NCBI RefSeq assembly: GCF_002261335.1
Contig: NZ_NEVL01000001.1
Coordinates: forward strand, 992,001 to 1,056,000
Reading direction: 5' to 3'
Origin: Bordetella genomosp. 1
Lineage (GTDB): Bacteria > Pseudomonadota > Gammaproteobacteria > Burkholderiales > Burkholderiaceae_B
Length of the DNA: 64,000 nucleotides
The stretch's first letter is position 1. Each line of letters starts with the position of its first letter. Made by a program: the position numbers and the translations under genes. Of this stretch, positions 1-64,000 are shown piece after piece. The notes under the pieces are model-generated. The model was not told the DNA's origin and ran no database searches. It worked only from the letters and a program-made list of their open reading frames with translations.

Positions 1-291
1 GGCCAGCAGGCCGCGCAGGAACGTGCGGCCCACCTCCTGTGCGAGGTCCAGGGCCAGGCCGCGCTTGTTGCGGTTGACGCCGACGAAGTAGGCGGCGGTG
101 TCGCCGGCCACGCCCGCCGCGAAGGGCGGGCCCCAGCCGCGCGTCTCGTCGCCGCCGGGCGGCTCGATCTTGATCACGTCGGCGCCATGGTCGGCCAGCA
201 CCTGCGTGCTGTAGGGGCCGCCCAGCACGCGCGACAGGTCGATCACGCGGCAGCCGGCCAGCGCGCCGGCGGAGGGGGGAGTCTGTGTCAT
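1..291 (-). CDS. CaiB/BaiF family CoA-transferase, N-terminal 97 codons only (runs off left edge)
   Basis: Class III CoA-transferases move CoA between carboxylic acids. The visible N-terminus contains the family's opening pattern: VIDLSRVLGGPYSTQVLADH (about residues 13-32), then DVIKIEPPGGDETR, then NRNKRGLALDL. The catalytic Asp lies further in and is outside the window. It starts 4 bases after the stop of the upstream Bug receptor gene, so it is probably the third gene of an operon with that receptor and the acyl-CoA dehydrogenase. The gene is cut by the window edge, not visibly broken. The substrate cannot be told from this fragment. Confidence 0.9.
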   Translation of the reverse strand, partial: MTQTPPSAGALAGCRVIDLSRVLGGPYSTQVLADHGADVIKIEPPGGDETRGWGPPFAAGVAGDTAAYFVGVNRNKRGLALDLAQEVGRTFLRGLLA

Positions 292-295
292 GGCG

Positions 296-1285
296 TCAGT
301 CGATCTTGATGTTGGCGTCGCGGATCACCTTGCCCCACTTGTCCACCTCGGCATCGATGAACTGGCCGAGGGCGGCGGGCGTGCGGTCGGTGGCGGGCAC
401 GATGCCCTGCTTGGCGAGCGTGTCGCGCACCGCCGGCGAGTCCAGCGTGGCGACGAAGGCGCGGTTGAGCTTGTCGACCACGGCGGGCGGGGTGTCCTTG
501 GGCGCGACGATGCCGAAGAACACGCTCACGTCGTAGCCCGGCAGGCCCTGCTCGGCGATGGTGGGCAGCTCGGGCAGCGCGCTGGAGCGGTCGGCGCTGG
601 CCAGGCCGAGCGCGCGCAAGCGGCCGGACTGCACCAGCGGCAGCGCGGTCAGGATGTCGGTGAACGACATCGACACCTGGCCGCCCAGCAGATCGTTGAG
701 CGCCGGGCCGGTGCCCTTGTAGGGCACGTGCAGGATGCGCGTGTCGGCCATGCGGTTGAACAGCACGCCGGCCAGGTGCGACGAGGCGCCGTTGCCCGAC
801 GAGGCGTAGCTGAGCTGGTCGGGATGCGCCTTGGCGTAGGCGATCAGCTCCTGCACGTTGTTCGCCTGCACCGACGGATGCACCACCAGGATGTTGGGCA
901 AGTGGCCGATGCGCACGATGGGCGCGAAGCTTGCGCGCGGGTCGTAGCCCTGGTTGCGGTACAGGCTCACGTTGATGGCCAGCGGGCCGGAGGTGCCGAA
1001 CAGCAGGGTGTAGCCGTCGCCTTTGGCGCGCGACACGTATTCGGCGCCGATGTTGCCGCCGGCGCCGCCACGGTTTTCCACCAGCACGGTCTGGCCCAGC
1101 TCGGCCTTCAGGCCCTCGGCCAGCCGGCGCGCCATCGCATCGGTGGGGCCGCCGGGCGGGAAGGGCACGATCAGGGTGACCGGGCGGTCGGGGTACTCGG
1201 CCTGGGCGGTGCCGGCCAGCAGGCCGGCGCCGAGCAGCATGGCCGCGCCAAGGCGGGCGATGCGGTGAATCAGGGGCTGCGTCAT
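296..1285 (-). CDS. Bug-family tripartite tricarboxylate transporter substrate-binding protein
   Basis: Periplasmic solute receptor of the TctC/Bug family, which binds carboxylated compounds for TTT-type uptake; many Bug genes have no transporter genes beside them. The 329-residue protein has a clear Sec signal peptide (hydrophobic stretch residues 10-27, cleavage likely after AQA at 29). It then shows the family's YPDRPVTLIVPFPPGG motif and the later YKGTGPALNDLLGGQV motif (about residue 190). The length is typical. It sits between an acyl-CoA dehydrogenase gene (90 bases upstream) and a CaiB-type CoA-transferase gene (4 bases downstream), suggesting uptake of an acid that is then activated to its CoA ester. 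The ligand is unknown. Confidence 0.93.
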   Translation of the reverse strand: MTQPLIHRIARLGAAMLLGAGLLAGTAQAEYPDRPVTLIVPFPPGGPTDAMARRLAEGLKAELGQTVLVENRGGAGGNIGAEYVSRAKGDGYTLLFGTSGPLAINVSLYRNQGYDPRASFAPIVRIGHLPNILVVHPSVQANNVQELIAYAKAHPDQLSYASSGNGASSHLAGVLFNRMADTRILHVPYKGTGPALNDLLGGQVSMSFTDILTALPLVQSGRLRALGLASADRSSALPELPTIAEQGLPGYDVSVFFGIVAPKDTPPAVVDKLNRAFVATLDSPAVRDTLAKQGIVPATDRTPAALGQFIDAEVDKWGKVIRDANIKID

Positions 1286-1344
1286 GGTGGGATGTCTCCT
1301 GTGGTTATGGCACGCGGCGGATCGAGCCGCCGGTGATCGGGCGG

Positions 1345-1366
1345 GCGGCGGCCAGGAGGCCGCCGC
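1345..1366. repeat. GC-rich hairpin between acyl-CoA dehydrogenase and Bug receptor genes
   Basis: A perfect 9-bp inverted repeat (GCGGCGGCC / GGCCGCCGC) with a 4-base loop lies in the 90-base gap between the two minus-strand genes. No T-run follows on the minus strand, so it is more likely an mRNA-stability or partial-attenuation hairpin than a full terminator. Confidence 0.5.
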
Positions 1367-1375
1367 GTCAAGAAA

Positions 1376-3070
1376 TCACGGTTGCGCCGCCAGCACGCGG
1401 CGGTGCGTGTCGTCGTCGTCTTCCGGGATGCCGCAGGGGGCGCGCGGCATCAGGCGGTGGCGCAGCACCTGGTCGGCGAGCAGGGCGCGGCCCGCCAGGC
1501 CCTCGCCGCGCGCCTCGTGCCGCAACGCGGCCAGCGACAGCGCGTGGTAGAGGCCGGAGGCGGCCTGGCGCGCCAGCGCGTCGCGGCCGCTGTCGGCGGC
1601 ATGCGCGGCCAGCGCAAAGGCCGCGTCGAGCGCCGCGTCCTGTTGCGGGCGCAACGATGCGGGGCAGGGTACGCCATCGCGCAGCAGCGCGTCGACGTGG
1701 GCGCGCAGCGCGGGCAGCGCCTGCTCGCGCCGGATCGCGCGCAACACGTCGAGCGCCACGATGTTGCTGGTGCCCTCCCAGATCGAGCCCAGGTGCGCGT
1801 CGCGCATCAGGCGCGGCTCGACCCACTCCTCGATGTAGCCGCAGCCGCCGCGCACCTCCATCGCGTCGCCCGTGACCTTGCGGGCATCGCGGCAGGCGCG
1901 GAACTTGATCAGCGGCGTCATGATGCGGGGCAGGGCCGGGTCGCCCTCGCCGGCCTCGGCGCGCGCCAGCGCCTGCGCCGTCTGGAACATCACGCTGCGC
2001 GCCTGCTCGGCCCACAGCATCATCTTGGCCAGCTGGCGCCGCATCAGCGGCATGTCGGCCAGCGGCTGGCCGAACGCGCGGCGCTCGCGCGCCACGTACA
2101 TCGCCTCGGCGCATGCGCGCCGCATCAGGCCGGCCGCGCGCATGCCATTGGACAGGCGCGAGTTGTTGATCATGTCGGCCATCTGCTTGAAGCCGCGGCC
2201 GCGCTCGCCCACCAGCCAGGCGCGCGCGCCTTCCAGGCGGATCTCGCCGCTGGCCATCGAGCGCGTGCCGAGCTTGTCCTTCAGGCGCAGGATGCGATAG
2301 TGATTGTGGCTGCCATCGGGCAGGTCGCGCGGCAGCAGGAACAGCGATACGCCCTTGAGCCCCGGGTCCGGCTCGCTGCGCGCCAGGACCATGGCAAAGC
2401 CCGCGTCGGGATTGGAGCAGAACCACTTGTCGCCGGTCAGCGTCCAGCTGCCATCGGCCGCCTCATGCGCCTCGGTGGTGGTGGCGCTGACGTCGGAGCC
2501 GGCGCCCTGTTCGGTCATGAACATCGCGCCCTGGCGCAGGCTGTCGAAATCCAGGCTCGTGACCTGCGGCACCACCTGCGCCACCAGCGCCGGATCGCCG
2601 TAGCGGCGCAAGGTGCGCGCCAGCGAGTCGGTCATGCTGACCGGGCAGCACAGGCCGAACTCGGCCTGCACGAACAGATGGCTCAACGCGTATTTGGCGG
2701 CGGCGGGCATGGGCTCGGGCCAGCCGAGCACGCCGCCCCGGTGCGACAGCGCCGCCAGCCCGAACTCGCTGTAGGCCAGCCGTTCCAGCGCGACGTAGTC
2801 GGGGTGCTTGTCGATGCGCGATTCGTCCACGCCGGTGCGGTGGCGCACCGACAGCGTGGGCGGGTGCTGGTCGGCCGACATGGCGAGCGCGTCCATCGCG
2901 CCGCCGGCCAGCGCGCCCAGACGGCTCAGATGCGGCTGCAGGTGGGCGTTGAGCGCGGGCGGCAGGTAGCGCGCCGCCATGGGCGCCGCGTACGGGTCGC
3001 AGTCGTACAGGTTCTGGCCGCGCGAGTCGGGCACCGCCGTCGGGGCGGGCAGGGGGGCAGGCGTATCCAT
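1376..3070 (-). CDS. AidB-type acyl-CoA dehydrogenase
   Basis: Flavin-dependent acyl-CoA dehydrogenase of the AidB subgroup (564 residues, longer than the usual 380-400 because of the AidB-type N-terminal and C-terminal extensions). Seen in the sequence: AMFMTEQGAGSDVSATTT (FAD-binding region), TGDKWFCSNPDAGFAMVLAR, LGTRSMASGEI, and ACRDARKVTGDAMEVRGGCGYIEEW toward the C-terminus. It probably oxidises an acyl-CoA, although AidB itself has weak activity and binds DNA. It is first in a minus-strand set with the Bug receptor and CoA-transferase genes, and divergent from a LysR gene that is its likely regulator. The start ATG at 3070 matches the expected family N-terminus. Confidence 0.9.
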   Translation of the reverse strand: MDTPAPLPAPTAVPDSRGQNLYDCDPYAAPMAARYLPPALNAHLQPHLSRLGALAGGAMDALAMSADQHPPTLSVRHRTGVDESRIDKHPDYVALERLAYSEFGLAALSHRGGVLGWPEPMPAAAKYALSHLFVQAEFGLCCPVSMTDSLARTLRRYGDPALVAQVVPQVTSLDFDSLRQGAMFMTEQGAGSDVSATTTEAHEAADGSWTLTGDKWFCSNPDAGFAMVLARSEPDPGLKGVSLFLLPRDLPDGSHNHYRILRLKDKLGTRSMASGEIRLEGARAWLVGERGRGFKQMADMINNSRLSNGMRAAGLMRRACAEAMYVARERRAFGQPLADMPLMRRQLAKMMLWAEQARSVMFQTAQALARAEAGEGDPALPRIMTPLIKFRACRDARKVTGDAMEVRGGCGYIEEWVEPRLMRDAHLGSIWEGTSNIVALDVLRAIRREQALPALRAHVDALLRDGVPCPASLRPQQDAALDAAFALAAHAADSGRDALARQAASGLYHALSLAALRHEARGEGLAGRALLADQVLRHRLMPRAPCGIPEDDDDTHRRVLAAQP

Positions 3071-3178
3071 GGCGTCTCCGGTGTTCTGGTTTTGCGGGTC
3101 ATGGTGCGCGCGCCGATTGATCTATACAAATACCGTTTTCGTGTTGAACAATACACAGAAAATATGGATGGAGACGGA
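3071..3178. promoter_or_regulatory. Divergent promoter/operator region, acyl-CoA dehydrogenase / LysR
   Basis: This 108-base gap is visibly more AT-rich than its surroundings, which is usual for a LysR-controlled divergent promoter. It contains a short inverted repeat GTGT-N8-ACAC (3141-3156) and, reading minus, a TATAGA hexamer (around 3119-3124) that could be a -10 box for the dehydrogenase operon. No strong -35 box is seen. The regulatory role is inferred from the arrangement. Confidence 0.45.
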
Positions 3179-4078
3179 ATGGACCTCGAACCGCGCCTGC
3201 TGCGCTACTTCATCGCCGTGGCCGAGGAGCGCCATTTCAGCCGCGCCGCGCAGCGCCTGCACATCTCGCAGCCGCCGCTGTCGTATGCGATCCGGCAGCT
3301 CGAGGAGCAGCTCGGCGCCCGGCTGCTCGAGCGCACCAGCCGCCACGTGGCGCTCACGCCCGCCGGCCACACGCTGTACGGCCAGGCGCGGGCGCTGCTG
3401 CGGCAGTCGGAAGAAATCGGCGTGCTGGTGCGGCGCGTCGACGCCGGGCTGCAGGGGCGCTGCCGCATCGGCTTCGTCGGGTCGATGCTGTATCGCGGCC
3501 TGCCGCGTCTGCTCGCCGAGCTGCGCGCGGCGATGCCGCAGGTCGAACACGTGCTGAGCGAGCTCAATTCGCACGACCAGATCGAGGCGGTGCGCCGGGG
3601 CGAGCTCGACCTGGGCTTCGTGCACGCCAATCCGCTGCCCGCGCAGGTCTGCGGCCAGGACCTGATGGCCGAGCCCTTCGTGGTGTGCCTGCCGCAGGAT
3701 CATGCGCTGGCGGGGCGGCGCAAGGTGGACCTGGCGGCGCTGGCCGATGAGGATTTCGTGTTCTTCGCGCGCGAGGCCTCGCCCAGCTATCACGAAACCG
3801 TGCTGTCGCTATGCGTGGCGGCGGGGTTCCGGCCGGCGGTGCGGCACGAGGTGCGGCACTGGCTCAGCGTGTGTTCGCTGGTGTCGCAGGGGCTGGGCGT
3901 GTCGATCGTGCCGGCCTGCCTGCGCCGCAGCGGCCTGGCGGGCACGCGTTTCGTGAACTTCGATCACACGGCACGCTCGCAGAGCCAGCTGATCTGGCCC
4001 GCGGGGCCGCTGTCGCCGCTGGCCGAGCGGGCGCTCGGCAGCGTGCGCCGGCACTTCGGTGCGCCGGCGCGGGGCTGA
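3179..4078 (+). CDS. LysR-family transcriptional regulator
   Basis: Typical LysR protein (299 residues from this start): an N-terminal winged helix-turn-helix (LLRYFIAVAEERHFSRAAQR, then LHISQPPLSYAIRQLEEQLG) and a C-terminal periplasmic-binding-like effector domain. I chose the ATG at 3179 because GGAG lies 5 bases upstream; an in-frame ATG at 3164 would add five residues and has no such site. The gene is divergent from the acyl-CoA dehydrogenase/Bug/CoA-transferase set, so it probably regulates that set with a small acid or CoA ester as effector. It converges on purU with a 5-base gap. Confidence 0.93.
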   Translation: MDLEPRLLRYFIAVAEERHFSRAAQRLHISQPPLSYAIRQLEEQLGARLLERTSRHVALTPAGHTLYGQARALLRQSEEIGVLVRRVDAGLQGRCRIGFVGSMLYRGLPRLLAELRAAMPQVEHVLSELNSHDQIEAVRRGELDLGFVHANPLPAQVCGQDLMAEPFVVCLPQDHALAGRRKVDLAALADEDFVFFAREASPSYHETVLSLCVAAGFRPAVRHEVRHWLSVCSLVSQGLGVSIVPACLRRSGLAGTRFVNFDHTARSQSQLIWPAGPLSPLAERALGSVRRHFGAPARG

Positions 4079-4083
4079 GCGGA

Positions 4084-4938
4084 TCAGCGGAAGACGACGG
4101 TCTTGTTGCGGTTGAGCAGGATGCGGTGTTCGACGTGGCTGCGCACGGCGCGCGACAGCACCAGCGATTCCACGTCGCTGCCGACCTGGGTCAGGGCCTG
4201 CGCGGTCATGGTGTGGTCCACGCGCTCGATGTCCTGCTCGATGATCGGGCCTTCGTCGAGGTCCGAGGTCACGTAGTGGGCGGTGGCGCCGATGATCTTC
4301 ACGCCACGGGCATGCGCCTGGTGATAGGGGCGCGCGCCCTTGAAGCTGGGCAGGAAGCTGTGGTGGATGTTGATCGCGCGGCCGGTGAGGGCCTGGCACA
4401 TCTCGGCCGACAGGATCTGCATGTAGCGCGCCAGCACCACCAGGTCGATGTTTTCGCGCTCGACGATCTCCAGCACCTGGCGCTCCTGCGCCGCCTTGGT
4501 GTCGGGCGTGACCGGCAGGTGGTGGAACGGGATGCCATACGAGGCGGCCAGGCTGGCGTAGTCGTTGTGGTTCGACACGATGGCGGCGATCTCGGCCGGC
4601 AGCTGGCCGCTGCTCACGCGGAACAGCAGATCGTTCAGGCAGTGACCCTGCTTGCTCACCATGATGAGCAGGCGCGACTTCTGGCGCGCGTCGTGGATCT
4701 GCCAGTCCATGGCGTAGTCGCCCGACAGGGCGGCGAAGCGCTCGCGCAGGGCGTCGGCGCCGATCGCGGCCGGCAGGTCGAAGTGCACCCGCAGGAAAAA
4801 GCGGCCGGTCTCGTCGTCGCCGAACTGCTGCGAATCCAGAATGTTGCAACCCAGCTCGAACAGCAGCCCACTGACGCGATACACGATGCCCGTGCGGTCG
4901 GGGCAGGAAAGGGTAAGGATGTAGTCGTTATGCTGCAT
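4084..4938 (-). CDS. purU: Formyltetrahydrofolate deformylase
   Basis: PurU hydrolyses 10-formyl-THF to THF and formate, balancing one-carbon units. The 284-residue protein has an N-terminal ACT domain (YILTLSCPDRTGIVYRVSGL) and a C-terminal formyltransferase-like domain with the catalytic-region motifs INIHHSFLPSFKGARPYHQA and GATAHYVTSDLDEGPIIEQD. Both motifs, and the length, are characteristic of PurU rather than the glycinamide enzyme PurN. It lies 51 bases from the upstream FAD oxidoreductase gene on the same strand. Confidence 0.96.
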   Translation of the reverse strand: MQHNDYILTLSCPDRTGIVYRVSGLLFELGCNILDSQQFGDDETGRFFLRVHFDLPAAIGADALRERFAALSGDYAMDWQIHDARQKSRLLIMVSKQGHCLNDLLFRVSSGQLPAEIAAIVSNHNDYASLAASYGIPFHHLPVTPDTKAAQERQVLEIVERENIDLVVLARYMQILSAEMCQALTGRAINIHHSFLPSFKGARPYHQAHARGVKIIGATAHYVTSDLDEGPIIEQDIERVDHTMTAQALTQVGSDVESLVLSRAVRSHVEHRILLNRNKTVVFR

Positions 4939-4989
4939 GTTCGATTGAGAAGAGCGATGAACGCCGGAAAGAGGAACTGGGACGGGATT

Positions 4990-6108
4990 TTAGCCCGAGA
5001 GCCGCGCCAGGGTTTCCTCGGCCAGCGCGAGGCTGGAGGTGAGGCCGGGCGACTCGATGCCGTACAGGCCCACGTAGCCGTCCACGCCATGGCTGGCGGG
5101 GCCGGCGATCATGAAGTCGGCGGCCGGTTCGGTGGGCCCGGAGATCTTGGGCCGGATGCCGGTGTAGCCCGGCGCCAGCGCGTGGTCGGGCAGGCCGGGC
5201 CAGTAGGTGCGCACGGCCTCGTAGAACACCTCGGCGCGTTGCGGCTCGAGTGTGTAGTCTTCGGTCTCGATCCACTGGGTATCGGGGCCGAACTTCGCCT
5301 GGCCGCCCATGTCGAGCGTGAGGTGCACGCCCAGGCCGGCATGCTGCGGCACCGGATAGATCAGGCGGCTGAACGGGGCCCGGCCCGAGAGGGTGAAATA
5401 GCTGCCCTTGCACAGGTATTCCTGCGGAATGCTGTCGGCGGGCAGGCCCTCGATGCGGCGCGCCAGCGTGGGCGCGTGCAGGCCGGAGGCGTTGATGAGC
5501 GTGTGGCAGGTGAGCGACATCGGTTCGGCACCGCCGAACGACAGCGAGAATCCGCCCTGCGGCAGCACCTCGCCCCGCACCAGCGGGGTGTGGAACACGA
5601 ACTGGGCGCCGGCCTGTTCGGCGTCGCCCTGGTAAGAGAGCATCAGCGCATGGCTGTCGATGATGCCGGTCGAGGGCGACACCAGGGCCGCCGTGCACGA
5701 CAGCGCCGGCTCCTCGGCCTTGGCCTCGGCGCCTGCGATCAGCCGCATGTCGTCCACGCCGTTGGCGGCCGCGCGCGCGGCGATGCCTTCGAGCAGGGCG
5801 GCCTCGGCCGCGCTGGTGGCCACGATGAACTTGCCCAGCCGCCTGTGCGGCAGGCCGCGCTGGGCGCAGTAGTCGTAGAGCAGGTGCTTGCCGCGCACGC
5901 ACAGCCGCGCCTTCAGGCTGCCGGCCGGATAGTAGATGCCGGCGTGGATGACTTCGGAGTTGCGCGAGCTGGTGCCGGTGCCGATGGCCTCGGTGGCCTC
6001 GGCCACCAGGACCTCGCGGCCCTGCAGCGCGAGCGCGCGGGCGATGGCCAGGCCGACCACGCCGGCACCGATGACCACGCAGTCGATGTCTTTCTGTGCT
6101 GAGCTCAT
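4990..6108 (-). CDS. FAD-dependent oxidoreductase (DAO family, L-2-hydroxyglutarate oxidase-like)
   Basis: The 372-residue protein opens with a Rossmann FAD motif, [20 protein letters not shown] (GxGxxG at about residues 13-18), followed by [20 protein letters not shown], which is the signature of the LhgO/YgaF branch of the D-amino-acid oxidase superfamily. The C-terminus has [11 protein letters not shown] and a [12 protein letters not shown] segment. Family members oxidise 2-hydroxyacids such as L-2-hydroxyglutarate or, less often, glycerol-3-phosphate or amines; the exact substrate is not determined. Neighbours (purU, flavin reductase) give no firm context. Confidence 0.85.
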
Positions 6109-6121
6109 GAATGGCGGGGAA

Positions 6122-6634
6122 TCAGGGTTGGCGTTCGCGCGCGGGGGTCAGGTCGAACCCGCCGGCATGGAACACGAGCGGATCTTCGTTCGAATGACCG
6201 CAGGCCTCGACCTCGCCGACCATGATGATGTGGTCGCCTTCGACGTAGCGGCTGCGGTTGCGGCACTCGAACCAGGCCGCGTTCAGGCCGTCGAGCATCG
6301 GTGTGCCGCCCGGGGCGTTGACCACGGGCAGGCCGGCGAAGCGCTCGGCCGTGCGGCCCGTGGCGAAGCGGCGCGCCAGCGCGATCTGCTCGGCCGACAG
6401 CACGTTGATGACGTAGCGCTCGCACTGCTCGAATGCCGCCAGCGACGAGGACGCCGCCGACAGGCTCCACAGCACCAGCGGCGGCGCGAGCGACACGGAG
6501 TTGAACGAAGAGACGGTCAGGCCGATGCGCTCGCCGTCCAGCCCGGTGGTGCTCACCACCGTCACGCCGGTGGCGTAGCGGCCCAATGCGGTGCGGAAAA
6601 AGGCGGCGTCGAATGCAGGGGATGCAGCGGACAT
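6122..6634 (-). CDS. Flavin reductase family protein (FMN-binding split barrel)
   Basis: A protein of 170 residues with the flavin reductase-like/DIM6-NTAB fold: [19 protein letters not shown], then [20 protein letters not shown] (flavin-binding loop), and [15 protein letters not shown] near the end. Such proteins reduce FMN or FAD with NAD(P)H, often to feed a monooxygenase. I start it at the ATG at 6634 because the family homology begins just after it; an in-frame upstream start at 6700 would overlap pdxH and adds a low-complexity Arg-rich leader. It follows pdxH by 25 bases and precedes the FAD oxidoreductase by 13, so the three are likely co-transcribed. The partner enzyme is not known. 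Confidence 0.88.
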
Positions 6635-6659
6635 GCGGATGGCGGCTCGTGGATGGCGG

Positions 6660-7292
6660 TCAGGGCGACAGGCGGTCGAGCGTCCAGCCCGAGGCGGCAT
6701 TGCGCTGGTAGCGCAGGCGATCGTGCAGGCGCGAGGGGCGGCCCTGCCAGAATTCGAAGCGGGTGGGCACGAGGCGATAACCGCCCCAGTGCGGCGGGCG
6801 CGGGGGCGCGTCGCCGTAGCGCGCCTTGAATTCGCGTTCGCGCGCTTCCAGCGCCTCGCGCGTGATCGGGCGGCTCTGCTCGGAGGCCCAGGCGCCGATG
6901 CGCGAGCCCACCGGTCGGCTATGGAAATAGGCGTCGGATTCCTCGCCGGCCACGCGTTCGACCACGCCCTCGATGCGCACCTGGCGCTCGAGCGGCTGCC
7001 AGAAGAACAGCAGCGCGGCGCGCGGGTTGACGAGCAGGTCCTCGCCCTTGCGCGACGCGTAATTGGTGAAGAACGTGAACCCGCGGTCGTCGTAGCCCTT
7101 GATCAGCACGATGCGCGCCGAGGGCTGGCCATCGGCGTCGGCCGTGGCCAGCGTCATGGCATTCGGCTCGGCGCCGCCCCCCACCAGGGCTTCGTCGAAC
7201 CAGAGCTTGAATTGATCGAAGGGGGACGCGGCGGCCTGGCTTTCGAGCAGGACGCCCTTGTCGTAGCTTTGACGCAGATCGGATACGGACAT
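6660..7292 (-). CDS. pdxH: Pyridoxamine 5'-phosphate oxidase
   Basis: PdxH oxidises pyridoxamine or pyridoxine 5'-phosphate to PLP using FMN and O2. The 210-residue protein has the canonical motifs: [20 protein letters not shown], then [22 protein letters not shown] (FMN binding), then [17 protein letters not shown], and a C-terminal [20 protein letters not shown] followed by LHDRLRY. I chose the ATG at 7292 because it gives the standard family N-terminus ([13 protein letters not shown]); an upstream in-frame start would add 19 unrelated residues. It lies 70 bases from the ChaC-like gene on the same strand. Confidence 0.97.
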
Positions 7293-7362
7293 GATGTGCG
7301 AACCGGCGGTTGAGGGTAGCTCCCAGTGTACCCCGCAACCCGGGGCCACTCAGGGATAGCCC

Positions 7363-8031
7363 TCACTCCTCGGCGTAGGCCTTGTCGTCGCGTTCGAGTT
7401 CGCGGGCGATGGCGTCGAGGCGGGCGTCGTGGATGCCGGCCGCGCGCAGCGCCTGGGCGGTCTGCACCACGTATTCCGTGCAGGGGCCATAGCGGCCGGC
7501 GGCGCGCCGCACGATAGCCAGCAGTTCCGCCTCGGGCAGGGCGCTGATGTAGGCCGGATTGGCGCGGTTCATCACGAACACCAGCGCGCGGACCGGGCCC
7601 TGGTCGGTGGCGCAGTTGATCCAGCGCGGCAGGTAGGCGCCGGTCGACATCTCGCGGTCCCACAAGGCCGGGAAGTAGTCCGGCACCTGCTTGCCGCACA
7701 GGCGGTAGACCACGCCGCGGCAGGAGCCGCCCCGGTCCAGACCGAACACCAGGCCCGGGCACTCCGGCGTGCCGCGATTGACGCGCGACCACAGACACAG
7801 CGCCCGGTGATGGCCGCGCAGGGTGGCGAGGCGGCGTTCGAGGAAATCGAAGTCGGGGCGCCAGATCAGGGAGCCGTAACCGTAGACCCAGACGTCCTGG
7901 TCGCTGCGCCAGTCGGACAGCGCGGCGTCCATGGACGCACGCCGTTCGTCGGCGGTCCAGAGGCGGAACGGCGTGTCGGCGCCGGAAACCAGGGGAACGG
8001 AGGAAGGCGGGGAGGAAGACTGCGTGTTCAC
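7363..8031 (-). CDS. ChaC-like gamma-glutamylcyclotransferase
   Basis: Family members cleave glutathione to 5-oxoproline and Cys-Gly. The 222-residue protein contains the substrate-loop motif WVYGYGSLIWRPDFDFLERR, then CLWSRVNRGTPECPGLVFGL, GSCRGVVYRL and a conserved WDREMSTGAYLPRW. Translation most likely begins at the GTG at 8031, whose last two bases are shared with the TGA stop of the upstream MFS gene (GTGA overlap), giving tight coupling. The reading frame stays open far upstream through the MFS gene, but that part is an antisense-like frame and not this protein. Regulation and the link to the MFS transporter are unknown. Confidence 0.9.
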   Translation of the reverse strand: MNTQSSSPPSSVPLVSGADTPFRLWTADERRASMDAALSDWRSDQDVWVYGYGSLIWRPDFDFLERRLATLRGHHRALCLWSRVNRGTPECPGLVFGLDRGGSCRGVVYRLCGKQVPDYFPALWDREMSTGAYLPRWINCATDQGPVRALVFVMNRANPAYISALPEAELLAIVRRAAGRYGPCTEYVVQTAQALRAAGIHDARLDAIARELERDDKAYAEE

Positions 8032-9242
8032 GACGGGTGTTCGGACTCTTGCGGCGGATTGCGGTTGGCCCAGCCGCCCGCCATCAAGGCGAGCGCGTAG
8101 GCCCAAAAGAGGGGGGTAACCCCAATTACCGCACCGAGCGCGCCGAAGGTCAATGGCAGCGACACCTGCGAGCCGTTGATCAACGCCATCCGCAGGCCCA
8201 CCGCCTCGGCCGCGCGCCCCGGCGGCGAGTACTGGTGCAGCAGCGCCAGCATGCTGGGCTGACAGCAGCCCAGGGCCAGGCCCAGGATGAAAGACAGCAC
8301 GATCAGGACGGTAACGTCGGTGAACAGCGGGTAAAGCATGAAGTCGCACGCGGCGGTCGCCATCGCGACGCGCACCAGCGTCCAGGACCGCACGCGATTC
8401 TGGATGAAGGGGAGAAGCAGGCGGATGAAGAAAGTTGCCGCCGCGAACGAGGCAAGAATCAAGCCGATCGTGGTGGCGGACAGGCCGATCGCCACGCCGA
8501 AGATGGGCACCACGAAGAGGTGGGTGTCCCATGCGCCCGACAGGATGGTGTTGACCATCAGGATGCGGCGCAGGGGCGGCACGGCCAGCAGCTCGGTCAC
8601 GCGGCGGCGCTGCTGTTCGCGCGCGCCGCTGCCGCGCAGGTGGTCGTTGACCGCCCGCAGCTTGTGCCGCATCAGGTACAGGCCGCCCAGCGAGAGCAGG
8701 GGGCCCAGCGCCAGCAGGCCGAAGGCCAGGCGATTGCCCAGATGGTCGATGGCCAGCCCCGCGATCAGCGGGCCCGAAAAGCCCGAACCGGCCAGCGCCA
8801 GCGACATCCAGGAGAAATTGCGCAGCCGCTGAGCGGGCTCGGCGTGGCCCAGCAGGTCCTGGGTGGCGACCTGGTGCAGCATGAAGCCGATGCCGATCGA
8901 ACAGGAGGCGACCAGCAGGGCGAACGGGTCGGGCGAGAGAAACGGCAGAACGGTGCCGAAGGACACCAGCGAACTGCCGATCACCAGCGGCCGCAGGATG
9001 CCGACCTTGTCGACCCAGCGCCCGGCGTGCACCGAGGCGAACATGGGCAGCACGGCGAATACCGCCACCAGCATTCCGACCTTGAAGGTGGACAGGCCGA
9101 TCGTGAGCGCCGTGAGCGAGACGGTGATGCGTCCCCCCGTAAGCGCCACGTGGTTCAGCATGGCCAGCACGCACAAAAACGCCGCCCCTGAAAATTCAGG
9201 GGCAGTGTGCTTGGAAGAGGGGGAAGAGGCGAGGTTCGGCAC
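8028..9242 (-). CDS. MFS transporter
   Basis: A 404-residue inner-membrane protein with about 12 hydrophobic segments and major-facilitator hallmarks, including a D/R-rich loop between TM2 and TM3 (ASVHAGRWVDKVGILRPLVI) and a central hydrophilic loop of about 30 residues (about 185-215). It probably exports or imports a small molecule by proton coupling; the substrate is not evident. The start is a GTG at 9242 with no good ribosome-binding site; the next in-frame ATG (residue 28) would cut into TM1, so the GTG is preferred. Its stop overlaps the start of the ChaC-like gene. Confidence 0.88.
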   Translation of the reverse strand: MPNLASSPSSKHTAPEFSGAAFLCVLAMLNHVALTGGRITVSLTALTIGLSTFKVGMLVAVFAVLPMFASVHAGRWVDKVGILRPLVIGSSLVSFGTVLPFLSPDPFALLVASCSIGIGFMLHQVATQDLLGHAEPAQRLRNFSWMSLALAGSGFSGPLIAGLAIDHLGNRLAFGLLALGPLLSLGGLYLMRHKLRAVNDHLRGSGAREQQRRRVTELLAVPPLRRILMVNTILSGAWDTHLFVVPIFGVAIGLSATTIGLILASFAAATFFIRLLLPFIQNRVRSWTLVRVAMATAACDFMLYPLFTDVTVLIVLSFILGLALGCCQPSMLALLHQYSPPGRAAEAVGLRMALINGSQVSLPLTFGALGAVIGVTPLFWAYALALMAGGWANRNPPQESEHPS

Positions 9243-9597
9243 GGTGTAACAGTGACGATTCTGTGCCTAACTTCTGGCTATGTCGAGACGCCATCGCAGG
9301 GTGCGTTGCGGCATAAGACGTCATCTTCCGAATTATGGAACCGCGATATGGGGGCCGGTTGGGCGCCGGTTGGCGCCAATTCCGGGGCGGTTCGGCGCAG
9401 CTTGGCGTAAACCGCTTACGCGCACGGGGTGCCGCAAAAATAAAATTGGACGGCTGTGTCAGGTTTGCAACGCCGGTGGCGCCGGGGCCATTCACGATCT
9501 TCCTACAGTTGCTATACGGATTTTCACAGTTGCACAGGGCCGCCCCAGTAGAATCGATGCTCGAATGGCCCCTTTTTTCGGTATTCCTGGACGCTGA
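9243..9597. promoter_or_regulatory. 355-base divergent intergenic region, MFS / efflux operon
   Basis: No gene is seen here. It holds the start regions of the minus-strand MFS gene and the plus-strand efflux operon. Notable structure: an inverted repeat GCGTAA-N5-TTACGC at 9405-9421, degenerate GGTTGGCGCC-type repeats at 9355-9400, and a TTCACG ... TATACG pair near 9490-9520 (16-base spacer) that could be a weak promoter for the efflux operon. The AT-content rises after 9425. None of these signals is strong alone. Confidence 0.4.
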
Positions 9598-10815
9598 ATG
9601 ACGACTGCACGCGCAGGCAAGAGCAAGAAAAAACGATATATCTGGATCGCCATCGCGCTGATCCTGCTGGTCCTGGTGGCGCGCGGCCTGTTCTTCGGCA
9701 AGCCGCCGGCACCGGCCTTCGCCACCGCCGAGGTGCGGGTGGCCGACATGGAAAACAGCGTGCTGGCCTCCGGCACGCTCGAAGCGGTGCGGCAGGTCAG
9801 CGTGGGCGCGCAGGTGTCCGGCCAGCTCAAGTCGCTCAAGGTCGAGCTCGGCGACGAGGTCAAGCAGGGCCAGCTGGTGGCCGAGATCGACGACATGACC
9901 CAGCAGAACGACCTGCGCAACGTGCAGGCCGCCCTCGAGACGCGCAAGGCCGAACGCCGCGCCAAGGTCGCCACCCTCAAACAGGCCGAGCTCGCCTTCC
10001 GCCGCCAGCGCGACATGATCGCCCGCGACGCCAGTTCGCGTGCCGACTACGAGCAGGCCGAGGCCACGCTGGCCGTCACGCGGGCCGACATCGCGGCGCT
10101 AGACGCGCAGATCGCCCAGGCCGAGATCGAGGTCGACAAGGCCACGGTGAACCTCGGCTACACCCGCATCAGCTCGCCGATGGACGGCAAGGTGGTGGCC
10201 ATCGTCACCAAGGAAGGCCAGACGGTGAACTCGCTGCAGACCGCGCCCACCATCATCAAGGTGGCGCAGGTCGACACCATGACCGTGAAGGCGCAGATTT
10301 CCGAAGCCGACGTGACGCGCGTGCGGCCGGGCCAGAAGGTCTACTTCACCATCCTGGGCGAGCCCGACAAGCGCTACGACGGCACGCTGCGCGCCATCGA
10401 GCCCGCGCCCGACTCGATCCAGCGCGACGAAAGCACCTCGGCCCTGACCGGCACCAGTTCCAGCAGCGCGTCGAGCTCGGCCGTGTACTACAACGGCCTG
10501 TTCGACGTGCCCAACCCCGACCAGACCCTGCGCATCTCCATGACGGCGCAGGTCTTCATCGTGCTGGGCGAGGCCAGGCAGACCCTGCAGATCCCCTCGT
10601 CGGCCCTGGGGCGCCGCGGCGCCGACGGCACCTATACCGTGCAGGTCGTGGACGCCGACGGCAAGCCCGCGCCGCGCCAGGTCAAGGTCGGCATGAACAA
10701 CAACGTCAGCGCGCAGATCCTCGAGGGCCTCACGGCCGGCGAGAAAGTGGTGTCGGCCGAGGCGGCCGGCCTGCCCGGCCAGAGCGGCCAGCCGTCCGGA
10801 CCCCCGCCCCAATGA
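9598..10815 (+). CDS. MacA-like periplasmic adaptor (membrane fusion protein) of a tripartite efflux pump
   Basis: Links an inner-membrane MacB-type ATPase to an outer-membrane channel. The 405-residue protein has an N-terminal membrane anchor ([19 protein letters not shown], residues 17-36), a lipoyl half-motif ([20 protein letters not shown]), an alpha-hairpin with heptads at about 95-180, the second lipoyl half ([20 protein letters not shown]) and beta-barrel/MP domains. A Ser/Thr-rich insert ([18 protein letters not shown], about residue 280) resembles MacA adaptors that handle macrolides or lipopeptides. It is the first gene of a three-gene operon; its stop overlaps the start of the next gene by 4 bases (ATGA). 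The substrate is not determined. Confidence 0.92.
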
Positions 10816-12809
10816 CGGTGCAGGACACGCATTCCGGCAGCACCACGGGGTCGCCGCTGATCACGCTGAACGATGTCTGGCGCGAATTCGCCGCGGGCGA
10901 CCAGACCGTGGCGGTGCTGCGCGAGGTCAATCTCACCATCAACGCCGGCGAAATGGTCGCCATCGTCGGCGCCTCGGGCTCGGGCAAGTCCACGCTGATG
11001 AACATCCTTGGCTGCCTCGACCGGCCCAGCCGCGGCGTGTATCGGGTCGACGGCCGCGAGACGGCGGCGATGGAGCCGGACGACCTGGCGGAGCTGCGCC
11101 GCGAGCATTTCGGCTTCATCTTCCAGCGCTATCACCTGCTGTCGGACCTCACCGCGCAGGGCAACGTCGAGATGCCCGCGGTGTACGCGGGCCTGGGCCG
11201 CGGCCCGCGCCACGCGCGCGCGCAGGCTTTGCTCGAACGGCTCGGCCTGGGCGAACGGCTCGACTACCATCCGGGCCAGCTCTCGGGCGGGCAGCAGCAG
11301 CGCGTGAGTATCGCGCGCGCCCTGATGAACGGCGGCCGCATCATCCTCGCCGACGAGCCCACCGGCGCGCTCGACACCCACACCGGCCAGGAGGTGCTGC
11401 GCATCCTGGAAGAGCTCAATGCCGCGGGCCACACCATCGTGCTGGTGACCCACGACATGAACGTGGCGCGCCACGCGCGCCGCATCATCGAGATCAGCGA
11501 CGGCCGCATCGTGGCCGACCGCAGCAATCCGGATGCACCGGCACGGCCGCAGGCGAGCGCGCCCGCGCCGCAGGCCCCGGGCCGCGGCGCGCGGCCCTGG
11601 CGGGCGCTGGTCGACCGCGCCAACGAGGCGCTGCGCATGGCGCTGCTCGCGATGAACGCGCACCGGCTGCGCACCTTCCTCACCATGCTGGGCATCGTGA
11701 TCGGCATCGCGGCGGTGGTGTCGGTGGTGGCGCTGGGCGAGGGATCGCGCCAGAAGATCCTGGCCGACATCAGCGAGATGGGCACCAATACGGTAGACAT
11801 CTACCCCGGCAAGGATTTCGGCGACGAGAAGGCGGCCACCATACGCACGCTGGTGCCGGCCGATGCGGCCGCCCTGGCGCGCCAGAGCTACGTCGACAGC
11901 GTGACGCCGGCGGTCAGCACCAGCGCCTCGCTGCGCTATCGCAACGTGTCGGTGAACGGCTCGATCCAGGGCGTGGGCGAGCAGTTCTTCCGCGTGCGCG
12001 GCCTCAAGCTCTCGCAGGGCCAGTTCTTCGACGCCGACGGCGTGACGCGGCGTGCGCAGGAGGCGGTGATCGACGAGAACACGCGCAAGGCGCTGTTCGG
12101 CAATCACACCGAGCCGGTGGGCCAGGTGATCTTCCTGGGCACGGTGCCGGTGCGCGTGATCGGCGTGACCGAGCGCAAGGAGAGCATGTTCGGCAACGCC
12201 GAGTCGCTCAATGTCTGGATCCCGTACACCACGGCGCTGAGCCGGGTGCTGGGCCAGCAGCACCTGCGCAGCATCACGGTGCGCGTGAGCGACGCGGTGC
12301 CGACCAAGGCGGCCGAGCAGGCCATCACCCGCCTGATGACGCAGCGCCACGGCACCAAGGATTTCTTCGTGTTCAACACCGACACGATCCGCCAGACCAT
12401 CGAACGCACCACCGCCACCATGACGCTGCTGGTCTCGGCCATCGCCATCATCTCGCTGGTGGTGGGCGGCATCGGCGTGATGAACATCATGCTGGTGTCG
12501 GTGACCGAGCGCACCCGCGAGATCGGCGTGCGCATGGCCGTGGGCGCGCGGCGCGGCGACATCATGCAGCAGTTCCTGATCGAGGCGGTGCTGGTGTGCC
12601 TGATCGGCGGCATGCTCGGCATCCTGCTCTCGCTCGGCCTCGGCGTGCTGGTGTCGCAGGCCACGCGCGGCGCCTTCCAGTTGATCTACTCCAGCACCTC
12701 GATGGTGGCTGCGTTCGTGTGCTCCACCCTGATCGGGGTGGGCTTCGGCTACCTGCCGGCGCGCAACGCCGCCCGGCTCGATCCCGTGCAATCCCTGGCC
12801 CGAGAATGA
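10812..12809 (+). CDS. MacB-like ABC exporter (ATPase-permease fusion)
   Basis: A 665-residue type VII ABC protein with an N-terminal nucleotide-binding domain: Walker [10 protein letters not shown] at residues 53-61, signature [15 protein letters not shown], Walker [13 protein letters not shown] first TM segment follows at about 290 ([20 protein letters not shown]), then a large periplasmic domain and three C-terminal TM segments (ILLVSAIAI... onward). MacB proteins do not pump across the inner membrane; they use ATP-driven mechanotransmission to drive substrate through the outer-membrane channel. It overlaps the adaptor gene upstream and the outer-membrane factor gene downstream by 4 bases each. 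Candidate cargoes are macrolides, siderophores or lipopeptides; nothing here decides. Confidence 0.94.
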
Positions 12810-14209
12810 TGCCTTTCCTGTTTCCCGCGCGCCGTGCCGCCCTCGCCGGCCTCCTGACCCTGCCCCTGCTGCTCGCGGGCTGCGGCCTGATGCAGACCGA
12901 CTACCAGCGGCCCGCCGTCCAGGCGCCGGCCGCGTGGCAATACGCCACCCAGCAGGACCTGGCCGCCGGCGGCCAGTGGTGGCGCCATTTCGACGATCCG
13001 GTGCTGTCGCAGCTGGTGACGCTCGCGCTCGAACGCAACAACGACCTGGCGGCCGCCGCGCTGCGGGTGCGCCAGGCCCAGCTGCGCGCCGGCCTGGCCC
13101 GCTCGGATCAGTTTCCGACCGTGGGCGCCAACCTCGACCTGTCGCGCCAGCGCCAGCTCGACGGCGACCGCACCATCGTGCGCAACAACACCGCGCAGCT
13201 GTCGGTGAGCTACGAGCTGGACCTGTGGGGCCGGCTCGACAGCCTGACCGACGCGGCGCAATGGGAGGCGCTGGCCACCGAGCAGGACCGCGCCAGCGCC
13301 GAGCTCAGCCTGATCGGCACCACCGCCACGCTGTACTGGCGCACCGCCTTCATCAACCAGCGCATCGCCACCAGCGAAGAGAGCATCGCGTACGCACGCC
13401 GCACGCTGGAACTGGTGCAGGCGCAGTACGACGCCGGCGGCGCCTCGGCGCTAGAGCTGGCCGAGGCGCGCCAGAACCTCGCCAGCCAGCAGGCCGCGCA
13501 TACCGAGCTGGTGCAACTGCGCGTCGAATACATCAACGGCCTGACGATTCTGTTCGACGGCCCGCCCGACCGCATCATGGCCGACCCGGCGCGTCTGCCC
13601 ATGGCCACCGTGCCGGCGGTGCCCGCGGGCCTGCCCGCCGACCTGCTGGGGCGGCGGCCCGACCTGCGCGCCGCCGAGTTGCGCCTGCGCCAGGCGCTGG
13701 CCGAGACCGACGCCACGCGCGCCAGCTTCTATCCGCCCATCACGCTCACCGGCGCGGTCGGCAGCACCAGCACGGCGCTGGGCAATCTGCTGCAGAATCC
13801 CATCGGCACGCTGGGCGCCGGCCTGACGCTGCCGTTCCTCAACTGGAACCAGATGCGGCTCTCGATCCGCGTGTCGGAGACCGAGTACGCGCTGCGCGTG
13901 GTGCAGTTCCGCCAGGCCCTCTACCAGGCCATGGCCGACGTGGAGAACGCGCTGTCGGCGCGCACCCAGCTGGCGCGGCGCGCCGAGCTGCTCGAGGCCT
14001 CGCTGGCCGCCGCCCGCCAGGCGGAAAGCCTGTACGAGGTGCGCTATCGCGCCGGCGCGGTGTCGCTGCGCTTCTGGCTCGACGCGCAGGAACAGCGCCG
14101 CAACGCCGAGGTCGCGCGCGACCAGAACACGCTCGACCGGCTGCTCAACCAGGTCACGCTGTACCAGGCGCTGGGCGGCGACATGGTGGTCGCGCCCGTG
14201 GGACAATAG
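12806..14209 (+). CDS. NodT-family outer-membrane efflux lipoprotein (TolC-like)
   Basis: The outer-membrane channel of the efflux operon. The 467-residue protein begins with a lipoprotein signal peptide whose lipobox is LLAGC (Cys at about residue 26), followed by the family motif [13 protein letters not shown] and two TolC-like repeat halves ([20 protein letters not shown] near the start; [20 protein letters not shown] in the middle). The start ATG at 12806 overlaps the MacB stop (ATGA). An open frame runs further upstream inside macB but carries no family homology. Length and domain layout are standard. Confidence 0.94.
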
Positions 14210-14214
14210 CGCCC

Positions 14215-15090
14215 ATGACGATTGCCCCTCCCGACCTCCCGGCATCCTGCGACATCGATGCCGAACGCCGCTTCGGCGGCCTGTCCCGGCTCTATGGCCC
14301 CGACGGCCCCGCGCGCCTGCGCGGCGCGCACGTGGCCGTGGTCGGGCTCGGGGGCGTGGGGTCCTGGACGGCCGAGGCGCTGGCGCGTTGCGGCGTGGGC
14401 GCGCTCACGCTGGTCGATCTCGACCACATCGCCGAGTCCAACGTCAACCGCCAGATCCATGCGCTCACCGACACGCTGGGCCAGGCCAAGGTCGAGGCCA
14501 TGGCGGCGCGCATCGCGGCGATCAATCCCGAATGCGTGGTGACCCGCATCGACGATTTCGTCGATCCGGCCAACGTGGCCCAGCTTCTGGCCGGCCATTA
14601 CGCGATGATCATCGACTGCACCGACCAGGCCGCCGCCAAGATCGCGATGATCCTGCACGCGCGCACGCGCGGCATCCCGATGCTGTTGTGTGGCGGCGCG
14701 GGCGGCAAGACCGACCCGCTGGCGCTGCGCGCCGGCGACCTGTCGCAGGCGCTCAACGACGCGCTGCTGTCCAAGCTGCGCAACAAGCTGCGGCGCGAAC
14801 ACGGCTACCCGCGCGCCAGCGACCGCAATGGCAAGGCGCTCAAGCGCGTGCCGCGCATGGGCGTGCGCGCGCTGTGGTTCGACCAGCCGGCGATCCTGCC
14901 GGCCGCCTGGACCCGCGCCGACGAAACGCAGGATGCCATCGGCGTGGACGTGGCGCCGGCGGCGCCGCAGGGGCTGTCGTGCGCGGGCTACGGCTCGGTC
15001 GTGATGGTGACGGCCGCGATGGGCCTGGCCGCCGCCAACGAGGCGGTGCAGGCCATCCTGGCGCCGGCCGACAAGGCGCAGCGCGCCTGA
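14215..15090 (+). CDS. tcdA: tRNA threonylcarbamoyladenosine dehydratase (TcdA/CsdL)
   Basis: TcdA cyclises t6A37 of ANN-decoding tRNAs to ct6A using ATP. The 291-residue E1/ThiF-like protein shows the Rossmann ATP site VAVVGLGGVGSWTAEALARC (GxGGVGS at residues 44-50), then LVDLDHIAESNVNRQIHALT, and the adenylation-core MIIDCTDQAAAKIAMILHAR. The C-terminal region (GLSCAGYGSVVMVTAAMGL) matches TcdA rather than MoeB. The ATG at 14215 lies 5 bases after the outer-membrane factor stop; whether it shares that transcript is unclear. It converges with the pabC-like gene. Confidence 0.94.
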   Translation: MTIAPPDLPASCDIDAERRFGGLSRLYGPDGPARLRGAHVAVVGLGGVGSWTAEALARCGVGALTLVDLDHIAESNVNRQIHALTDTLGQAKVEAMAARIAAINPECVVTRIDDFVDPANVAQLLAGHYAMIIDCTDQAAAKIAMILHARTRGIPMLLCGGAGGKTDPLALRAGDLSQALNDALLSKLRNKLRREHGYPRASDRNGKALKRVPRMGVRALWFDQPAILPAAWTRADETQDAIGVDVAPAAPQGLSCAGYGSVVMVTAAMGLAAANEAVQAILAPADKAQRA

Positions 15091-15113
15091 CGCGGATGCG
15101 GCGCGCTCAGGCG
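15084..15113. terminator. Hairpin spanning the convergent stops of tcdA and the pabC-like gene
   Basis: CGCCTGA (15084-15090) and TCAGGCG (15107-15113) form a perfect 7-bp inverted repeat that includes both stop codons, with a 16-base GC-rich loop. No clear T-run follows on either strand, so termination here is likely to be weak or Rho-assisted. Confidence 0.35.
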
Positions 15114-15739
15114 TCGCGCAGCACCACGTCGAACCAGCCCCGCAACGCATTCGACAGGCGGATCGCTTCGGCCTCGCGCAGGTCGTGCGCGCTCAGCACG
15201 CGCTCGTGCGCCTCGCCGGCCTCCAGCAGCGCGGCGCGCTGCACGCCCGGCAGGCAGCCGCTCTCCACCGGGGGCGTGTACCAGCGGCCGTTCTTCTTCA
15301 CGTAGACATTGCTGCGGCTGCCCTCGCACAGCTCGCCGCGCTGGTTGAGATAGACCAGGTCGAAGATGTGCGGATGCGACGGCAGCCATTCGATGGTCTG
15401 GGTGTACCAGGGGCGGTGCGTGGTCTTGTAGCGCAGCAGCGGCTCGCTGGCGTCCAGCGGCTCGGGCGCGATCAGGATCTCCTGCACCAGCGGCAGCGGC
15501 AGCAGCGGCGCGGTCTGGATGGTGCACTGACCATTGCGCTCGAGCAGCAGGCGCAGGCGGTGCGGGCCGGCTTCGCGCAGGGCCTGCGCGGCGGCGCGCA
15601 CCTGCGTCTCGACCAGCATCTCGTCGCAGCGATAACCGAGGTCCTGCGCGCTGCTGGCGAGCCGCACCAGATGACGGCCCAGCAGCGGCATGTCGCGCGT
15701 GCCGGTCACGAGGATGGTTTCGATCAGTTCGGGCGACAT
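15107..15739 (-). CDS. Aminotransferase class IV / 4-amino-4-deoxychorismate lyase-like
   Basis: PabC releases pyruvate from 4-amino-4-deoxychorismate to give p-aminobenzoate for folate synthesis. This 210-residue protein is shorter than a typical PabC (about 270). It keeps the PLP lysine region LLRYKTTHRPWY (Lys at about residue 105) and the C-terminal core LNQRGELCEGSRSNVYVKKN (cofactor-phosphate side) plus GCLPGVQRAALL. It lies 31 bases after pabB, which supports a lyase role. The missing length is at the N-terminal domain, so activity on the standard substrate is probable but not certain. Confidence 0.85.
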   Translation of the reverse strand: MSPELIETILVTGTRDMPLLGRHLVRLASSAQDLGYRCDEMLVETQVRAAAQALREAGPHRLRLLLERNGQCTIQTAPLLPLPLVQEILIAPEPLDASEPLLRYKTTHRPWYTQTIEWLPSHPHIFDLVYLNQRGELCEGSRSNVYVKKNGRWYTPPVESGCLPGVQRAALLEAGEAHERVLSAHDLREAEAIRLSNALRGWFDVVLRDA

Positions 15740-15770
15740 GGCGGGAAACTCCAGATGATGGGCGCGGATG

Positions 15771-17023
15771 TCAGGCGGCGGGCGAACCTGCGGCGGGCGA
15801 TCCTGCGGCAGGCGATCCTGCGGCAGGCGATCCTGCGGCAGGCGAACCTGCGGCGGGCGGACCCGCTGCGGGCGCGGCCGCGACGGGCACTCCCGCAAGG
15901 ATACGCGCTTTCCAATGGCATTCGTCCCACTCGTTGGCCGGGTCCGAACCGTGCACGATGCCGCCGCCCACGTGGTAGACGCCCGCGCCCTGCGCGTCGA
16001 GCACCAGGGTGCGGATCGCCACGTTGAGCGAGAAGTCGCCATCGGGCGCGAGCCAGCCGATGCTGCCGCAATACAGGCCGCGCGGCGCCATCTCCATCTG
16101 GCGGATGCGGCGCATCGCGGCGATCTTGGGCGCGCCGGTGATGGAGCCGCACGGAAACAGCGCGGTCAGCACGGCGTCGAGGCCGGCCGCCGGCACGCGC
16201 GCGCTCACGGTGGAGGTGAGGGTCCAGACGGTGGGGTATTGCTCCAGCGTGAACAGGGCGTCGACCCTGACCGACCCGGTCTCGGCCAGCTGGCCGAGGT
16301 CGTTGCGCAGCAGGTCCACGATCATGAGGTTTTCGGCGCGGTCCTTCTCGCTGGCGAGCAGGGCGCGGCCCAGGCGCGCGTCTTCGGCGGGGTCGGCCGC
16401 GCGCGGCGCGGTGCCTTTCATGGGCCGCGTGACGAGGCGGTCGCCCTGGCGCGCCACGAACAGCTCCGGCGAGAACGACAGCACGGTGCGCTCGCCGTCC
16501 TCGATATAGGCCGCGTGCGCCACCGGATTGCGCGCGGCGATGCGGCGATAGAGCGCGGCGGGCGCGCCCGCGATGCGCACGTCGAGCGGCTGGGTGTAGT
16601 TGACCTGGTATTGCTCGCCGGCGCCGATCTGCTCGCGCAGGCGTGCGATCGCGGCCAGGTAGTGGTCGCGCGCCATGCGCGGCGTCACCGACACCACGCC
16701 GGCCCGCGGGTCGGGGTCGCCGGGAGCCTGCCAGCACGGGCCGTCGATGGCGCGCGCGAACACCAGCGCGGTCAGGCGCGCGCGCCCGTCATCGGCGGGC
16801 GCGGGGCAGGGCCCGTCGGGGGCGGCGCCCAGCGCATCGGGCAGCAGCCATTCGCCCAGCTCGTAGTCCAGCAGCAGGGCGATCCAGTGGCCGGCCTGGC
16901 GTGCGGCCTCGATCTCGCGCCACACGCGCGGCAGGTCGGCGCGCGCACGCGCCTCGATACGGCCGACCGGATCGGCCAGGCGCCTTGCGCGCCCGGCCAG
17001 GCGGTCTTCGAACCAGCATTCCA

Positions 17024-17024
<1 letters not shown>
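15771..17024 (-). CDS. pabB: Aminodeoxychorismate synthase component I
   Basis: PabB converts chorismate to 4-amino-4-deoxychorismate using ammonia from PabA. The 417-residue protein carries the chorismate-binding core: EQYQVNYTQPLDVRI, LSFSPELFV, RPMKGTAPRAADPAEDARLG, ENLMIVDLLRNDLGQLAETG and the GSITGAPKIAAMRRI motif. The ATG at 17024 shares one base with the uvrA stop (TAATG), so it is translationally coupled. The C-terminus is odd: about 35 residues of repeated Ala-Ala-Gly-Ser-Pro encoded by a perfect 15-bp tandem repeat, a tail not needed by the fold. Confidence 0.93.
15781..15870. repeat. Six tandem 15-bp repeats encoding the Ala-Gly-Ser-Pro tail of PabB
   Basis: Six head-to-tail 15-base units run without gaps. 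Three central units (15796-15840) are identical (GGCGATCCTGCGGCA); the flanking ones differ by one to three bases. The unit length is a multiple of three, so copy-number change by slippage would lengthen or shorten the protein tail without a frameshift. Confidence 0.9.
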
Positions 17025-22804
<5,780 letters not shown>

Positions 22805-23072
22805 GAGGCGTAATCGTAGCCGAGGGGGTGGGCCGGCCTGCCGCGGCCGCGCAAGATGTGGCCGGGAAGGATACTGTGGAATAATTGGCTATATCGTGAA
22901 CGCCATGCCCATATTGTGGGCATAACCTGTGGCAGATGAGGGCGCTCGAGCCAGGATCAAGGGGCGGACCGCAAGCCCCGCGCCTGGCGGGCGGGTCACG
23001 ACAAGCTGTATGGATAAACAGTATCGCAGATTTTGCGCAGCGCCGCGCTGACGGCGTGCGCATGGGGAAGAC
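22805..23072. promoter_or_regulatory. Divergent intergenic region, uvrA / iclR, with a palindrome
   Basis: No gene is seen in these 268 bases. A perfect inverted repeat ATGCCCA-N5-TGGGCAT lies at 22905-22923, in a locally AT-rich patch (22877-22925) suited to promoters. It could be an operator for the IclR-type regulator encoded just downstream, since that family binds palindromes and often represses itself. I found no E. coli-type LexA box (CTGT-N8-ACAG). Confidence 0.45.
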
Positions 23073-23840
23073 ATGTCAGAGTCCACCGTCGCGGGTACCG
23101 CGGCGTTTGCCAAATTCATGGCGGTGCTGCAGGCCGTGGCCGATGCCGCCGAGCCGCCTTCCGTGGCCGCGCTGGCGCGCGCCTGCGGCTATCCTCGTTC
23201 CACCGTGCACCGCATCGTCGCGGCCCTTGCCGAGCAGGGCATGCTGCGCGAGGTCGGCGGCGGCTTCGGCATCGGCACCCGCGTGCTGGGGCTGGCCAGC
23301 CGGGCCTGGTCGCAGTTCGAGGTGCGCGACGCGCTCGCGGCCGAGCTGCGCGCGCTGCGCGACGCCACCGGCGAGACCGTGCACCTGGCCGTGCCCACCG
23401 GCCGCGCCATGATGTATATCGACAAGCTCGAGAGCCCGGGTCCGCTGCGCATGGTGTCGCGCGTGGGCGCGACCGTGGCCGCGCACCGCAGCGCCGTGGG
23501 CCGCGCCTGGCTGGCTGCGCTCGACGCCGAGCGCTGCGCCAGCAGCCTCGCGGCGCTGCCCGATTGCGACGGCGCGGCGCGCGACTTGCTGTTGGGCCAG
23601 ACGCTGCCGCAGGTGCGGCTGCGCGGCTACGCGCTCGACGACCAGGAAAACGAAGCCGGCATCTGCTGCTACGGCGTGGCGCTGCGCCGCGCCGATGGCG
23701 AGGTGGCGGCCTGCGTCAGCGTCAGCGTGCTGTGTTTCCGCGCCGCGCCCGATGCGGCGCGCGCCTATGTGGCGCCGCTGCTCGCGCTGCGCGACCGGGC
23801 CCAGTCCGCGCTCGGGCTGATGCCGCCGCGCGCGGCCTGA
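23073..23840 (+). CDS. IclR-family transcriptional regulator (probable sugar-acid regulator)
   Basis: The 255-residue protein has an N-terminal winged helix (PSVAALARACGYPRSTVHRI, then VAALAEQGMLR) and a C-terminal IclR ligand-binding domain (LRDATGETVHLAVPTGRAMM, then SPGPLRMVSRVGATVAAHRS). The start ATG is preceded by GGGGAAG at a good distance. It is 61 bases upstream of the KDPG-aldolase gene and on the same strand, followed by a KDG kinase gene, so it probably controls 2-keto-3-deoxy-sugar-acid catabolism in the manner of KdgR. That role is inferred from context. Confidence 0.9.
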   Translation: MSESTVAGTAAFAKFMAVLQAVADAAEPPSVAALARACGYPRSTVHRIVAALAEQGMLREVGGGFGIGTRVLGLASRAWSQFEVRDALAAELRALRDATGETVHLAVPTGRAMMYIDKLESPGPLRMVSRVGATVAAHRSAVGRAWLAALDAERCASSLAALPDCDGAARDLLLGQTLPQVRLRGYALDDQENEAGICCYGVALRRADGEVAACVSVSVLCFRAAPDAARAYVAPLLALRDRAQSALGLMPPRAA

Positions 23841-23901
23841 GGCCGGCGCTTCATCGATCACCGTTGTTCCGATTGCTGCCATTCCCCACAGAGGTTGAAC
23901 C

Positions 23902-24546
23902 GTGACTGCCAAACCCGACCATCCTGCTCTCGCCGCCCTGCTGGCCGCCCGTGTCGTGCCGGTGCTGCGCTACGACAACGCCGCCACCGCCGCCTATGCC
24001 GCCGAGGTGGCCTACAACGCGGGCTGCACCACGCTCGAACTGACCTGGACCATCCCCGGCGTGACCGAGCTGGTGCGGGCGCTGCGCGACAAGCACGGCG
24101 ACCGCCTGGTGATCGGCGTGGGCACCATCCTCGATGAAGACCAGGCGCGCGAGGCCCTGACCGCCGGCGCCGATTTCCTGGTGTCGCCCGGCCACACGCC
24201 CGGCATCGTCGAGCTGGCGCACGCGGCGGGCGCGCTGTGCCTGCTGGGCGCCTTCACGCCCACCGAGGTGCTGCAGGCCGCGCGGGCCGGCGCCGACATC
24301 GTGAAGATCTTCCCGGCCGACACGGGCGGTCCGCGCCATCTGGCTGCGCTCAAGGCCGTTTATCCCCACGTGCCGTTCTGCCCGACCGGCGGCGTCACCG
24401 CGCAGAATATGGGCGAGTATTTCGCGGCCGGCGCCGCGCTCGTGGGCATCGGCAGCAACCTCTACGACAAGACCGCCTTCGCCGCGCGCGACACCGGCAC
24501 GCTGGTGCGGCAGATCGTCCAGACGCTGGAGGCCGCCCGTGCCTGA
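23902..24546 (+). CDS. eda: KDPG/KHG aldolase (2-dehydro-3-deoxy-phosphogluconate aldolase)
   Basis: A class I aldolase that splits 2-keto-3-deoxy-6-phosphogluconate into pyruvate and glyceraldehyde-3-phosphate. The 214-residue protein shows the family's catalytic Glu in TTLELTW (about E46) and the Schiff-base Lys in ADIVKIFPAD (about K135), plus GVGTILDEDQAREAL and FCPTGGVTAQNM (phosphate-binding). The start is a GTG at 23902 with a weak AGAGG upstream. The next gene, a KDG kinase, overlaps its end by 8 bases, so the two enzymes act in sequence: kinase, then aldolase. Confidence 0.94.
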   Translation: MTAKPDHPALAALLAARVVPVLRYDNAATAAYAAEVAYNAGCTTLELTWTIPGVTELVRALRDKHGDRLVIGVGTILDEDQAREALTAGADFLVSPGHTPGIVELAHAAGALCLLGAFTPTEVLQAARAGADIVKIFPADTGGPRHLAALKAVYPHVPFCPTGGVTAQNMGEYFAAGAALVGIGSNLYDKTAFAARDTGTLVRQIVQTLEAARA

Positions 24547-25471
24547 CTTCGACATCGTCGGTCTGGGCGAGGCCCTGATCGAGTTCAACCAGACCGTGCC
24601 CGGCGAGCGCCAGTATCTGCAGGGCGTGGGCGGCGACACCTCGAATGCCGTCATCGCCGCGGCCCGCCAGGGTGCGCGCTGCGCCTATCTGAGCCGGGTC
24701 GGCGCCGACACCTTCGGCGAACAGCTGCGGGCGCTGTGGCAGGCCGAGGGCGTCGACACCTCGGGCGTGCTGACCGACGACACCGGCCACACCGGCATGT
24801 ATTTCGTGCAGCACGGACCCGACGGCCACGTGTTCAGCTATCTGCGCGCGGGCTCGGCGGCGAGCCGCATGCAGCCCGCCGATCTCGACCTCGGCCTGGT
24901 CGAGCGCGCCCGCTTCCTGCACGTGTCGGGCATCAGCCTCGCCATCAGCGCCAGCGCCTGCGACACGGTGTTCGCGGCGATGGCGCGGGCCCGCGCGGCC
25001 GGCACCCAGATCAGCCTCGACTCCAATCTGCGCCTGCGCCTGTGGCCGCTGGCGCGGGCGCGCGCGATCCTGCGCGAGGCGCTGACGCAGGCGGATCTGT
25101 TCCTGCCCAGCATGGACGACCTGCGTCACCTCACCGGCCACGAAGACGCGCAGCGCACGCTCGACTGGATCCGCGACGCGGGTGCGCCGGGGGTGGTGGT
25201 GCTGAAGCTGGGCAAGGACGGCGCGGTGATCGACGACGGCAAGACGCGGCGCCCGGTCGGCGGCCATCCGGTCAAGGCGGTGGACGCCACCGGCGCGGGC
25301 GACTGCTTCGCGGGCAACCTGCTGGCGCGGCGCTGCCTGGGCGACGACTGGCCCGAGGCCGTCACCTACGCCAACGTGGCGGCGGCGCTGTCGACCCAGG
25401 GCTATGGCGCCGTCGAGCCGCTGCCCACGGCCGAGGTGGTGCTGGCGCGCTTGGCCGAAAGCCGGGCCTGA
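24539..25471 (+). CDS. kdgK: 2-dehydro-3-deoxygluconokinase (PfkB family)
   Basis: KdgK phosphorylates 2-keto-3-deoxygluconate to KDPG, the substrate of the aldolase encoded just upstream. The 310-residue ribokinase-fold protein begins GLGEALIEFNQTVPGERQYL (typical KDG kinase N-terminus) with GGDTSNAVIAAARQG, and ends with the PfkB signature VDATGAGDCFAGNLL, whose Asp is the catalytic base. The start is a GTG at 24539 inside the end of eda. No transporter or dehydratase gene is present, so the upstream sugar acid is unknown. Confidence 0.9.
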   Translation: MPDFDIVGLGEALIEFNQTVPGERQYLQGVGGDTSNAVIAAARQGARCAYLSRVGADTFGEQLRALWQAEGVDTSGVLTDDTGHTGMYFVQHGPDGHVFSYLRAGSAASRMQPADLDLGLVERARFLHVSGISLAISASACDTVFAAMARARAAGTQISLDSNLRLRLWPLARARAILREALTQADLFLPSMDDLRHLTGHEDAQRTLDWIRDAGAPGVVVLKLGKDGAVIDDGKTRRPVGGHPVKAVDATGAGDCFAGNLLARRCLGDDWPEAVTYANVAAALSTQGYGAVEPLPTAEVVLARLAESRA

Positions 25472-25499
25472 AGACGGGGACGGAACGGCGGCCGGCGAT

Positions 25500-25529
25500 T
25501 TGCCGGGCCGCCGCGAAACCGGCTAGAAT
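25500..25529 (+). promoter_or_regulatory. Sigma70-type promoter for the 42-residue basic protein gene
   Basis: TTGCCG (25500-25505) and TAGAAT (25524-25529) are separated by 18 bases. Each matches the consensus at four or more of six positions. It lies between the kdgK stop and the small gene, predicting a leader of about 115-120 bases. Confidence 0.55.
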
Positions 25530-25654
25530 GCCAAGTTACCTGAATTTCGCCGCACGCCCGTATCCTGCCGGATGCAGGTGTCGCTGAACTGGATCACCCG
25601 GTTGCGCGGCGGCTTTTCGAATCAACCCGCGAACTTTAAACCGGAGTCATCATC

Positions 25655-25783
25655 ATGGCAGAACGCAAGCGCGTGCGTCGCAACACCCTGGAACGCCGTT
25701 GCCTGGGCAAGAGCTTCAAGCGTCTTTTCGTCAAGTCGCCCAAGGGCGTCTTCAAGATGCTGGAAAAGATCAAGCGCGTGTAA
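25655..25783 (+). CDS. Small very basic protein, 42 residues, unknown function
   Basis: Not recognised as any named family. The frame begins MAERKRVRRNTLERRCLGKS and ends MLEKIKRV; it has about 16 Lys/Arg against 3 Glu, one Cys and no clear membrane segment, so a nucleic-acid or ribosome-binding role is plausible. The evidence that it is a real gene is unusually good for its size: GGAG 8 bases before the ATG, a promoter-like pair about 125 bases upstream, and a strong intrinsic terminator 46 bases after the stop. It stands alone between kdgK and a convergent LysR gene. It is not a recognisable ribosomal protein L34 or L36. Confidence 0.75.
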   Translation: MAERKRVRRNTLERRCLGKSFKRLFVKSPKGVFKMLEKIKRV

Positions 25784-25829
25784 TGGCTTGATCGGGGCGT
25801 CCGCCAGGGCGCCCGATCCCAGGATCCGC

Positions 25830-25873
25830 AACGAGGCCGACAGGGGCGCAAGCCCGGTCGGCCTCGTTGTTTT
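25830..25873 (+). terminator. Rho-independent terminator after the small basic protein gene
   Basis: A perfect 12-bp stem (25830-25841 with 25857-25868, AACGAGGCCGAC / GTCGGCCTCGTT), whose loop contains a further GGGC-GCAA-GCCC hairpin, followed by GTTTT. The T-run is on the plus strand only, so it serves the small gene and not the convergent LysR gene. Confidence 0.88.
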
Positions 25874-25934
25874 CGAAGCCGGCGCGCGCGCATGCCCCGC
25901 CGGCTTCGTTGCGCAGGGCTGCGCCGCGGGCGGC

Positions 25935-26939
25935 TCAGCCGGGATTGTCGGTGACCGGGTCGGCGCGGGGCGCGCGGCGCTGCATGGCTTCCACGGTCTC
26001 GCCGCTGGGCTCCACCGGCGCGCCGGCGGGCCCGAGCTGCGGCCGGATGAAGTCCATGAAGGCGCGCGTCTTGGCGGGCAGGATGCGCGACGGGAAGCGC
26101 GCATAGATCGAGATCGGCTGCACGCGCCAGTCGGGCAGGATGCGGCGCAGCGAGTTGCGCTCGATCACCGGGTCGAGCGCCTGGCAATAGGGCAGGCGCG
26201 TGATGCCCAGGCCCAGGCCGGACAGCGTGCCCATCACACTGATGTTGTTGCCGGCCACGCGGCCCTGCACATCGACCCGTTCGGTGTGCGTGCCGTCGTT
26301 CAGGATCCAGAACGAGTGCGCGTCGTCGATGGCCGTGCGCAGGCATTCGTGCCGGCTCAGGTCGGCGGGATGGGTGGGCTCGCCGTGGCGCTCGAGATAA
26401 TCGGCCGAGGCGTAGAGATAGGTGTCGAGCGAGATCAGCTCCAGCTCGACGCTGCCCGGCGCCTCCGGTTCGCCGTCGCCATCGCGGCCGAAGCGCAGCA
26501 TCACGTCGAATGGCTCGCCTTGCGAGTCGGCGGTCGACTTCATGCTGAGATCGAACTCGCATTCGATGTCGGGATAGTCGTCCATGAAGTCGCGCAGCGA
26601 CGCGGGCAGCAGCCAGATCGCCAGGCTGTACGGGATCGAGATGCCGAGGCGGCCCTTGGGGCGGCTCGACAGCGAGCGCAGCTGTTCGTGCGCGAGCCGG
26701 GCCTCGTCGATCAGGCCCTGGCAGCGGCGCAGATAGATATTGCCGGCATCGGTGAGCTCGAGGCGCCGCGTGTTGCGGTTGATCAGGCGCAGGCCGATCG
26801 CGCGTTCGAGCTGGCTGATGCGGCGCGACAGCGTGGAGGTGGGGATGTGCAGCGCCCTGGCGGCCAGGCTGAAACTCTTGCGCTTGGCCACTTCCACAAA
26901 CAGGGCGATGTCATTGAGCTGGACGTTACTCGGTTCCAT
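25935..26939 (-). CDS. LysR-family transcriptional regulator
   Basis: A 334-residue LysR protein: N-terminal helix-turn-helix (IALFVEVAKRKSFSLAARAL, then HIPTSTLSRRISQLERAIGL) and an effector-binding domain of the type that includes RLPYCQALDPVIERNSLRRI. The AARALHIPTSTLSRRISQLE pattern is that of the CrgA/AaeR-like subgroup. I chose the ATG at 26939; an in-frame start at 27062 would add 41 residues of low-complexity sequence. It is divergent from the glycosyltransferase gene with a 222-base gap, but a link between the two is not evident, and its targets are unknown. Confidence 0.92.
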   Translation of the reverse strand: MEPSNVQLNDIALFVEVAKRKSFSLAARALHIPTSTLSRRISQLERAIGLRLINRNTRRLELTDAGNIYLRRCQGLIDEARLAHEQLRSLSSRPKGRLGISIPYSLAIWLLPASLRDFMDDYPDIECEFDLSMKSTADSQGEPFDVMLRFGRDGDGEPEAPGSVELELISLDTYLYASADYLERHGEPTHPADLSRHECLRTAIDDAHSFWILNDGTHTERVDVQGRVAGNNISVMGTLSGLGLGITRLPYCQALDPVIERNSLRRILPDWRVQPISIYARFPSRILPAKTRAFMDFIRPQLGPAGAPVEPSGETVEAMQRRAPRADPVTDNPG

Positions 26940-27161
26940 GGCGAGGCGGGGCGAGGGCAAGGCGGCAGTGTACCCGTTTGGCCGGGGCGGCCGCACCTGC
27001 GCACCGCAGGTCGCGCGGCCCGCCGCGAACGATCTGGCAAATCGTGACATATTCGTTTGCAAAATCCGCGCAAGCCCGCATATCGCGGCCCAGGGGCTTT
27101 ACGTACACTCGAATCGAAAGCCCGGGGTTGGCCGGGCCACAACCCAAGACCGTCCCGCCGC

Positions 27162-28097
27162 ATGATCGAACCCGCTTATCGATTTACGGTCCTGACACCC
27201 ACGTTCAACCGGGCCTCCACGCTGGGCCGGGTCTATGAATCCCTTTGCCGCCAGACCCTGCGCGACTTCGAATGGGTGGTGGTCGACGATGGCTCCACCG
27301 ACAACACCCGCGAGGTGGTGCTCGCCTGGCAGGCCCGCGCCGATTTCCCGATCCGCTATTTCTGGCAGAACAACCAGCACAAGAAAACCGCCTTCAATCG
27401 CGGCGTGCGCGAGTCGCGCGGCCAGTTCGTGGTGGCGCTCGACAGCGACGACGAGATCCCGCCCGACGCGCTCGCCGTGCTCGATGCGGCGTGGGAGGGC
27501 ATCCCCGACGCCCAGCGCGATTCGTTCGTGGCCATCACCGGCCTGTGCGCGCGGCCCAACGGCAGCATCGTGGGCGAGCGCTTCCCGCGCGACCCGCTCG
27601 ACGCGACCGCGGTCGACATGTATTTCAAGTACCGGGTGAAGGGCGAGAAATTCGGTTGCATGCGCACCGATGTGCTGCGCGCCTTTCCGTTTCCGCAGAA
27701 TGTCGCGGGCTTCGTGCCCGAAAGCCTGGTGTGGTGGGCCATCGCCCGCGCCGGCTTCAAGACCCGCTTCATCAACCGCGTCGTGCGCATCTATCACGAC
27801 ACGCCGGGCGGCCTGATGAACAGCGGGGTCTCGATCCGCAACAACGTCCAGGGCCTGTACCTGCTCGCCTGGGACATGCTGCAGCATCACATGGACCACG
27901 TGCTGGACCGGCCGCGCGAGTTCGTGCTGGCGGCCGCGCGCTACACGCGCTTCCGCCTGCACCTGCAGAACTCCGGGCTGCCCACCGCCGTGTCGGATTT
28001 CAGGCTCACCAACGGCTGGGCCTGGGCGCTGGTGGGCATCATGTGGCCGGTCGGCTATCTGATGTACCGGCGCGACCGGCGGCGCGGCCTGGCCTGA
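27162..28097 (+). CDS. Glycosyltransferase family 2
   Basis: A GT-A fold sugar transferase, 311 residues. Seen: FTVLTPTFNRASTLGRVYES (nucleotide-sugar site), WVVVDDGSTDNTREVV, and the metal-binding DxD-type segment VVALDSDDEIPPDALAVLD at about residue 95. A C-terminal hydrophobic stretch (WALVGIMWPVGYLMY) followed by Arg residues may touch the membrane. It stands alone, without other polysaccharide genes, so the acceptor is unknown; GT2 enzymes at such isolated positions often modify lipid A or surface glycan. The ATG at 27162 is chosen because family homology begins within nine residues of it. Confidence 0.88.
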   Translation: MIEPAYRFTVLTPTFNRASTLGRVYESLCRQTLRDFEWVVVDDGSTDNTREVVLAWQARADFPIRYFWQNNQHKKTAFNRGVRESRGQFVVALDSDDEIPPDALAVLDAAWEGIPDAQRDSFVAITGLCARPNGSIVGERFPRDPLDATAVDMYFKYRVKGEKFGCMRTDVLRAFPFPQNVAGFVPESLVWWAIARAGFKTRFINRVVRIYHDTPGGLMNSGVSIRNNVQGLYLLAWDMLQHHMDHVLDRPREFVLAAARYTRFRLHLQNSGLPTAVSDFRLTNGWAWALVGIMWPVGYLMYRRDRRRGLA

Positions 28098-28125
28098 GGC
28101 CGGGGCCCGCGCGGCGGCCTCAGGC
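28092..28125. terminator. Hairpin between convergent glycosyltransferase and livF genes
   Basis: GCCTGAGGCC (28092-28101) and GGCCTCAGGC (28116-28125) form a perfect 10-bp stem with a 14-base GC-rich loop, spanning the stop of the plus-strand gene and the start of the C-terminal codons of the minus-strand gene. There is no T-run, so it is probably a Rho-aided or collision-type shared terminator. Confidence 0.45.
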
Positions 28126-28857
28126 CGCGTGCGCGTGCCCCAGGCCCAGGTACACCTCCACCACGCGCGGATCGCGCGCCAGTTCGGCCGCGGGCCCCGA
28201 GATCGTGACCTTGCCCATTTCGAGCACGTAGGCGTGGTCGGCCACCTGCAGCGCGGCGCGCGCATTCTGTTCGATCAGCAGGATCGACACGCCGCGGCGG
28301 CGCAGCTCGGCCACGATCAGGAACACCTCGCGCACGATGCGCGGCGCCAGCCCGAGGCTGGGCTCGTCGAGCATGAGCAGGCGCGGCTTGGCCATGAGGG
28401 CGCGGCCCACCGCCAGCATCTGGCGCTCGCCGCCGGAGAGCGTGCCGGCGAGCTGGGCGCGCCGCTCGCGCAGGCGCGGAAACAGCTCATAGACCTCCGC
28501 GATGCATTCCTGCTGGTCGCGCAGACCCATGCGATAGCGGTGGAAGCCGCCCAGCATCAGGTTGTCTTCCACGCTCATTTCGGCAAACAGCTCGCGCTTC
28601 TCCGGCACCAGGTTCATGCCGGCCGCGACCATGTCCTCGACCTCGGCGTGCGCGTGCGCGGCGCCGTTGAAGCGGATCTCGCCGCGCGAGGGCAGCACGC
28701 CCATGATGGCCGACAGCAGCGTGGTCTTGCCCGCGCCGTTGGGGCCGATCACGGTCACGATGCGGCCTTCGCCCACTTCCAGGTCGACGCCGCAGACGGC
28801 CTCGATCTTGTCGTAGGCCACATGCAGGTCGCGGACTTGCAGCAGCGGGGCGCTCAT
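28120..28857 (-). CDS. Liv-type ABC importer ATP-binding protein (LivF)
   Basis: One of the two ATPases of a branched-chain-amino-acid-type (HAAT) importer. The 245-residue protein has Walker A GPNGAGKTTLLSAIMG (about residues 38-46), signature LSGGERQMLAVGRALM, Walker B LLMLDEPSLGLAPRI and H-loop region LLIEQNARAAL, all LivF-like. It is the last gene of the 14-gene catabolic operon; its ATG overlaps the stop of the LivM-LivG fusion gene by 4 bases. Given the operon's content, the importer probably carries the aromatic substrate (indole-3-acetate or a relative) and not leucine. Confidence 0.93.
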   Translation of the reverse strand: MSAPLLQVRDLHVAYDKIEAVCGVDLEVGEGRIVTVIGPNGAGKTTLLSAIMGVLPSRGEIRFNGAAHAHAEVEDMVAAGMNLVPEKRELFAEMSVEDNLMLGGFHRYRMGLRDQQECIAEVYELFPRLRERRAQLAGTLSGGERQMLAVGRALMAKPRLLMLDEPSLGLAPRIVREVFLIVAELRRRGVSILLIEQNARAALQVADHAYVLEMGKVTISGPAAELARDPRVVEVYLGLGHAHAA

Positions 28858-30674
28858 GCCTTCACCTCCATATCGATGCCGTTCTCGACGCCGCCCAGAT
28901 AGGCCTCCAGCACCGCCGGGTCGCGCTGGACCTCGGCCGGCAGGCCTTCGGCGATCTTCTGGCCGAAGTCCATCACCACCACGCGGTCGGCCAGGCCCAT
29001 CACGAATTCCATGTCGTGCTCCACCAGCAGGATCGCCATGCCTTCGCCGCGCAGGCGGTCGAGCAGCGCGGCGAGCTCGCGCTTCTCCTGGTAGCGCAGG
29101 CCCGCGGCGGGTTCGTCGAGCAGCAGCAGGCAGGGGTCGGCGGCCAGGGCACGCGCGATCTCCAGGATGCGCTGCTGGCCGAGCGCGAGCGAGCCCGCGG
29201 CATCGAGCAGGTGCGGACCCAGGCCGACGCGCTCGATCTGGCGCGCCGCCTCCGCCAGCAGGCGGTCCTCCTCGGCGCGATCGAGCCGCCAGGCGGCGCG
29301 CAACACGCCGCTGTGGCCGCGCAGGTGCGCGCCGATGGCGACGTTCTCGAGCGCGCTCATGCGCTTCATCAGCTTCACGTGCTGGAACGTGCGCGACAGG
29401 CCCATGCGGGCGATGGCGCGGGCGCCGACGCCGGCCACCTCGCGGCCCAGGAAGGTCACGCTGCCGGAGGTGGGCGTGTCCACGCCGGAGAGCTGGTTGA
29501 ACATGGTGCTCTTGCCCGCGCCGTTGGGCCCGATCAGCGCCAGCACTTCGCCGGCGCGGATCTCCAGGTTCATCGCGTTGTTCGCCACCAGGCCGCCGAA
29601 GCGGCGGGTCACGTCGCGCGCCACCAGCACCACCTCGCCGCGCGGCGGCATCTCGCGCCGCGGCAGGGGAGCCGCGCCGGTGTCGATGCGGCGCGCGGCC
29701 TGCCTTACCGGCACCAGCCGCGCCAGCGCCGGCCAGATGCCGCCGCGCCAGCGGTGCAGCAGCAGCACCATGCCGAAGCCGAACACGATCACCTCGAAGT
29801 TGCCGGTCTGGCCGAGCAGCCGGGGCAGCCAGTCCTGCAGCCATTGCTTGAGCACGGTGAACACGCCCGCGCCGACCAGCGCGCCCCAGACGCTGCTGGC
29901 GCCGCCGATCACGGTCATGAACAGGTATTCGATGCCCATCTGCAGGCCGAACGGGTTCGGGTTCACGAAGCGCTGCATGTGGGCATAGAGCCAGCCGGAG
30001 GCGCAGGCCTGCAGCGCGGCGATGATGAAGATCACCATGCGCGCGCGTGCCGTGTCCACGCCCATCGACTCGGCCATCACGCGCCCGCCCTTGAGCGCGC
30101 GGATGGCGCGGCCCTCGCGCGAGTCCAGCAGGTTGCGGGTGGTCCAGATGCCGATCAGCAGGAAGGCCCAGATCAGGTAATAGATCTGGCCGCCCTGCGT
30201 GAGCGCCTTGCCGAACACCGGGATCGCCGGGATGTCGGTCAGGCCGGTGTGGCCGCCCAGGCCCTCGACCGAGCCGAACGCGAAGTACAGGCTCAGGCCC
30301 CATGCGATCGTGCCCAGGGGCAGGAAGTGGCCCGACAGGCGCAGCGTGAGCGCGCCCAGCAGCCAGGCCACGGCCAGCGTCAGCAGCAGGCCGGCCGCCA
30401 GCGCGAGCCAGGGCGAGGCGCCCAGCCAGGCAAGGGCGGCAGGCAGCGTGTCGGCGCGGCTGGTCAGCACCGCGGTGGTGTAGGCGCCCAGGCCCACGAA
30501 CGCGGCCTGGCCGAAGCTGGTCAGGCCGCCGACGCCGGTGAGCAGCACCAGGCCGATGGCCACCAGCGCGTACAGGCCGATGTAGTTGAGCAGGGTGACG
30601 TAGAACGCCGGCAGCCCGAGCGGGGCCAGCGCCAGCAGCACCAGGAAGACGGCGAGAAGGCGCGGCGGCGTCAT
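28854..30674 (-). CDS. LivM-LivG fusion: ABC importer permease joined to ATP-binding domain
   Basis: A 606-residue single protein. The N-terminal half (about residues 1-320) is a LivM-type permease with 8-10 hydrophobic segments ([40 protein letters not shown]). The C-terminal half is a LivG-type ATPase with Walker [17 protein letters not shown] at about 397, a [16 protein letters not shown] signature and Walker [12 protein letters not shown]. In most organisms these are two proteins; fused versions occur in Burkholderiales. The fusion is clean, with no internal stop. Overlaps of 4 bases join it to the LivH and LivF genes. Confidence 0.93.
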
Positions 30675-31717
30675 GCTTCGTCCTCCTCTTCTTCGACCGT
30701 GTGGCTCTTGAGCGAGCGCCACAGCAGCACGGGAATGATCAGCGTGAAAACAATGATCTCCTTGTAGGCGCTGGCCCAGAATGCCGAGAACGCCTCGATC
30801 AGGCCGACCAGCACCGCGCCGGCCGCGGCCACCGGATAGCTCACCAGGCCGCCGATGATGGCGCCGACGAAGCCCTTGAGGCTGACCAGGAAGCCCGAGT
30901 CGAAATACATGGTGGTGATGGGCGCGATCAGGATGCCCGAGACCGTGCCGATCAGGCCGGCCAGCAGGAAGGTGATGCGGCCGGCGAACACCGGCGAGAT
31001 GCCCATCAGGCGCGCGCCGGCGCGGTTGAACGCCGCGGCGCGCAGCGCCTTGCCGTACATGGTGCGCTCGAAGAACTGATACAGCACGAGGATCAGCACC
31101 AGGGATACCGCCAGCACCCACAGTGCCTGGCTGTTGACGTTCATCGGCCCCAGTGCGAACTGCGCGTCGGAGAACGGCCGCGTGCGGGCGCCCTCCGCGC
31201 CGAACGCCAGCAGGCCCAGGCCGACCAGCGCCAGGTGCACCGCCACCGACACGATCAGCAGCACCAGCGTGGAGGCGCCGGCGATGGGCTGGTAGAACAG
31301 GCGGTAGAGCTGCGGACCGAGCGGCACCACGATGGCCAGCGTGAGCAGGGCCTGCAGCGCCATCGGCAGCTCGGCCAGCGGCAGGGCATGGACCAGGCCG
31401 GCCACGACGAAGGGATAGACCAGGCGCGCGATCCAGCGCCACCCGGGCCGCGGACGGCCGTAGCGGCGCCGCTGCGCCAGCAGGTCGGCCAGCGCCTCGG
31501 CCACGGCGAACGCCACCACCAGCCAGACCAGCAGCACGGGCTTGCCGGCCTGCACGGCGGCCATGGTGAGGGCGCCGAAGGCGACGAACTCGCCCTGCGG
31601 GATGAACAGCACCCGCGTGACGGTGAAGACGAGCAGGATGGCCAGGGCCAGCAGCGCGTAGATCGCGCCGTTGGTCAGGCCGTCCTGCCCCAGGATCAGG
31701 GCTATCTGAGCATTCAT
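30671..31717 (-). CDS. Liv-type ABC importer permease (LivH)
   Basis: An inner-membrane channel subunit, 348 residues against the usual 290-310. It opens with [20 protein letters not shown] and [20 protein letters not shown], which are LivH marks, and contains the later [20 protein letters not shown] and [20 protein letters not shown]. The extra length is mainly a loop with two added hydrophobic segments after TM3 (about residues 75-145) and an acidic C-terminus (EEEEDEA). It is paired with the LivM-LivG fusion downstream and the binding protein 24 bases upstream. Confidence 0.92.
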
Positions 31718-31741
31718 GCGTCGTGGTTCCGGCCCGGCTGC

Positions 31742-32890
31742 TTACTTGACCAGCGTCCAGTTGCCGTCACGCACGGTGATCAGCTCGCGGCCGCGTTCGT
31801 CGAAGCCGCTGTGGTCGGCCGGCGTCATGTTGTAGACGCCCTGCGTGCCCACCAGCTCCTTGGTCTGCTCCAGCGCATCGCGCAGCGCGGAACGGAATTC
31901 CTTGGTGCCCGGCTTGCCGGCCTTCTCGGCCAGCGGCACGGCCTTCTCGAGCAGCAGGCCGGCGTCGTAGACGTTGGCGCCGAAGGTGGCGGGCACCGAG
32001 CCGTGCAGCTTCTGGTAGGCGGCGATGTAGTCGGAGGCGACCTTCTTCGACGGGTTGCTGTCGGGGATCTCGGGCAGCACCAGCATCAGGCTGGCCGCGA
32101 GAATGGTGCCCTCGACCTTCTTGCCGCCGAGCTTGATGAAGTCGGGCAGCGCCGCGCCGTGGGTCTGGTAGAACTTGCCCTTGTAGCCCTGGTCCACCAG
32201 CGTGGTCTGCGGCAGCACGCTGGCGGCGCCGGGCGCGGCGACCAGCACCGCGTCGGGCTTGGCCGCGAGGATCTTGAGCGCCTGGCCGGTGACCGAGCTG
32301 TCGAAGCGCAGGTAGCGTTCGTTGGCGGCGATCCTGATGCCCTTCTCGGCGGCCATGGCCGAGAACACCTTGTACCAGTTCTCGCCGTAGGGATCGTTCA
32401 GGCCGATGAAGCCGACGGTCTTCACGCCGGTCTTGGCCATGTGGTCGACCAGCGCGCGGGCGATGATGTCGTCGTTCTGCGTGGTCTTGAACACCCACTT
32501 CTTCTGGTCGTTCATCGGCAGCACCACCGCCGCGGTGCCGACCGGCGCGAGCATCGGCACGCCGGCCTCGGCCGCGAACTGGATCACGCCCATGGCGTTG
32601 GGCGAGCCCGAGGGGCCGATCAGCGCGTCGACGTTCTGTTCGGAGATCAGCTTCTTGAAGGCCGTGACCGACTGGGTCGAGTCGCTGGCGTCGTCGAGCG
32701 AGATGTATTCGACGGCGAGGTCGCCGATCTTCTTCGGCAACAGCGGCACCGAATTCTTCTGCGGGATGCCGACCAGGGCGGTCGGGCCGGTGGACGAGGT
32801 GACGACGCCGACCTTGACCTGCGCCAGGGCGGGGAAGGTCAGCAGGGCGGCGACGGCCGCGGCCGCCAGGGAGAGCTTGTTCGACGACAT
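31742..32890 (-). CDS. Periplasmic substrate-binding protein of the Liv-type importer
   Basis: A type I periplasmic binding protein (382 residues) with a Sec signal peptide (LSLAAAAVAALLTFPALA, cleavage after about residue 23) followed by VKVGVVTSSTGPTALVGIPQ. The middle contains DALIGPSGSPNAMGVIQFAA and VGFIGLNDPYGENWYK, typical of LivK/aromatic-acid receptors. The ATG at 32890 has GGAGG seven bases upstream. It lies in the catabolic operon beyond the SDR gene (103-base gap), so an aromatic ligand such as indole-3-acetate is likely. Binding specificity cannot be read from the sequence. Confidence 0.92.
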   Translation of the reverse strand: MSSNKLSLAAAAVAALLTFPALAQVKVGVVTSSTGPTALVGIPQKNSVPLLPKKIGDLAVEYISLDDASDSTQSVTAFKKLISEQNVDALIGPSGSPNAMGVIQFAAEAGVPMLAPVGTAAVVLPMNDQKKWVFKTTQNDDIIARALVDHMAKTGVKTVGFIGLNDPYGENWYKVFSAMAAEKGIRIAANERYLRFDSSVTGQALKILAAKPDAVLVAAPGAASVLPQTTLVDQGYKGKFYQTHGAALPDFIKLGGKKVEGTILAASLMLVLPEIPDSNPSKKVASDYIAAYQKLHGSVPATFGANVYDAGLLLEKAVPLAEKAGKPGTKEFRSALRDALEQTKELVGTQGVYNMTPADHSGFDERGRELITVRDGNWTLVK

Positions 32891-32993
32891 GGCAATTCCT
32901 CCGTGCTTTGGAGAGAGTGGTTGCTGCTCGGATTGCGGCGTGGCCGACGGCCCGCCGCGTTTCATGGCACTGCGTTTGTTGTTGTGCTGCCGG

Positions 32994-33722
32994 TCAGATG
33001 GTGATCGAGCCCACGCTCGCGCCGCCACAGACATACAGCGTCTGGCCGGTGACGAAGCTGTTGGCGCGATCGGAGAAGAACATGACGGCACGCGCGACGT
33101 CGTCGGCGCGGCCGATGCGCTTGACCGGGATGCTGTTGGCCAGCGCCCGTTCGCGCTCGCTGCCCGCATCGATCACCTCGTAGAACATGTCGGTCTGGAT
33201 CGGGCCCGGCGCCACCACGTTGACCGTGATGCCGCTGGGCGCCAGCTCCAGCGCCCAGGTGCGCGCCATGCCGATCATGCCGGCCTTGGTGGCCGAGTAG
33301 GCGGTGCGCGTGGGCAGGCCGAGCGCGCCGCGCGACGACAGCAGCACGATGCGGCCGAGGCGCCGTTCCTGCATGCCGGGCAGCACCGCCTGCACCAGCG
33401 CGATGGCCGCGCCCAGGTGGATCTGCGTCAGGCCCTGCAGCTCTTCCTGCTTCACCTGCGGCAGCAGATTGGGCCAGATCACGCCGGCGTTGTGGATCAC
33501 GTGGCTCACCGGATGCTGCGCGGCGATCTCGGCCGCGGCCTGCGCGGTCGCGTCCGCGTCGAGCAGGTCGACCTGCACGTGGCGCAGCCGCGCATGGGAC
33601 AGCTCGCCGGTGCGGCGCGCCAGCGAGATCACCTCGTAGCCGGCGTCGAGCATGCTGCGGCAGATCTCGGCGCCGATGCCGGCGCTGCCGCCGGTGACGA
33701 TCGCGACATTCTGGTCGGACAT
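32994..33722 (-). CDS. Short-chain dehydrogenase/reductase in the catabolic operon
   Basis: A classical SDR of 242 residues with the NAD(P) motif VTGGSAGIGAEICRSMLDAG (TGGxxGIG at about residues 10-17), NNAG-like HNAGVIWPN, and the catalytic Ser and YxxxK (IVLLSSRGALGLPTRTAYSA, then TKAG). All catalytic residues are present. In an indole-3-acetate route it could oxidise dioxindole to isatin or act on a CoA intermediate, but the reaction is not determined. It lies 30 bases after the cyclase gene. Confidence 0.88.
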   Translation of the reverse strand: MSDQNVAIVTGGSAGIGAEICRSMLDAGYEVISLARRTGELSHARLRHVQVDLLDADATAQAAAEIAAQHPVSHVIHNAGVIWPNLLPQVKQEELQGLTQIHLGAAIALVQAVLPGMQERRLGRIVLLSSRGALGLPTRTAYSATKAGMIGMARTWALELAPSGITVNVVAPGPIQTDMFYEVIDAGSERERALANSIPVKRIGRADDVARAVMFFSDRANSFVTGQTLYVCGGASVGSITI

Positions 33723-33752
33723 GGATTCCCCTTTTTTATGTGGCCGCGCGGC

Positions 33753-34535
33753 TCAGGCCGGCGTCATGGCGAGCACGCGCAGCGGGCTGCCCGAGCCGTT
33801 GCGGATCTTCAGCGGCGCGGAGAAGATCACCGCGCCCTTGGGCGGCAGCTGGTCCAGGTTGGTCAGGCACTGCAGGCCGTAGCGGTTGTTGCCGTGCATG
33901 AAGTAGTGGCAGGGGTAGGGCGGGTCCAGGTGGGCGGCCTGGCCGGCGTCGGTGCCGACCGATTCGGTGCCGAAGCCGTGCACGTCGCGCTCCTTGACCA
34001 GCCACGGCACCACCTCGGCATCGGGTCCGGGCGAGTGCGCGCCGTCGGCCTGCATGTTGAGGTAGTCGGCCGGCTTGGCGCGCTTGGACCAGTCGGTGCG
34101 CATCAGCACCCAGGCGCGCGCCGGGATCTCGCCGTGTTCGGCCTCCCAGCGCTTGACGAAGTCGATGGTGAGCAGGAAGTCGGGGTTGTCGCGCGACTCG
34201 CGCGAGCAGTCGATCACGCAGGCGTTGGCCACGAAGGCCTCCACCGGAATGGTGTCCACCGTGTTGTCGGGCTGGTCCTTGCCGCTGATCCAGTGCGCCG
34301 GCGCGTCGAAGTGGGTGCCGGTGTGTTCGGAGCAGGAGAAGTTGTTCCAGTACCAGGCCGGGCCGCGCTCGTCGTAGCGCGAGATCTCCTCGATGCGGAA
34401 CGGCCAGGCCTGGCCGAACTCCGGCGGCAGCTGGATGGTGGGGAATTCGGGCGTGAGCGTTTCGGTCAGGTCGACCACGCGGATCCGGCCGGCGGCCAGG
34501 TCGGTCACGAAACGGGCGAGGGTGTCAGCACTCAA
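33753..34535 (-). CDS. Cyclase-family metal hydrolase (kynurenine formamidase / isatin hydrolase-like)
   Basis: The 260-residue protein contains the family metal-binding motif HTGTHFDAPAH (residues 71-81), which binds Mn or Zn through His and Asp side chains, plus DLTETLTPEFPTIQLPPEFG near the start. Members include kynurenine formamidase and isatin hydrolase, which opens isatin to isatinate. The second reaction is a good fit to this operon. The start is a TTG at 34535 with a strong AAGGAG six bases upstream, the best-supported start in the frame. It lies 30 bases after the DUF35-SDR gene. Confidence 0.85.
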   Translation of the reverse strand: MSADTLARFVTDLAAGRIRVVDLTETLTPEFPTIQLPPEFGQAWPFRIEEISRYDERGPAWYWNNFSCSEHTGTHFDAPAHWISGKDQPDNTVDTIPVEAFVANACVIDCSRESRDNPDFLLTIDFVKRWEAEHGEIPARAWVLMRTDWSKRAKPADYLNMQADGAHSPGPDAEVVPWLVKERDVHGFGTESVGTDAGQAAHLDPPYPCHYFMHGNNRYGLQCLTNLDQLPPKGAVIFSAPLKIRNGSGSPLRVLAMTPA

Positions 34536-34565
34536 TTCAGGCTCCTTGTCGAGGGCGCGGCGGGC

Positions 34566-35807
34566 TCAGGCGCCCAGCTCGCGTTCCAGTCCCTTGGGGT
34601 TGTCGGCCAGGCGCGCGAGGAATTCCTCGGCCACGTCGCCCACGTAGACGTCTTCGATGCCGGCCTCCAGCGCGCGCACGATGGCGCTGGCGATGGCCTT
34701 GGGCGCCACGCGCGGCGGCGGCGTGCGCTGCTCCCATTCGTGGTCCACCGGACCGGGGAAGACATTGACCACGCGCACGCCGGCCGGGCGGAATTCGGCG
34801 CGCAGGCATTGCGCCAGCGACAGCGCGGCCGCCTTGCTGGCCGACCATACGCCGCGGCCCGGCAGGTTCATCTGGGCATAGATGCTCAGCACATTGACCC
34901 AGGCGCAGGCGCTGTTCACGCCATCCGAGGCGCGGGCGGCCATGCCGGGGCCGAAGGCCTGCGCCAGGCGCATCAGGCCCAGGCAGTTCACGTCGAGCGC
35001 GTCGCGGGCGCGGTTGACGTCGCGCGCGCCCAGCAGGCCGCCCTCGCGTTCGTAGTCGGCGGTGTTGATCAGGATGTCGACCTTGCCGCCGATCGAGCCG
35101 GCCGCGCGGTCGATCGCGTCGGTGTCGGTCACGTCGAGCGGCAGCGTGCTGACGCGTTCGTCCTGGCGCAGCCGCTCGAAGGCCGGATCCTGGCGCCAGG
35201 CCTGCGGGTCGCCCACGAACACGTGGGTGGCGCCGGCCTGCAGCAGCGCGGGCACCAGCGCCTGGCCCACGGCCGACTTGCCGTCGGTCACCAGCACGCG
35301 GCGCAGCTTCGGGGTGCACGAGGTTTCGCGCAGCGTTTTGTCGTCTTGCATGTCGGGCGTGTCCTCGGGGGGCAGGGCGATCAGCACGGCCTGGCCGCTG
35401 CGATCGAGTTTGAGGGCAAGTCGCACCGGACCGCCATCGGGGCAATCCTGGTGCAGGTGGGCCACCACGCTGGGGCCGGCGTTCATCACCACGGTGCCGA
35501 CCTGCCAGGGCAGGCGCTCGCGGAAATAGAGATCGTTGCTGTGCTGCAGGGTGGTGCGCGCGATCAGCGTGCCCAGCGGCGATACCTCGCGCCAGGGCAG
35601 CTCGTGATGCAGGCAGGCGCCGCAGACCTCGCGCGGCGGGTACTGCACCGTGCCGCAGGCCGCGCACACCTGCATGCGGAAGCGGCCCAGCGCGGCGGCG
35701 GCCGTGAGGCCGAGCGCGGCGCGGCTGCGGGCGCCGGGCGGCAGGGTGGGCTGGCGCGTGCGCGCCACGGGATCCTTGCGCGGCGGGCGCTTGAGCGGTT
35801 CGGTCAT
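34566..35807 (-). CDS. DUF35 (OB-fold/Zn-ribbon) fused to an SDR domain with an altered active site
   Basis: A 413-residue two-domain protein. Residues 30-150 are a DUF35 acyl-CoA-associated domain: zinc ribbon with Cys48, Cys51, Cys62 and Cys65, then an OB fold (PLGTLIARTTLQHSNDLYFR). Residues 168-400 are an SDR domain in which the glycine motif is degenerate (VTDGKSAVGQAL) and the catalytic YxxxK tyrosine is Trp (VWSASK, Trp321, Lys325); Ser308 remains. The SDR half is therefore probably not an ordinary dehydrogenase. DUF35 proteins partner thiolase-fold proteins, and the gene upstream encodes one with a 4-base overlap. Confidence 0.88.
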   Translation of the reverse strand: MTEPLKRPPRKDPVARTRQPTLPPGARSRAALGLTAAAALGRFRMQVCAACGTVQYPPREVCGACLHHELPWREVSPLGTLIARTTLQHSNDLYFRERLPWQVGTVVMNAGPSVVAHLHQDCPDGGPVRLALKLDRSGQAVLIALPPEDTPDMQDDKTLRETSCTPKLRRVLVTDGKSAVGQALVPALLQAGATHVFVGDPQAWRQDPAFERLRQDERVSTLPLDVTDTDAIDRAAGSIGGKVDILINTADYEREGGLLGARDVNRARDALDVNCLGLMRLAQAFGPGMAARASDGVNSACAWVNVLSIYAQMNLPGRGVWSASKAAALSLAQCLRAEFRPAGVRVVNVFPGPVDHEWEQRTPPPRVAPKAIASAIVRALEAGIEDVYVGDVAEEFLARLADNPKGLERELGA

Positions 35808-36970
35808 GCCGTGCTCCCCAGCAGCGCCGCGCCGGTGCACAGGCCGCGGTCGTAGTTGATCATGCCGAAGCCGCTGACCAGCGCGGTGCGGGCGCGGGCG
35901 ACCTGGCCCGCGCCGCTCTGCCCGGTGAGCTGGCGCAGCGCCTCGACCATGCCGAGATAGCCGCCGGCCGCGCCGGCCTGGCCCACGGAGAGCTGGCCGC
36001 CGTTGGTGTTGAACGGAAAGCTGCCGTCCACCGTGAACGTGTGGCGCCGCACGAAGGCGGGGCCTTCGTTCTTGGCGCAGAAGCCCAGGTCTTCCAGCTG
36101 CATGAAATTGATCACCGGATAGTCGTCGTAGGCCTGCATCAGGTCCACGTCGGCCGGGCCGCGGCCCGCCTGGGCGTAGAGGTCGTCCACGTCCAGGGTC
36201 CAGCCGCCGCGCGTCTGGATCGCGTCCTCGCTCCAGGCGTTGTGGCGTTCGATCGTGCCCAGCACCTGCACGTGGGCCAGGCCGAGCTGGCGCGCGCGGT
36301 CGGCGCTCATCACCAGGAAGGCGTCGGCGCCGGCGCAGGGCATCACGCAGTCGAACAGGTGGATCGGGCTGGCGATCTCGCGCGCGCCCAGGTACTGCTC
36401 GAGCGTGAGCGGTTTCTTCATCAGCGCGTGCGGATAGCGCAGCGCGTTGTCGCGCTGGGCCACGCAGAGCTTGCCGAAGTCGGCGCGGGTGGCGCCGCTC
36501 TCGCGCATGTAGTGGTCGGTCAGCAGCGCGAAGCTCGCATTCGGGCCGCCCGCGCCGTAGGGGTAGACGCCGTCCTGCGCAAAGCGCGAGAACTGGCTCA
36601 CGGTGTTGCGGAACGAGTCCACGTGGTTGGTGTCGCCGGCCACGCAGGCGATCACGTCGGCGTCGCCGGCCTGCACCGCGCGCGCGGCGCGGCGCAGCGC
36701 CACCACGCCGGAGGCGCCGCCCATCGGGATGTGGTCGAGCCAGCGCGGCTGCATGCCGAGATGCTGCATCAGGCCCACGGCGCTGTCGGGCGCCAGCGTG
36801 AAGCTCGACACGCACACGCCGTCGATGTCGTGCTTGCGCAGCCCCGCGCCCTGGATCAGTTGCGCCAGCGCGCGTCCCAGCCACCAGTGCGCCGCATGGG
36901 TGCTGTAGCGCACGTAAGGCACCGATACCGGCACCGCCACCGCCACGCCGTCGTAGCCGCGCCGGCTCAT
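35804..36970 (-). CDS. Thiolase-like protein lacking the nucleophilic Cys (candidate retro-aldolase)
   Basis: A 388-residue thiolase-fold (SCP-x/lipid-transfer type) protein. The position that normally holds the acyl-accepting Cys reads GGASG (residues 84-88), and the usual GHPxGA histidine is replaced in GQAGAAGG (330-337); a Tyr and a CTG survive at the end (MINYDRGLCTG, Tyr373, Cys378). This pattern is that of steroid Ltp2-type aldolases, which need a DUF35 partner and split tertiary beta-hydroxyacyl-CoAs into a ketone and an acyl-CoA. The next gene encodes a DUF35 protein (ATGA overlap), so the same chemistry is likely here. It is not expected to be a true thiolase. Confidence 0.85.
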   Translation of the reverse strand: MSRRGYDGVAVAVPVSVPYVRYSTHAAHWWLGRALAQLIQGAGLRKHDIDGVCVSSFTLAPDSAVGLMQHLGMQPRWLDHIPMGGASGVVALRRAARAVQAGDADVIACVAGDTNHVDSFRNTVSQFSRFAQDGVYPYGAGGPNASFALLTDHYMRESGATRADFGKLCVAQRDNALRYPHALMKKPLTLEQYLGAREIASPIHLFDCVMPCAGADAFLVMSADRARQLGLAHVQVLGTIERHNAWSEDAIQTRGGWTLDVDDLYAQAGRGPADVDLMQAYDDYPVINFMQLEDLGFCAKNEGPAFVRRHTFTVDGSFPFNTNGGQLSVGQAGAAGGYLGMVEALRQLTGQSGAGQVARARTALVSGFGMINYDRGLCTGAALLGSTA

Positions 36971-38601
36971 GCGGCGTGCTCCTGGCGCTTCTTCAGCGCG
37001 CGGGTATCGACGCAGCGCGCCGTGCCCGGCAGGGTCGGCGCCCAGGTCTTCATCTCGCCGCGCTGGATCTTGTTGGTGGTGGTGAGCGGCAGGGCGTCGA
37101 CGAAGGCGACGTAGCCGGGCGCCTTGTAGTAGGCCAGCTGCTCCAGGCACCAGCCCACCAGTTCGCGGGCGGCGGCCTCGCGCGCGGCGGCATCGGCCGG
37201 CTCGGCCTCGGCCACCACGCACACCAGCACCTCGTCGCCGCGCACGGCGTCGGGCACGGCCGCCACGGCCGCCGACTTCACCAGCGGATGGCGCAGCAGC
37301 ACCGCCTCGACCTCGACGGCGGAGATGTTCTCGCCGCTGCGGCGAATCACGTTCTTCTTGCGGTCGACGAAGCGCAACGCGCCGTCGGCGTCGCGGCGCA
37401 CGATGTCGCCGGTGTGGAACCAGCCGCCCTCCCAGGCCGCGTCGGTAGCCTCGGCGTCCTTGAGGTAGCCGGCGAAGAAGCCGTAGCGCGGATCGTCGCC
37501 GCCATGGCGCACCAGCAGCTCGCCCGGCTCGCCGGCGGCGGCGTCGCTGCCGTCGTCGGCCACGATGCGGACCTGCACTTCGGCGCCTTCGCGGCCGAAG
37601 CAGTTCGAGCCGATGTGACGCGGCTCCTCGTTGGCGATCACCACCGCGCCCGCGCCGGTCTCGGTCATGGCCCAGGCCTCCAGCAGCGGAAAGCCGAAGC
37701 GTTCCTCGAAGGGGGCATGCAGGCCGCGCTCGACCCCGGCGCCAAAGCCGAAGCGCACCTGGTGGTCACGGTCGCTCTCGGCGGCGGGCGCCTTCATCAG
37801 CATGGCGGGCATCACGCCCAGGTAGTGCAGCACGGTGGCGCGCGACGCGCGCACGCTGTCCCACCAGGTGCGCGGATGGAAGCGGTCCAGCGTGATGAGG
37901 CAGCCGCCGGTCAGCACCATCGCCATGGCCGAGTACGCCATCGCGTTCATGTGCACCAGCGGCAGCGGCGTGAGCATGCGCTCGGCGCCGGGCCGCAGCG
38001 ACACCAGGCCGCCGCTCTCGGCGTACCAGCGGCCCGCGTGCAGGAAATAGCGGTTGGGCAGGATGCAGCCCTTGGGCCGGCCGGTGGTGCCGGACGTGTA
38101 CAGCAGCGCGCATTCGGTCTGCTCGTCCAGCGGCTCGCCGGCGCGCGGCGGCGCGAAGGGCGCCGGCGGCACGGTCTCGTCGGGGCCGATCACCACCAGC
38201 TCGCGCCCGGCACGCCGGGCGGCCGCGCGCAGCTCGTCGTGGCGCTGCGGCAGCGCCACGGCCAGCGCGATCTCGGAGTGGCCGGTGAGATACTCGAGCT
38301 CGGCGGCGCGCAGGTCCTGGTTGATCGGCACCACCGACACGCCGAGCGCGTTCAGGGCGAACCAGTGCAGGAAGAACGCGGGGCGGTTCTCGAGCAGCAG
38401 GCCGGCGCGGTGGCCGTGGCCATAGCCGGCCTTCTCATAGGCGGCCCGCAGCGTCTCGATGCGGGCGGCCGCGTCGGCGTAGCTCAGTTCGCCGGCGTCG
38501 ATGCCGTAGATGCCGGCCGTTTCGGGCAGCACGCAGACGAAGGCATGCTGCGGCCACTGCCGCGCGCTCTCGATGTATGCCTGGTAGACGGTGGTACTCA
38601 C
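36967..38601 (-). CDS. AMP-dependent acyl/aryl-CoA ligase
   Basis: An ANL-superfamily ligase (544 residues) that activates a carboxylic acid to its CoA ester through an acyl-adenylate. Seen: P-loop LLYTSGTTGRPKGCILPNRY (about residue 168), EAWAMTETGAGAVVIANEE, GGWFHTGDIVRRDADGALRF and KNVIRRSGENISAVEVEAV, with the C-terminal catalytic Lys in LTTTNKIQRGEMK. The start is a GTG at 38601. In the proposed pathway it would activate dioxindole-3-acetate. It lies between the dioxygenase beta gene (10-base gap) and the thiolase-like gene (4-base overlap). Confidence 0.92.
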   Translation of the reverse strand: MSTTVYQAYIESARQWPQHAFVCVLPETAGIYGIDAGELSYADAAARIETLRAAYEKAGYGHGHRAGLLLENRPAFFLHWFALNALGVSVVPINQDLRAAELEYLTGHSEIALAVALPQRHDELRAAARRAGRELVVIGPDETVPPAPFAPPRAGEPLDEQTECALLYTSGTTGRPKGCILPNRYFLHAGRWYAESGGLVSLRPGAERMLTPLPLVHMNAMAYSAMAMVLTGGCLITLDRFHPRTWWDSVRASRATVLHYLGVMPAMLMKAPAAESDRDHQVRFGFGAGVERGLHAPFEERFGFPLLEAWAMTETGAGAVVIANEEPRHIGSNCFGREGAEVQVRIVADDGSDAAAGEPGELLVRHGGDDPRYGFFAGYLKDAEATDAAWEGGWFHTGDIVRRDADGALRFVDRKKNVIRRSGENISAVEVEAVLLRHPLVKSAAVAAVPDAVRGDEVLVCVVAEAEPADAAAREAAARELVGWCLEQLAYYKAPGYVAFVDALPLTTTNKIQRGEMKTWAPTLPGTARCVDTRALKKRQEHAA

Positions 38602-38611
38602 GCCGCGCTCC

Positions 38612-39106
38612 TCACATGAACAGTTGAATGTTGCCGAACGCGGCGTCGCAATTGAGCAGGTCCACGCGCTTGAGCCGGATGCGCAGCGCGCCGTCCTGCT
38701 CCACCAGGTGATGGGTGGTCCAGCCCGCGTACAGGGTCTGCTCGTCCTGGCGCGCCTCGACGTAATGGAACGCGGTGCGCACCACGTAGCGGCCCGCCTC
38801 GGGCGCGTGTTCGGGGTGGCCGCGCTCGATCGTGGGCGCCTGCAGCAGGTGGTGCGAGCGGCTGCGCGGCTGCTGCGAGAACGTGCGATTGCCCGCCAGC
38901 CGTTCCACCCGCACCTTCAGCAGCAGCAGGTCTTCGTACATCAGCGAGGCGTGCAGCCGCGCGTCCTGCTGGTCGTGCGCCAGCGGCATCCAGTAATGGC
39001 CGTCGTCGGTGTAGAGCGCGAGCCAGTCGTCGAAGCGCTGCTCGTCGAGCATGCGCGCCTCGGCATAGACGAAGTCGGTCAGGCGTTGGTCGATCGGCGC
39101 GCTCAT
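38612..39106 (-). CDS. iadE: Rieske-type ring-hydroxylating dioxygenase, small (beta) subunit
   Basis: A 164-residue protein of the SnoaL-like beta-subunit family that packs against the catalytic alpha subunit. It begins RLTDFVYAEARMLDEQRFDD and WLALYTDDGHYWMPLAHDQQ, and has LKVRVERLAGNRTFSQQPRS in the middle, all typical of the family. Its ATG overlaps the alpha-subunit stop (ATGA), consistent with stoichiometric synthesis. The name follows the Variovorax iad locus, by content and order; the assignment is by memory of that locus and not by a search. Confidence 0.88.
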   Translation of the reverse strand: MSAPIDQRLTDFVYAEARMLDEQRFDDWLALYTDDGHYWMPLAHDQQDARLHASLMYEDLLLLKVRVERLAGNRTFSQQPRSRSHHLLQAPTIERGHPEHAPEAGRYVVRTAFHYVEARQDEQTLYAGWTTHHLVEQDGALRIRLKRVDLLNCDAAFGNIQLFM

Positions 39107-40434
39107 GCCCGGGCCTCCATGCTGTCGGTGAGGTAGCGGGCCCATGCGCGATACTGGTTGCGCATCTGCCATTCGTTGGTGCCGTTGGTCACGACGTTGC
39201 GCTGCTCCGCCTCGCCGGGCGTGTACAGCCGCGCCACGTTGACCCAGTCGTGCGCGCGCGAGGCCAGGCCCTGCTGGGCGCGCTCGTACATCTCCAGGTC
39301 GTCGTGGCCCACCACCGAGGTCGGCGCGTTGATCAGGCGGTTGTACATGAGCGTGCGTTCGAGCAGCAGGTCTGGCGCGCCCACCAGGCGGAACGTCCAC
39401 GACTCGACCAGGGTGCGGTCGGCGGCGAGCGGCTTGAAGATGCGCAGGGTCTGGATCGGGCCCTTCACCATGATGTTGGGAAAGTACACGGTGTTGTGCC
39501 GCACCTCGCCCAGGATCGCGTGCGCGCGCTCCTCGCCGTAGGCGGCCACCATGCTGTCCCAGTAGCCGGGGATCGTCGAGTAGGCGGCGTGGATCGAATC
39601 GGACACGCCGGTGTGACCGTGGCCGTTCTCCCACACGCGGATGCCCATGTTCTCGAAGAACTCATAGGGCGAGATGAAGGGCGCGAACAGCTCCACCGCC
39701 ATGGGCTTGGGCGTGCCTTCGGGCGCGGCCTCCCACACCTTCACCGCGGTGCCGGCCGACGATTCGTGCGCCACCATCGGGTGACACGTGTCGGTCTGGT
39801 TGTCGACCAGCATCTTCCAGTTGCAGCGGTGCACGTAGCGGAACACGCCGCCGGCCACCTCGAGCCTGCCCTCGGGCGAGCGGTCCACCATGTTGTCCAG
39901 CGTGCTGAGCGATTCGCCGAAGAACTCGGCGAAGCCCTGGCCCTCCGGGTTCAGGCGGCAGAAGATGAAGCCGCGATAGTTTTCCATCGCGCCCACCGCG
40001 GCCATGCCGGTGCTGGCCTCGCACGCGGACAGCACCTCGGGGTCGTAGCCTTTCTTGAGCGGGATCGACAGCAGGCTGCCGTCGGTCTTGAAGGTCCAGG
40101 CGTGATACGGGCAGCGGAAGAACTTGCCGGTATTGCCGCAGGCATCGCCCGCCACCATCGTGCCCTTGTGCGGGCAGCGGTTGTACAGCACCCGCACGCT
40201 CTTGTCGCTGTGGCGCACCATCACCACGGGCTGCAGGCCCACGGTGGTCGTGATGTAGTCGCCGCTGTTCGGCACCTGCGACTCATGGCCCACGTAGACC
40301 CAGGTCGCGGCGTAGAGATGCTCCATCTCCAGGTCGAACAGCTCGGGGCTGGTGAACAGATCCTTGTGCACCTCGGTCTCGCGCACCAGGGCGCGGACGG
40401 CAGCGGGATTGTCGCGGTATTGCGGATTCGCCAT
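39103..40434 (-). CDS. iadD: Rieske-type ring-hydroxylating dioxygenase, large (alpha) subunit
   Basis: The catalytic subunit (443 residues). Rieske [2Fe-2S] ligands are Cys87 and His89 (NRCPHKGTMVAGD) and Cys108 and His111 (FFRCPYHAWTF). The mononuclear iron site is in DNQTDTCHPMVAHE, with His218 and His223 and an Asp bridging the subunits. It would oxygenate the aromatic substrate; in the iad locus this is indole-3-acetate to dioxindole-3-acetate. The reductase gene is 8 bases upstream, and the beta gene overlaps downstream. No separate ferredoxin gene is present, so electrons probably come straight from the reductase, which has its own [2Fe-2S] centre. Confidence 0.9.
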   Translation of the reverse strand: MANPQYRDNPAAVRALVRETEVHKDLFTSPELFDLEMEHLYAATWVYVGHESQVPNSGDYITTTVGLQPVVMVRHSDKSVRVLYNRCPHKGTMVAGDACGNTGKFFRCPYHAWTFKTDGSLLSIPLKKGYDPEVLSACEASTGMAAVGAMENYRGFIFCRLNPEGQGFAEFFGESLSTLDNMVDRSPEGRLEVAGGVFRYVHRCNWKMLVDNQTDTCHPMVAHESSAGTAVKVWEAAPEGTPKPMAVELFAPFISPYEFFENMGIRVWENGHGHTGVSDSIHAAYSTIPGYWDSMVAAYGEERAHAILGEVRHNTVYFPNIMVKGPIQTLRIFKPLAADRTLVESWTFRLVGAPDLLLERTLMYNRLINAPTSVVGHDDLEMYERAQQGLASRAHDWVNVARLYTPGEAEQRNVVTNGTNEWQMRNQYRAWARYLTDSMEARA

Positions 40435-40442
40435 GGTTGCCT

Positions 40443-41417
40443 CTACAGGTCCAGCACCAGCCGCGCCGACTTGCAGCGCGAGATGCACATCTGGATGACC
40501 GTGCCGCTGGCCTTCTCGGCGGCCGACAGGTAGTAATCGCGGTGATCCGGCTCGCCCTCGAGCACGGTGGCCTGGCACACGCCGCACTCGCCGCGCTTGC
40601 AGTCGTAGAGCGGATCGCAGCCCGCCTCTTCGAGCACGTCGACGATGGTCTTGTCGGCCGGCACGGTCAGCACCTTGCCCGACTGGCGCAGCTCCACCTC
40701 GAAGGGCTGGTCGCCGGCCTGGGCCGCCGCGGTGGTGAACAGCTCGAAATGCACGTGGGCCGGCGGCCAGCCGCGTTCGGCCGCCTTCGCGATCACCGCG
40801 TCGATGAGGCCCTTCGGGCCGCACACGTACAGGTGCTGGTGCGGCGTGCTCGCCGCCAGCAGGGCGTCCAGGTCGAAGGCGCCGCCCTCGTCGTCGGCAT
40901 ACAGGCGCAGCGCGCTGCCGGCCAGCGTCTCGAGCTCCTGCGCGAACGCCAGCTGGCTGCGGCTGCGGCCGGTGTAGTGCAGCGAGTAGGGCCGGCCGGC
41001 CGCGGCCAGCGCCGTCGCCATGGCCGCGATCGGCGTGATGCCGATGCCGCCCGCGATCAGGATCACGTCGGGCTCGTCGGCCGGGGCCTCGTGCAGCGGA
41101 AAGTCGTTCTTCGGGCCCTCGGCCTCGAGCTCGTCGCCCACGGCCAGCGCGTGCATGTGGCGCGAGCCGCCCTGGCTGTTGTCTTCGAGGCGGATGCCGA
41201 GGCGGTAGCGCGCCGGCGTGGCGAAGTCGGCCGCCGCGCCCGCGGTCGCGATCAGCGAGTAGCAGCGCGGTTCGGACAGCCCCGGGACGCGGATCTTGAG
41301 GTGGGCGCCGGGCCCGAAGGCGGGCAGCGGGCCGCCGTCGGCGCGCTCCAGACAGACCGAGCGGATCAAGGGCGATTCTTGGCGGATGTCGCGTACGACG
41401 AGTTTCAGCGATGCCAC
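40443..41417 (-). CDS. iadC: PDR/VanB-type reductase of the dioxygenase system
   Basis: The electron-transfer partner: 324 residues with an FNR-like flavin domain (RCYS at 51-54), an NADH-binding motif (GGIGITP at 123-129, YVCGPKGLID at about 197) and a C-terminal plant-type [2Fe-2S] domain whose ligands are Cys273, Cys278, Cys281 and Cys311. This is the single-protein phthalate-dioxygenase-reductase architecture, which makes a separate ferredoxin unnecessary. The start is a GTG at 41417. It lies between iorB (21 bases) and iadD (8 bases). Assignment to iadC rests on order and family. Confidence 0.88.
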   Translation of the reverse strand: MASLKLVVRDIRQESPLIRSVCLERADGGPLPAFGPGAHLKIRVPGLSEPRCYSLIATAGAAADFATPARYRLGIRLEDNSQGGSRHMHALAVGDELEAEGPKNDFPLHEAPADEPDVILIAGGIGITPIAAMATALAAAGRPYSLHYTGRSRSQLAFAQELETLAGSALRLYADDEGGAFDLDALLAASTPHQHLYVCGPKGLIDAVIAKAAERGWPPAHVHFELFTTAAAQAGDQPFEVELRQSGKVLTVPADKTIVDVLEEAGCDPLYDCKRGECGVCQATVLEGEPDHRDYYLSAAEKASGTVIQMCISRCKSARLVLDL

Positions 41418-41438
41418 GATGGATCTCGATGTAGGGAG

Positions 41439-42983
41439 TCAGGCAGGGACGTGTTCGGCGGCCTGGCGCTCGAGCGGCGCGCAGCTGGCCTGCGACAGCG
41501 CCAGCTCGCGCAATTCGCGCAGGCGGGTCGCCGCGCCGGGCTGGCCGTTGAGCCGGCCGGCCGCGTCGATCAGGGTGCGGTACTTGCTTTCGCCGCGCGC
41601 GTGCGTGTCGCTGTAGCCCTTCACCAGGCGTCGGCACAGCGTGGTCTCGACCGCGAGCGCGTAATCGGTGGGCGCGATGCGCGCGATCAGGTCCAGCCAG
41701 GTGCGCAGGGCTTCGGCCTCGACCTGGTGCCGCAGCAGGCCGCGGCGGAAGCGCCGCATGCCGGCCAGGCCGTAGAAGGCCAGAAAGCCGCCCAGCGTGC
41801 CGAGCCGCATGCGCTTGCCGCGCGCCAGCCGCTTCTGCACGAAGCCGCCGAAGGCGCGCGAGCCCTCGAGCCAGCGGCCGAGGCGCACGGGCAGGGTGCC
41901 GCAGATCTCTTCGAGGCGCGGATGCACGAATTCGGTGGTGTAGACGAGCTGGTCGGGCCTGGCGCCGACCTCGTCGCGCACGCGGGCGTCGCGGCTGCCG
42001 CGGGTCTTCAGGTCGGCCACGCGGATCACGTCGTCGTAGGCCATCGCCACGGCGAGGTGGCGCGCGGCCGCACAGGTGAGCGCCCAGCCGGCGCCGTCGC
42101 CGCCATGCACGCGATCGAGCGCGGCCAGGCGGTCCATGTGGTCGAGGTACTCGGCGGCATAGGCCGGGTCCTGGTAGTCGATCAGGCGCCGCAGCGCCGC
42201 CACCATCAGGGGCTGCGCGGCGCCGGGAAAGTCGCGCCGCACGCGGTCGAGCAGGGCCTGCGTCGCGGCGGTGGCGGCGCGCTCGGGCACTTCGGGCAGG
42301 TGGTCGTGCGCCACGATCGGGTCGGGCTGGGCCGGCGCCTGGGCGGCGGCCGCATAGCCGGCGCCGAAGGCGCGCAGGCTGGCCTGCACGCCCACGCCGG
42401 CGCGTTCGATGGTGGCCTCGAAGGCCTCGCGCGCGAAGGGTAGGGCGCCGCTGCCGGCCACGGCGCCGAACAGGCTGGCGCTGATCACGCTGCCGTTGCG
42501 GTCGGCCAGGTCCTGCAGGTCGAAGCAGAGGAAGCGGCGCGCGCTGTCGCGGCCGGCCTCGAGCACCTTGTTCGGATCGGCGATGCCGTTGCCCGGGGCC
42601 GACTTCTCGCTCACCGCATAGCTGCGGTGCGACGAGCTGATGAGCGTGGTGCGGTCGGGCGTGACGAGACCGCGCGTGATCGCTCGGCCGCCTTCCATCA
42701 GCTCGGCCGCCACCACGAGGTCGACGTCGCCCGGCGTGGGCATCAGGGCCAGCGCGGGCGGGCGGCCGGCGCGCGCGACCTCGGTCTCGGGCAGCAGCTC
42801 GAGGTAATAGATGGTGGCGCCGGTGCGCTGCGCCACGCCCGGCACGGAGGTGGTCTGGGCCCACCAGCCGGCGTGTTCGGCCAGCTCGACGATCCAGTCG
42901 GCGAGCACGCCGCCGCCCTGGCCGCCCATGGCCAGGATGGCGATCTTGATCGGCTGGACGCGGGGGGATTCGGTTTGGCTCAT
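41439..42983 (-). CDS. iorB: Indolepyruvate oxidoreductase beta-subunit-like protein with DUF6537-type extension
   Basis: A 514-residue protein. The first about 200 residues are the gamma/beta domain of 2-oxoacid:acceptor oxidoreductases (IAILAMGGQGGGVLADWIVE, then TSVPGVAQRTGATIYYLELL); the rest is the long C-terminal extension seen in proteobacterial IorB proteins, rich in Arg and Ala with no motif I can name. It would act with IorA to decarboxylate an aryl 2-oxoacid oxidatively to its CoA ester. It lies 7 bases after iorA in the operon. No ferredoxin gene is adjacent. Confidence 0.88.
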   Translation of the reverse strand: MSQTESPRVQPIKIAILAMGGQGGGVLADWIVELAEHAGWWAQTTSVPGVAQRTGATIYYLELLPETEVARAGRPPALALMPTPGDVDLVVAAELMEGGRAITRGLVTPDRTTLISSSHRSYAVSEKSAPGNGIADPNKVLEAGRDSARRFLCFDLQDLADRNGSVISASLFGAVAGSGALPFAREAFEATIERAGVGVQASLRAFGAGYAAAAQAPAQPDPIVAHDHLPEVPERAATAATQALLDRVRRDFPGAAQPLMVAALRRLIDYQDPAYAAEYLDHMDRLAALDRVHGGDGAGWALTCAAARHLAVAMAYDDVIRVADLKTRGSRDARVRDEVGARPDQLVYTTEFVHPRLEEICGTLPVRLGRWLEGSRAFGGFVQKRLARGKRMRLGTLGGFLAFYGLAGMRRFRRGLLRHQVEAEALRTWLDLIARIAPTDYALAVETTLCRRLVKGYSDTHARGESKYRTLIDAAGRLNGQPGAATRLRELRELALSQASCAPLERQAAEHVPA

Positions 42984-42990
42984 GATGCGC

Positions 42991-45213
42991 TCACAGGGCG
43001 TAGCGGGTCAGGCGGGCGGCGCGGCGGCGCTGCAGGAAGCCGATCACGCCGCGGCGCACGCGCGCCAGGAAGCGGTCGCCGGCCGTGGGGTTGTGCACGA
43101 TGTCGGCGCGGTAGAACGACGGGCACAGCACGGCGGCGTGCGCCACCTCGCCGCAGTTGCCGCAGCCCACGCAGCTGCTCTCCACGTGTGCGACCGGATC
43201 GGGCTTGAGCGGGTCGCCGCTGTCCTTGACCGACAGCGACGGACAGCCCGAGAGCCGGATACAGGCGTGGTCGCCGGTGCAGACGTCGGGGTCGACCCCG
43301 AAGCGCTCCTTCACCATGCGCTTGCCTTCCTTCACGGCGCGGTTGAATTGCGGCTTGATGCGGCGCTGCTTGTTCAGCATGCATTCCGACTGCGCGATGA
43401 TGACCTTGGGGCCGCCCTCGCTGGTGGTGAGCGCCTCTTCGAGCACGGCGCGCACGCGCGCCACGTCGTAGGTATGGTCGATCGTGCGCACCCACTTCAC
43501 GCCCACGCCGCGCACGGCGGCGTCGATGGGGTTGTTGGTGGAGCGGTCGGGATTCTCGGCGCGCGACGACAGGATGTCCTGCCCGCCGGTGGCCGAGGAA
43601 TAGAAGTTGTCGACGATGACGATCACGCCGTCGTACTTGTTGAACACCGCGTTGCCGATGCCCGAGGCCAGGCCGTTGTGCCAGAAGCCGCCGTCGCCCA
43701 TGATCGAGATCGGCCGCTTGGCCGCCGGCACGTTGAACGCGGCCGCGCTGGACGCGCCCAGGCCGTAGCCCATGGTGGTGGCGCCCAGGTTGAAGGGCGG
43801 CAGGATCGAGAACAAATGGCAGCCGATGTCACAGGAGATGTGGTGCTGGCCGAGTTTTTCCTGCGCCAGCGTCAGCGCCGAGAAGATCGGCCGCTCCGGA
43901 CAGCCGGTGCAGAAGCCCGCGGGCCGCGGCGGCACCACGGCGGCCAGCTCGGCCGCGTGGCGCATGAAGGTGATCGGCTTTTCCTCGGCGCGCGGCGCCT
44001 CGCGACGGCGCGCCACCTCCGTGATCTCCAGCTGGCGTTCGCCCTGGGCGTCGGCGGCGGCCGGCGCGTGCGTGGCCAGCATCTCGGGTGCCTGCGTCTG
44101 CAGGAAGCGGCGGATGCCGTCGCGCATCACCTGCGTGGTGTACTCGCCCGCCATCGGCAGCACGTCCTTGCCGGACAGCTGCGTGCTCACGCCGGCGCGG
44201 CGCAGCACGGCGTGCAGGTTCTGTTCGATGTAGTCGGGCTGGCCCTCTTCGAGCAGCAGCACGGCGCGCTTGCCGCGGCAGAAGTCCAGCACCTCGTCTT
44301 CGATCACCGGATACGTGACGTTCATCACGTAGATCGGGATGCGGCTGTTGCCGAAGTGGTCGGCCAGGCCCTGCAGCTGCAGCGCGCGGATCACGCCGTT
44401 GTAGAGGCCGCCCTGGATGATGAGGCCGATGTCGTCGCGCTCGCCCTCGAAGAATTCGTTGAGCTTGCGTTCCTTGATGAACGAGATGGCGGCCGGCCAG
44501 CGCTCCTTGATCTTTTCCTGCTCGTGCAGGAACGAGGCCGGCGGCAGCACGATGCGCGAGGTGTCGCGCTGCGGCTGTTCCAGGGCCTGCGCCAGCGAAT
44601 AGGCCGGCCGTTGATTGTCCTTGGCGATGAAGCGGCCGTGCACGTGGCAGCCGCGGATGCGCAGCTGCAGCATGACCGGGGTCTTGCTGGCCTCCGACAG
44701 CGAGAAGCCGTCTTCGACCGCCTTCACCATGCTCTCGAGGTTGGGACGCGGGTCCAGCAGCCAGATCTGCGACTTCATCGCGAAGGCGTGCGAACGCTCC
44801 TGCATGATGGAGGAGCCCTCGCCGTAGTCTTCGCCCACGATGACCAGCGCGCCGCCGGTCACGCCGCCCGAGGCCAGGTTGGCGAGGGCGTCGGAGGCGA
44901 CGTTGGTGCCCACCGTGGATTTCCAGGTGACGGCGCCGCGGATCGGGTACATCACGGAGGCCGCCAGCGTGGCGGCGGCGGTGGCTTCGGAGGCGCTGGT
45001 CTCGAAGTGCACGCCGAGCTCCTGCAGGATCTCGTTGGCATCGGCCAGCACGTCCATCAGGTGCGAGATCGGCGAGCCCTGATAGCCGGCGACGTATCCG
45101 ACGCCCGACTGCAGCAACGCCTTGGTGACCGCAAGAATGCCCTCGCCGCGGAACTCTTCGCCCGCGCCGATGCGCAACTGCTGGACTTCTTTCTTGAACG
45201 ACCTTTCCGCCAT
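42991..45213 (-). CDS. iorA: Indolepyruvate ferredoxin oxidoreductase alpha subunit
   Basis: A 740-residue TPP enzyme. The N-terminal pyrimidine-binding half has GYVAGYQGSPISHLMDVLAD; the central TPP/Mg site is IMGDGGFWHNGLASG with VIVDN about 26 residues later; the C-terminus carries two ferredoxin-like 4Fe-4S sites (GDHACIRLSGCPS and SCVGCGNCGEVAHAAVLCPS). It oxidatively decarboxylates aryl-pyruvates or aryl-glyoxylates to CoA thioesters. It is the first gene of the 14-gene operon. In this context isatinate (2-aminophenylglyoxylate) is my favoured substrate, an inference. A consensus promoter lies about 90 bases upstream. Confidence 0.92.
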   Translation of the reverse strand: MAERSFKKEVQQLRIGAGEEFRGEGILAVTKALLQSGVGYVAGYQGSPISHLMDVLADANEILQELGVHFETSASEATAAATLAASVMYPIRGAVTWKSTVGTNVASDALANLASGGVTGGALVIVGEDYGEGSSIMQERSHAFAMKSQIWLLDPRPNLESMVKAVEDGFSLSEASKTPVMLQLRIRGCHVHGRFIAKDNQRPAYSLAQALEQPQRDTSRIVLPPASFLHEQEKIKERWPAAISFIKERKLNEFFEGERDDIGLIIQGGLYNGVIRALQLQGLADHFGNSRIPIYVMNVTYPVIEDEVLDFCRGKRAVLLLEEGQPDYIEQNLHAVLRRAGVSTQLSGKDVLPMAGEYTTQVMRDGIRRFLQTQAPEMLATHAPAAADAQGERQLEITEVARRREAPRAEEKPITFMRHAAELAAVVPPRPAGFCTGCPERPIFSALTLAQEKLGQHHISCDIGCHLFSILPPFNLGATTMGYGLGASSAAAFNVPAAKRPISIMGDGGFWHNGLASGIGNAVFNKYDGVIVIVDNFYSSATGGQDILSSRAENPDRSTNNPIDAAVRGVGVKWVRTIDHTYDVARVRAVLEEALTTSEGGPKVIIAQSECMLNKQRRIKPQFNRAVKEGKRMVKERFGVDPDVCTGDHACIRLSGCPSLSVKDSGDPLKPDPVAHVESSCVGCGNCGEVAHAAVLCPSFYRADIVHNPTAGDRFLARVRRGVIGFLQRRRAARLTRYAL

Positions 45214-45301
45214 CGAGAAACCCCTTGAGTACAGGCCTTGGGCCTGTCATGGGATGTTGCGTGGCAACACGCACATCCTGTTTTTCTGGTGCCGCGAAAA
45301 T

Positions 45302-45330
45302 ACTTTAGAAGTCAACCTTTTAGCTGTCAA
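45302..45330 (-). promoter_or_regulatory. Sigma70 promoter of the ior/dioxygenase operon
   Basis: On the minus strand a perfect TTGACA (45330-45325) is followed by a 17-base spacer and TAAAGT (45307-45302, four of six). Transcription would start near 45295, giving a leader of about 80 bases before iorA. It sits in an AT-rich island unlike the surrounding DNA. Confidence 0.7.
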
Positions 45331-45338
45331 TAAAAAAT

Positions 45339-45350
45339 ATGAATTTTCAT
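45339..45350. promoter_or_regulatory. Candidate MarR operator: inverted repeat upstream of the ior promoter
   Basis: ATGAA-TT-TTCAT is a perfect short palindrome just upstream of the -35 box of the operon, within the AT-rich 45214-45617 gap shared with the divergent MarR gene. MarR dimers bind palindromes of about this size. The region also holds two GTCAA half-sites (45311-45330) that could be part of a second site. Binding is inferred. Confidence 0.45.
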
Positions 45351-45617
45351 TGAAAGAAAAAAATATCACGCAAAAACAAGGGTGTATATACTCGTTGTCC
45401 AGCGATGCAAGCGCCGTCCGCGTGCCTGAAACTGGTGCAAAAACGGCTTTGATTTGAGGGCAAACCCTATGCTGCGCAACAGCATCGGGATGCGCTTTGG
45501 TGCATGCGTGGCAGAGAGCAGCACCGCGCTGGTGCGCAGGGTGTTGCAGCGCATGAATCGCGTTCCGCGCGCCGCTGTTTGTCCGGCGCAACGATGAAGC
45601 ACACGGACCCAGGGACC

Positions 45618-46136
45618 ATGAAGAAGAACATTGCCTTCGATAGCGCGCCCGCCACCGACGCGGGCCGCGCGCCGCGCTTCGTCGACAACTACCTGGCCTA
45701 TCTGCTGGCGCAGGCCAGTCATCGCATCTCGGCCGAGTTTCACCTGCAGGCGCGCGCCGCCGGGCTCTCGGTGACCGAGTGGCGGGTGCTCGCCAGCCTG
45801 GAAGGCAGCCCCGGCGAAACCATCGGCGCGCTGGCGGCCGCGGCCCTGACCAAGCAGCCCACCCTGAGCAAGGTGGTGCAGCGCATGGAGGCCGAGGGCC
45901 TGCTCGCGCGCACCGGCGTGCGCAGCGACCGGCGCCAGACCCGCGTGCGCATCACGTCCAAGGGGCATGCGCTGGTCGCGCGCCTGTGCGACGCGGCGCT
46001 GGCGCACCAGGAAGCCGTGTTGCGGCCCTTCGGCCACGAGCGCGCGGCGCAGCTGATGGACATGTTGCGTGCGCTGATGGGCCTGCCGCTGGGCGCGGCC
46101 GAGGCGCTCGAGCCGGAAGACGACGCGGAAGACTGA
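45618..46136 (+). CDS. MarR-family transcriptional regulator of the catabolic operon
   Basis: A winged-helix MarR protein (172 residues from this start): FHLQARAAGLSVTEWRVLAS, then LTKQPTLSKVVQRMEAEGLL (recognition helix region) and RTGVRSDRRQTRVRITSKGH (wing). It is divergent from the operon, as expected for a local repressor released by an aromatic acid. In Variovorax the matching regulators of auxin breakdown are IadR-type MarR proteins that respond to indole-3-acetate. The start could also be the ATG at 45594, eight codons upstream; the one at 45618 has AGGG four bases before it. Confidence 0.9.
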   Translation: MKKNIAFDSAPATDAGRAPRFVDNYLAYLLAQASHRISAEFHLQARAAGLSVTEWRVLASLEGSPGETIGALAAAALTKQPTLSKVVQRMEAEGLLARTGVRSDRRQTRVRITSKGHALVARLCDAALAHQEAVLRPFGHERAAQLMDMLRALMGLPLGAAEALEPEDDAED

Positions 46137-46282
46137 GGGGCTGGGCGGGTGCTCGGCGGGCTGGCGCCGCGGCCGCGGCCCCCGCGCGGACCCGGGCGCG
46201 AGCTGCCAACGGCGGCTACCAGCCCGTCCCTCATTGCACAACATTGAGCTAATAACCGCTCCATATCGGCACAAACCCCTAA

Positions 46283-46311
46283 TTGACGGCGCTGTCGGGG
46301 GTAGGCAATAT
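46283..46311 (+). promoter_or_regulatory. Probable promoter of the peptide ABC importer operon
   Basis: TTGACG (46283-46288) and CAATAT (46306-46311) with a 17-base spacer lie 37 bases before the start of the binding-protein gene. The -35 box is five of six and the -10 four of six. Confidence 0.6.
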
Positions 46312-46347
46312 CCGCCCGTTTTATTCAGATACTTGTCAGGAGCTATG

Positions 46348-47919
46348 ATGCGCCGCACCTTGATTGCTATCGCGATCGCCGCCGCTGTGGCTGCCCCCAC
46401 GATCGGGCACGCCAAGACCTTCCGCTGGGCAGCACAGGGCGACATCCTCACGATGGATCCGCACTCGCAGAACGAGGGCATGACCATCGCGGCCAACAGC
46501 TACGTCTACGAACCCCTGGTCGATTACGACGCCACGTTCAAGGTCGTCCCGCGTCTGGCCACCGAGTGGGAGCAGGTCTCGCCCACGCTGTATCGCTTCA
46601 AGCTGCGCCAGGGCGTGAAGTTCCACGACGGCGCGCCGTTCACGGCCGACGACGTCGTGTTCTCGGTGCATCGCGCGATGGCGCCCACCTCGAACTACAA
46701 GGCCTACACCACCGGCATCAAGGAAGCGCGCAAGGTCGACGACTTCACCGTCGAGATCGAAACCTCCGCGCCCAACCCCGTGCTGCTGCGCCAGCTGCCC
46801 AACGTGTTCATCATGAACAAGGCGTGGTCGGAAAAGAACAACGTCACCAAGCCGCAGGACTTCGTCAACAAGGAAGAGACCTACGCGGCGCGCAACACCA
46901 ACGGCACGGGCCCCTACCAGCTCAAGTCGCGTGAAGTGGACGTGCGCACCGTGTTCGCACAGAACGCGAACTGGTGGAACAAGGACAAGAAGGTCGGCAA
47001 CGTGACCGAGGTCGTGTTCACGCCGATCAAGCAGAACGCCACCCGCACGGCCGCGCTGCTGTCGGGCGAGATCGATTTCGTGCTGGACCCGGCCGCCCAG
47101 GATCTGGACCGCCTGCGCCGCGAGGCCAAGGTGGTCGAGGGCAACGAGTACCGCACCATCTACATCGGCTACGACCAGAAGCGTCCGGAGCTGCTGTATT
47201 CGAACATCAAGGGCAAGAACCCCTTCACCGACGTGCGCGTGCGCGAGGCGCTCTACCGCGCCATCGACGTCGACGCCATCAAGCGCGCCGTGATGCGCGG
47301 CCTGTCGGCGCCCACCGGCACGATGATCGCGCCGCAGGTGCACGGCTGGACCGAAGCGCTGCACAAGCGCGTGCCCTACGATCCCGAGAAGGCCCGCGCG
47401 CTGCTGAAGGAAGCCGGCTACGACGGCACCCTGAACTTCACGCTGGACTGCCCCAACAATCGCTACATCAACGACGAGGCCATCTGCCAGGCCGTGGTCG
47501 GGATGTGGGCCAAGGTGGGCGTGAAGGCCTCGCTCAACGCGATGCCGCGCGCCACTTACTTCCCCAAGGTGCAGAACCGCGACACCAGCGTGTATCTGTT
47601 CGGCTGGGGCGTGCCCACCTTCGACGCCATGTACACCCTGCAGAACCTGATCCGCACCAAGGGTGAGGGCGCCGACGGCATGTACAACCTGGGCGACTAC
47701 AGCAACAAGGAAGTCGACGCCATCATCGATCGCGTCAAGACCGAGACCGACGTGGCCAAGCGCGACGCCGACATCCACAAGGCGCTGGAGATCCACGCCA
47801 AGGAATTCGGCCACATCCCGCTGCACGACCAGGTCATTCCCTGGGCGATGCGCAAGAACGTCAGCGTGACGCACCGCGCCGACAACCGTCTCGTGGCCGA
47901 TTGGGTCAAGGTCGACTGA
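46348..47919 (+). CDS. Peptide/nickel-type ABC transporter substrate-binding protein (DppA-like)
   Basis: A family 5 solute-binding protein (523 residues) with a Sec signal peptide (LIAIAIAAAVAAPTIGHA, cleavage at about residue 22). Seen: DILTMDPHSQNEGMTIAANS, YRFKLRQGVKFHDGAPFTAD (family signature) and KNPFTDVRVREALYRAIDVD. The substrate is likely a dipeptide, oligopeptide or related compound. The start ATG at 46348 has GGAG five bases upstream; the adjacent ATG at 46345 is too close to it. Permease and ATPase genes follow in order. Confidence 0.93.
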   Translation: MRRTLIAIAIAAAVAAPTIGHAKTFRWAAQGDILTMDPHSQNEGMTIAANSYVYEPLVDYDATFKVVPRLATEWEQVSPTLYRFKLRQGVKFHDGAPFTADDVVFSVHRAMAPTSNYKAYTTGIKEARKVDDFTVEIETSAPNPVLLRQLPNVFIMNKAWSEKNNVTKPQDFVNKEETYAARNTNGTGPYQLKSREVDVRTVFAQNANWWNKDKKVGNVTEVVFTPIKQNATRTAALLSGEIDFVLDPAAQDLDRLRREAKVVEGNEYRTIYIGYDQKRPELLYSNIKGKNPFTDVRVREALYRAIDVDAIKRAVMRGLSAPTGTMIAPQVHGWTEALHKRVPYDPEKARALLKEAGYDGTLNFTLDCPNNRYINDEAICQAVVGMWAKVGVKASLNAMPRATYFPKVQNRDTSVYLFGWGVPTFDAMYTLQNLIRTKGEGADGMYNLGDYSNKEVDAIIDRVKTETDVAKRDADIHKALEIHAKEFGHIPLHDQVIPWAMRKNVSVTHRADNRLVADWVKVD

Positions 47920-47941
47920 CCTCCGCGGCTTTCCCTCCCCG

Positions 47942-47967
47942 GCGGCGGCGTCGTGAGACGCCGCCGC
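47942..47967 (+). repeat. Hairpin between the binding-protein and first permease genes
   Basis: A perfect 11-bp GC stem (GCGGCGGCGTC / GACGCCGCCGC) with a GTGA tetraloop and no T-run lies in the 67-base gap. Hairpins of this kind after binding-protein genes protect the upstream mRNA or cut read-through, so the binding protein is made in excess over the membrane parts. That function is inferred. Confidence 0.6.
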
Positions 47968-47986
47968 GTCCTGCTTTCATCTCCCC

Positions 47987-48976
47987 ATGTTCGCATTCAT
48001 CCTCCGCCGCCTGTTGCAGGCCGGCGCGGTCATGCTTACGGTGGCCCTGTTGGCGTTCGTGCTGTTCCAGTATGTGGGTGACCCGGTCACCATCATGCTG
48101 GGCCAGGACGCCACGGACGCCGAGCGCGTGGAACTGCGCCACAAACTGGGCCTGGACGATCCCGCGCCCGTCCAGTTCGCGCGCTTTGTCGGCAACGCCG
48201 TGCAAGGCGACTTCGGCATTTCGCTGCGCCAGAGCGAGCCCGTCTCCAGCCTGATCCGCAGCCGCCTGCCGGCCACGCTCGAGCTCTCGTTCGCCGCGGC
48301 CATCCTCGCGCTCGTGGTCGGCCTGCCGCTCGGCGTCTACACCGCGCTGCGCCGCCACGGCATGCTGTCGCAGCTGGTGCTGGCCGGCTCGCTGCTGGGC
48401 GTGTCGCTGCCCACCTTCCTGATCGGCATCCTGCTGATCCTGGTGTTCTCGGTGCAGCTCGGCTGGCTGCCCAGCTATGGCCGCGGCGACACGGTCGCGC
48501 TGGGCTGGTGGACCACCGGCCTGCTCACGCCCACGGGCTGGAAGCACCTGATCCTGCCGGCCATCACGCTGTCGCTGTTCCAGATGACGCTGATCCTGCG
48601 CTTGGTGCGTTCCGAGATGCTGGAGGTGCTGCGCACCGACTACATCAAGTTCGCCCGGGCCCGCGGCCTGAAGCGCCGCGCCATCCACTTCGGCCACGCG
48701 CTGAAGAACACCATGGTGCCGGTGATCACGATCACCGGCCTGCAACTGGGCGGCATCATCGCGTTCGCGATCGTCACCGAGACGGTGTTCCAGTGGCCCG
48801 GCATGGGCCTGCTGTTCATCCAGGCGGTGCAGTTCGCCGACGTGCCGGTGATGGCGGCCTACCTCTGTCTGATCGCGCTCGTGTTCGTGCTGATCAACCT
48901 GGTGGTCGATCTGCTGTATTTCTTTGTGGACCCGCGCCTGCGCTCGGGTCTGGGCGGCGCGCGGGGAGGTCACTGA
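47987..48976 (+). CDS. Peptide ABC transporter permease (DppB-like)
   Basis: An inner-membrane permease of 329 residues with six predicted TM segments. It begins FILRRLLQAGAVMLTVALLA and contains LGLDDPAPVQFARFVGNAVQ GD (the DppB-type periplasmic loop) and the EAA-type loop YIKFARARGLKRRAIHFGHA (about residue 215), which contacts the ATPases. It is co-transcribed with the next permease gene, whose ATG overlaps its stop (TGATG). Confidence 0.94.
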   Translation: MFAFILRRLLQAGAVMLTVALLAFVLFQYVGDPVTIMLGQDATDAERVELRHKLGLDDPAPVQFARFVGNAVQGDFGISLRQSEPVSSLIRSRLPATLELSFAAAILALVVGLPLGVYTALRRHGMLSQLVLAGSLLGVSLPTFLIGILLILVFSVQLGWLPSYGRGDTVALGWWTTGLLTPTGWKHLILPAITLSLFQMTLILRLVRSEMLEVLRTDYIKFARARGLKRRAIHFGHALKNTMVPVITITGLQLGGIIAFAIVTETVFQWPGMGLLFIQAVQFADVPVMAAYLCLIALVFVLINLVVDLLYFFVDPRLRSGLGGARGGH

Positions 48977-49890
48977 TGCAAGCCACGCTCAAACGCTGGT
49001 GGAACAGCGACCTGCTCTGGTCCTGGCGCCACGCCCCGGTGGCCATCGTCGCCACCGTGATCCTGTTCCTGCTGCTGGTCGGCTCGTTCGGCGCGGCCTG
49101 GGTCGCGCCGCACAATCCCTTCGACCTGACCACGGTGGAGCTGCTCGACGCGCTGCTGCCGCCGGCCTGGGAAGACAACGGCTCGACCAAGTATCTGCTG
49201 GGCACCGACAGCCAGGGCCGCGATCTCTATTCCGCGCTGCTGTACGGCACCCGGGTCTCGCTGCTGATCGGCCTGGCCTCGGTGGCGCTGTCGATGCTGA
49301 TCGGCATCGTGCTGGGGCTCCTGTCGGGCTATGTCGGCGGCCGCGTCGACGCCTTCATCATGCGCGTGGCCGACGTGCAGCTGTCGTTCCCGGCCATCCT
49401 GATCGCGCTGCTGATCGACGGCGTCGCCCGCGCCGCCGTGCCGCGCGAGCTGCACGAGGTGATCGCGTTCCCGGTGCTGATCGGCGCCATCGCGCTGGCC
49501 GGCTGGCCGCAATACGCGCGCACGGTGCGCGGCTCGACCCTGGTCGAGAAGAACCGCGAATACGTGCAGGCCGCGCGCGTGATCGGCGTGTCGACGCCGG
49601 TCATCATGTTCCGCCACGTGCTGCCCAACGTGATGGGGCCGGTGCTGGTGCTGGCCACGGTCCACCTGGCCACCGCCATCATCACCGAGGCGACGCTGTC
49701 GTTCCTCGGCGTGGGCGTGCCGCCCACCGCGCCCTCGCTGGGCACGCTGATCCGGATCGGCAACGATTTCCTGTTCTCGGGCGAATGGTGGATCACCATC
49801 TTCCCGGGGCTGGCGCTGGTGCTGCTGGTGCTGTCGGTCAACCTGCTGGGCGATTGGTTGCGCGATGCGCTCAATCCCCGCCTGAATTGA
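48976..49890 (+). CDS. Peptide ABC transporter permease (DppC-like)
   Basis: The second inner-membrane subunit, 304 residues. It has the DppC-type N-terminal TM (APVAIVATVILFLLLVGSFG), the LLGTDSQGRDLYSALLYGTR motif (about residue 75) and an EAA loop EYVQAARVIGVSTPVIMFRH. It forms the translocation path with the DppB-like protein. The ATG at 48976 shares its first base with the upstream stop codon. An upstream extension of the frame inside dppB is antisense-like low-complexity sequence and not part of the protein. Confidence 0.94.
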   Translation: MQATLKRWWNSDLLWSWRHAPVAIVATVILFLLLVGSFGAAWVAPHNPFDLTTVELLDALLPPAWEDNGSTKYLLGTDSQGRDLYSALLYGTRVSLLIGLASVALSMLIGIVLGLLSGYVGGRVDAFIMRVADVQLSFPAILIALLIDGVARAAVPRELHEVIAFPVLIGAIALAGWPQYARTVRGSTLVEKNREYVQAARVIGVSTPVIMFRHVLPNVMGPVLVLATVHLATAIITEATLSFLGVGVPPTAPSLGTLIRIGNDFLFSGEWWITIFPGLALVLLVLSVNLLGDWLRDALNPRLN

Positions 49891-49897
49891 GGTGGCC

Positions 49898-50872
49898 ATG
49901 AGCGCACTATTGGAAGTGAAAAACCTGTCGGTGGAGTTTCCTACCCGGCACGGCACGCTCAAGGCGCTGGACGACGTGTCGTTCTCGATCGCGCCGGGCG
50001 AGGTGCTGGGCGTGGTCGGCGAGTCCGGCGCCGGCAAGTCCCTCACGGGGGCGGCCATCATCGGCCTGCTGGAGCCGCCGGGCCGCGTGAGCGGCGGCGA
50101 GATCCTGCTGTCGGGCCGGCGCATCGACAACCTCGGCGACGAGCAGATGCGGCGCGTGCGCGGACGCGAGATCGGCGCGGTGTTCCAGGATCCGCTAACC
50201 TCGCTCAACCCGCTCTACACGGTGGGGCGCCAGCTGGCCGAGACCATCGTCACGCACCTGCCCATGACGTGGAGCCAGGCGCGCAACCGCGCCATCGAGC
50301 TGCTGGCCTCGACCGGCATTCCGGCGGCGCGCGAGCGCATCGATCACTATCCGCACCAGTTCTCGGGCGGCATGCGGCAACGCGTGGTGATCGCGCTGGC
50401 GCTGGCCGCCGAGCCCAAGCTGGTGGTGGCGGACGAGCCCACCACCGCGCTCGACGTGTCGATCCAGGCCCAGATCATCGACCTGCTCAAGAAGCTGTGC
50501 CGCGAGCAGGGCGCCTCGGTCATGCTGATCACGCACGACATGGGCGTGATCGCGGAGACGGCGGACCGCGTGGCGGTCATGTACGCCGGCCGCCTGGCCG
50601 AGATCGGGCCGGTCGCCGACGTGATCCACCAGCCGCGCCACCCGTACACGGTGGGGCTGATGGGCTCGATCCCGAGCATGAAGGGGCATGTGGAGCGGCT
50701 GGTGCAGATCGACGGCAGCATGCCGCGCCTGAACGCCATTCCGCCGGGCTGTGCCTTCAATCCGCGGTGCGGCCGGCGCATGCCGCGCTGCACGCAGGAG
50801 CGCCCCGAGTTGTTGCCGGCGGGCACGTCCCGCGCGGCCTGTTGGTTGCATGATGTGGAGGAGGCGGCATGA
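49898..50872 (+). CDS. Peptide ABC transporter ATP-binding protein (DppD-like)
   Basis: A 324-residue ATPase with Walker A GESGAGKSLTGAAIIGLL (about residues 38-46), Q-loop VFQDPLTSLNPLYTVGRQLA, signature FSGGMRQRVVIALALA and Walker B LVVADEPTTALDVSIQAQII. The C-terminal oligopeptide-transporter segment with conserved Cys (GCAFNPRCGRRMPRC) resembles the iron-sulfur-type domain seen in DppD. The ATG at 49898 has GAGGTGG just before it; a GTG two codons upstream is possible but less suited. It overlaps the next gene by 4 bases. Confidence 0.94.
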   Translation: MSALLEVKNLSVEFPTRHGTLKALDDVSFSIAPGEVLGVVGESGAGKSLTGAAIIGLLEPPGRVSGGEILLSGRRIDNLGDEQMRRVRGREIGAVFQDPLTSLNPLYTVGRQLAETIVTHLPMTWSQARNRAIELLASTGIPAARERIDHYPHQFSGGMRQRVVIALALAAEPKLVVADEPTTALDVSIQAQIIDLLKKLCREQGASVMLITHDMGVIAETADRVAVMYAGRLAEIGPVADVIHQPRHPYTVGLMGSIPSMKGHVERLVQIDGSMPRLNAIPPGCAFNPRCGRRMPRCTQERPELLPAGTSRAACWLHDVEEAA

Positions 50873-51858
50873 CGGCCCCCCTGGTTTCCGTACGCGACGC
50901 GGCGCGCTGGTTCGACGTGTCGCAACCCTGGCTCGAACGCGTGCTGGCGCGCAAGCCGCGCCAGATGCTGCGCGCCGTGGATGGCGTGTCGTTCGACATC
51001 GCCCGCGGCGAGACACTGGCGCTGGTGGGCGAGTCGGGCTGTGGCAAGTCCACGGTGGCGCGCATGCTGGTGGGCCTGTATGGGCTGACGCGCGGCGAGA
51101 TCGCGTTCGACGGCCAGCCGGTGGCGCGCATGCAGGGCCGTTCCGGCCGGGCGCTGCGGCGCCGCCTGCAGATGATCTTCCAGGATCCCTTCGCCAGCTT
51201 GAACCCGCGCTGGCGCGTGGGCCGCATCATCGCCGAGCCGATGCTCACGCACACCAGCATGAGCGCGGCGGAACGCGAGATCCGCGTGGCCGAGTTGCTG
51301 ACCCAGGTCGGCCTGGACCCGGCCGACCAGCATCGCTATCCGCACCAGTTCTCGGGCGGCCAGCGTCAGCGCATCTCGATCGCGCGCGCGCTCGCCGTGC
51401 GGCCCGAGTTCCTGGTGTGCGACGAGCCGACCTCCGCGCTCGACGTGTCGGTGCAGGCGCAGGTGCTGAACCTGATGAAGGAACTGCAGCGCGAGCTGGG
51501 CCTGACCTACCTGTTCATCTCGCACAATCTGGCCGTGGTGCATCACGTGGCCGACCGCGTCGGCGTGATGTATCTGGGCCGGATCGTGGAGGTGGCGTCG
51601 CGCGACGACCTGTTCGCCCAGCCGCGTCATCCCTACACCCGCATGCTGCTGGAAGCGATTCCGGACCTGGAGGGCACGGGCAAGCGCCGCACGGCCGTGG
51701 CCGGCGAGGTGCCCAACCCGCTCAACCCCCCGCCCGGCTGCACCTTCCACCCGCGCTGCCCCCACGCCAACGACCGCTGCAAACGCGAGGTGCCGGTCGC
51801 CCTGCCCACAGGCGCCGGCGTGGTGGCCTGCCATGCGGTGGAGGAACAGCGGATCTAG
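50869..51858 (+). CDS. Peptide ABC transporter ATP-binding protein (DppF-like)
   Basis: The second ATPase, 329 residues. Walker A is GESGCGKSTVARMLVGL (about residues 53-61), Q-loop IFQDPFASLNPRWRVGRIIA, signature FSGGQRQRISIARALA and Walker B FLVCDEPTSALDVSVQAQVL. The C-terminal Cys motif is PPGCTFHPRCPHANDRC. It completes a five-gene importer (binding protein, two permeases, two ATPases). The ATG overlaps the stop of the DppD-like gene (ATGA). Downstream lies the repeat cluster. Confidence 0.94.
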   Translation: MTAPLVSVRDAARWFDVSQPWLERVLARKPRQMLRAVDGVSFDIARGETLALVGESGCGKSTVARMLVGLYGLTRGEIAFDGQPVARMQGRSGRALRRRLQMIFQDPFASLNPRWRVGRIIAEPMLTHTSMSAAEREIRVAELLTQVGLDPADQHRYPHQFSGGQRQRISIARALAVRPEFLVCDEPTSALDVSVQAQVLNLMKELQRELGLTYLFISHNLAVVHHVADRVGVMYLGRIVEVASRDDLFAQPRHPYTRMLLEAIPDLEGTGKRRTAVAGEVPNPLNPPPGCTFHPRCPHANDRCKREVPVALPTGAGVVACHAVEEQRI

Positions 51859-51903
51859 ACTCCACGCTGCGCCTTGATGCCCCCCCGCGGGGGCGCCTCG
51901 AAA

Positions 51904-52096
51904 AACAAAGGTGTCAGACTACATTTTTGGTGGTTGCCGTCCGCGGAAAATGTAGTCTGACACCATTGTTGGAGTGCCCGTCTGCGGAAAATGCAGTCTG
52001 ACACCTTTGTTGAAAAATGCAGTCTGACACCTTTGTTCTGGCGACGCGCTTCGCGCTTGCGGTGCTTGCAAAACAAAGGTGTCAGACTACATTTTT
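51904..52096. repeat. Cluster of five inverted/direct copies of a 24-25 bp repeat (GGTGTCAGACTACATTTT family)
   Basis: Five near-identical copies of a repeat with core GGTGTCAGACTACATTTT lie between the importer operon and the next gene. Copies at 51904-51928 and 52072-52096 are in plus orientation; copies at 51947-51970, 51988-52011 and 52013-52037 are inverted. They differ from each other only at one or two bases (TGTAGT/TGCAGT, CATTG/CTTTG). The first and second form a hairpin of 24 paired positions with one mismatch; the fourth and fifth can form another. No transposase gene is near. It looks like a REP- or MITE-like element array. Direct function is unknown, though transcript ending or protection after the operon is possible. 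Confidence 0.85.
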
Positions 52097-52113
52097 GCTG
52101 GTGCCCAGCAGCG

Positions 52114-52141
52114 AAAAGCCCGCTTTGGAAGCGGGCTCTTT
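52114..52141. terminator. Bidirectional Rho-independent terminator
   Basis: A 9-bp stem AGCCCGCTT / AAGCGGGCT (52117-52125 with 52129-52137) has a 3-base loop, with TTTT reading out on the minus strand and CTCTTTC on the plus strand. It can end both the minus-strand hypothetical gene (stop at 52145) and read-through from the peptide importer operon. Confidence 0.75.
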
Positions 52142-52144
52142 CAT

Positions 52145-52678
52145 TCAATGCCGGTGCGGGCTGGGCGGGACGGCGCGGCGCAGGGCGTCGTCGTCGGGGT
52201 CGTCCTGGTTGTCGTCGTCATCGTCGTCTTCGTCGTCCTCATCCTCGTCCTCCGGCGCTTCATCGGAGAAGGCGAAGGGCAGCATGTCTTCGAGCTCGTC
52301 CGACCAGGCGCATTCCTCGCCTTCCTGGTCGAGCTTGACGAAGCGCTCGCCCTCGACGAGCGTGATCTGCACCGCCCAGAGGTAGACGCAGTCGTAGGCC
52401 TGGCTGGCGCTGTCGGGCAGGCCGCCGCGGCCGCCGAGCAGGCGGGCGCCGGGGCCGCCCATCTGCACGTGCGGCTGGTCGTCGTCGGCCTCGTCGCCGT
52501 CGGTGTCCAGCGCCACGCCGAAGGTGGCCCATTCGGTGCCTTCCTCGGCCTTGCCCACCTCGACCAGCACCGGCCGGCCCAGGTACGCGGACATGGCGTC
52601 GGCCGTCTTGGCGAGCATGTCGAGTTCGGTCGTGCTGAACACGGAGAGCGAGGCGGGGGGCTGGTGCGTGGCGGACAT
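52145..52678 (-). CDS. Hypothetical protein with a highly acidic C-terminal tail
   Basis: A 177-residue cytoplasmic protein I do not recognise. The body (residues 1-130) has LSVFSTTELDMLAKTADAMS and DCVYLWAVQITLVEGERFVK, mixed alpha/beta in appearance; the last 45 residues are almost all Asp and Glu (EDEDEDDEDDDDDDNQDD). No signal peptide. I start it at the ATG at 52678; an upstream in-frame start at 52813 adds an Arg/Pro-rich, unlikely leader. It is followed by a terminator and is divergent from a DMT-family transporter gene. Function is not known. Confidence 0.7.
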   Translation of the reverse strand: MSATHQPPASLSVFSTTELDMLAKTADAMSAYLGRPVLVEVGKAEEGTEWATFGVALDTDGDEADDDQPHVQMGGPGARLLGGRGGLPDSASQAYDCVYLWAVQITLVEGERFVKLDQEGEECAWSDELEDMLPFAFSDEAPEDEDEDDEDDDDDDNQDDPDDDALRRAVPPSPHRH

Positions 52679-52794
52679 GGCGGATCTGGGTAAGGGTGGA
52701 ACGGGACCGGCGGTTCCCGCGTGCCCGGCAGGGTCACCGGGCGGGGGGCGGGTCCGAGAGCGTACTATGCGCGGGTTTTTTCCAGAATTTTGCC

Positions 52795-53682
52795 ATGACC
52801 GCCGCCGCCTCACCCCGATTCATGCTGTATCCGCTCTTTGCCGCCCTGATCTGGTCGGTCAATATGGTGGTGACCAAGATGGCCGCCACCAGCATCTCGC
52901 CGGCGGCCATCGGCTTCTATCGCTGGGTGTTGGCGGCCGTCCTGCTCGCGCCGTTCGCCCTGCCGGGCACGCTGCGCCAATGGGACCGGATCCGGCCCAA
53001 TCTGTGGCGGCTGGGCGTGCTGGGCGCGCTCGGCATGGCGCTCTACCAGGGCCTGGCCTATGTGGCCGCGGCCAGCACCACCGCCACCAACATGGGCATC
53101 ATCACCGCGATGGTGCCGCTGCTCACCATCGGCGTGGGCTCGCTCGTGTTGCGCGAGCGGCCGGCGGCCACCGCGCTGATCGGTGCCCTGGTATCGCTGT
53201 TCGGCCTGGCCCTGCTGCTGGGCAAGGGCGACCCGATGCAACTGCTGCGCGCCGGCGTGAATGTCGGGGACGGGCTGATGGGCCTGGCGGCGCTGGCCTA
53301 CGCGCTCTACGGCATCCTGTTGCGCAAGTGGTCGCTGCCGATCGGGCCGTGGCAGTCGCTGTTCGTGCAGGTGCTGTTCGGCGTGCTGTTCCAGATCCCC
53401 ACCTTCACGCTGGCCGCGCCCTCGCCGCTGAATGCGGAAAACATCCCGCTGGTGCTGTACGCCGGCATCTTCCCCTCGCTGTTCGCGCCCTTTCTGTGGA
53501 TGCAGGGCGTGCGTCATCTCGGGCCCAATCGCGCCAGTCTGTTCCTCAACCTGATGCCGGTCGGCACGGTCGCGATCGCCGTGGTGGCGCTCGACGAGGT
53601 GCCGCATCTGTACCACGTGGTGGGCGGCCTGCTGGCGCTGGCCGGGGTCAGCCTGGCCCAATGGCGGGGGCGGCGCGCCTGA
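52795..53682 (+). CDS. EamA/DMT-family transporter
   Basis: A 10-TM drug/metabolite transporter of 295 residues with two EamA repeats: the first opens FAALIWSVNMVVTKMAATSI and the second has ALAYALYGILLRKWSLPIGP. These proteins export amino acids, drugs or metabolites; the substrate cannot be told. The start ATG at 52795 gives the standard N-terminus; an upstream extension would be Arg/Gly-rich. It stands between the divergent acidic hypothetical gene and ettA (78-base gap), probably as its own unit. Confidence 0.92.
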   Translation: MTAAASPRFMLYPLFAALIWSVNMVVTKMAATSISPAAIGFYRWVLAAVLLAPFALPGTLRQWDRIRPNLWRLGVLGALGMALYQGLAYVAAASTTATNMGIITAMVPLLTIGVGSLVLRERPAATALIGALVSLFGLALLLGKGDPMQLLRAGVNVGDGLMGLAALAYALYGILLRKWSLPIGPWQSLFVQVLFGVLFQIPTFTLAAPSPLNAENIPLVLYAGIFPSLFAPFLWMQGVRHLGPNRASLFLNLMPVGTVAIAVVALDEVPHLYHVVGGLLALAGVSLAQWRGRRA

Positions 53683-53760
53683 GCGCGCGGGGTCGCGGGC
53701 GGGCCGGCCCCAGGTGGCCTACAATCCAGTCTTTCGCAATCTTCGTCCGTTTCAGAGTCC

Positions 53761-55434
<1,674 letters not shown>

Positions 55435-55462
55435 GCCTCGCCCTTCGCGGCGGGTTCGAGAG

Positions 55463-55490
55463 GAGGCCGGCATGTCCGGCCTCTTTCTTT
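55463..55490 (+). terminator. Rho-independent terminator after ettA
   Basis: Stem GAGGCCGG / CCGGCCTC (55463-55470 with 55476-55483), loop CATGT, followed by TTTCTTT on the plus strand, 28 bases after the ettA stop. Confidence 0.75.
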
Positions 55491-55560
55491 GGCGGCGCGG
55501 CCTTGGGGTACGCTCTGGGGAGGCCGTCCGCCGGGCGGCGATCGCACCGGAGTCTTCTTC

Positions 55561-56100
55561 ATGAGCAAGCTGTTGCAGGCCGATGCGGCCACCCTCTTGA
55601 TCGTGGACATGCAGTCTCGCCTGATGCCCGCCATCGACCGCGGCGAGGCGGTGCTGGCCGCCGCCCACAAGCTCGCCCAGGCGGCGCGCCTGCTCGACGT
55701 GCCGGTGGTCGCCACCGAGCACCACAGCCGCATGCTCGGCACCACGGTCGCGCCGCTGGCTGACACGCTGCAGTCCACCTTCCAGAAGATGCACTTCTCG
55801 GCGATGCGCGAACCCGGCTTCGAGGCCTGGCTCCCGCCCGCGCGCAAGACCATCCTGGTGGCCGGCTGCGAGGCCCACATCTGCGTGCTGCAGACCGTGA
55901 TCGGGCTGGCCGAACAGGGCTACCGCGCGGTGCTGGTGTCGGACGCATCAGGCTCGCGCCAGCCCGCCGACCATCATGCGGCGCTGCGCCGCGCCCGCTC
56001 GGCCGGCGCCGACATCGTCACCACCGAGATGGCGATCTTCGAATGGCTCGAGACCTGCGAACATCCCCGGTTCCGCGACGCGTTACGCCTGGTTAAATAG
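55561..56100 (+). CDS. Isochorismatase-like cysteine hydrolase (YcaC-type)
   Basis: A 179-residue member of the isochorismatase-like hydrolase family. The catalytic triad is visible: Asp16 in LLIVDMQSRLMP, Lys76 in FQKMHFSAM and Cys108 in VAGCEAHICVLQT. Other members act on nicotinamide, N-carbamoyl compounds or unknown amides; this one resembles the YcaC group of unknown substrate. The upstream open frame (24 extra residues) is not homologous and I use the ATG at 55561. It lies between ettA (terminated) and a small lipoprotein gene; no functional link is seen. Confidence 0.88.
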   Translation: MSKLLQADAATLLIVDMQSRLMPAIDRGEAVLAAAHKLAQAARLLDVPVVATEHHSRMLGTTVAPLADTLQSTFQKMHFSAMREPGFEAWLPPARKTILVAGCEAHICVLQTVIGLAEQGYRAVLVSDASGSRQPADHHAALRRARSAGADIVTTEMAIFEWLETCEHPRFRDALRLVK

Positions 56101-56344
56101 GGGCGCATGGCTTGCAACAATCCCCGGGGTGTGCCCGTCATTTCCCATGGATGGACACAAAAATTGGGCAAACTTCACAGCAAATCGGGGACCCTTTTGC
56201 GATCCTGAAGGCTCTGAATCTATAGGGGCAACGCATGCCGCCATGGGGGCGGGATCGAAACTTGCGGGAGTCCACACCACCGCGTAACGGTCCGGCCGCC
56301 ATCGGCAAAATGCGCGGTCCCTGGCACAACAATAGGAGCCGATC
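56101..56344. promoter_or_regulatory. Upstream region of the glycine-zipper lipoprotein gene
   Basis: No gene is seen in these 244 bases. The only promoter-like pair is TTGCGA (56197-56202) and TATAGG (56221-56226) with an 18-base spacer, four of six matches each, giving a leader of about 110 bases. Confidence 0.35.
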
Positions 56345-56566
56345 ATGAAACTCGCTACCCTGTCCAAAGTCAGCCTTGCCGCCATCCTGGCGGTCACCAT
56401 GGCCGGTTGTTCCTCCTGGGACGGCATGAGCCATCGCCAGAAGAGCGCCGTCGGCGGCGCAGCGCTGGGCGGTGTGGCCGGCGCAGTCATCACCAACGGC
56501 GGCGTGCTCGGCACGGTCGGTGGCGCGGCCCTGGGCGGCGTGATCGGCGACCAGGTCGGCAAGTAA
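56345..56566 (+). CDS. Small glycine-zipper lipoprotein (OsmB-like)
   Basis: A 73-residue protein with a lipoprotein signal peptide (SLAAILAVTMAGC, lipid-acceptor Cys at residue 22) and one long Gly/Ala helix pattern (AVGGAALGGVAGAVITNGG, then GGAALGGVIGDQVGK) typical of the glycine-zipper outer-membrane family that includes OsmB and SlyB-type proteins. It probably sits in the outer membrane; the stress role of relatives is not proven here. AGGAG is seven bases before the ATG. A possible promoter (TTGCGA at 56197, TATAGG at 56221, 18-base spacer) lies upstream. A strong terminator follows. Confidence 0.85.
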   Translation: MKLATLSKVSLAAILAVTMAGCSSWDGMSHRQKSAVGGAALGGVAGAVITNGGVLGTVGGAALGGVIGDQVGK

Positions 56567-56590
56567 GACGCCCCGCGTCTGCGCCCAAGC

Positions 56591-56634
56591 ACAATGCCCC
56601 GTCCGGCGCGAGCCGGACGGGGCATTGTTTTTTG
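56591..56634 (+). terminator. Rho-independent terminator after the lipoprotein gene
   Basis: A perfect 16-bp stem (56591-56606 with 56613-56628) with a 6-base loop CGCGAG is followed by six T residues on the plus strand. Confidence 0.92.
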
Positions 56635-56673
56635 GGAGGCGGGCGGCCGGGGAGGGCCGGATGGGCGGGGCGC

Positions 56674-57024
56674 TCAGTCCTGGCGGGCCAGGTCGGCGCT
56701 GTCCTGCATGTCGGCGACGGCGCGCTGGTACAGGCGCTGTGCGTAGTCGACCTCGACGTCGAGCGACTTCAGGTGATATTCCTGGTCTTCGACGCAGTTG
56801 TCGTATTTGATCTTCGCTTCGTAATAGCTCAGGCCGGTGTTGCGCAGGCTATTGATGAAGGCTTCGCGCGAATTGCGCAATACGTCGAGGTTCTTCTCGC
56901 CGTAGTCGTAGATGTAGCGGGCCCGGGTGAGGCGGTCGGCGGCCTGGCGCAGCTGTTCGCGCAGCGCCTGCCCCCTGTCTTGCGTCACGTCGGAAAGATC
57001 CTGGTCCATCATGCCGCGCATCAT
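56674..57024 (-). CDS. Small helical hypothetical protein
   Basis: A 116-residue protein (from this start) not recognised as a named family. Its sequence is strongly helical, with repeated charged heptads (QALREQLRQAADRLTRARYI; DVEVDYAQRLYQRAVADMQD) and several Tyr, suggesting a coiled coil. No signal peptide or membrane segment. The start is uncertain: ATG codons lie at 57024, 57021, 57012 and 57009, and a TATGAT hexamer overlaps the first of them. If that is a -10 box, translation would begin at 57012. It is downstream of infA on the same strand (62-base gap). Confidence 0.6.
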   Translation of the reverse strand: MMRGMMDQDLSDVTQDRGQALREQLRQAADRLTRARYIYDYGEKNLDVLRNSREAFINSLRNTGLSYYEAKIKYDNCVEDQEYHLKSLDVEVDYAQRLYQRAVADMQDSADLARQD

Positions 57025-57086
57025 ACCCAAACGGGTCGACGTCCGTTCGGCAGGACAGAGCCAGGATTCCGGGCCAGAGCGCCCGA

Positions 57087-57353
57087 TCAGCGGCGATGCT
57101 GGGGACGGGAAGCCGGGGGCGGACCGCCGCGCTCGTCTTTGTGACGGAAGTTGATGCGGCCCTTGGTCAGGTCATAGGGCGACATTTCCAGGGTCACGCG
57201 GTCACCCGCCAGGATGCGGATGCGGTGCTTGCGGATGCGGCCGGATGCGTAAGCACCCACTTCGACGCCATTGTCCAGCGTCACGCGGTAGCGGCTATCG
57301 GGCAGGACTTCGTCTACCACGCCATTCAGTTCGATGAGTTCTTCTTTCGCCAT
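57087..57353 (-). CDS. infA: Translation initiation factor IF-1, extended form
   Basis: IF-1 binds the ribosomal A site during initiation. The 88-residue protein has the complete OB fold ([20 protein letters not shown], then [20 protein letters not shown] and [13 protein letters not shown]) plus a 15-residue basic C-terminal tail ([18 protein letters not shown]) beyond the canonical 72 residues. AGGAG is nine bases upstream of the ATG. It stands alone and not next to secY/rpmJ, so it is probably a second IF-1 copy, as Burkholderiales often have; cold or stress regulation is possible but not shown. An upstream open frame is not coding. Confidence 0.92.
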
Positions 57354-57837
57354 CTTGTATATCTCCTTGTCAAGCGCGGCGGGGCGGTGGCAACCGCGAG
57401 TGCTACGCAGCGATCCCAGACGGGGGACAGATTGAATCCAAGCGCAAACGCCGGATACCGACTCGGGTACGGGCCATGGGACCTGACCGGAGCCAGGAGG
57501 GGGCGGGTACTCGCCGCTGGGGCAGTGTGCGCCAGGTGGCGCGGCTAGGTCGCGACGGAAAAAACCAACCGTCGGAAGAAGCTGTGGAGATGCCGGGTAA
57601 CGGTAAAACCGCCGCGAGGCATCCTGGGAAAGCCGCCAATGCTGCCTCGGCGACCGCGTAAAGACACGAACCGGGTAACGGCAGAAAAACGGCTTCCTGC
57701 GGAAAATCAACACCTTATTGTAGCGTGGATACCACGTTTTCGCCACCCAGCGGTCATTCCTGACCGCAATGTGGGCGGATCCGTGGCGTCACTGCCACAC
57801 CGGCCGTCTTCCGGGCCGGGGAAGGCGCCGGCGCGGC
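57354..57837. promoter_or_regulatory. Long intergenic region upstream of infA
   Basis: No gene is supported in these 484 bases between the GFA-family gene and infA (both minus strand). It contains two related segments, GGGTAACGGTAAAACCGCC near 57596 and GGGTAACGGCAGAAAAACGG near 57675, and an AT-rich patch with TTGTAGCG near 57717. It probably holds the infA promoter and a long leader. No consensus promoter is certain. Confidence 0.4.
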
Positions 57838-58236
57838 TCAGGGCAGCGGTCCGGGATGCTGCGGCAGATCGTCGGTGATCTCGTACCAGGGCGCCTTGCT
57901 GGCCACGTGCACATGGCACGCCGGACGCACGCCCGGGTCGTCGTCGAGCGCGCCCAGCGGCAGCCCGTAGGCCTCGGGATGGGCATCGAAGCGCGACAGC
58001 AGGGGCGTGCCGCAGGCGCTGCAGAAGCCGCGGTAGGTGCCCGGCGAGGAGCTGTACCAGGTGATGTCGCTTTCGCCGCGGGTCCACTTGAACGCGTCCG
58101 TCGGCACCGAGGCGTGGCTGCGGAACGCGCCGCCCTGGGCCTTGCGGCACATCGAACAGTGGCAATTGAGCGCATCCGAGAGCGCGCCGTCGATCTCGTA
58201 GGCCACGCGGCCACACAAGCAGGATCCATGCAACAT
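57838..58236 (-). CDS. GFA-family protein (glutathione-dependent formaldehyde-activating enzyme-like)
   Basis: A 132-residue zinc protein of the GFA/CENP-V fold. It has the metal-binding pattern CLCGRVAYEI, then LNCHCSMCRKAQGGAFRSH and CSACGTPLLSRFD, with seven Cys positioned for two zinc ions. The original member binds the glutathione-formaldehyde adduct; most homologues have unknown roles. I use the ATG at 58236; a TTG 12 codons upstream would extend it. It is separated from infA by a long gap and is divergent from phnC. Confidence 0.85.
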   Translation of the reverse strand: MLHGSCLCGRVAYEIDGALSDALNCHCSMCRKAQGGAFRSHASVPTDAFKWTRGESDITWYSSSPGTYRGFCSACGTPLLSRFDAHPEAYGLPLGALDDDPGVRPACHVHVASKAPWYEITDDLPQHPGPLP

Positions 58237-58451
58237 GATGTAGACGTCCGGTACGGAAGTGGATCGATGCAATACATGGTGACTATACCGAGAACCGCGC
58301 CAGCCGGGGCTCGCGGCCGATTGTGACGGCCAGGTTTCAAGACCTGTTCCGACCCTGTCATTTTTCTGGCATCGGACATGCGCGGCGTCATCAGCCGGTC
58401 ACTCCCCGCCCACAAAATGCCCAGCGTCAACGAACACCAAGGGGTCGTGCC

Positions 58452-59279
58452 ATGCCGAACTACGCCATCGAAGTCGAAGGCCTGTCCAAAACCTTCGCCG
58501 GCAAGCCGGCGCTGCAGCGCATCGATCTGCGCATCGAGGAGGGCGAGATGGTGGCCCTGCTCGGCGCCTCCGGTTCGGGCAAGTCCACGCTGCTGCGCCA
58601 CCTGGCCGGCTTCGTGGCGGGCGATGCCGGCTCGGGCCGCGTCACGGTCAACGGCACGCTGATCCAGCAGTCGGGCCGCATGAGCCGCGGCGTGCGCCGC
58701 GCCCGCGCCGGCATCGGCTTCGTGTTCCAGCAATTCAACCTGGTGGGCCGCCTGCCCGTCATCACCAACGTGCTCACCGGCATGCTGCCGCGCGTGCCGC
58801 TGTGGCGCAGCCTGCTGCGCGTGTTCCGCCGCGACGAGATCGCGATCGGCTGCGAGGCGCTGGCGCAGGTCGGCATCGGCGACCACGCCTGGCAGCGCGC
58901 GTCCACGCTCTCGGGCGGCCAGCAGCAGCGCGCCGCCATCGCCCGCACGCTGGTGCAGAACGCCCGCGTGATCCTGGCCGACGAGCCCATCGCCTCGCTC
59001 GATCCCGAATCGTCGCGCCGCGTGATGGACACGCTGGCCCAGATCAATCGCGACCGCGGCGTGGCCGTGGTGGTGTCGCTGCACCAGGTCGATGTGGCGC
59101 TGCGCTACTGCCCGCGCGTCGTGGCGCTGCGCCACGGCCGCGTGGTCTACGACGGCCCGGCGCGCAATCTCACGCAGGCCATGCTGCAAGACCTCTACGG
59201 CGCCGACCTCGGCGAGCTGCTGCCGGCCCAGCCGGGCACGCGCGCGCCGCTGGTCGAGCCGGCGCTGGCGCTCGCCTGA
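58452..59279 (+). CDS. phnC: Phosphonate ABC transporter ATP-binding protein
   Basis: The ATPase of a phosphonate/phosphite-type importer (275 residues). Walker A is [17 protein letters not shown] (about residues 36-44), Q-loop [20 protein letters not shown], signature [18 protein letters not shown], Walker [21 protein letters not shown]. The [18 protein letters not shown] segment is PhnC-specific. The start ATG at 58452 fits the family; an in-frame extension upstream is not homologous. It is followed by phnD (51-base gap) and phnE in the same orientation. Confidence 0.94.
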
Positions 59280-59330
59280 TCCGCAATCTTCCGCTGTTCT
59301 CACCCACCGGCTTACCTACGGAGCCTCTTC

Positions 59331-60314
59331 ATGCTGCGCAGAACCTTCTGCTTCCTGCTGGCCTCGGCCGCCCTCTCCGCCGGCGCTCACGCGCAGGACA
59401 AGACGCTGAACTTCGGCATCATTTCCACTGAATCGTCGAGCAACCTCAAGTCGGCCTGGCAGCCGCTGATCGACGACCTGAGCAAGACCCTCGGCGTGCC
59501 GGTCAAGCCCTTCTTCGCCTCCGACTACGCCGGCATCATCGAAGGCATGCGCTTCAACAAGGTGCAGGTCGCCTGGTACGGCAACAAGTCGGCCATGGAA
59601 GCCGTGGACCGCGCCCAGGGCGAGGTGTTCGCCTCGGTGATCGACAAGGACGGCAACCCCGGCTACTGGTCGGTGCTGCTGGTCAACAAGGCGAGCCCGC
59701 TCAACAGCGTCGAAGACGTGATCAAGCAGGGCAAGTCGCTCAGCTACGGCGCCGGCGACCCCAACTCGACCTCGGGCACGCTGGTGCCGGGCTACTACCT
59801 CTGGGCGCACAACAAGGTCGATCCCAAGACCCTGTTCAAGAACGTGCGCGTGAGCAACCACGAAACCAACCTGCTGTCGGTCATCAACGGCCAGGTCGAC
59901 GTGGCGGTGGCCAACACCGAGGCGCTCGAACGCTACCGCATCGCCTCCGGCAAGAATCCGCAGGACCTGGTCAAGGTGCTGTGGAAGTCGCCGCTGATCC
60001 CGGCCGACCCGCTGGTCTACCGCAGCGACCTGCCCGCCGACACGAAGACCAAGCTGCGCGACTTCTTCGTCAACTACGGCAAGGGCGCCAACGCCGAGAA
60101 AGAGCTCGCCGTGCTCAAGGGCCTGACCTACAAGGGCTTCCGTCCTTCCGACAACGGCCAGCTGGTGCCGATCCGCCAGCTGGAATATGCCAAGGAAAAA
60201 TCGCGTCTCGAGGCCGACACGGCCATGAACGCGGGCGAGAAGTCCAAGCGCATCGCCGACCTCGACCAGAAGCTCGCCGCGCTCGAGAAGCAGGCCGCGA
60301 CCGTCAAGCAATAA
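59331..60314 (+). CDS. phnD: Phosphonate ABC transporter substrate-binding protein
   Basis: A periplasmic receptor (327 residues) with a Sec signal peptide (FCFLLASAALSAGAHA, cleavage after about residue 22) and PhnD motifs: LNFGIISTESSSNLKSAWQP, VKPFFASDYAGIIEGMRFNK and a VSNHETNLLSVINGQVDVAV stretch. It binds 2-aminoethylphosphonate, phosphite or related compounds for import. The C-terminal 40 residues are a charged helix. A strong hairpin without a T-run follows before phnE. Confidence 0.94.
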   Translation: MLRRTFCFLLASAALSAGAHAQDKTLNFGIISTESSSNLKSAWQPLIDDLSKTLGVPVKPFFASDYAGIIEGMRFNKVQVAWYGNKSAMEAVDRAQGEVFASVIDKDGNPGYWSVLLVNKASPLNSVEDVIKQGKSLSYGAGDPNSTSGTLVPGYYLWAHNKVDPKTLFKNVRVSNHETNLLSVINGQVDVAVANTEALERYRIASGKNPQDLVKVLWKSPLIPADPLVYRSDLPADTKTKLRDFFVNYGKGANAEKELAVLKGLTYKGFRPSDNGQLVPIRQLEYAKEKSRLEADTAMNAGEKSKRIADLDQKLAALEKQAATVKQ

Positions 60315-60320
60315 GCGCCG

Positions 60321-60350
60321 GGGCCCGCGCCGCGACGACGGCGCGGGCCC
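60321..60350 (+). repeat. Hairpin between phnD and phnE
   Basis: A perfect 12-bp GC stem (GGGCCCGCGCCG / CGGCGCGGGCCC, 60321-60332 with 60339-60350), loop CGACGA, no T-run. As with the dpp-type operon above, it lies directly after the binding-protein gene and probably lowers expression of the downstream permease relative to the receptor. Confidence 0.6.
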
Positions 60351-60374
60351 GTCGCACCACCGGAAGAATCCTCC

Positions 60375-61172
60375 ATGTCCCTGGCTGCCTCCAGCACCGT
60401 CTCCCTCACCGCCGGTCCCCGTTCGTCCCTGCCCATGATGCTTGCGTGGGCGGTCCTGCTCGCGCTGCTGATCGGCTCGTGGAACGGCGCCGACATGCGT
60501 CCGCTCGACCTGCTGCGCGACTCGGGCAACATGGCGCAGTTCGCCGCCGACTTCTTCCCGCCCGACTTCCGCGACTGGCGCATGTACCTCGACGAGATGG
60601 TCGTGACGGTGCAGATCGCGGTGTGGGGCACGTTCCTCGCCGTGGTGTGCGCGGTGCCGCTGGCGCTGCTGTGTTCGTCGAACATCGCGCCGCCCTGGGT
60701 CTACCAGCCGATGCGCCGCCTGATGGACGCCTGCCGCGCCATCAACGAAATGGTGTTCGCGATGCTGTTCATCGTGGCCGTGGGCCTGGGCCCGTTCGCC
60801 GGCGTGCTGGCGCTGTGGGTGCACACCACCGGCGTGCTGGCCAAGCTGTTCTCCGAGGCCGTCGAGGCCATCGACCCGCGTCCGGTCGAAGGCGTGCGCG
60901 CCACCGGCGCCAATGCGGTCGAGGAAATCGTCTACGGCGTGATCCCGCAGGTGTTGCCGCTGTGGATCTCGCTGTCGCTCTATCGCTTCGAGTCCAACGT
61001 GCGCTCGGCCTCGGTGGTCGGCATCGTCGGCGCCGGCGGCATCGGCACCCTGCTGTGGGAAATCATCCGCAGCTTCCGCTACGCCGAGACCTGCGCCATC
61101 ATGCTGATCGTGATCGCCTTCGTGGCGGTGATCGACATCATCTCCGCCCGCATCCGCGCCATGCTGATCTAG
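60375..61172 (+). CDS. phnE: Phosphonate ABC transporter permease
   Basis: The membrane subunit of the importer (265 residues, about six TM segments): [40 protein letters not shown] (PhnE family core, about residue 120), the EAA-type loop [20 protein letters not shown], and [20 protein letters not shown] near the end. It is the last gene of phnCDE and is followed by a terminator. Confidence 0.94.
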
Positions 61173-61215
61173 GCACCGGGCCGAAGGCGCGCCGTCGGCG
61201 TGCGCCACACACCCG

Positions 61216-61242
61216 AAAGGCCCCGCGCAGGGGCCTTTCTGC
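61216..61242 (+). terminator. Rho-independent terminator after phnE
   Basis: Stem AAAGGCCCC / GGGGCCTTT (61216-61224 with 61230-61238), loop GCGCA, then CTGC; the run TTT at the end of the stem is short, so it is a moderate terminator. Confidence 0.65.
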
Positions 61243-61521
61243 TTTGCGATGGCGGCCTTGGCCGGGCCGGATACATTCGTTTGCCGATCGGCGGGGCCCT
61301 TGCCACGCGACTGTCATCTGCGCCGCGCACACTGCCTTTCCCGGATCCGCGCACGCCTCGGCCGACGCGCCCCGATCCGCCCGAATCATTGCCGCGCCAA
61401 CGCATCGGCGCGGCCACTCATGTGGCGTCCTTGCCAGGGTCCTGGCGGGACGCCACTTTTTTTCACTTGGGGAAGGCGCGCGGCCGGCCCGCAACGGGGC
61501 CGGCCGCGGCGCGCCGAAGCG
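61243..61521. other. Gap between convergent phnE and phnN, nothing recognised
   Basis: About 280 bases with no supported gene. GC-rich, with a TTTTTTTC run at 61458-61466 in the plus strand. I see no operator or other structure apart from the terminator at its left edge. Confidence 0.5.
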
Positions 61522-62070
61522 CTAGCTCTCGAGCGCGCGCAGCAGGGCCTCGGCCGCGTGCTGCGGCTCGCTGTTGTTCAGGATGACCACGTGACGGCAG
61601 CCCGGCGGGACCGGGTAGTCGGTGGCGGCGCGCGCCAGGCGCTCGGCGATCTGGTCGGCGTCTTCGCGGCCGCGGCCCAGCAGGCGCGCGCGCAGCACGT
61701 CGGCGTCGACGCGCAGGCTGATGGCGGTGAGCCCGGGATAGCGGCGGTGGGCCTGTTCGAGGTGGGCGCGCGAGCCATTGACCACGACGGTGGCGCCGAT
61801 GGCGAGCCAGGTGTCGATCTCGATCCCGATGCCATAGCGCAGGCCGTGGCTGTCCCAGTGCAGCGCAAAGCAGCCGAGGCGGGCGCGGCGTCCGAACTCG
61901 TCGGCGGGCAGATACAGCGAGGCCTCGTCGGCGCCGCCCGGCCGCGTGATGTAGCGGTGCGCCACCAGCAGGGGGCGGCGCGCCGGCTGGCGGTCGCGCA
62001 GCAGGCGCAGCACGGTGTCCTTGCCGCTGCCCGACGGACCCATCAGGTAGACCAGGCCGTCGCCGTTCAT
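61522..62070 (-). CDS. phnN: Ribose 1,5-bisphosphate phosphokinase
   Basis: PhnN phosphorylates ribose 1,5-bisphosphate to PRPP, the last step after phosphonate breakdown by C-P lyase. The 182-residue P-loop kinase has MGPSGSGKDTVLRLLRDRQP (Walker A at about residues 10-17), AHRYITRPGG and FALHWDSHGLRYGIGIEID. The ATG overlaps the stop of the DUF1045 gene (ATGA). Guanylate kinases share the fold but lack the ALHW..HGLRYG segment seen here. Confidence 0.93.
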   Translation of the reverse strand: MNGDGLVYLMGPSGSGKDTVLRLLRDRQPARRPLLVAHRYITRPGGADEASLYLPADEFGRRARLGCFALHWDSHGLRYGIGIEIDTWLAIGATVVVNGSRAHLEQAHRRYPGLTAISLRVDADVLRARLLGRGREDADQIAERLARAATDYPVPPGCRHVVILNNSEPQHAAEALLRALES

Positions 62071-62801
62071 GTCGCGACCATCGCGGGCAAGAACCGCGCA
62101 CCGGCGCCATCGTGGGTCGTGCCGTCGAAGCCGTAGTGGCGCGCCACCAGGAAATCGGCGCCCGGCTCGGGCTGCACGTACAGGCTCACGGCGCCGGCCG
62201 GCATCGGTTGCGCGCACAACGGTGCGCTCAGGCGGGCGAGGGCGTCGGCGGCCGCGGCCAGCGCGGTGTCCTCGAGCATGCCCGTGAGCGTGATGTGGAA
62301 GCGGAAGGTGTCGAACGCATAGGGGTAGCCCCATTGCGCCAGCATCGCGCGCTCGGGCTCGGGCAGACGCTCGGGCCGGCGGCGTGCGAGCTCGGCCTCG
62401 GTGGCCGGCGCGCGCAGCGGATCGAGCGCACGCACCGCGTCGTCGGCCAGCGCCTGGATGGCGCGTCGGCCGTCGGTGTCGTCGTCGGCGATGCACCAGG
62501 CCAGGAAGCCACGCAGCTGGCGCAGCGCCAGGCGCAGCGCGAAGGGCCGGTGGCGCGCGGCCAGCGATCGCAGGGCCTGGTCGAGCACCGCCGCGTCGCT
62601 GCCCTCGGCCAGCCGCAGCGGCGCCTTCAGGGTGGCGTGCAGGCCGTACAGCCGGGGCGCGGCGGTCCAGGCGGCGGGCGCCTCGGAAGCGAGCGCCGCG
62701 CCGGTGTCGGCGCAGCGGCCGAGCCAGCGGCTGCCCTGGTCCCACCAGGCGCCTTCCGGCGCCAGGTAGACCGCATAGCGATGGGCGGGGGCGTGGGCCA
62801 T
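62067..62801 (-). CDS. DUF1045 protein, 2H-phosphoesterase type, phosphonate-cluster associated
   Basis: A 244-residue member of the phosphonate-linked DUF1045 family. The two HxT motifs of the 2H phosphoesterase fold are present, in RLYGLHATLKAPLRL (about residue 55) and AFDTFRFHITLTGMLED (about residue 168), spaced as in 2',3'-cyclic phosphodiesterases. A role in opening a cyclic phosphate such as 5-phosphoribosyl 1,2-cyclic phosphate is an inference. It is located between phnM (5-base gap) and phnN (4-base overlap). The ATG at 62801 gives the family N-terminus. Confidence 0.9.
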   Translation of the reverse strand: MAHAPAHRYAVYLAPEGAWWDQGSRWLGRCADTGAALASEAPAAWTAAPRLYGLHATLKAPLRLAEGSDAAVLDQALRSLAARHRPFALRLALRQLRGFLAWCIADDDTDGRRAIQALADDAVRALDPLRAPATEAELARRRPERLPEPERAMLAQWGYPYAFDTFRFHITLTGMLEDTALAAAADALARLSAPLCAQPMPAGAVSLYVQPEPGADFLVARHYGFDGTTHDGAGARFLPAMVAT

Positions 62802-62806
62802 GGCGT

Positions 62807-63979
62807 TCAGGCGGCCAGCGCGGCCGCGCGTTCGCCTTCGAACTGGCGCGAGGCGTAGCGCAGCACGCCGCCCACGACCGCCGCGCACACGCGCGGCATG
62901 CCGGGCACGCTGTCGTCGACCACGATCAGGTCGGCGATGCGGCCGGGGGCCAGGCTGCCGCGGTCGCGCAGGCCGGCCGCGCGGGCCGGATTGGCCGACA
63001 CCAGGGCCCAGGCTTCTTCGAGCGGCAGCACGCCGGTCTGGGCCAGTTGCAGCGCCGCGAGCAGCGGGGCGGGGTAGTAGTAATCGGAGGTGAGCACGTC
63101 GCACAGGCCGGTGCGCACCATCTCGGTGGCACCCGGCGCGCCGGTGTGGCTGCCGCCGCGCACCACGTTGGGCGCGCCGAACACCACGGCGTTGCCCAGG
63201 TCGCGCGCCACGCGGGCGGCCTCGGGCGTGAGCGGGAATTCGGCCACCTCGCAGCCCAGCCCGTGGTAGTAGCGGCGCGTGGAGGCATCGGGATCGTCGT
63301 GCGAGGCCACCTTCAGGCCGGCCTCGTGCGCGCTGCGCACCAGGTCGCGCATGGCGCTGGCGACGCGGTCGGCGCCGCTCATGGCCTGGCGGATGCGGTC
63401 GCGGAAGGTGTCGAGGTCGCACTCGGCGCGGTCGGCGTATTGCAGCAGCTTGCGGTCGTCGCCCAGGCGGCGCGCCATGCCGGGCAGGTGATCGTTGAGC
63501 GCCAGGAAGCGCACCCGGCCGGCGCGGATCCAGTCCTGGGCGATCGCCACGCCGTCGAGGTGATGGGTTTCGAAGCGCAGGTGCACGTAGTGGCGCGCGG
63601 CCAGTTCGTCGCGCAGCGCGTCGAGCGTGTCGAACATGCGCTCGGCGTAGGGCTCGCCGCGCAGCCCGCCTTCCCACGACAGCGTGACGCCGTGGAACTC
63701 GGTGGTGATGCCGTTGGCCAGCAGCTGGCGGTCGACGTCGTGCAGCGCGTTGCCGTACGGGAACGCCACGCCGGGGCGCGGCATCACGGCGCGCTCGAAC
63801 GCGTCGCCGTGCAGGTCGACGATGCCGGGCAGCACCAGCAGGTTGCCGGCGTCGAGCCACTGACCGTTGCGGCGGGCGTGGCCCCCCGCGTCATCGATGA
63901 GGCCCGCGTGAAAGCGCAGGCTGGCGACGCCGGGCCCGGAGGGCGTCAGGATCCGCTGGCCGGTGATACCAGCCAGCAT
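62807..63979 (-). CDS. phnM: alpha-D-ribose 1-methylphosphonate 5-triphosphate diphosphatase
   Basis: PhnM removes pyrophosphate from the 5-triphosphate of ribose 1-alkylphosphonate, between PhnGHIL and PhnJ in the C-P lyase route. The 390-residue amidohydrolase shows LVLPGIVDLHGDAFERAVMP (metal-binding region), HLRFETHHLDGVAIAQDWIR, LKVASHDDPDAS and the later VLTSDYYYPAPLLAALQLA. The frame starts at an ATG at 63979, only 21 bases before the window edge, so the upstream neighbour is not visible and the start is not fully proven. It leads a set with the DUF1045 and phnN genes on the minus strand. Confidence 0.93.
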   Translation of the reverse strand: MLAGITGQRILTPSGPGVASLRFHAGLIDDAGGHARRNGQWLDAGNLLVLPGIVDLHGDAFERAVMPRPGVAFPYGNALHDVDRQLLANGITTEFHGVTLSWEGGLRGEPYAERMFDTLDALRDELAARHYVHLRFETHHLDGVAIAQDWIRAGRVRFLALNDHLPGMARRLGDDRKLLQYADRAECDLDTFRDRIRQAMSGADRVASAMRDLVRSAHEAGLKVASHDDPDASTRRYYHGLGCEVAEFPLTPEAARVARDLGNAVVFGAPNVVRGGSHTGAPGATEMVRTGLCDVLTSDYYYPAPLLAALQLAQTGVLPLEEAWALVSANPARAAGLRDRGSLAPGRIADLIVVDDSVPGMPRVCAAVVGGVLRYASRQFEGERAAALAA

Positions 63980-64000
63980 GGGCGCGGAAGCGGAAGAAGG

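Follow-up and report, generated by a model that had tools for sequence, protein, structure and literature searches.

The window analysed here, a stretch of 64,000 nucleotides from Bordetella genomosp. 1, carries at positions 28120-46136 a block of 15 genes (14 iad genes and iadR), all of which were open frames at or close to these coordinates in an ORF check and were assigned to families by Pfam domain matches. The genes iadABCDEFGHIJKLMN lie on the minus strand, and iadR is divergent on the plus strand. The block begins with iadA (42991..45213; TPP_enzyme_C), encoding the IorA-like alpha subunit of a TPP-dependent 2-oxoacid:ferredoxin oxidoreductase, and iadB (41439..42983; POR and DUF6537), encoding the beta subunit of IadAB. 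The oxygenase genes follow: iadC (40443..41417; NAD_binding_1 and Fer2) for the flavin/[2Fe-2S] reductase, iadD (39103..40434; Rieske and Ring_hydroxyl_A) for the alpha subunit, predicted to make the first attack on indole-3-acetate (IAA), and iadE (38612..39106; Ring_hydroxyl_B) for the beta subunit. Further along are iadF (36967..38601; AMP-binding), an AMP-forming CoA ligase whose substrate is probably dioxindole-3-acetate; iadG (35804..36970; Thiolase_C_1), a thiolase fold without the thiolase cysteine and a putative Sal/Ltp2-like retro-aldolase; iadH (34566..35807; zf-ChsH2/OB_ChsH2_C and adh_short), a ChsH2-type DUF35 part (zinc ribbon and OB fold) fused to an apparently degenerate SDR; iadI (33753..34535; Cyclase), a predicted isatin hydrolase of the IHA type; and iadJ (32994..33722; SDR), an intact dehydrogenase to which, from its role in Variovorax, the second oxidation to dioxindole-3-acetate is ascribed. 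The importer genes close the series, with iadK (31742..32890; Peripla_BP_6) for a periplasmic binding protein that is not IadK2-like, iadL (30671..31717; BPD_transp_2) for a LivH-type permease, iadM (28854..30674; BPD_transp_2 and ABC_tran) for a LivM-type permease fused to a LivG-type ATPase, and iadN (28120..28857; ABC_tran) for a LivF-type ATPase. The starts of iadG, iadH, iadM and iadN were corrected to 36970, 35807, 30674 and 28857, and for iadR (45594..46136, plus strand; MarR) the start at 45594 is a possible alternative to 45504.

Relation to known iad loci

An earlier note on this DNA had described a complete auxin degradation locus of 14 genes plus a MarR regulator, and the gene set does equal the published iadABCDEFGHIJKLMNR of Achromobacter spp. 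(Nascimento et al. 2021, as cited in PMC9613470), with Pfam backing for the families. The layout reported there, one strand with 4-base overlaps and gaps of up to about 100 bases, was reproduced by the computed distances from iadA to iadN (7, 21, 8, -4, 10, -4, -4, 30, 30, 103, 24, -4 and -4 bases). Because A to M stand in the same order on one strand in 25 among the 80 named IadD-matched loci listed (10 kb flank, iadN outside the scoring), the gene order is not due to chance.

The Achromobacter loci show the same order, with a divergent iadR where the contig reaches, and 86-88% (IadD) and 91-95% (IadK) identity to the window; in a strain filed as A. aestuarii and now placed in Schauerella, IadD identity was 82%. 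Achromobacter Root83, whose locus has the same gene order as the window, reportedly grows with IAA as its only source of carbon, and an RNA-seq set with IAA is described for Achromobacter Root170 (PMC11630574). Unlike these carriers, the host here belongs to the genus Bordetella. The likeness to the Variovorax paradoxus iad locus (PMC9613470, PMC10374108, PMC12633357), on which the earlier note had built, holds for the shared R and A to J order of a Variovorax-type locus, and the gene-by-gene alignment it had proposed gave 48-69% identity, but among the published kinds the Achromobacter locus stands nearest. Most of its family labels were confirmed as well, while thiolase-like and DUF35-SDR are better read as aldolase and DUF35 partner. 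We conclude that 28120-46136 very probably belongs with the published IAA degradation loci, and there with the Achromobacter type, in a Bordetella-genus host and with IAA as substrate. The iad locus itself is already known; the aldolase, passenger-SDR and IadAB steps proposed below are new readings drawn from sequence comparison.

Oxygenase, regulator and importer

IadD matched V. paradoxus IadD (PDB 9O71) with 59.5% identity over 435 residues and the Root83 IadD (Achromobacter sp.) with 87%, and its closest relatives among the matches listed were from Bordetella and Achromobacter, Root83 included. The residues N212, Q213, H218, H223, F253, H313, K324, R331 and Y364 correspond to the IAA pocket N210, L211, H216, H221, F251, H311, K322, R329 and Y362 of Variovorax IadD, so that 8/9 are kept and the sole change is Leu211 to Gln in this clade; the nine positions and D379 were invariant across 17 aligned rows. 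The iad and IAA assignment, against which the earlier note would have counted a low IadD identity or placement among enzymes of a different known substrate, is upheld by these values and by the closest relatives. The best PDB match of IadE was the IadE chain (7YLS, 8H2T, 9O71; E 1.6e-50), and IadC shared 53.6% identity with the Variovorax-type IadC. In the best IadD tree, three long-branch paralogues were placed beside the Variovorax rows, and the AU test did not reject a single IadD clade apart from the 44-47% paralogues (p-AU 0.288), nor did it establish one; an earlier tree had shown an odd grouping and long branches.

IadR had its best PDB match in 7KFO (MarR_73, E 5.3e-37) and keeps the equivalents of S28, H32, R46, Y15 and W45, with A18 replaced by Y and V65 by A; it departs at two indole contacts. 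The IAA-carboxylate contacts Ser28, His32 and Arg46 are present, and across 54 loci S, H and R were found in 54, 53 and 54, respectively. IadR is thus predicted to be a MarR-type repressor with IAA-carboxylate contacts. A sigma-70-like iadA promoter, TTGACA-17-TAAAGT, is predicted at 45302..45330 on the minus strand (score 10/12; shuffle mean 0.2), and upstream of its -35 box lies the palindrome ATGAAAATTCAT (45339..45350, minus strand), a candidate IadR operator. The palindrome is a single site in the whole window with both strands read (0.06 matches expected) and recurred with at most one mismatch in 38/48 iadR-iadA intergenic regions, compared with 0/960 mononucleotide shuffles, although in the iadR-iadA intergenic region of the Variovorax-type locus this clade's palindrome was not found. 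A match to TTGAC-N(15-20)-TNNANT was likewise present in 38 of the 48 regions, two of those matches being unlike the others.

The Variovorax-type locus encodes three K-like proteins, and IadK of the window shares 40.7% identity with its IadK2 and differs from it in the pocket: 3/8 published residues are kept (S104, R199, F308), positions 125, 126, 168, 172 and 311 are A, A, L, Y and N against the published T, N, F, W and Y, and 3/5 residues whose mutation most reduced IAA binding in IadK2 are changed. The best PDB matches of IadK were 3SG0/4DQD. By its sequence, IadK is not an IAA-binding protein of the IadK2 type; K2 is reported to be dispensable in Variovorax and so does not define the locus (PMC12633357). 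One might argue from the divergence of IadK, from the Leu211 to Gln change of IadD and from the two altered indole contacts of IadR that the operon degrades another indole or aryl acid and that IAA is merely a relative of the true substrate, yet the remaining pocket residues of IadD and the carboxylate contacts of IadR are kept and Root83 grows on IAA with an equal gene order, which makes this very improbable. With IAA retained as the substrate, IadKLMN would form a Liv-type ABC importer that takes up an aromatic acid, probably IAA.

IadG and IadH as a putative aldolase pair

At the position of the thiolase nucleophile Cys, IadG has Gly (G85) in 74/74 rows and is, as far as sequence can tell, no thiolase for that reason. 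A model of IadG searched with Foldseek had 9MYR at rank 1 and 6OK1 at ranks 2 and 3, although true thiolases scored nearly equal to aldolases in this fold comparison. These entries, Sal-Shy(DUF35) and Ltp2-ChsH2(DUF35), were also PDB matches of IadG and represent steroid side-chain aldolases (PMC12329534), with which IadG shares the Cys-less thiolase fold, the Tyr of the YDxY/F motif and a DUF35 partner. CtSal Gly89, Tyr302, Tyr305, Gln347 and Gln352 map to G85, Y281, Y284, Q326 and Q331 of IadG, all invariant in 74 rows, and the whole of Y281-D-D-Y284 occurs in 74/74, including Y281 at the place of the base Tyr (Sal Tyr302, Ltp2 Tyr294). The likeness has limits. The third motif residue is Asp in IadG, Cys in Sal and His in Ltp2; the essential Cys304 of CtSal is replaced by Asp283, the oxyanion Gln161 by Pro143 and Gly391, which acts through its backbone, by Met370, so that Gln161 and Gly391 of Sal are lost in an enzyme whose own substrate is a proposed one. 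The second catalytic residue of Sal (Cys304) or Ltp2 (Tyr344; Gln352 in Sal) is not kept, the equivalents being Asp283 and Gln331 (74/74 rows each), and we therefore file IadG neither as Sal nor as Ltp2 and say only that it may work alike. An assignment as a benzoylsuccinyl-CoA- or SCP2-type thiolase was rejected, given the missing Cys and a Tyr-Asp where 7YVY and 7PXP show His-Asp.

The DUF35 part of IadH (zf-ChsH2 and OB_ChsH2_C) has the four zinc-ribbon cysteines C48, C51, C62 and C65 in 65/65 rows and is fused to an SDR, not to a MaoC domain as in the Sal and Ltp2 partners. In that SDR the catalytic Tyr is absent from 60/65 rows (Trp 44, Phe 16, Tyr 5), the Variovorax-type row, with Phe, among them. 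The first Gly of TGxxxGxG is Asp in 64 rows and Asn in one, the second is kept in 2/65 and the last in 65/65, and YxxxK occurs in 3/65, whereas the control IadJ has G11, G15, G17, S130, Y142 and K146 in 74/74 rows. By these signatures, the C-terminal part of IadH fails the classical motifs of an active SDR and is degenerate. In eight loci DUF35 stands alone without the SDR (Pfam was run on two of them), and the SDR part is missing from the Alcaligenes, Paenalcaligenes and Schauerella loci. An apparent DUF35-IadJ fusion in Alcaligenes was discarded, since ORF calling gave separate genes with a stop codon between them. The best 50 Foldseek matches of the IadH model were all of the SDR fold and uninformative on the DUF35 part. 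The closest solved relative of the SDR, 5U4S, has Leu for Tyr yet was solved with NADP, so the domain may still bind nucleotide.

IadG/IadH probably performs an aldolase step, in which dioxindole-acetyl-CoA would be split by retro-aldol cleavage into isatin and acetyl-CoA. A 2025 preprint on Variovorax instead reads F-G-H as reductive (PMC12633357), so that within the same iad locus IadG would act as a genuine thiolase and IadH as an alcohol dehydrogenase, the side chain being removed reductively to dioxindole. For that route speak C8H7NO2 (the dioxindole formula, two H above isatin), which is reported to build up upon mutation of iadI and also in a strain with iadCDEFGH, J and K2 (PMC12633357), the SDR fold at the end of IadH and its NADP-bound, Tyr-less relative; the loss of the thiolase Cys from every IadG row, of the SDR Tyr from most IadH rows and of the entire SDR from eight loci nevertheless renders it unlikely. 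Given C8H7NO2 in the iadI mutant, the aldolase reading requires the assumption that other enzymes reduce isatin. In the two papers found to name IadG and IadH the word aldolase does not occur, and no publication joining auxin, iad or isatin with acetyl-CoA, retro-aldol and DUF35 was found, in searches that left out most subscription journals, where such a proposal may exist.

IadI, IadAB and the end of the route

The route through isatin suggested in the earlier note is supported by IadI, whose best PDB matches were the isatin hydrolases 5NNA, 5NNB and 5NMP (E 1.5e-117 to 1.4e-115) and in which both HxGTHxDxPxH and GLQC occur in 70/70 rows; with isatin hydrolase A (PMC6117287) it shares the metal motif and the GLQC signature, and no difference was seen in these two motifs.

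IadA was 68.8% identical to its counterpart in the Variovorax-type locus and 90.0% to that of an Achromobacter locus. It scored 264 bits against the IOR_alpha equivalog (cut-off 651), which denotes distant likeness only, and IadB passed the IorB-family subfamily model NF006179 (692 bits, cut-off 348). An IadA with 64% identity is encoded next to CoA-ester genes in an Alcaligenes-type locus, where iadA, iadB, marR, 4HBT, an FAD/OYE hydroxylase (PRK08255, 1302 bits, cut-off 1078), a cupin dioxygenase, FAH, a nitrilase-family gene, iadI, iadC, iadD and iadE lie on one strand; none of the scanned products of the genes lying between iadB and iadI was a CoA ligase. That IadAB converts isatinate to anthraniloyl-CoA appears to us an evenly balanced proposition, against which counts the reported formation of anthranilate with iadC-K2 alone, without iadAB (PMC12633357). 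A somewhat less probable role for IadAB is the conversion of indolepyruvate to indoleacetyl-CoA as a feeding route, in keeping with the place of IadB within the indolepyruvate oxidoreductase beta family model; iorA and iorB of B. japonicum are reported to be IAA-induced (30.7- and 7.6-fold), which fits any role in the pathway and suits a step downstream of IAA, and both the low IadA score and the proximity of Alcaligenes-type iadAB to families acting on aryl-CoA esters argue against the indolepyruvate role. Joint occurrence of iad and the FAD/OYE hydroxylase was set aside as uninformative: the gene was present in 30/33 genomes, with or without iadG (18/33), and being near-universal, its occurrence in this genome proves nothing.

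Proposed pathway and implications

For Variovorax, roles are published for IadR, IadCDE and IadJ, together with the order F, then G/H, then I, and the roles of IadF, from mutant data, and of IadJ are reported in PMC12633357. On this basis, IadR would repress the operon until IAA releases it, IadCDE would oxidise IAA with O2, IadJ would turn the product into dioxindole-3-acetate and IadF would convert this to the CoA ester. With the DUF35 part of IadH holding it, IadG could then cleave the tertiary beta-hydroxyacyl-CoA into isatin and acetyl-CoA, with the SDR part of IadH as a degenerate passenger, and IadI would hydrolyse isatin to isatinate, thereby pulling the aldol equilibrium forward. By oxidative decarboxylation with CoA and ferredoxin, IadAB may convert isatinate, an aryl 2-oxoacid, to anthraniloyl-CoA. 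This ester could then feed a CoA-type aryl-acid cluster at another genomic site. For the joint reading, with a redox-neutral IadG/DUF35 retro-aldol, a decaying SDR and IadAB forming anthraniloyl-CoA, a CoA ester, as the end product, we see about even chances.

Among 15 Bordetella-genus genomes searched, six carried iad, that of the window included, and Bordetella was not named in the six iad papers searched for it; the genus is hereby added to the iad carriers. The strains reported to relieve root stunting by auxin in a complex synthetic community are carriers of iad-type loci (PMC9613470), and the pathway is reportedly being transferred into other root bacteria (PMC12633357); the gene content required of such a cassette depends on the side-chain enzyme and on the end product, anthranilate or anthraniloyl-CoA. 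The comparison also makes the steps that the preprint assigned by annotation testable by single-enzyme assay. If the proposed reading is true, a DUF35-partnered aldolase of the steroid side-chain type would serve auxin catabolism, and some Alcaligenaceae would encode the route from IAA to ring cleavage within one gene block.

Locus, relatives and distribution

The window carries 14 genes (iadA to iadN) on its minus strand at 28120-45213, with intergenic gaps of -4 to 103 bases, and a divergent MarR-type gene (iadR) that ends at 46136, in a genome of 5.6 Mb (window at C3:992001-1056000). The earlier note's description of 14 closely spaced iad-type genes on a single strand, divergent from a MarR regulator, was confirmed, and Pfam and NCBIfam backed the gene families, the weak case being IadA (264 bits against the IorA equivalog, cut-off 651); IadB scored above the cut-off of an IorB-family model. 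The published gene set iadABCDEFGHIJKLMNR was named in Achromobacter and taken over for Variovorax (PMC9613470). One scan of genome contigs with an IadD alignment gave at least 80 named loci; in 25 of the 80 listed, the genes A to M follow one another on a single strand as they do in the window, and the others show shorter runs, partly from early locus ends, with some lacking certain genes or ordered differently. The Variovorax-type locus (L117), whose IadD is 94.3% identical to PDB 9O71, runs R-A-B-C-D-E-F-G-H-I-J-K and shares 48-69% identity with the window for R and A to J. This locus is a genuine feature and a member of an already known kind. Its flanks (46234-48976, 25935-27062 and 27057-28097) seem unrelated, their translations, judged by eye only, resembling a peptide-importer-like pair, a LysR-type regulator and a glycosyltransferase-like protein.

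Among the named matches listed, Bordetella genomosp. 5 has the closest IadD (94% identity), and a match of at least 76% was present in 6 of the 15 same-genus genomes searched, our own included, two of these six being incomplete. A tree built from 26 IadD rows plus four more distant ones placed the window with B. genomosp. 5 (support 100/99), then with B. pseudohinzii (100/98) and next, with weaker support, with Achromobacter, B. genomosp. 4 and Schauerella. A long branch next to the Variovorax rows comprised three paralogues (44-47% identity), one of them belonging to our own genome. With these long-branch rows included, a constraint grouping all IadD rows together was not rejected (p-AU 0.288), a value that speaks neither for nor against a single IadD clade.

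IadD-like second matches of 42-47% identity occurred in many of the relatives searched. Our own genome holds a second Rieske oxygenase pair at about C3:642.7-648.6 kb (L121:5749-11572; 46.5% to IadD, 40% to IadE), neighboured by a binding protein, a dienelactone-hydrolase-type protein, an isochorismatase-type protein and an SDR, and the Variovorax-type genome (L116/L117) has a second IadD-like oxygenase about 10 kb from iadD, 57% identical to V. paradoxus IadD. In two loci from the same phylum, the set is A B C D E J (L118) or C D E F J plus A B on the opposite strand (L119); the 20 kb taken showed no match to G, H or I, so the middle steps there may be performed by other genes. The best IadF match was only 36-37% identical in seven loci (L059, L065, L069, L078, L087, L090, L094), where the CoA ligase may have undergone non-orthologous replacement.

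Substrate

The locus very probably acts on IAA. The dioxygenase alpha subunit, singled out in the earlier note for comparison with IadD, is not of low identity to the V. paradoxus protein (59.5% over 435 residues) and keeps eight of the nine IAA-pocket residues named in PMC10374108 (Leu211 is replaced by Gln213); the pocket positions are all invariant in a 17-row alignment. IadR retains the IAA-carboxylate contacts Ser28, His32 and Arg46, likewise Tyr15 and Trp45, with Ala18 changed to Tyr and Val65 to Ala. Achromobacter sp. Root83, for which IAA is reported as sole carbon source (PMC11630574), has the window's A-to-M order (L044) and an IadD 87% identical to ours. Against IAA stands IadK, which is 40.7% identical to IadK2 of the Variovorax-type locus and keeps Ser104, Arg199 and Phe308 but lacks the published Thr125, Asn126, Phe168, Trp172 and Tyr311, its best PDB matches being 3SG0 and 4DQD; the case for IAA is therefore carried by the enzymes and regulator and not by the importer. 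Variovorax-type K2 (L117) itself has Ala at 125. That locus encodes three IadK-like binding proteins, two of which adjoin iadJ and are 71.1% identical to each other, which fits the published IadK2/IadK3 figure of 'approximately 70%'.

Candidate operator

Between iadR and iadA, the palindrome ATGAAAATTCAT (45339-45350) closely precedes a TTGACA-17-TAAAGT promoter. Allowing up to one mismatch, it was found in 38 of 48 iadR-iadA intergenic regions (47 loci and the window) and in 0 of 960 mononucleotide shuffles, and the Variovorax-type locus is among the ten regions without it. It occurs at one place in the window, both strands counted (expected 0.06; two or more matches in 3 of 100 shuffles). 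In Variovorax, MarR_73 is reported to bind a 24 bp site within this interval. We propose ATGAAAATTCAT as a candidate IadR operator of this clade.

Middle and last steps

As a beta-hydroxyacyl-CoA whose alcohol is tertiary, dioxindole-3-acetyl-CoA is of the kind on which the steroid aldolase Ltp2 acts, at steroid C17. IadG and the DUF35 part of IadH would split dioxindole-3-acetyl-CoA by retro-aldol cleavage, releasing isatin and acetyl-CoA without a redox cofactor, and IadI would use up the isatin. In all 70 IadI rows, from 69 loci and the window, both isatin-hydrolase motifs are present (HxGTHxDxPxH and GLQC; PMC6117287), in agreement with the isatin route suggested from this cyclase-family gene. 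The main point against the aldolase step is the formula C8H7NO2 reported for the iadI mutant (PMC12633357), which matches dioxindole, not isatin; on the assumption of a side reduction of isatin this would be explained, and we regard the aldolase step as likely.

IadAB could then convert isatinate and CoA to anthraniloyl-CoA and CO2, a proposal to which we give roughly even chances. Anthranilate is formed in Variovorax with iadC-K2 alone (PMC12633357), which argues against IadAB being essential. An Alcaligenes-type locus (L138:3790-18699), close to the named Alcaligenes loci (its FAD/OYE protein is 91% identical to that of L083), carries on one strand iadA and iadB (64% and 48% identity to the window), MarR-position and 4HBT-position genes (assigned via Pfam matches of the Paenalcaligenes counterparts in L079), an FAD/OYE hydroxylase (PRK08255, 1302 bits, cut-off 1078), a gentisate/5-aminosalicylate-type cupin dioxygenase (under both cut-offs), FAH-family and nitrilase-family proteins (the latter under its cut-off) and, at the end of the block, iadI, iadC, iadD and iadE, the largest gaps being 232 and 321 bases. 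The scanned proteins encoded between iadB and iadI include no CoA ligase; IadAB could therefore supply the aryl-CoA. Similar parts in L083 and L079 place iad genes beside PRK08255-type, cupin, FAH and nitrilase genes. The L138 block is possibly a route from IAA to ring cleavage via a 5-hydroxyanthranilate-like intermediate.

Another part of our genome, at about C3:633.7-641.5 kb, has a cluster encoding a PRK08255-family hydroxylase (1377 bits), an SDR, an enoyl-CoA hydratase, an acyl-CoA dehydrogenase, 4HBT and RidA-type proteins and a benzoate-CoA-ligase-like protein (360 against a cut-off of 375). A Liv-type importer precedes it, and the whole (about C3:628.7-641.5 kb; L135:2682-15465) looks like a CoA-type route for aminobenzoate or a related aryl acid. 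The genome has three Ring_hydroxyl_A matches, IadD included, and neither of the other two passed an anthranilate dioxygenase model. What is new for this known kind of locus is that IadG, IadH and IadAB receive other proposed roles, in a concrete form that can be tested.
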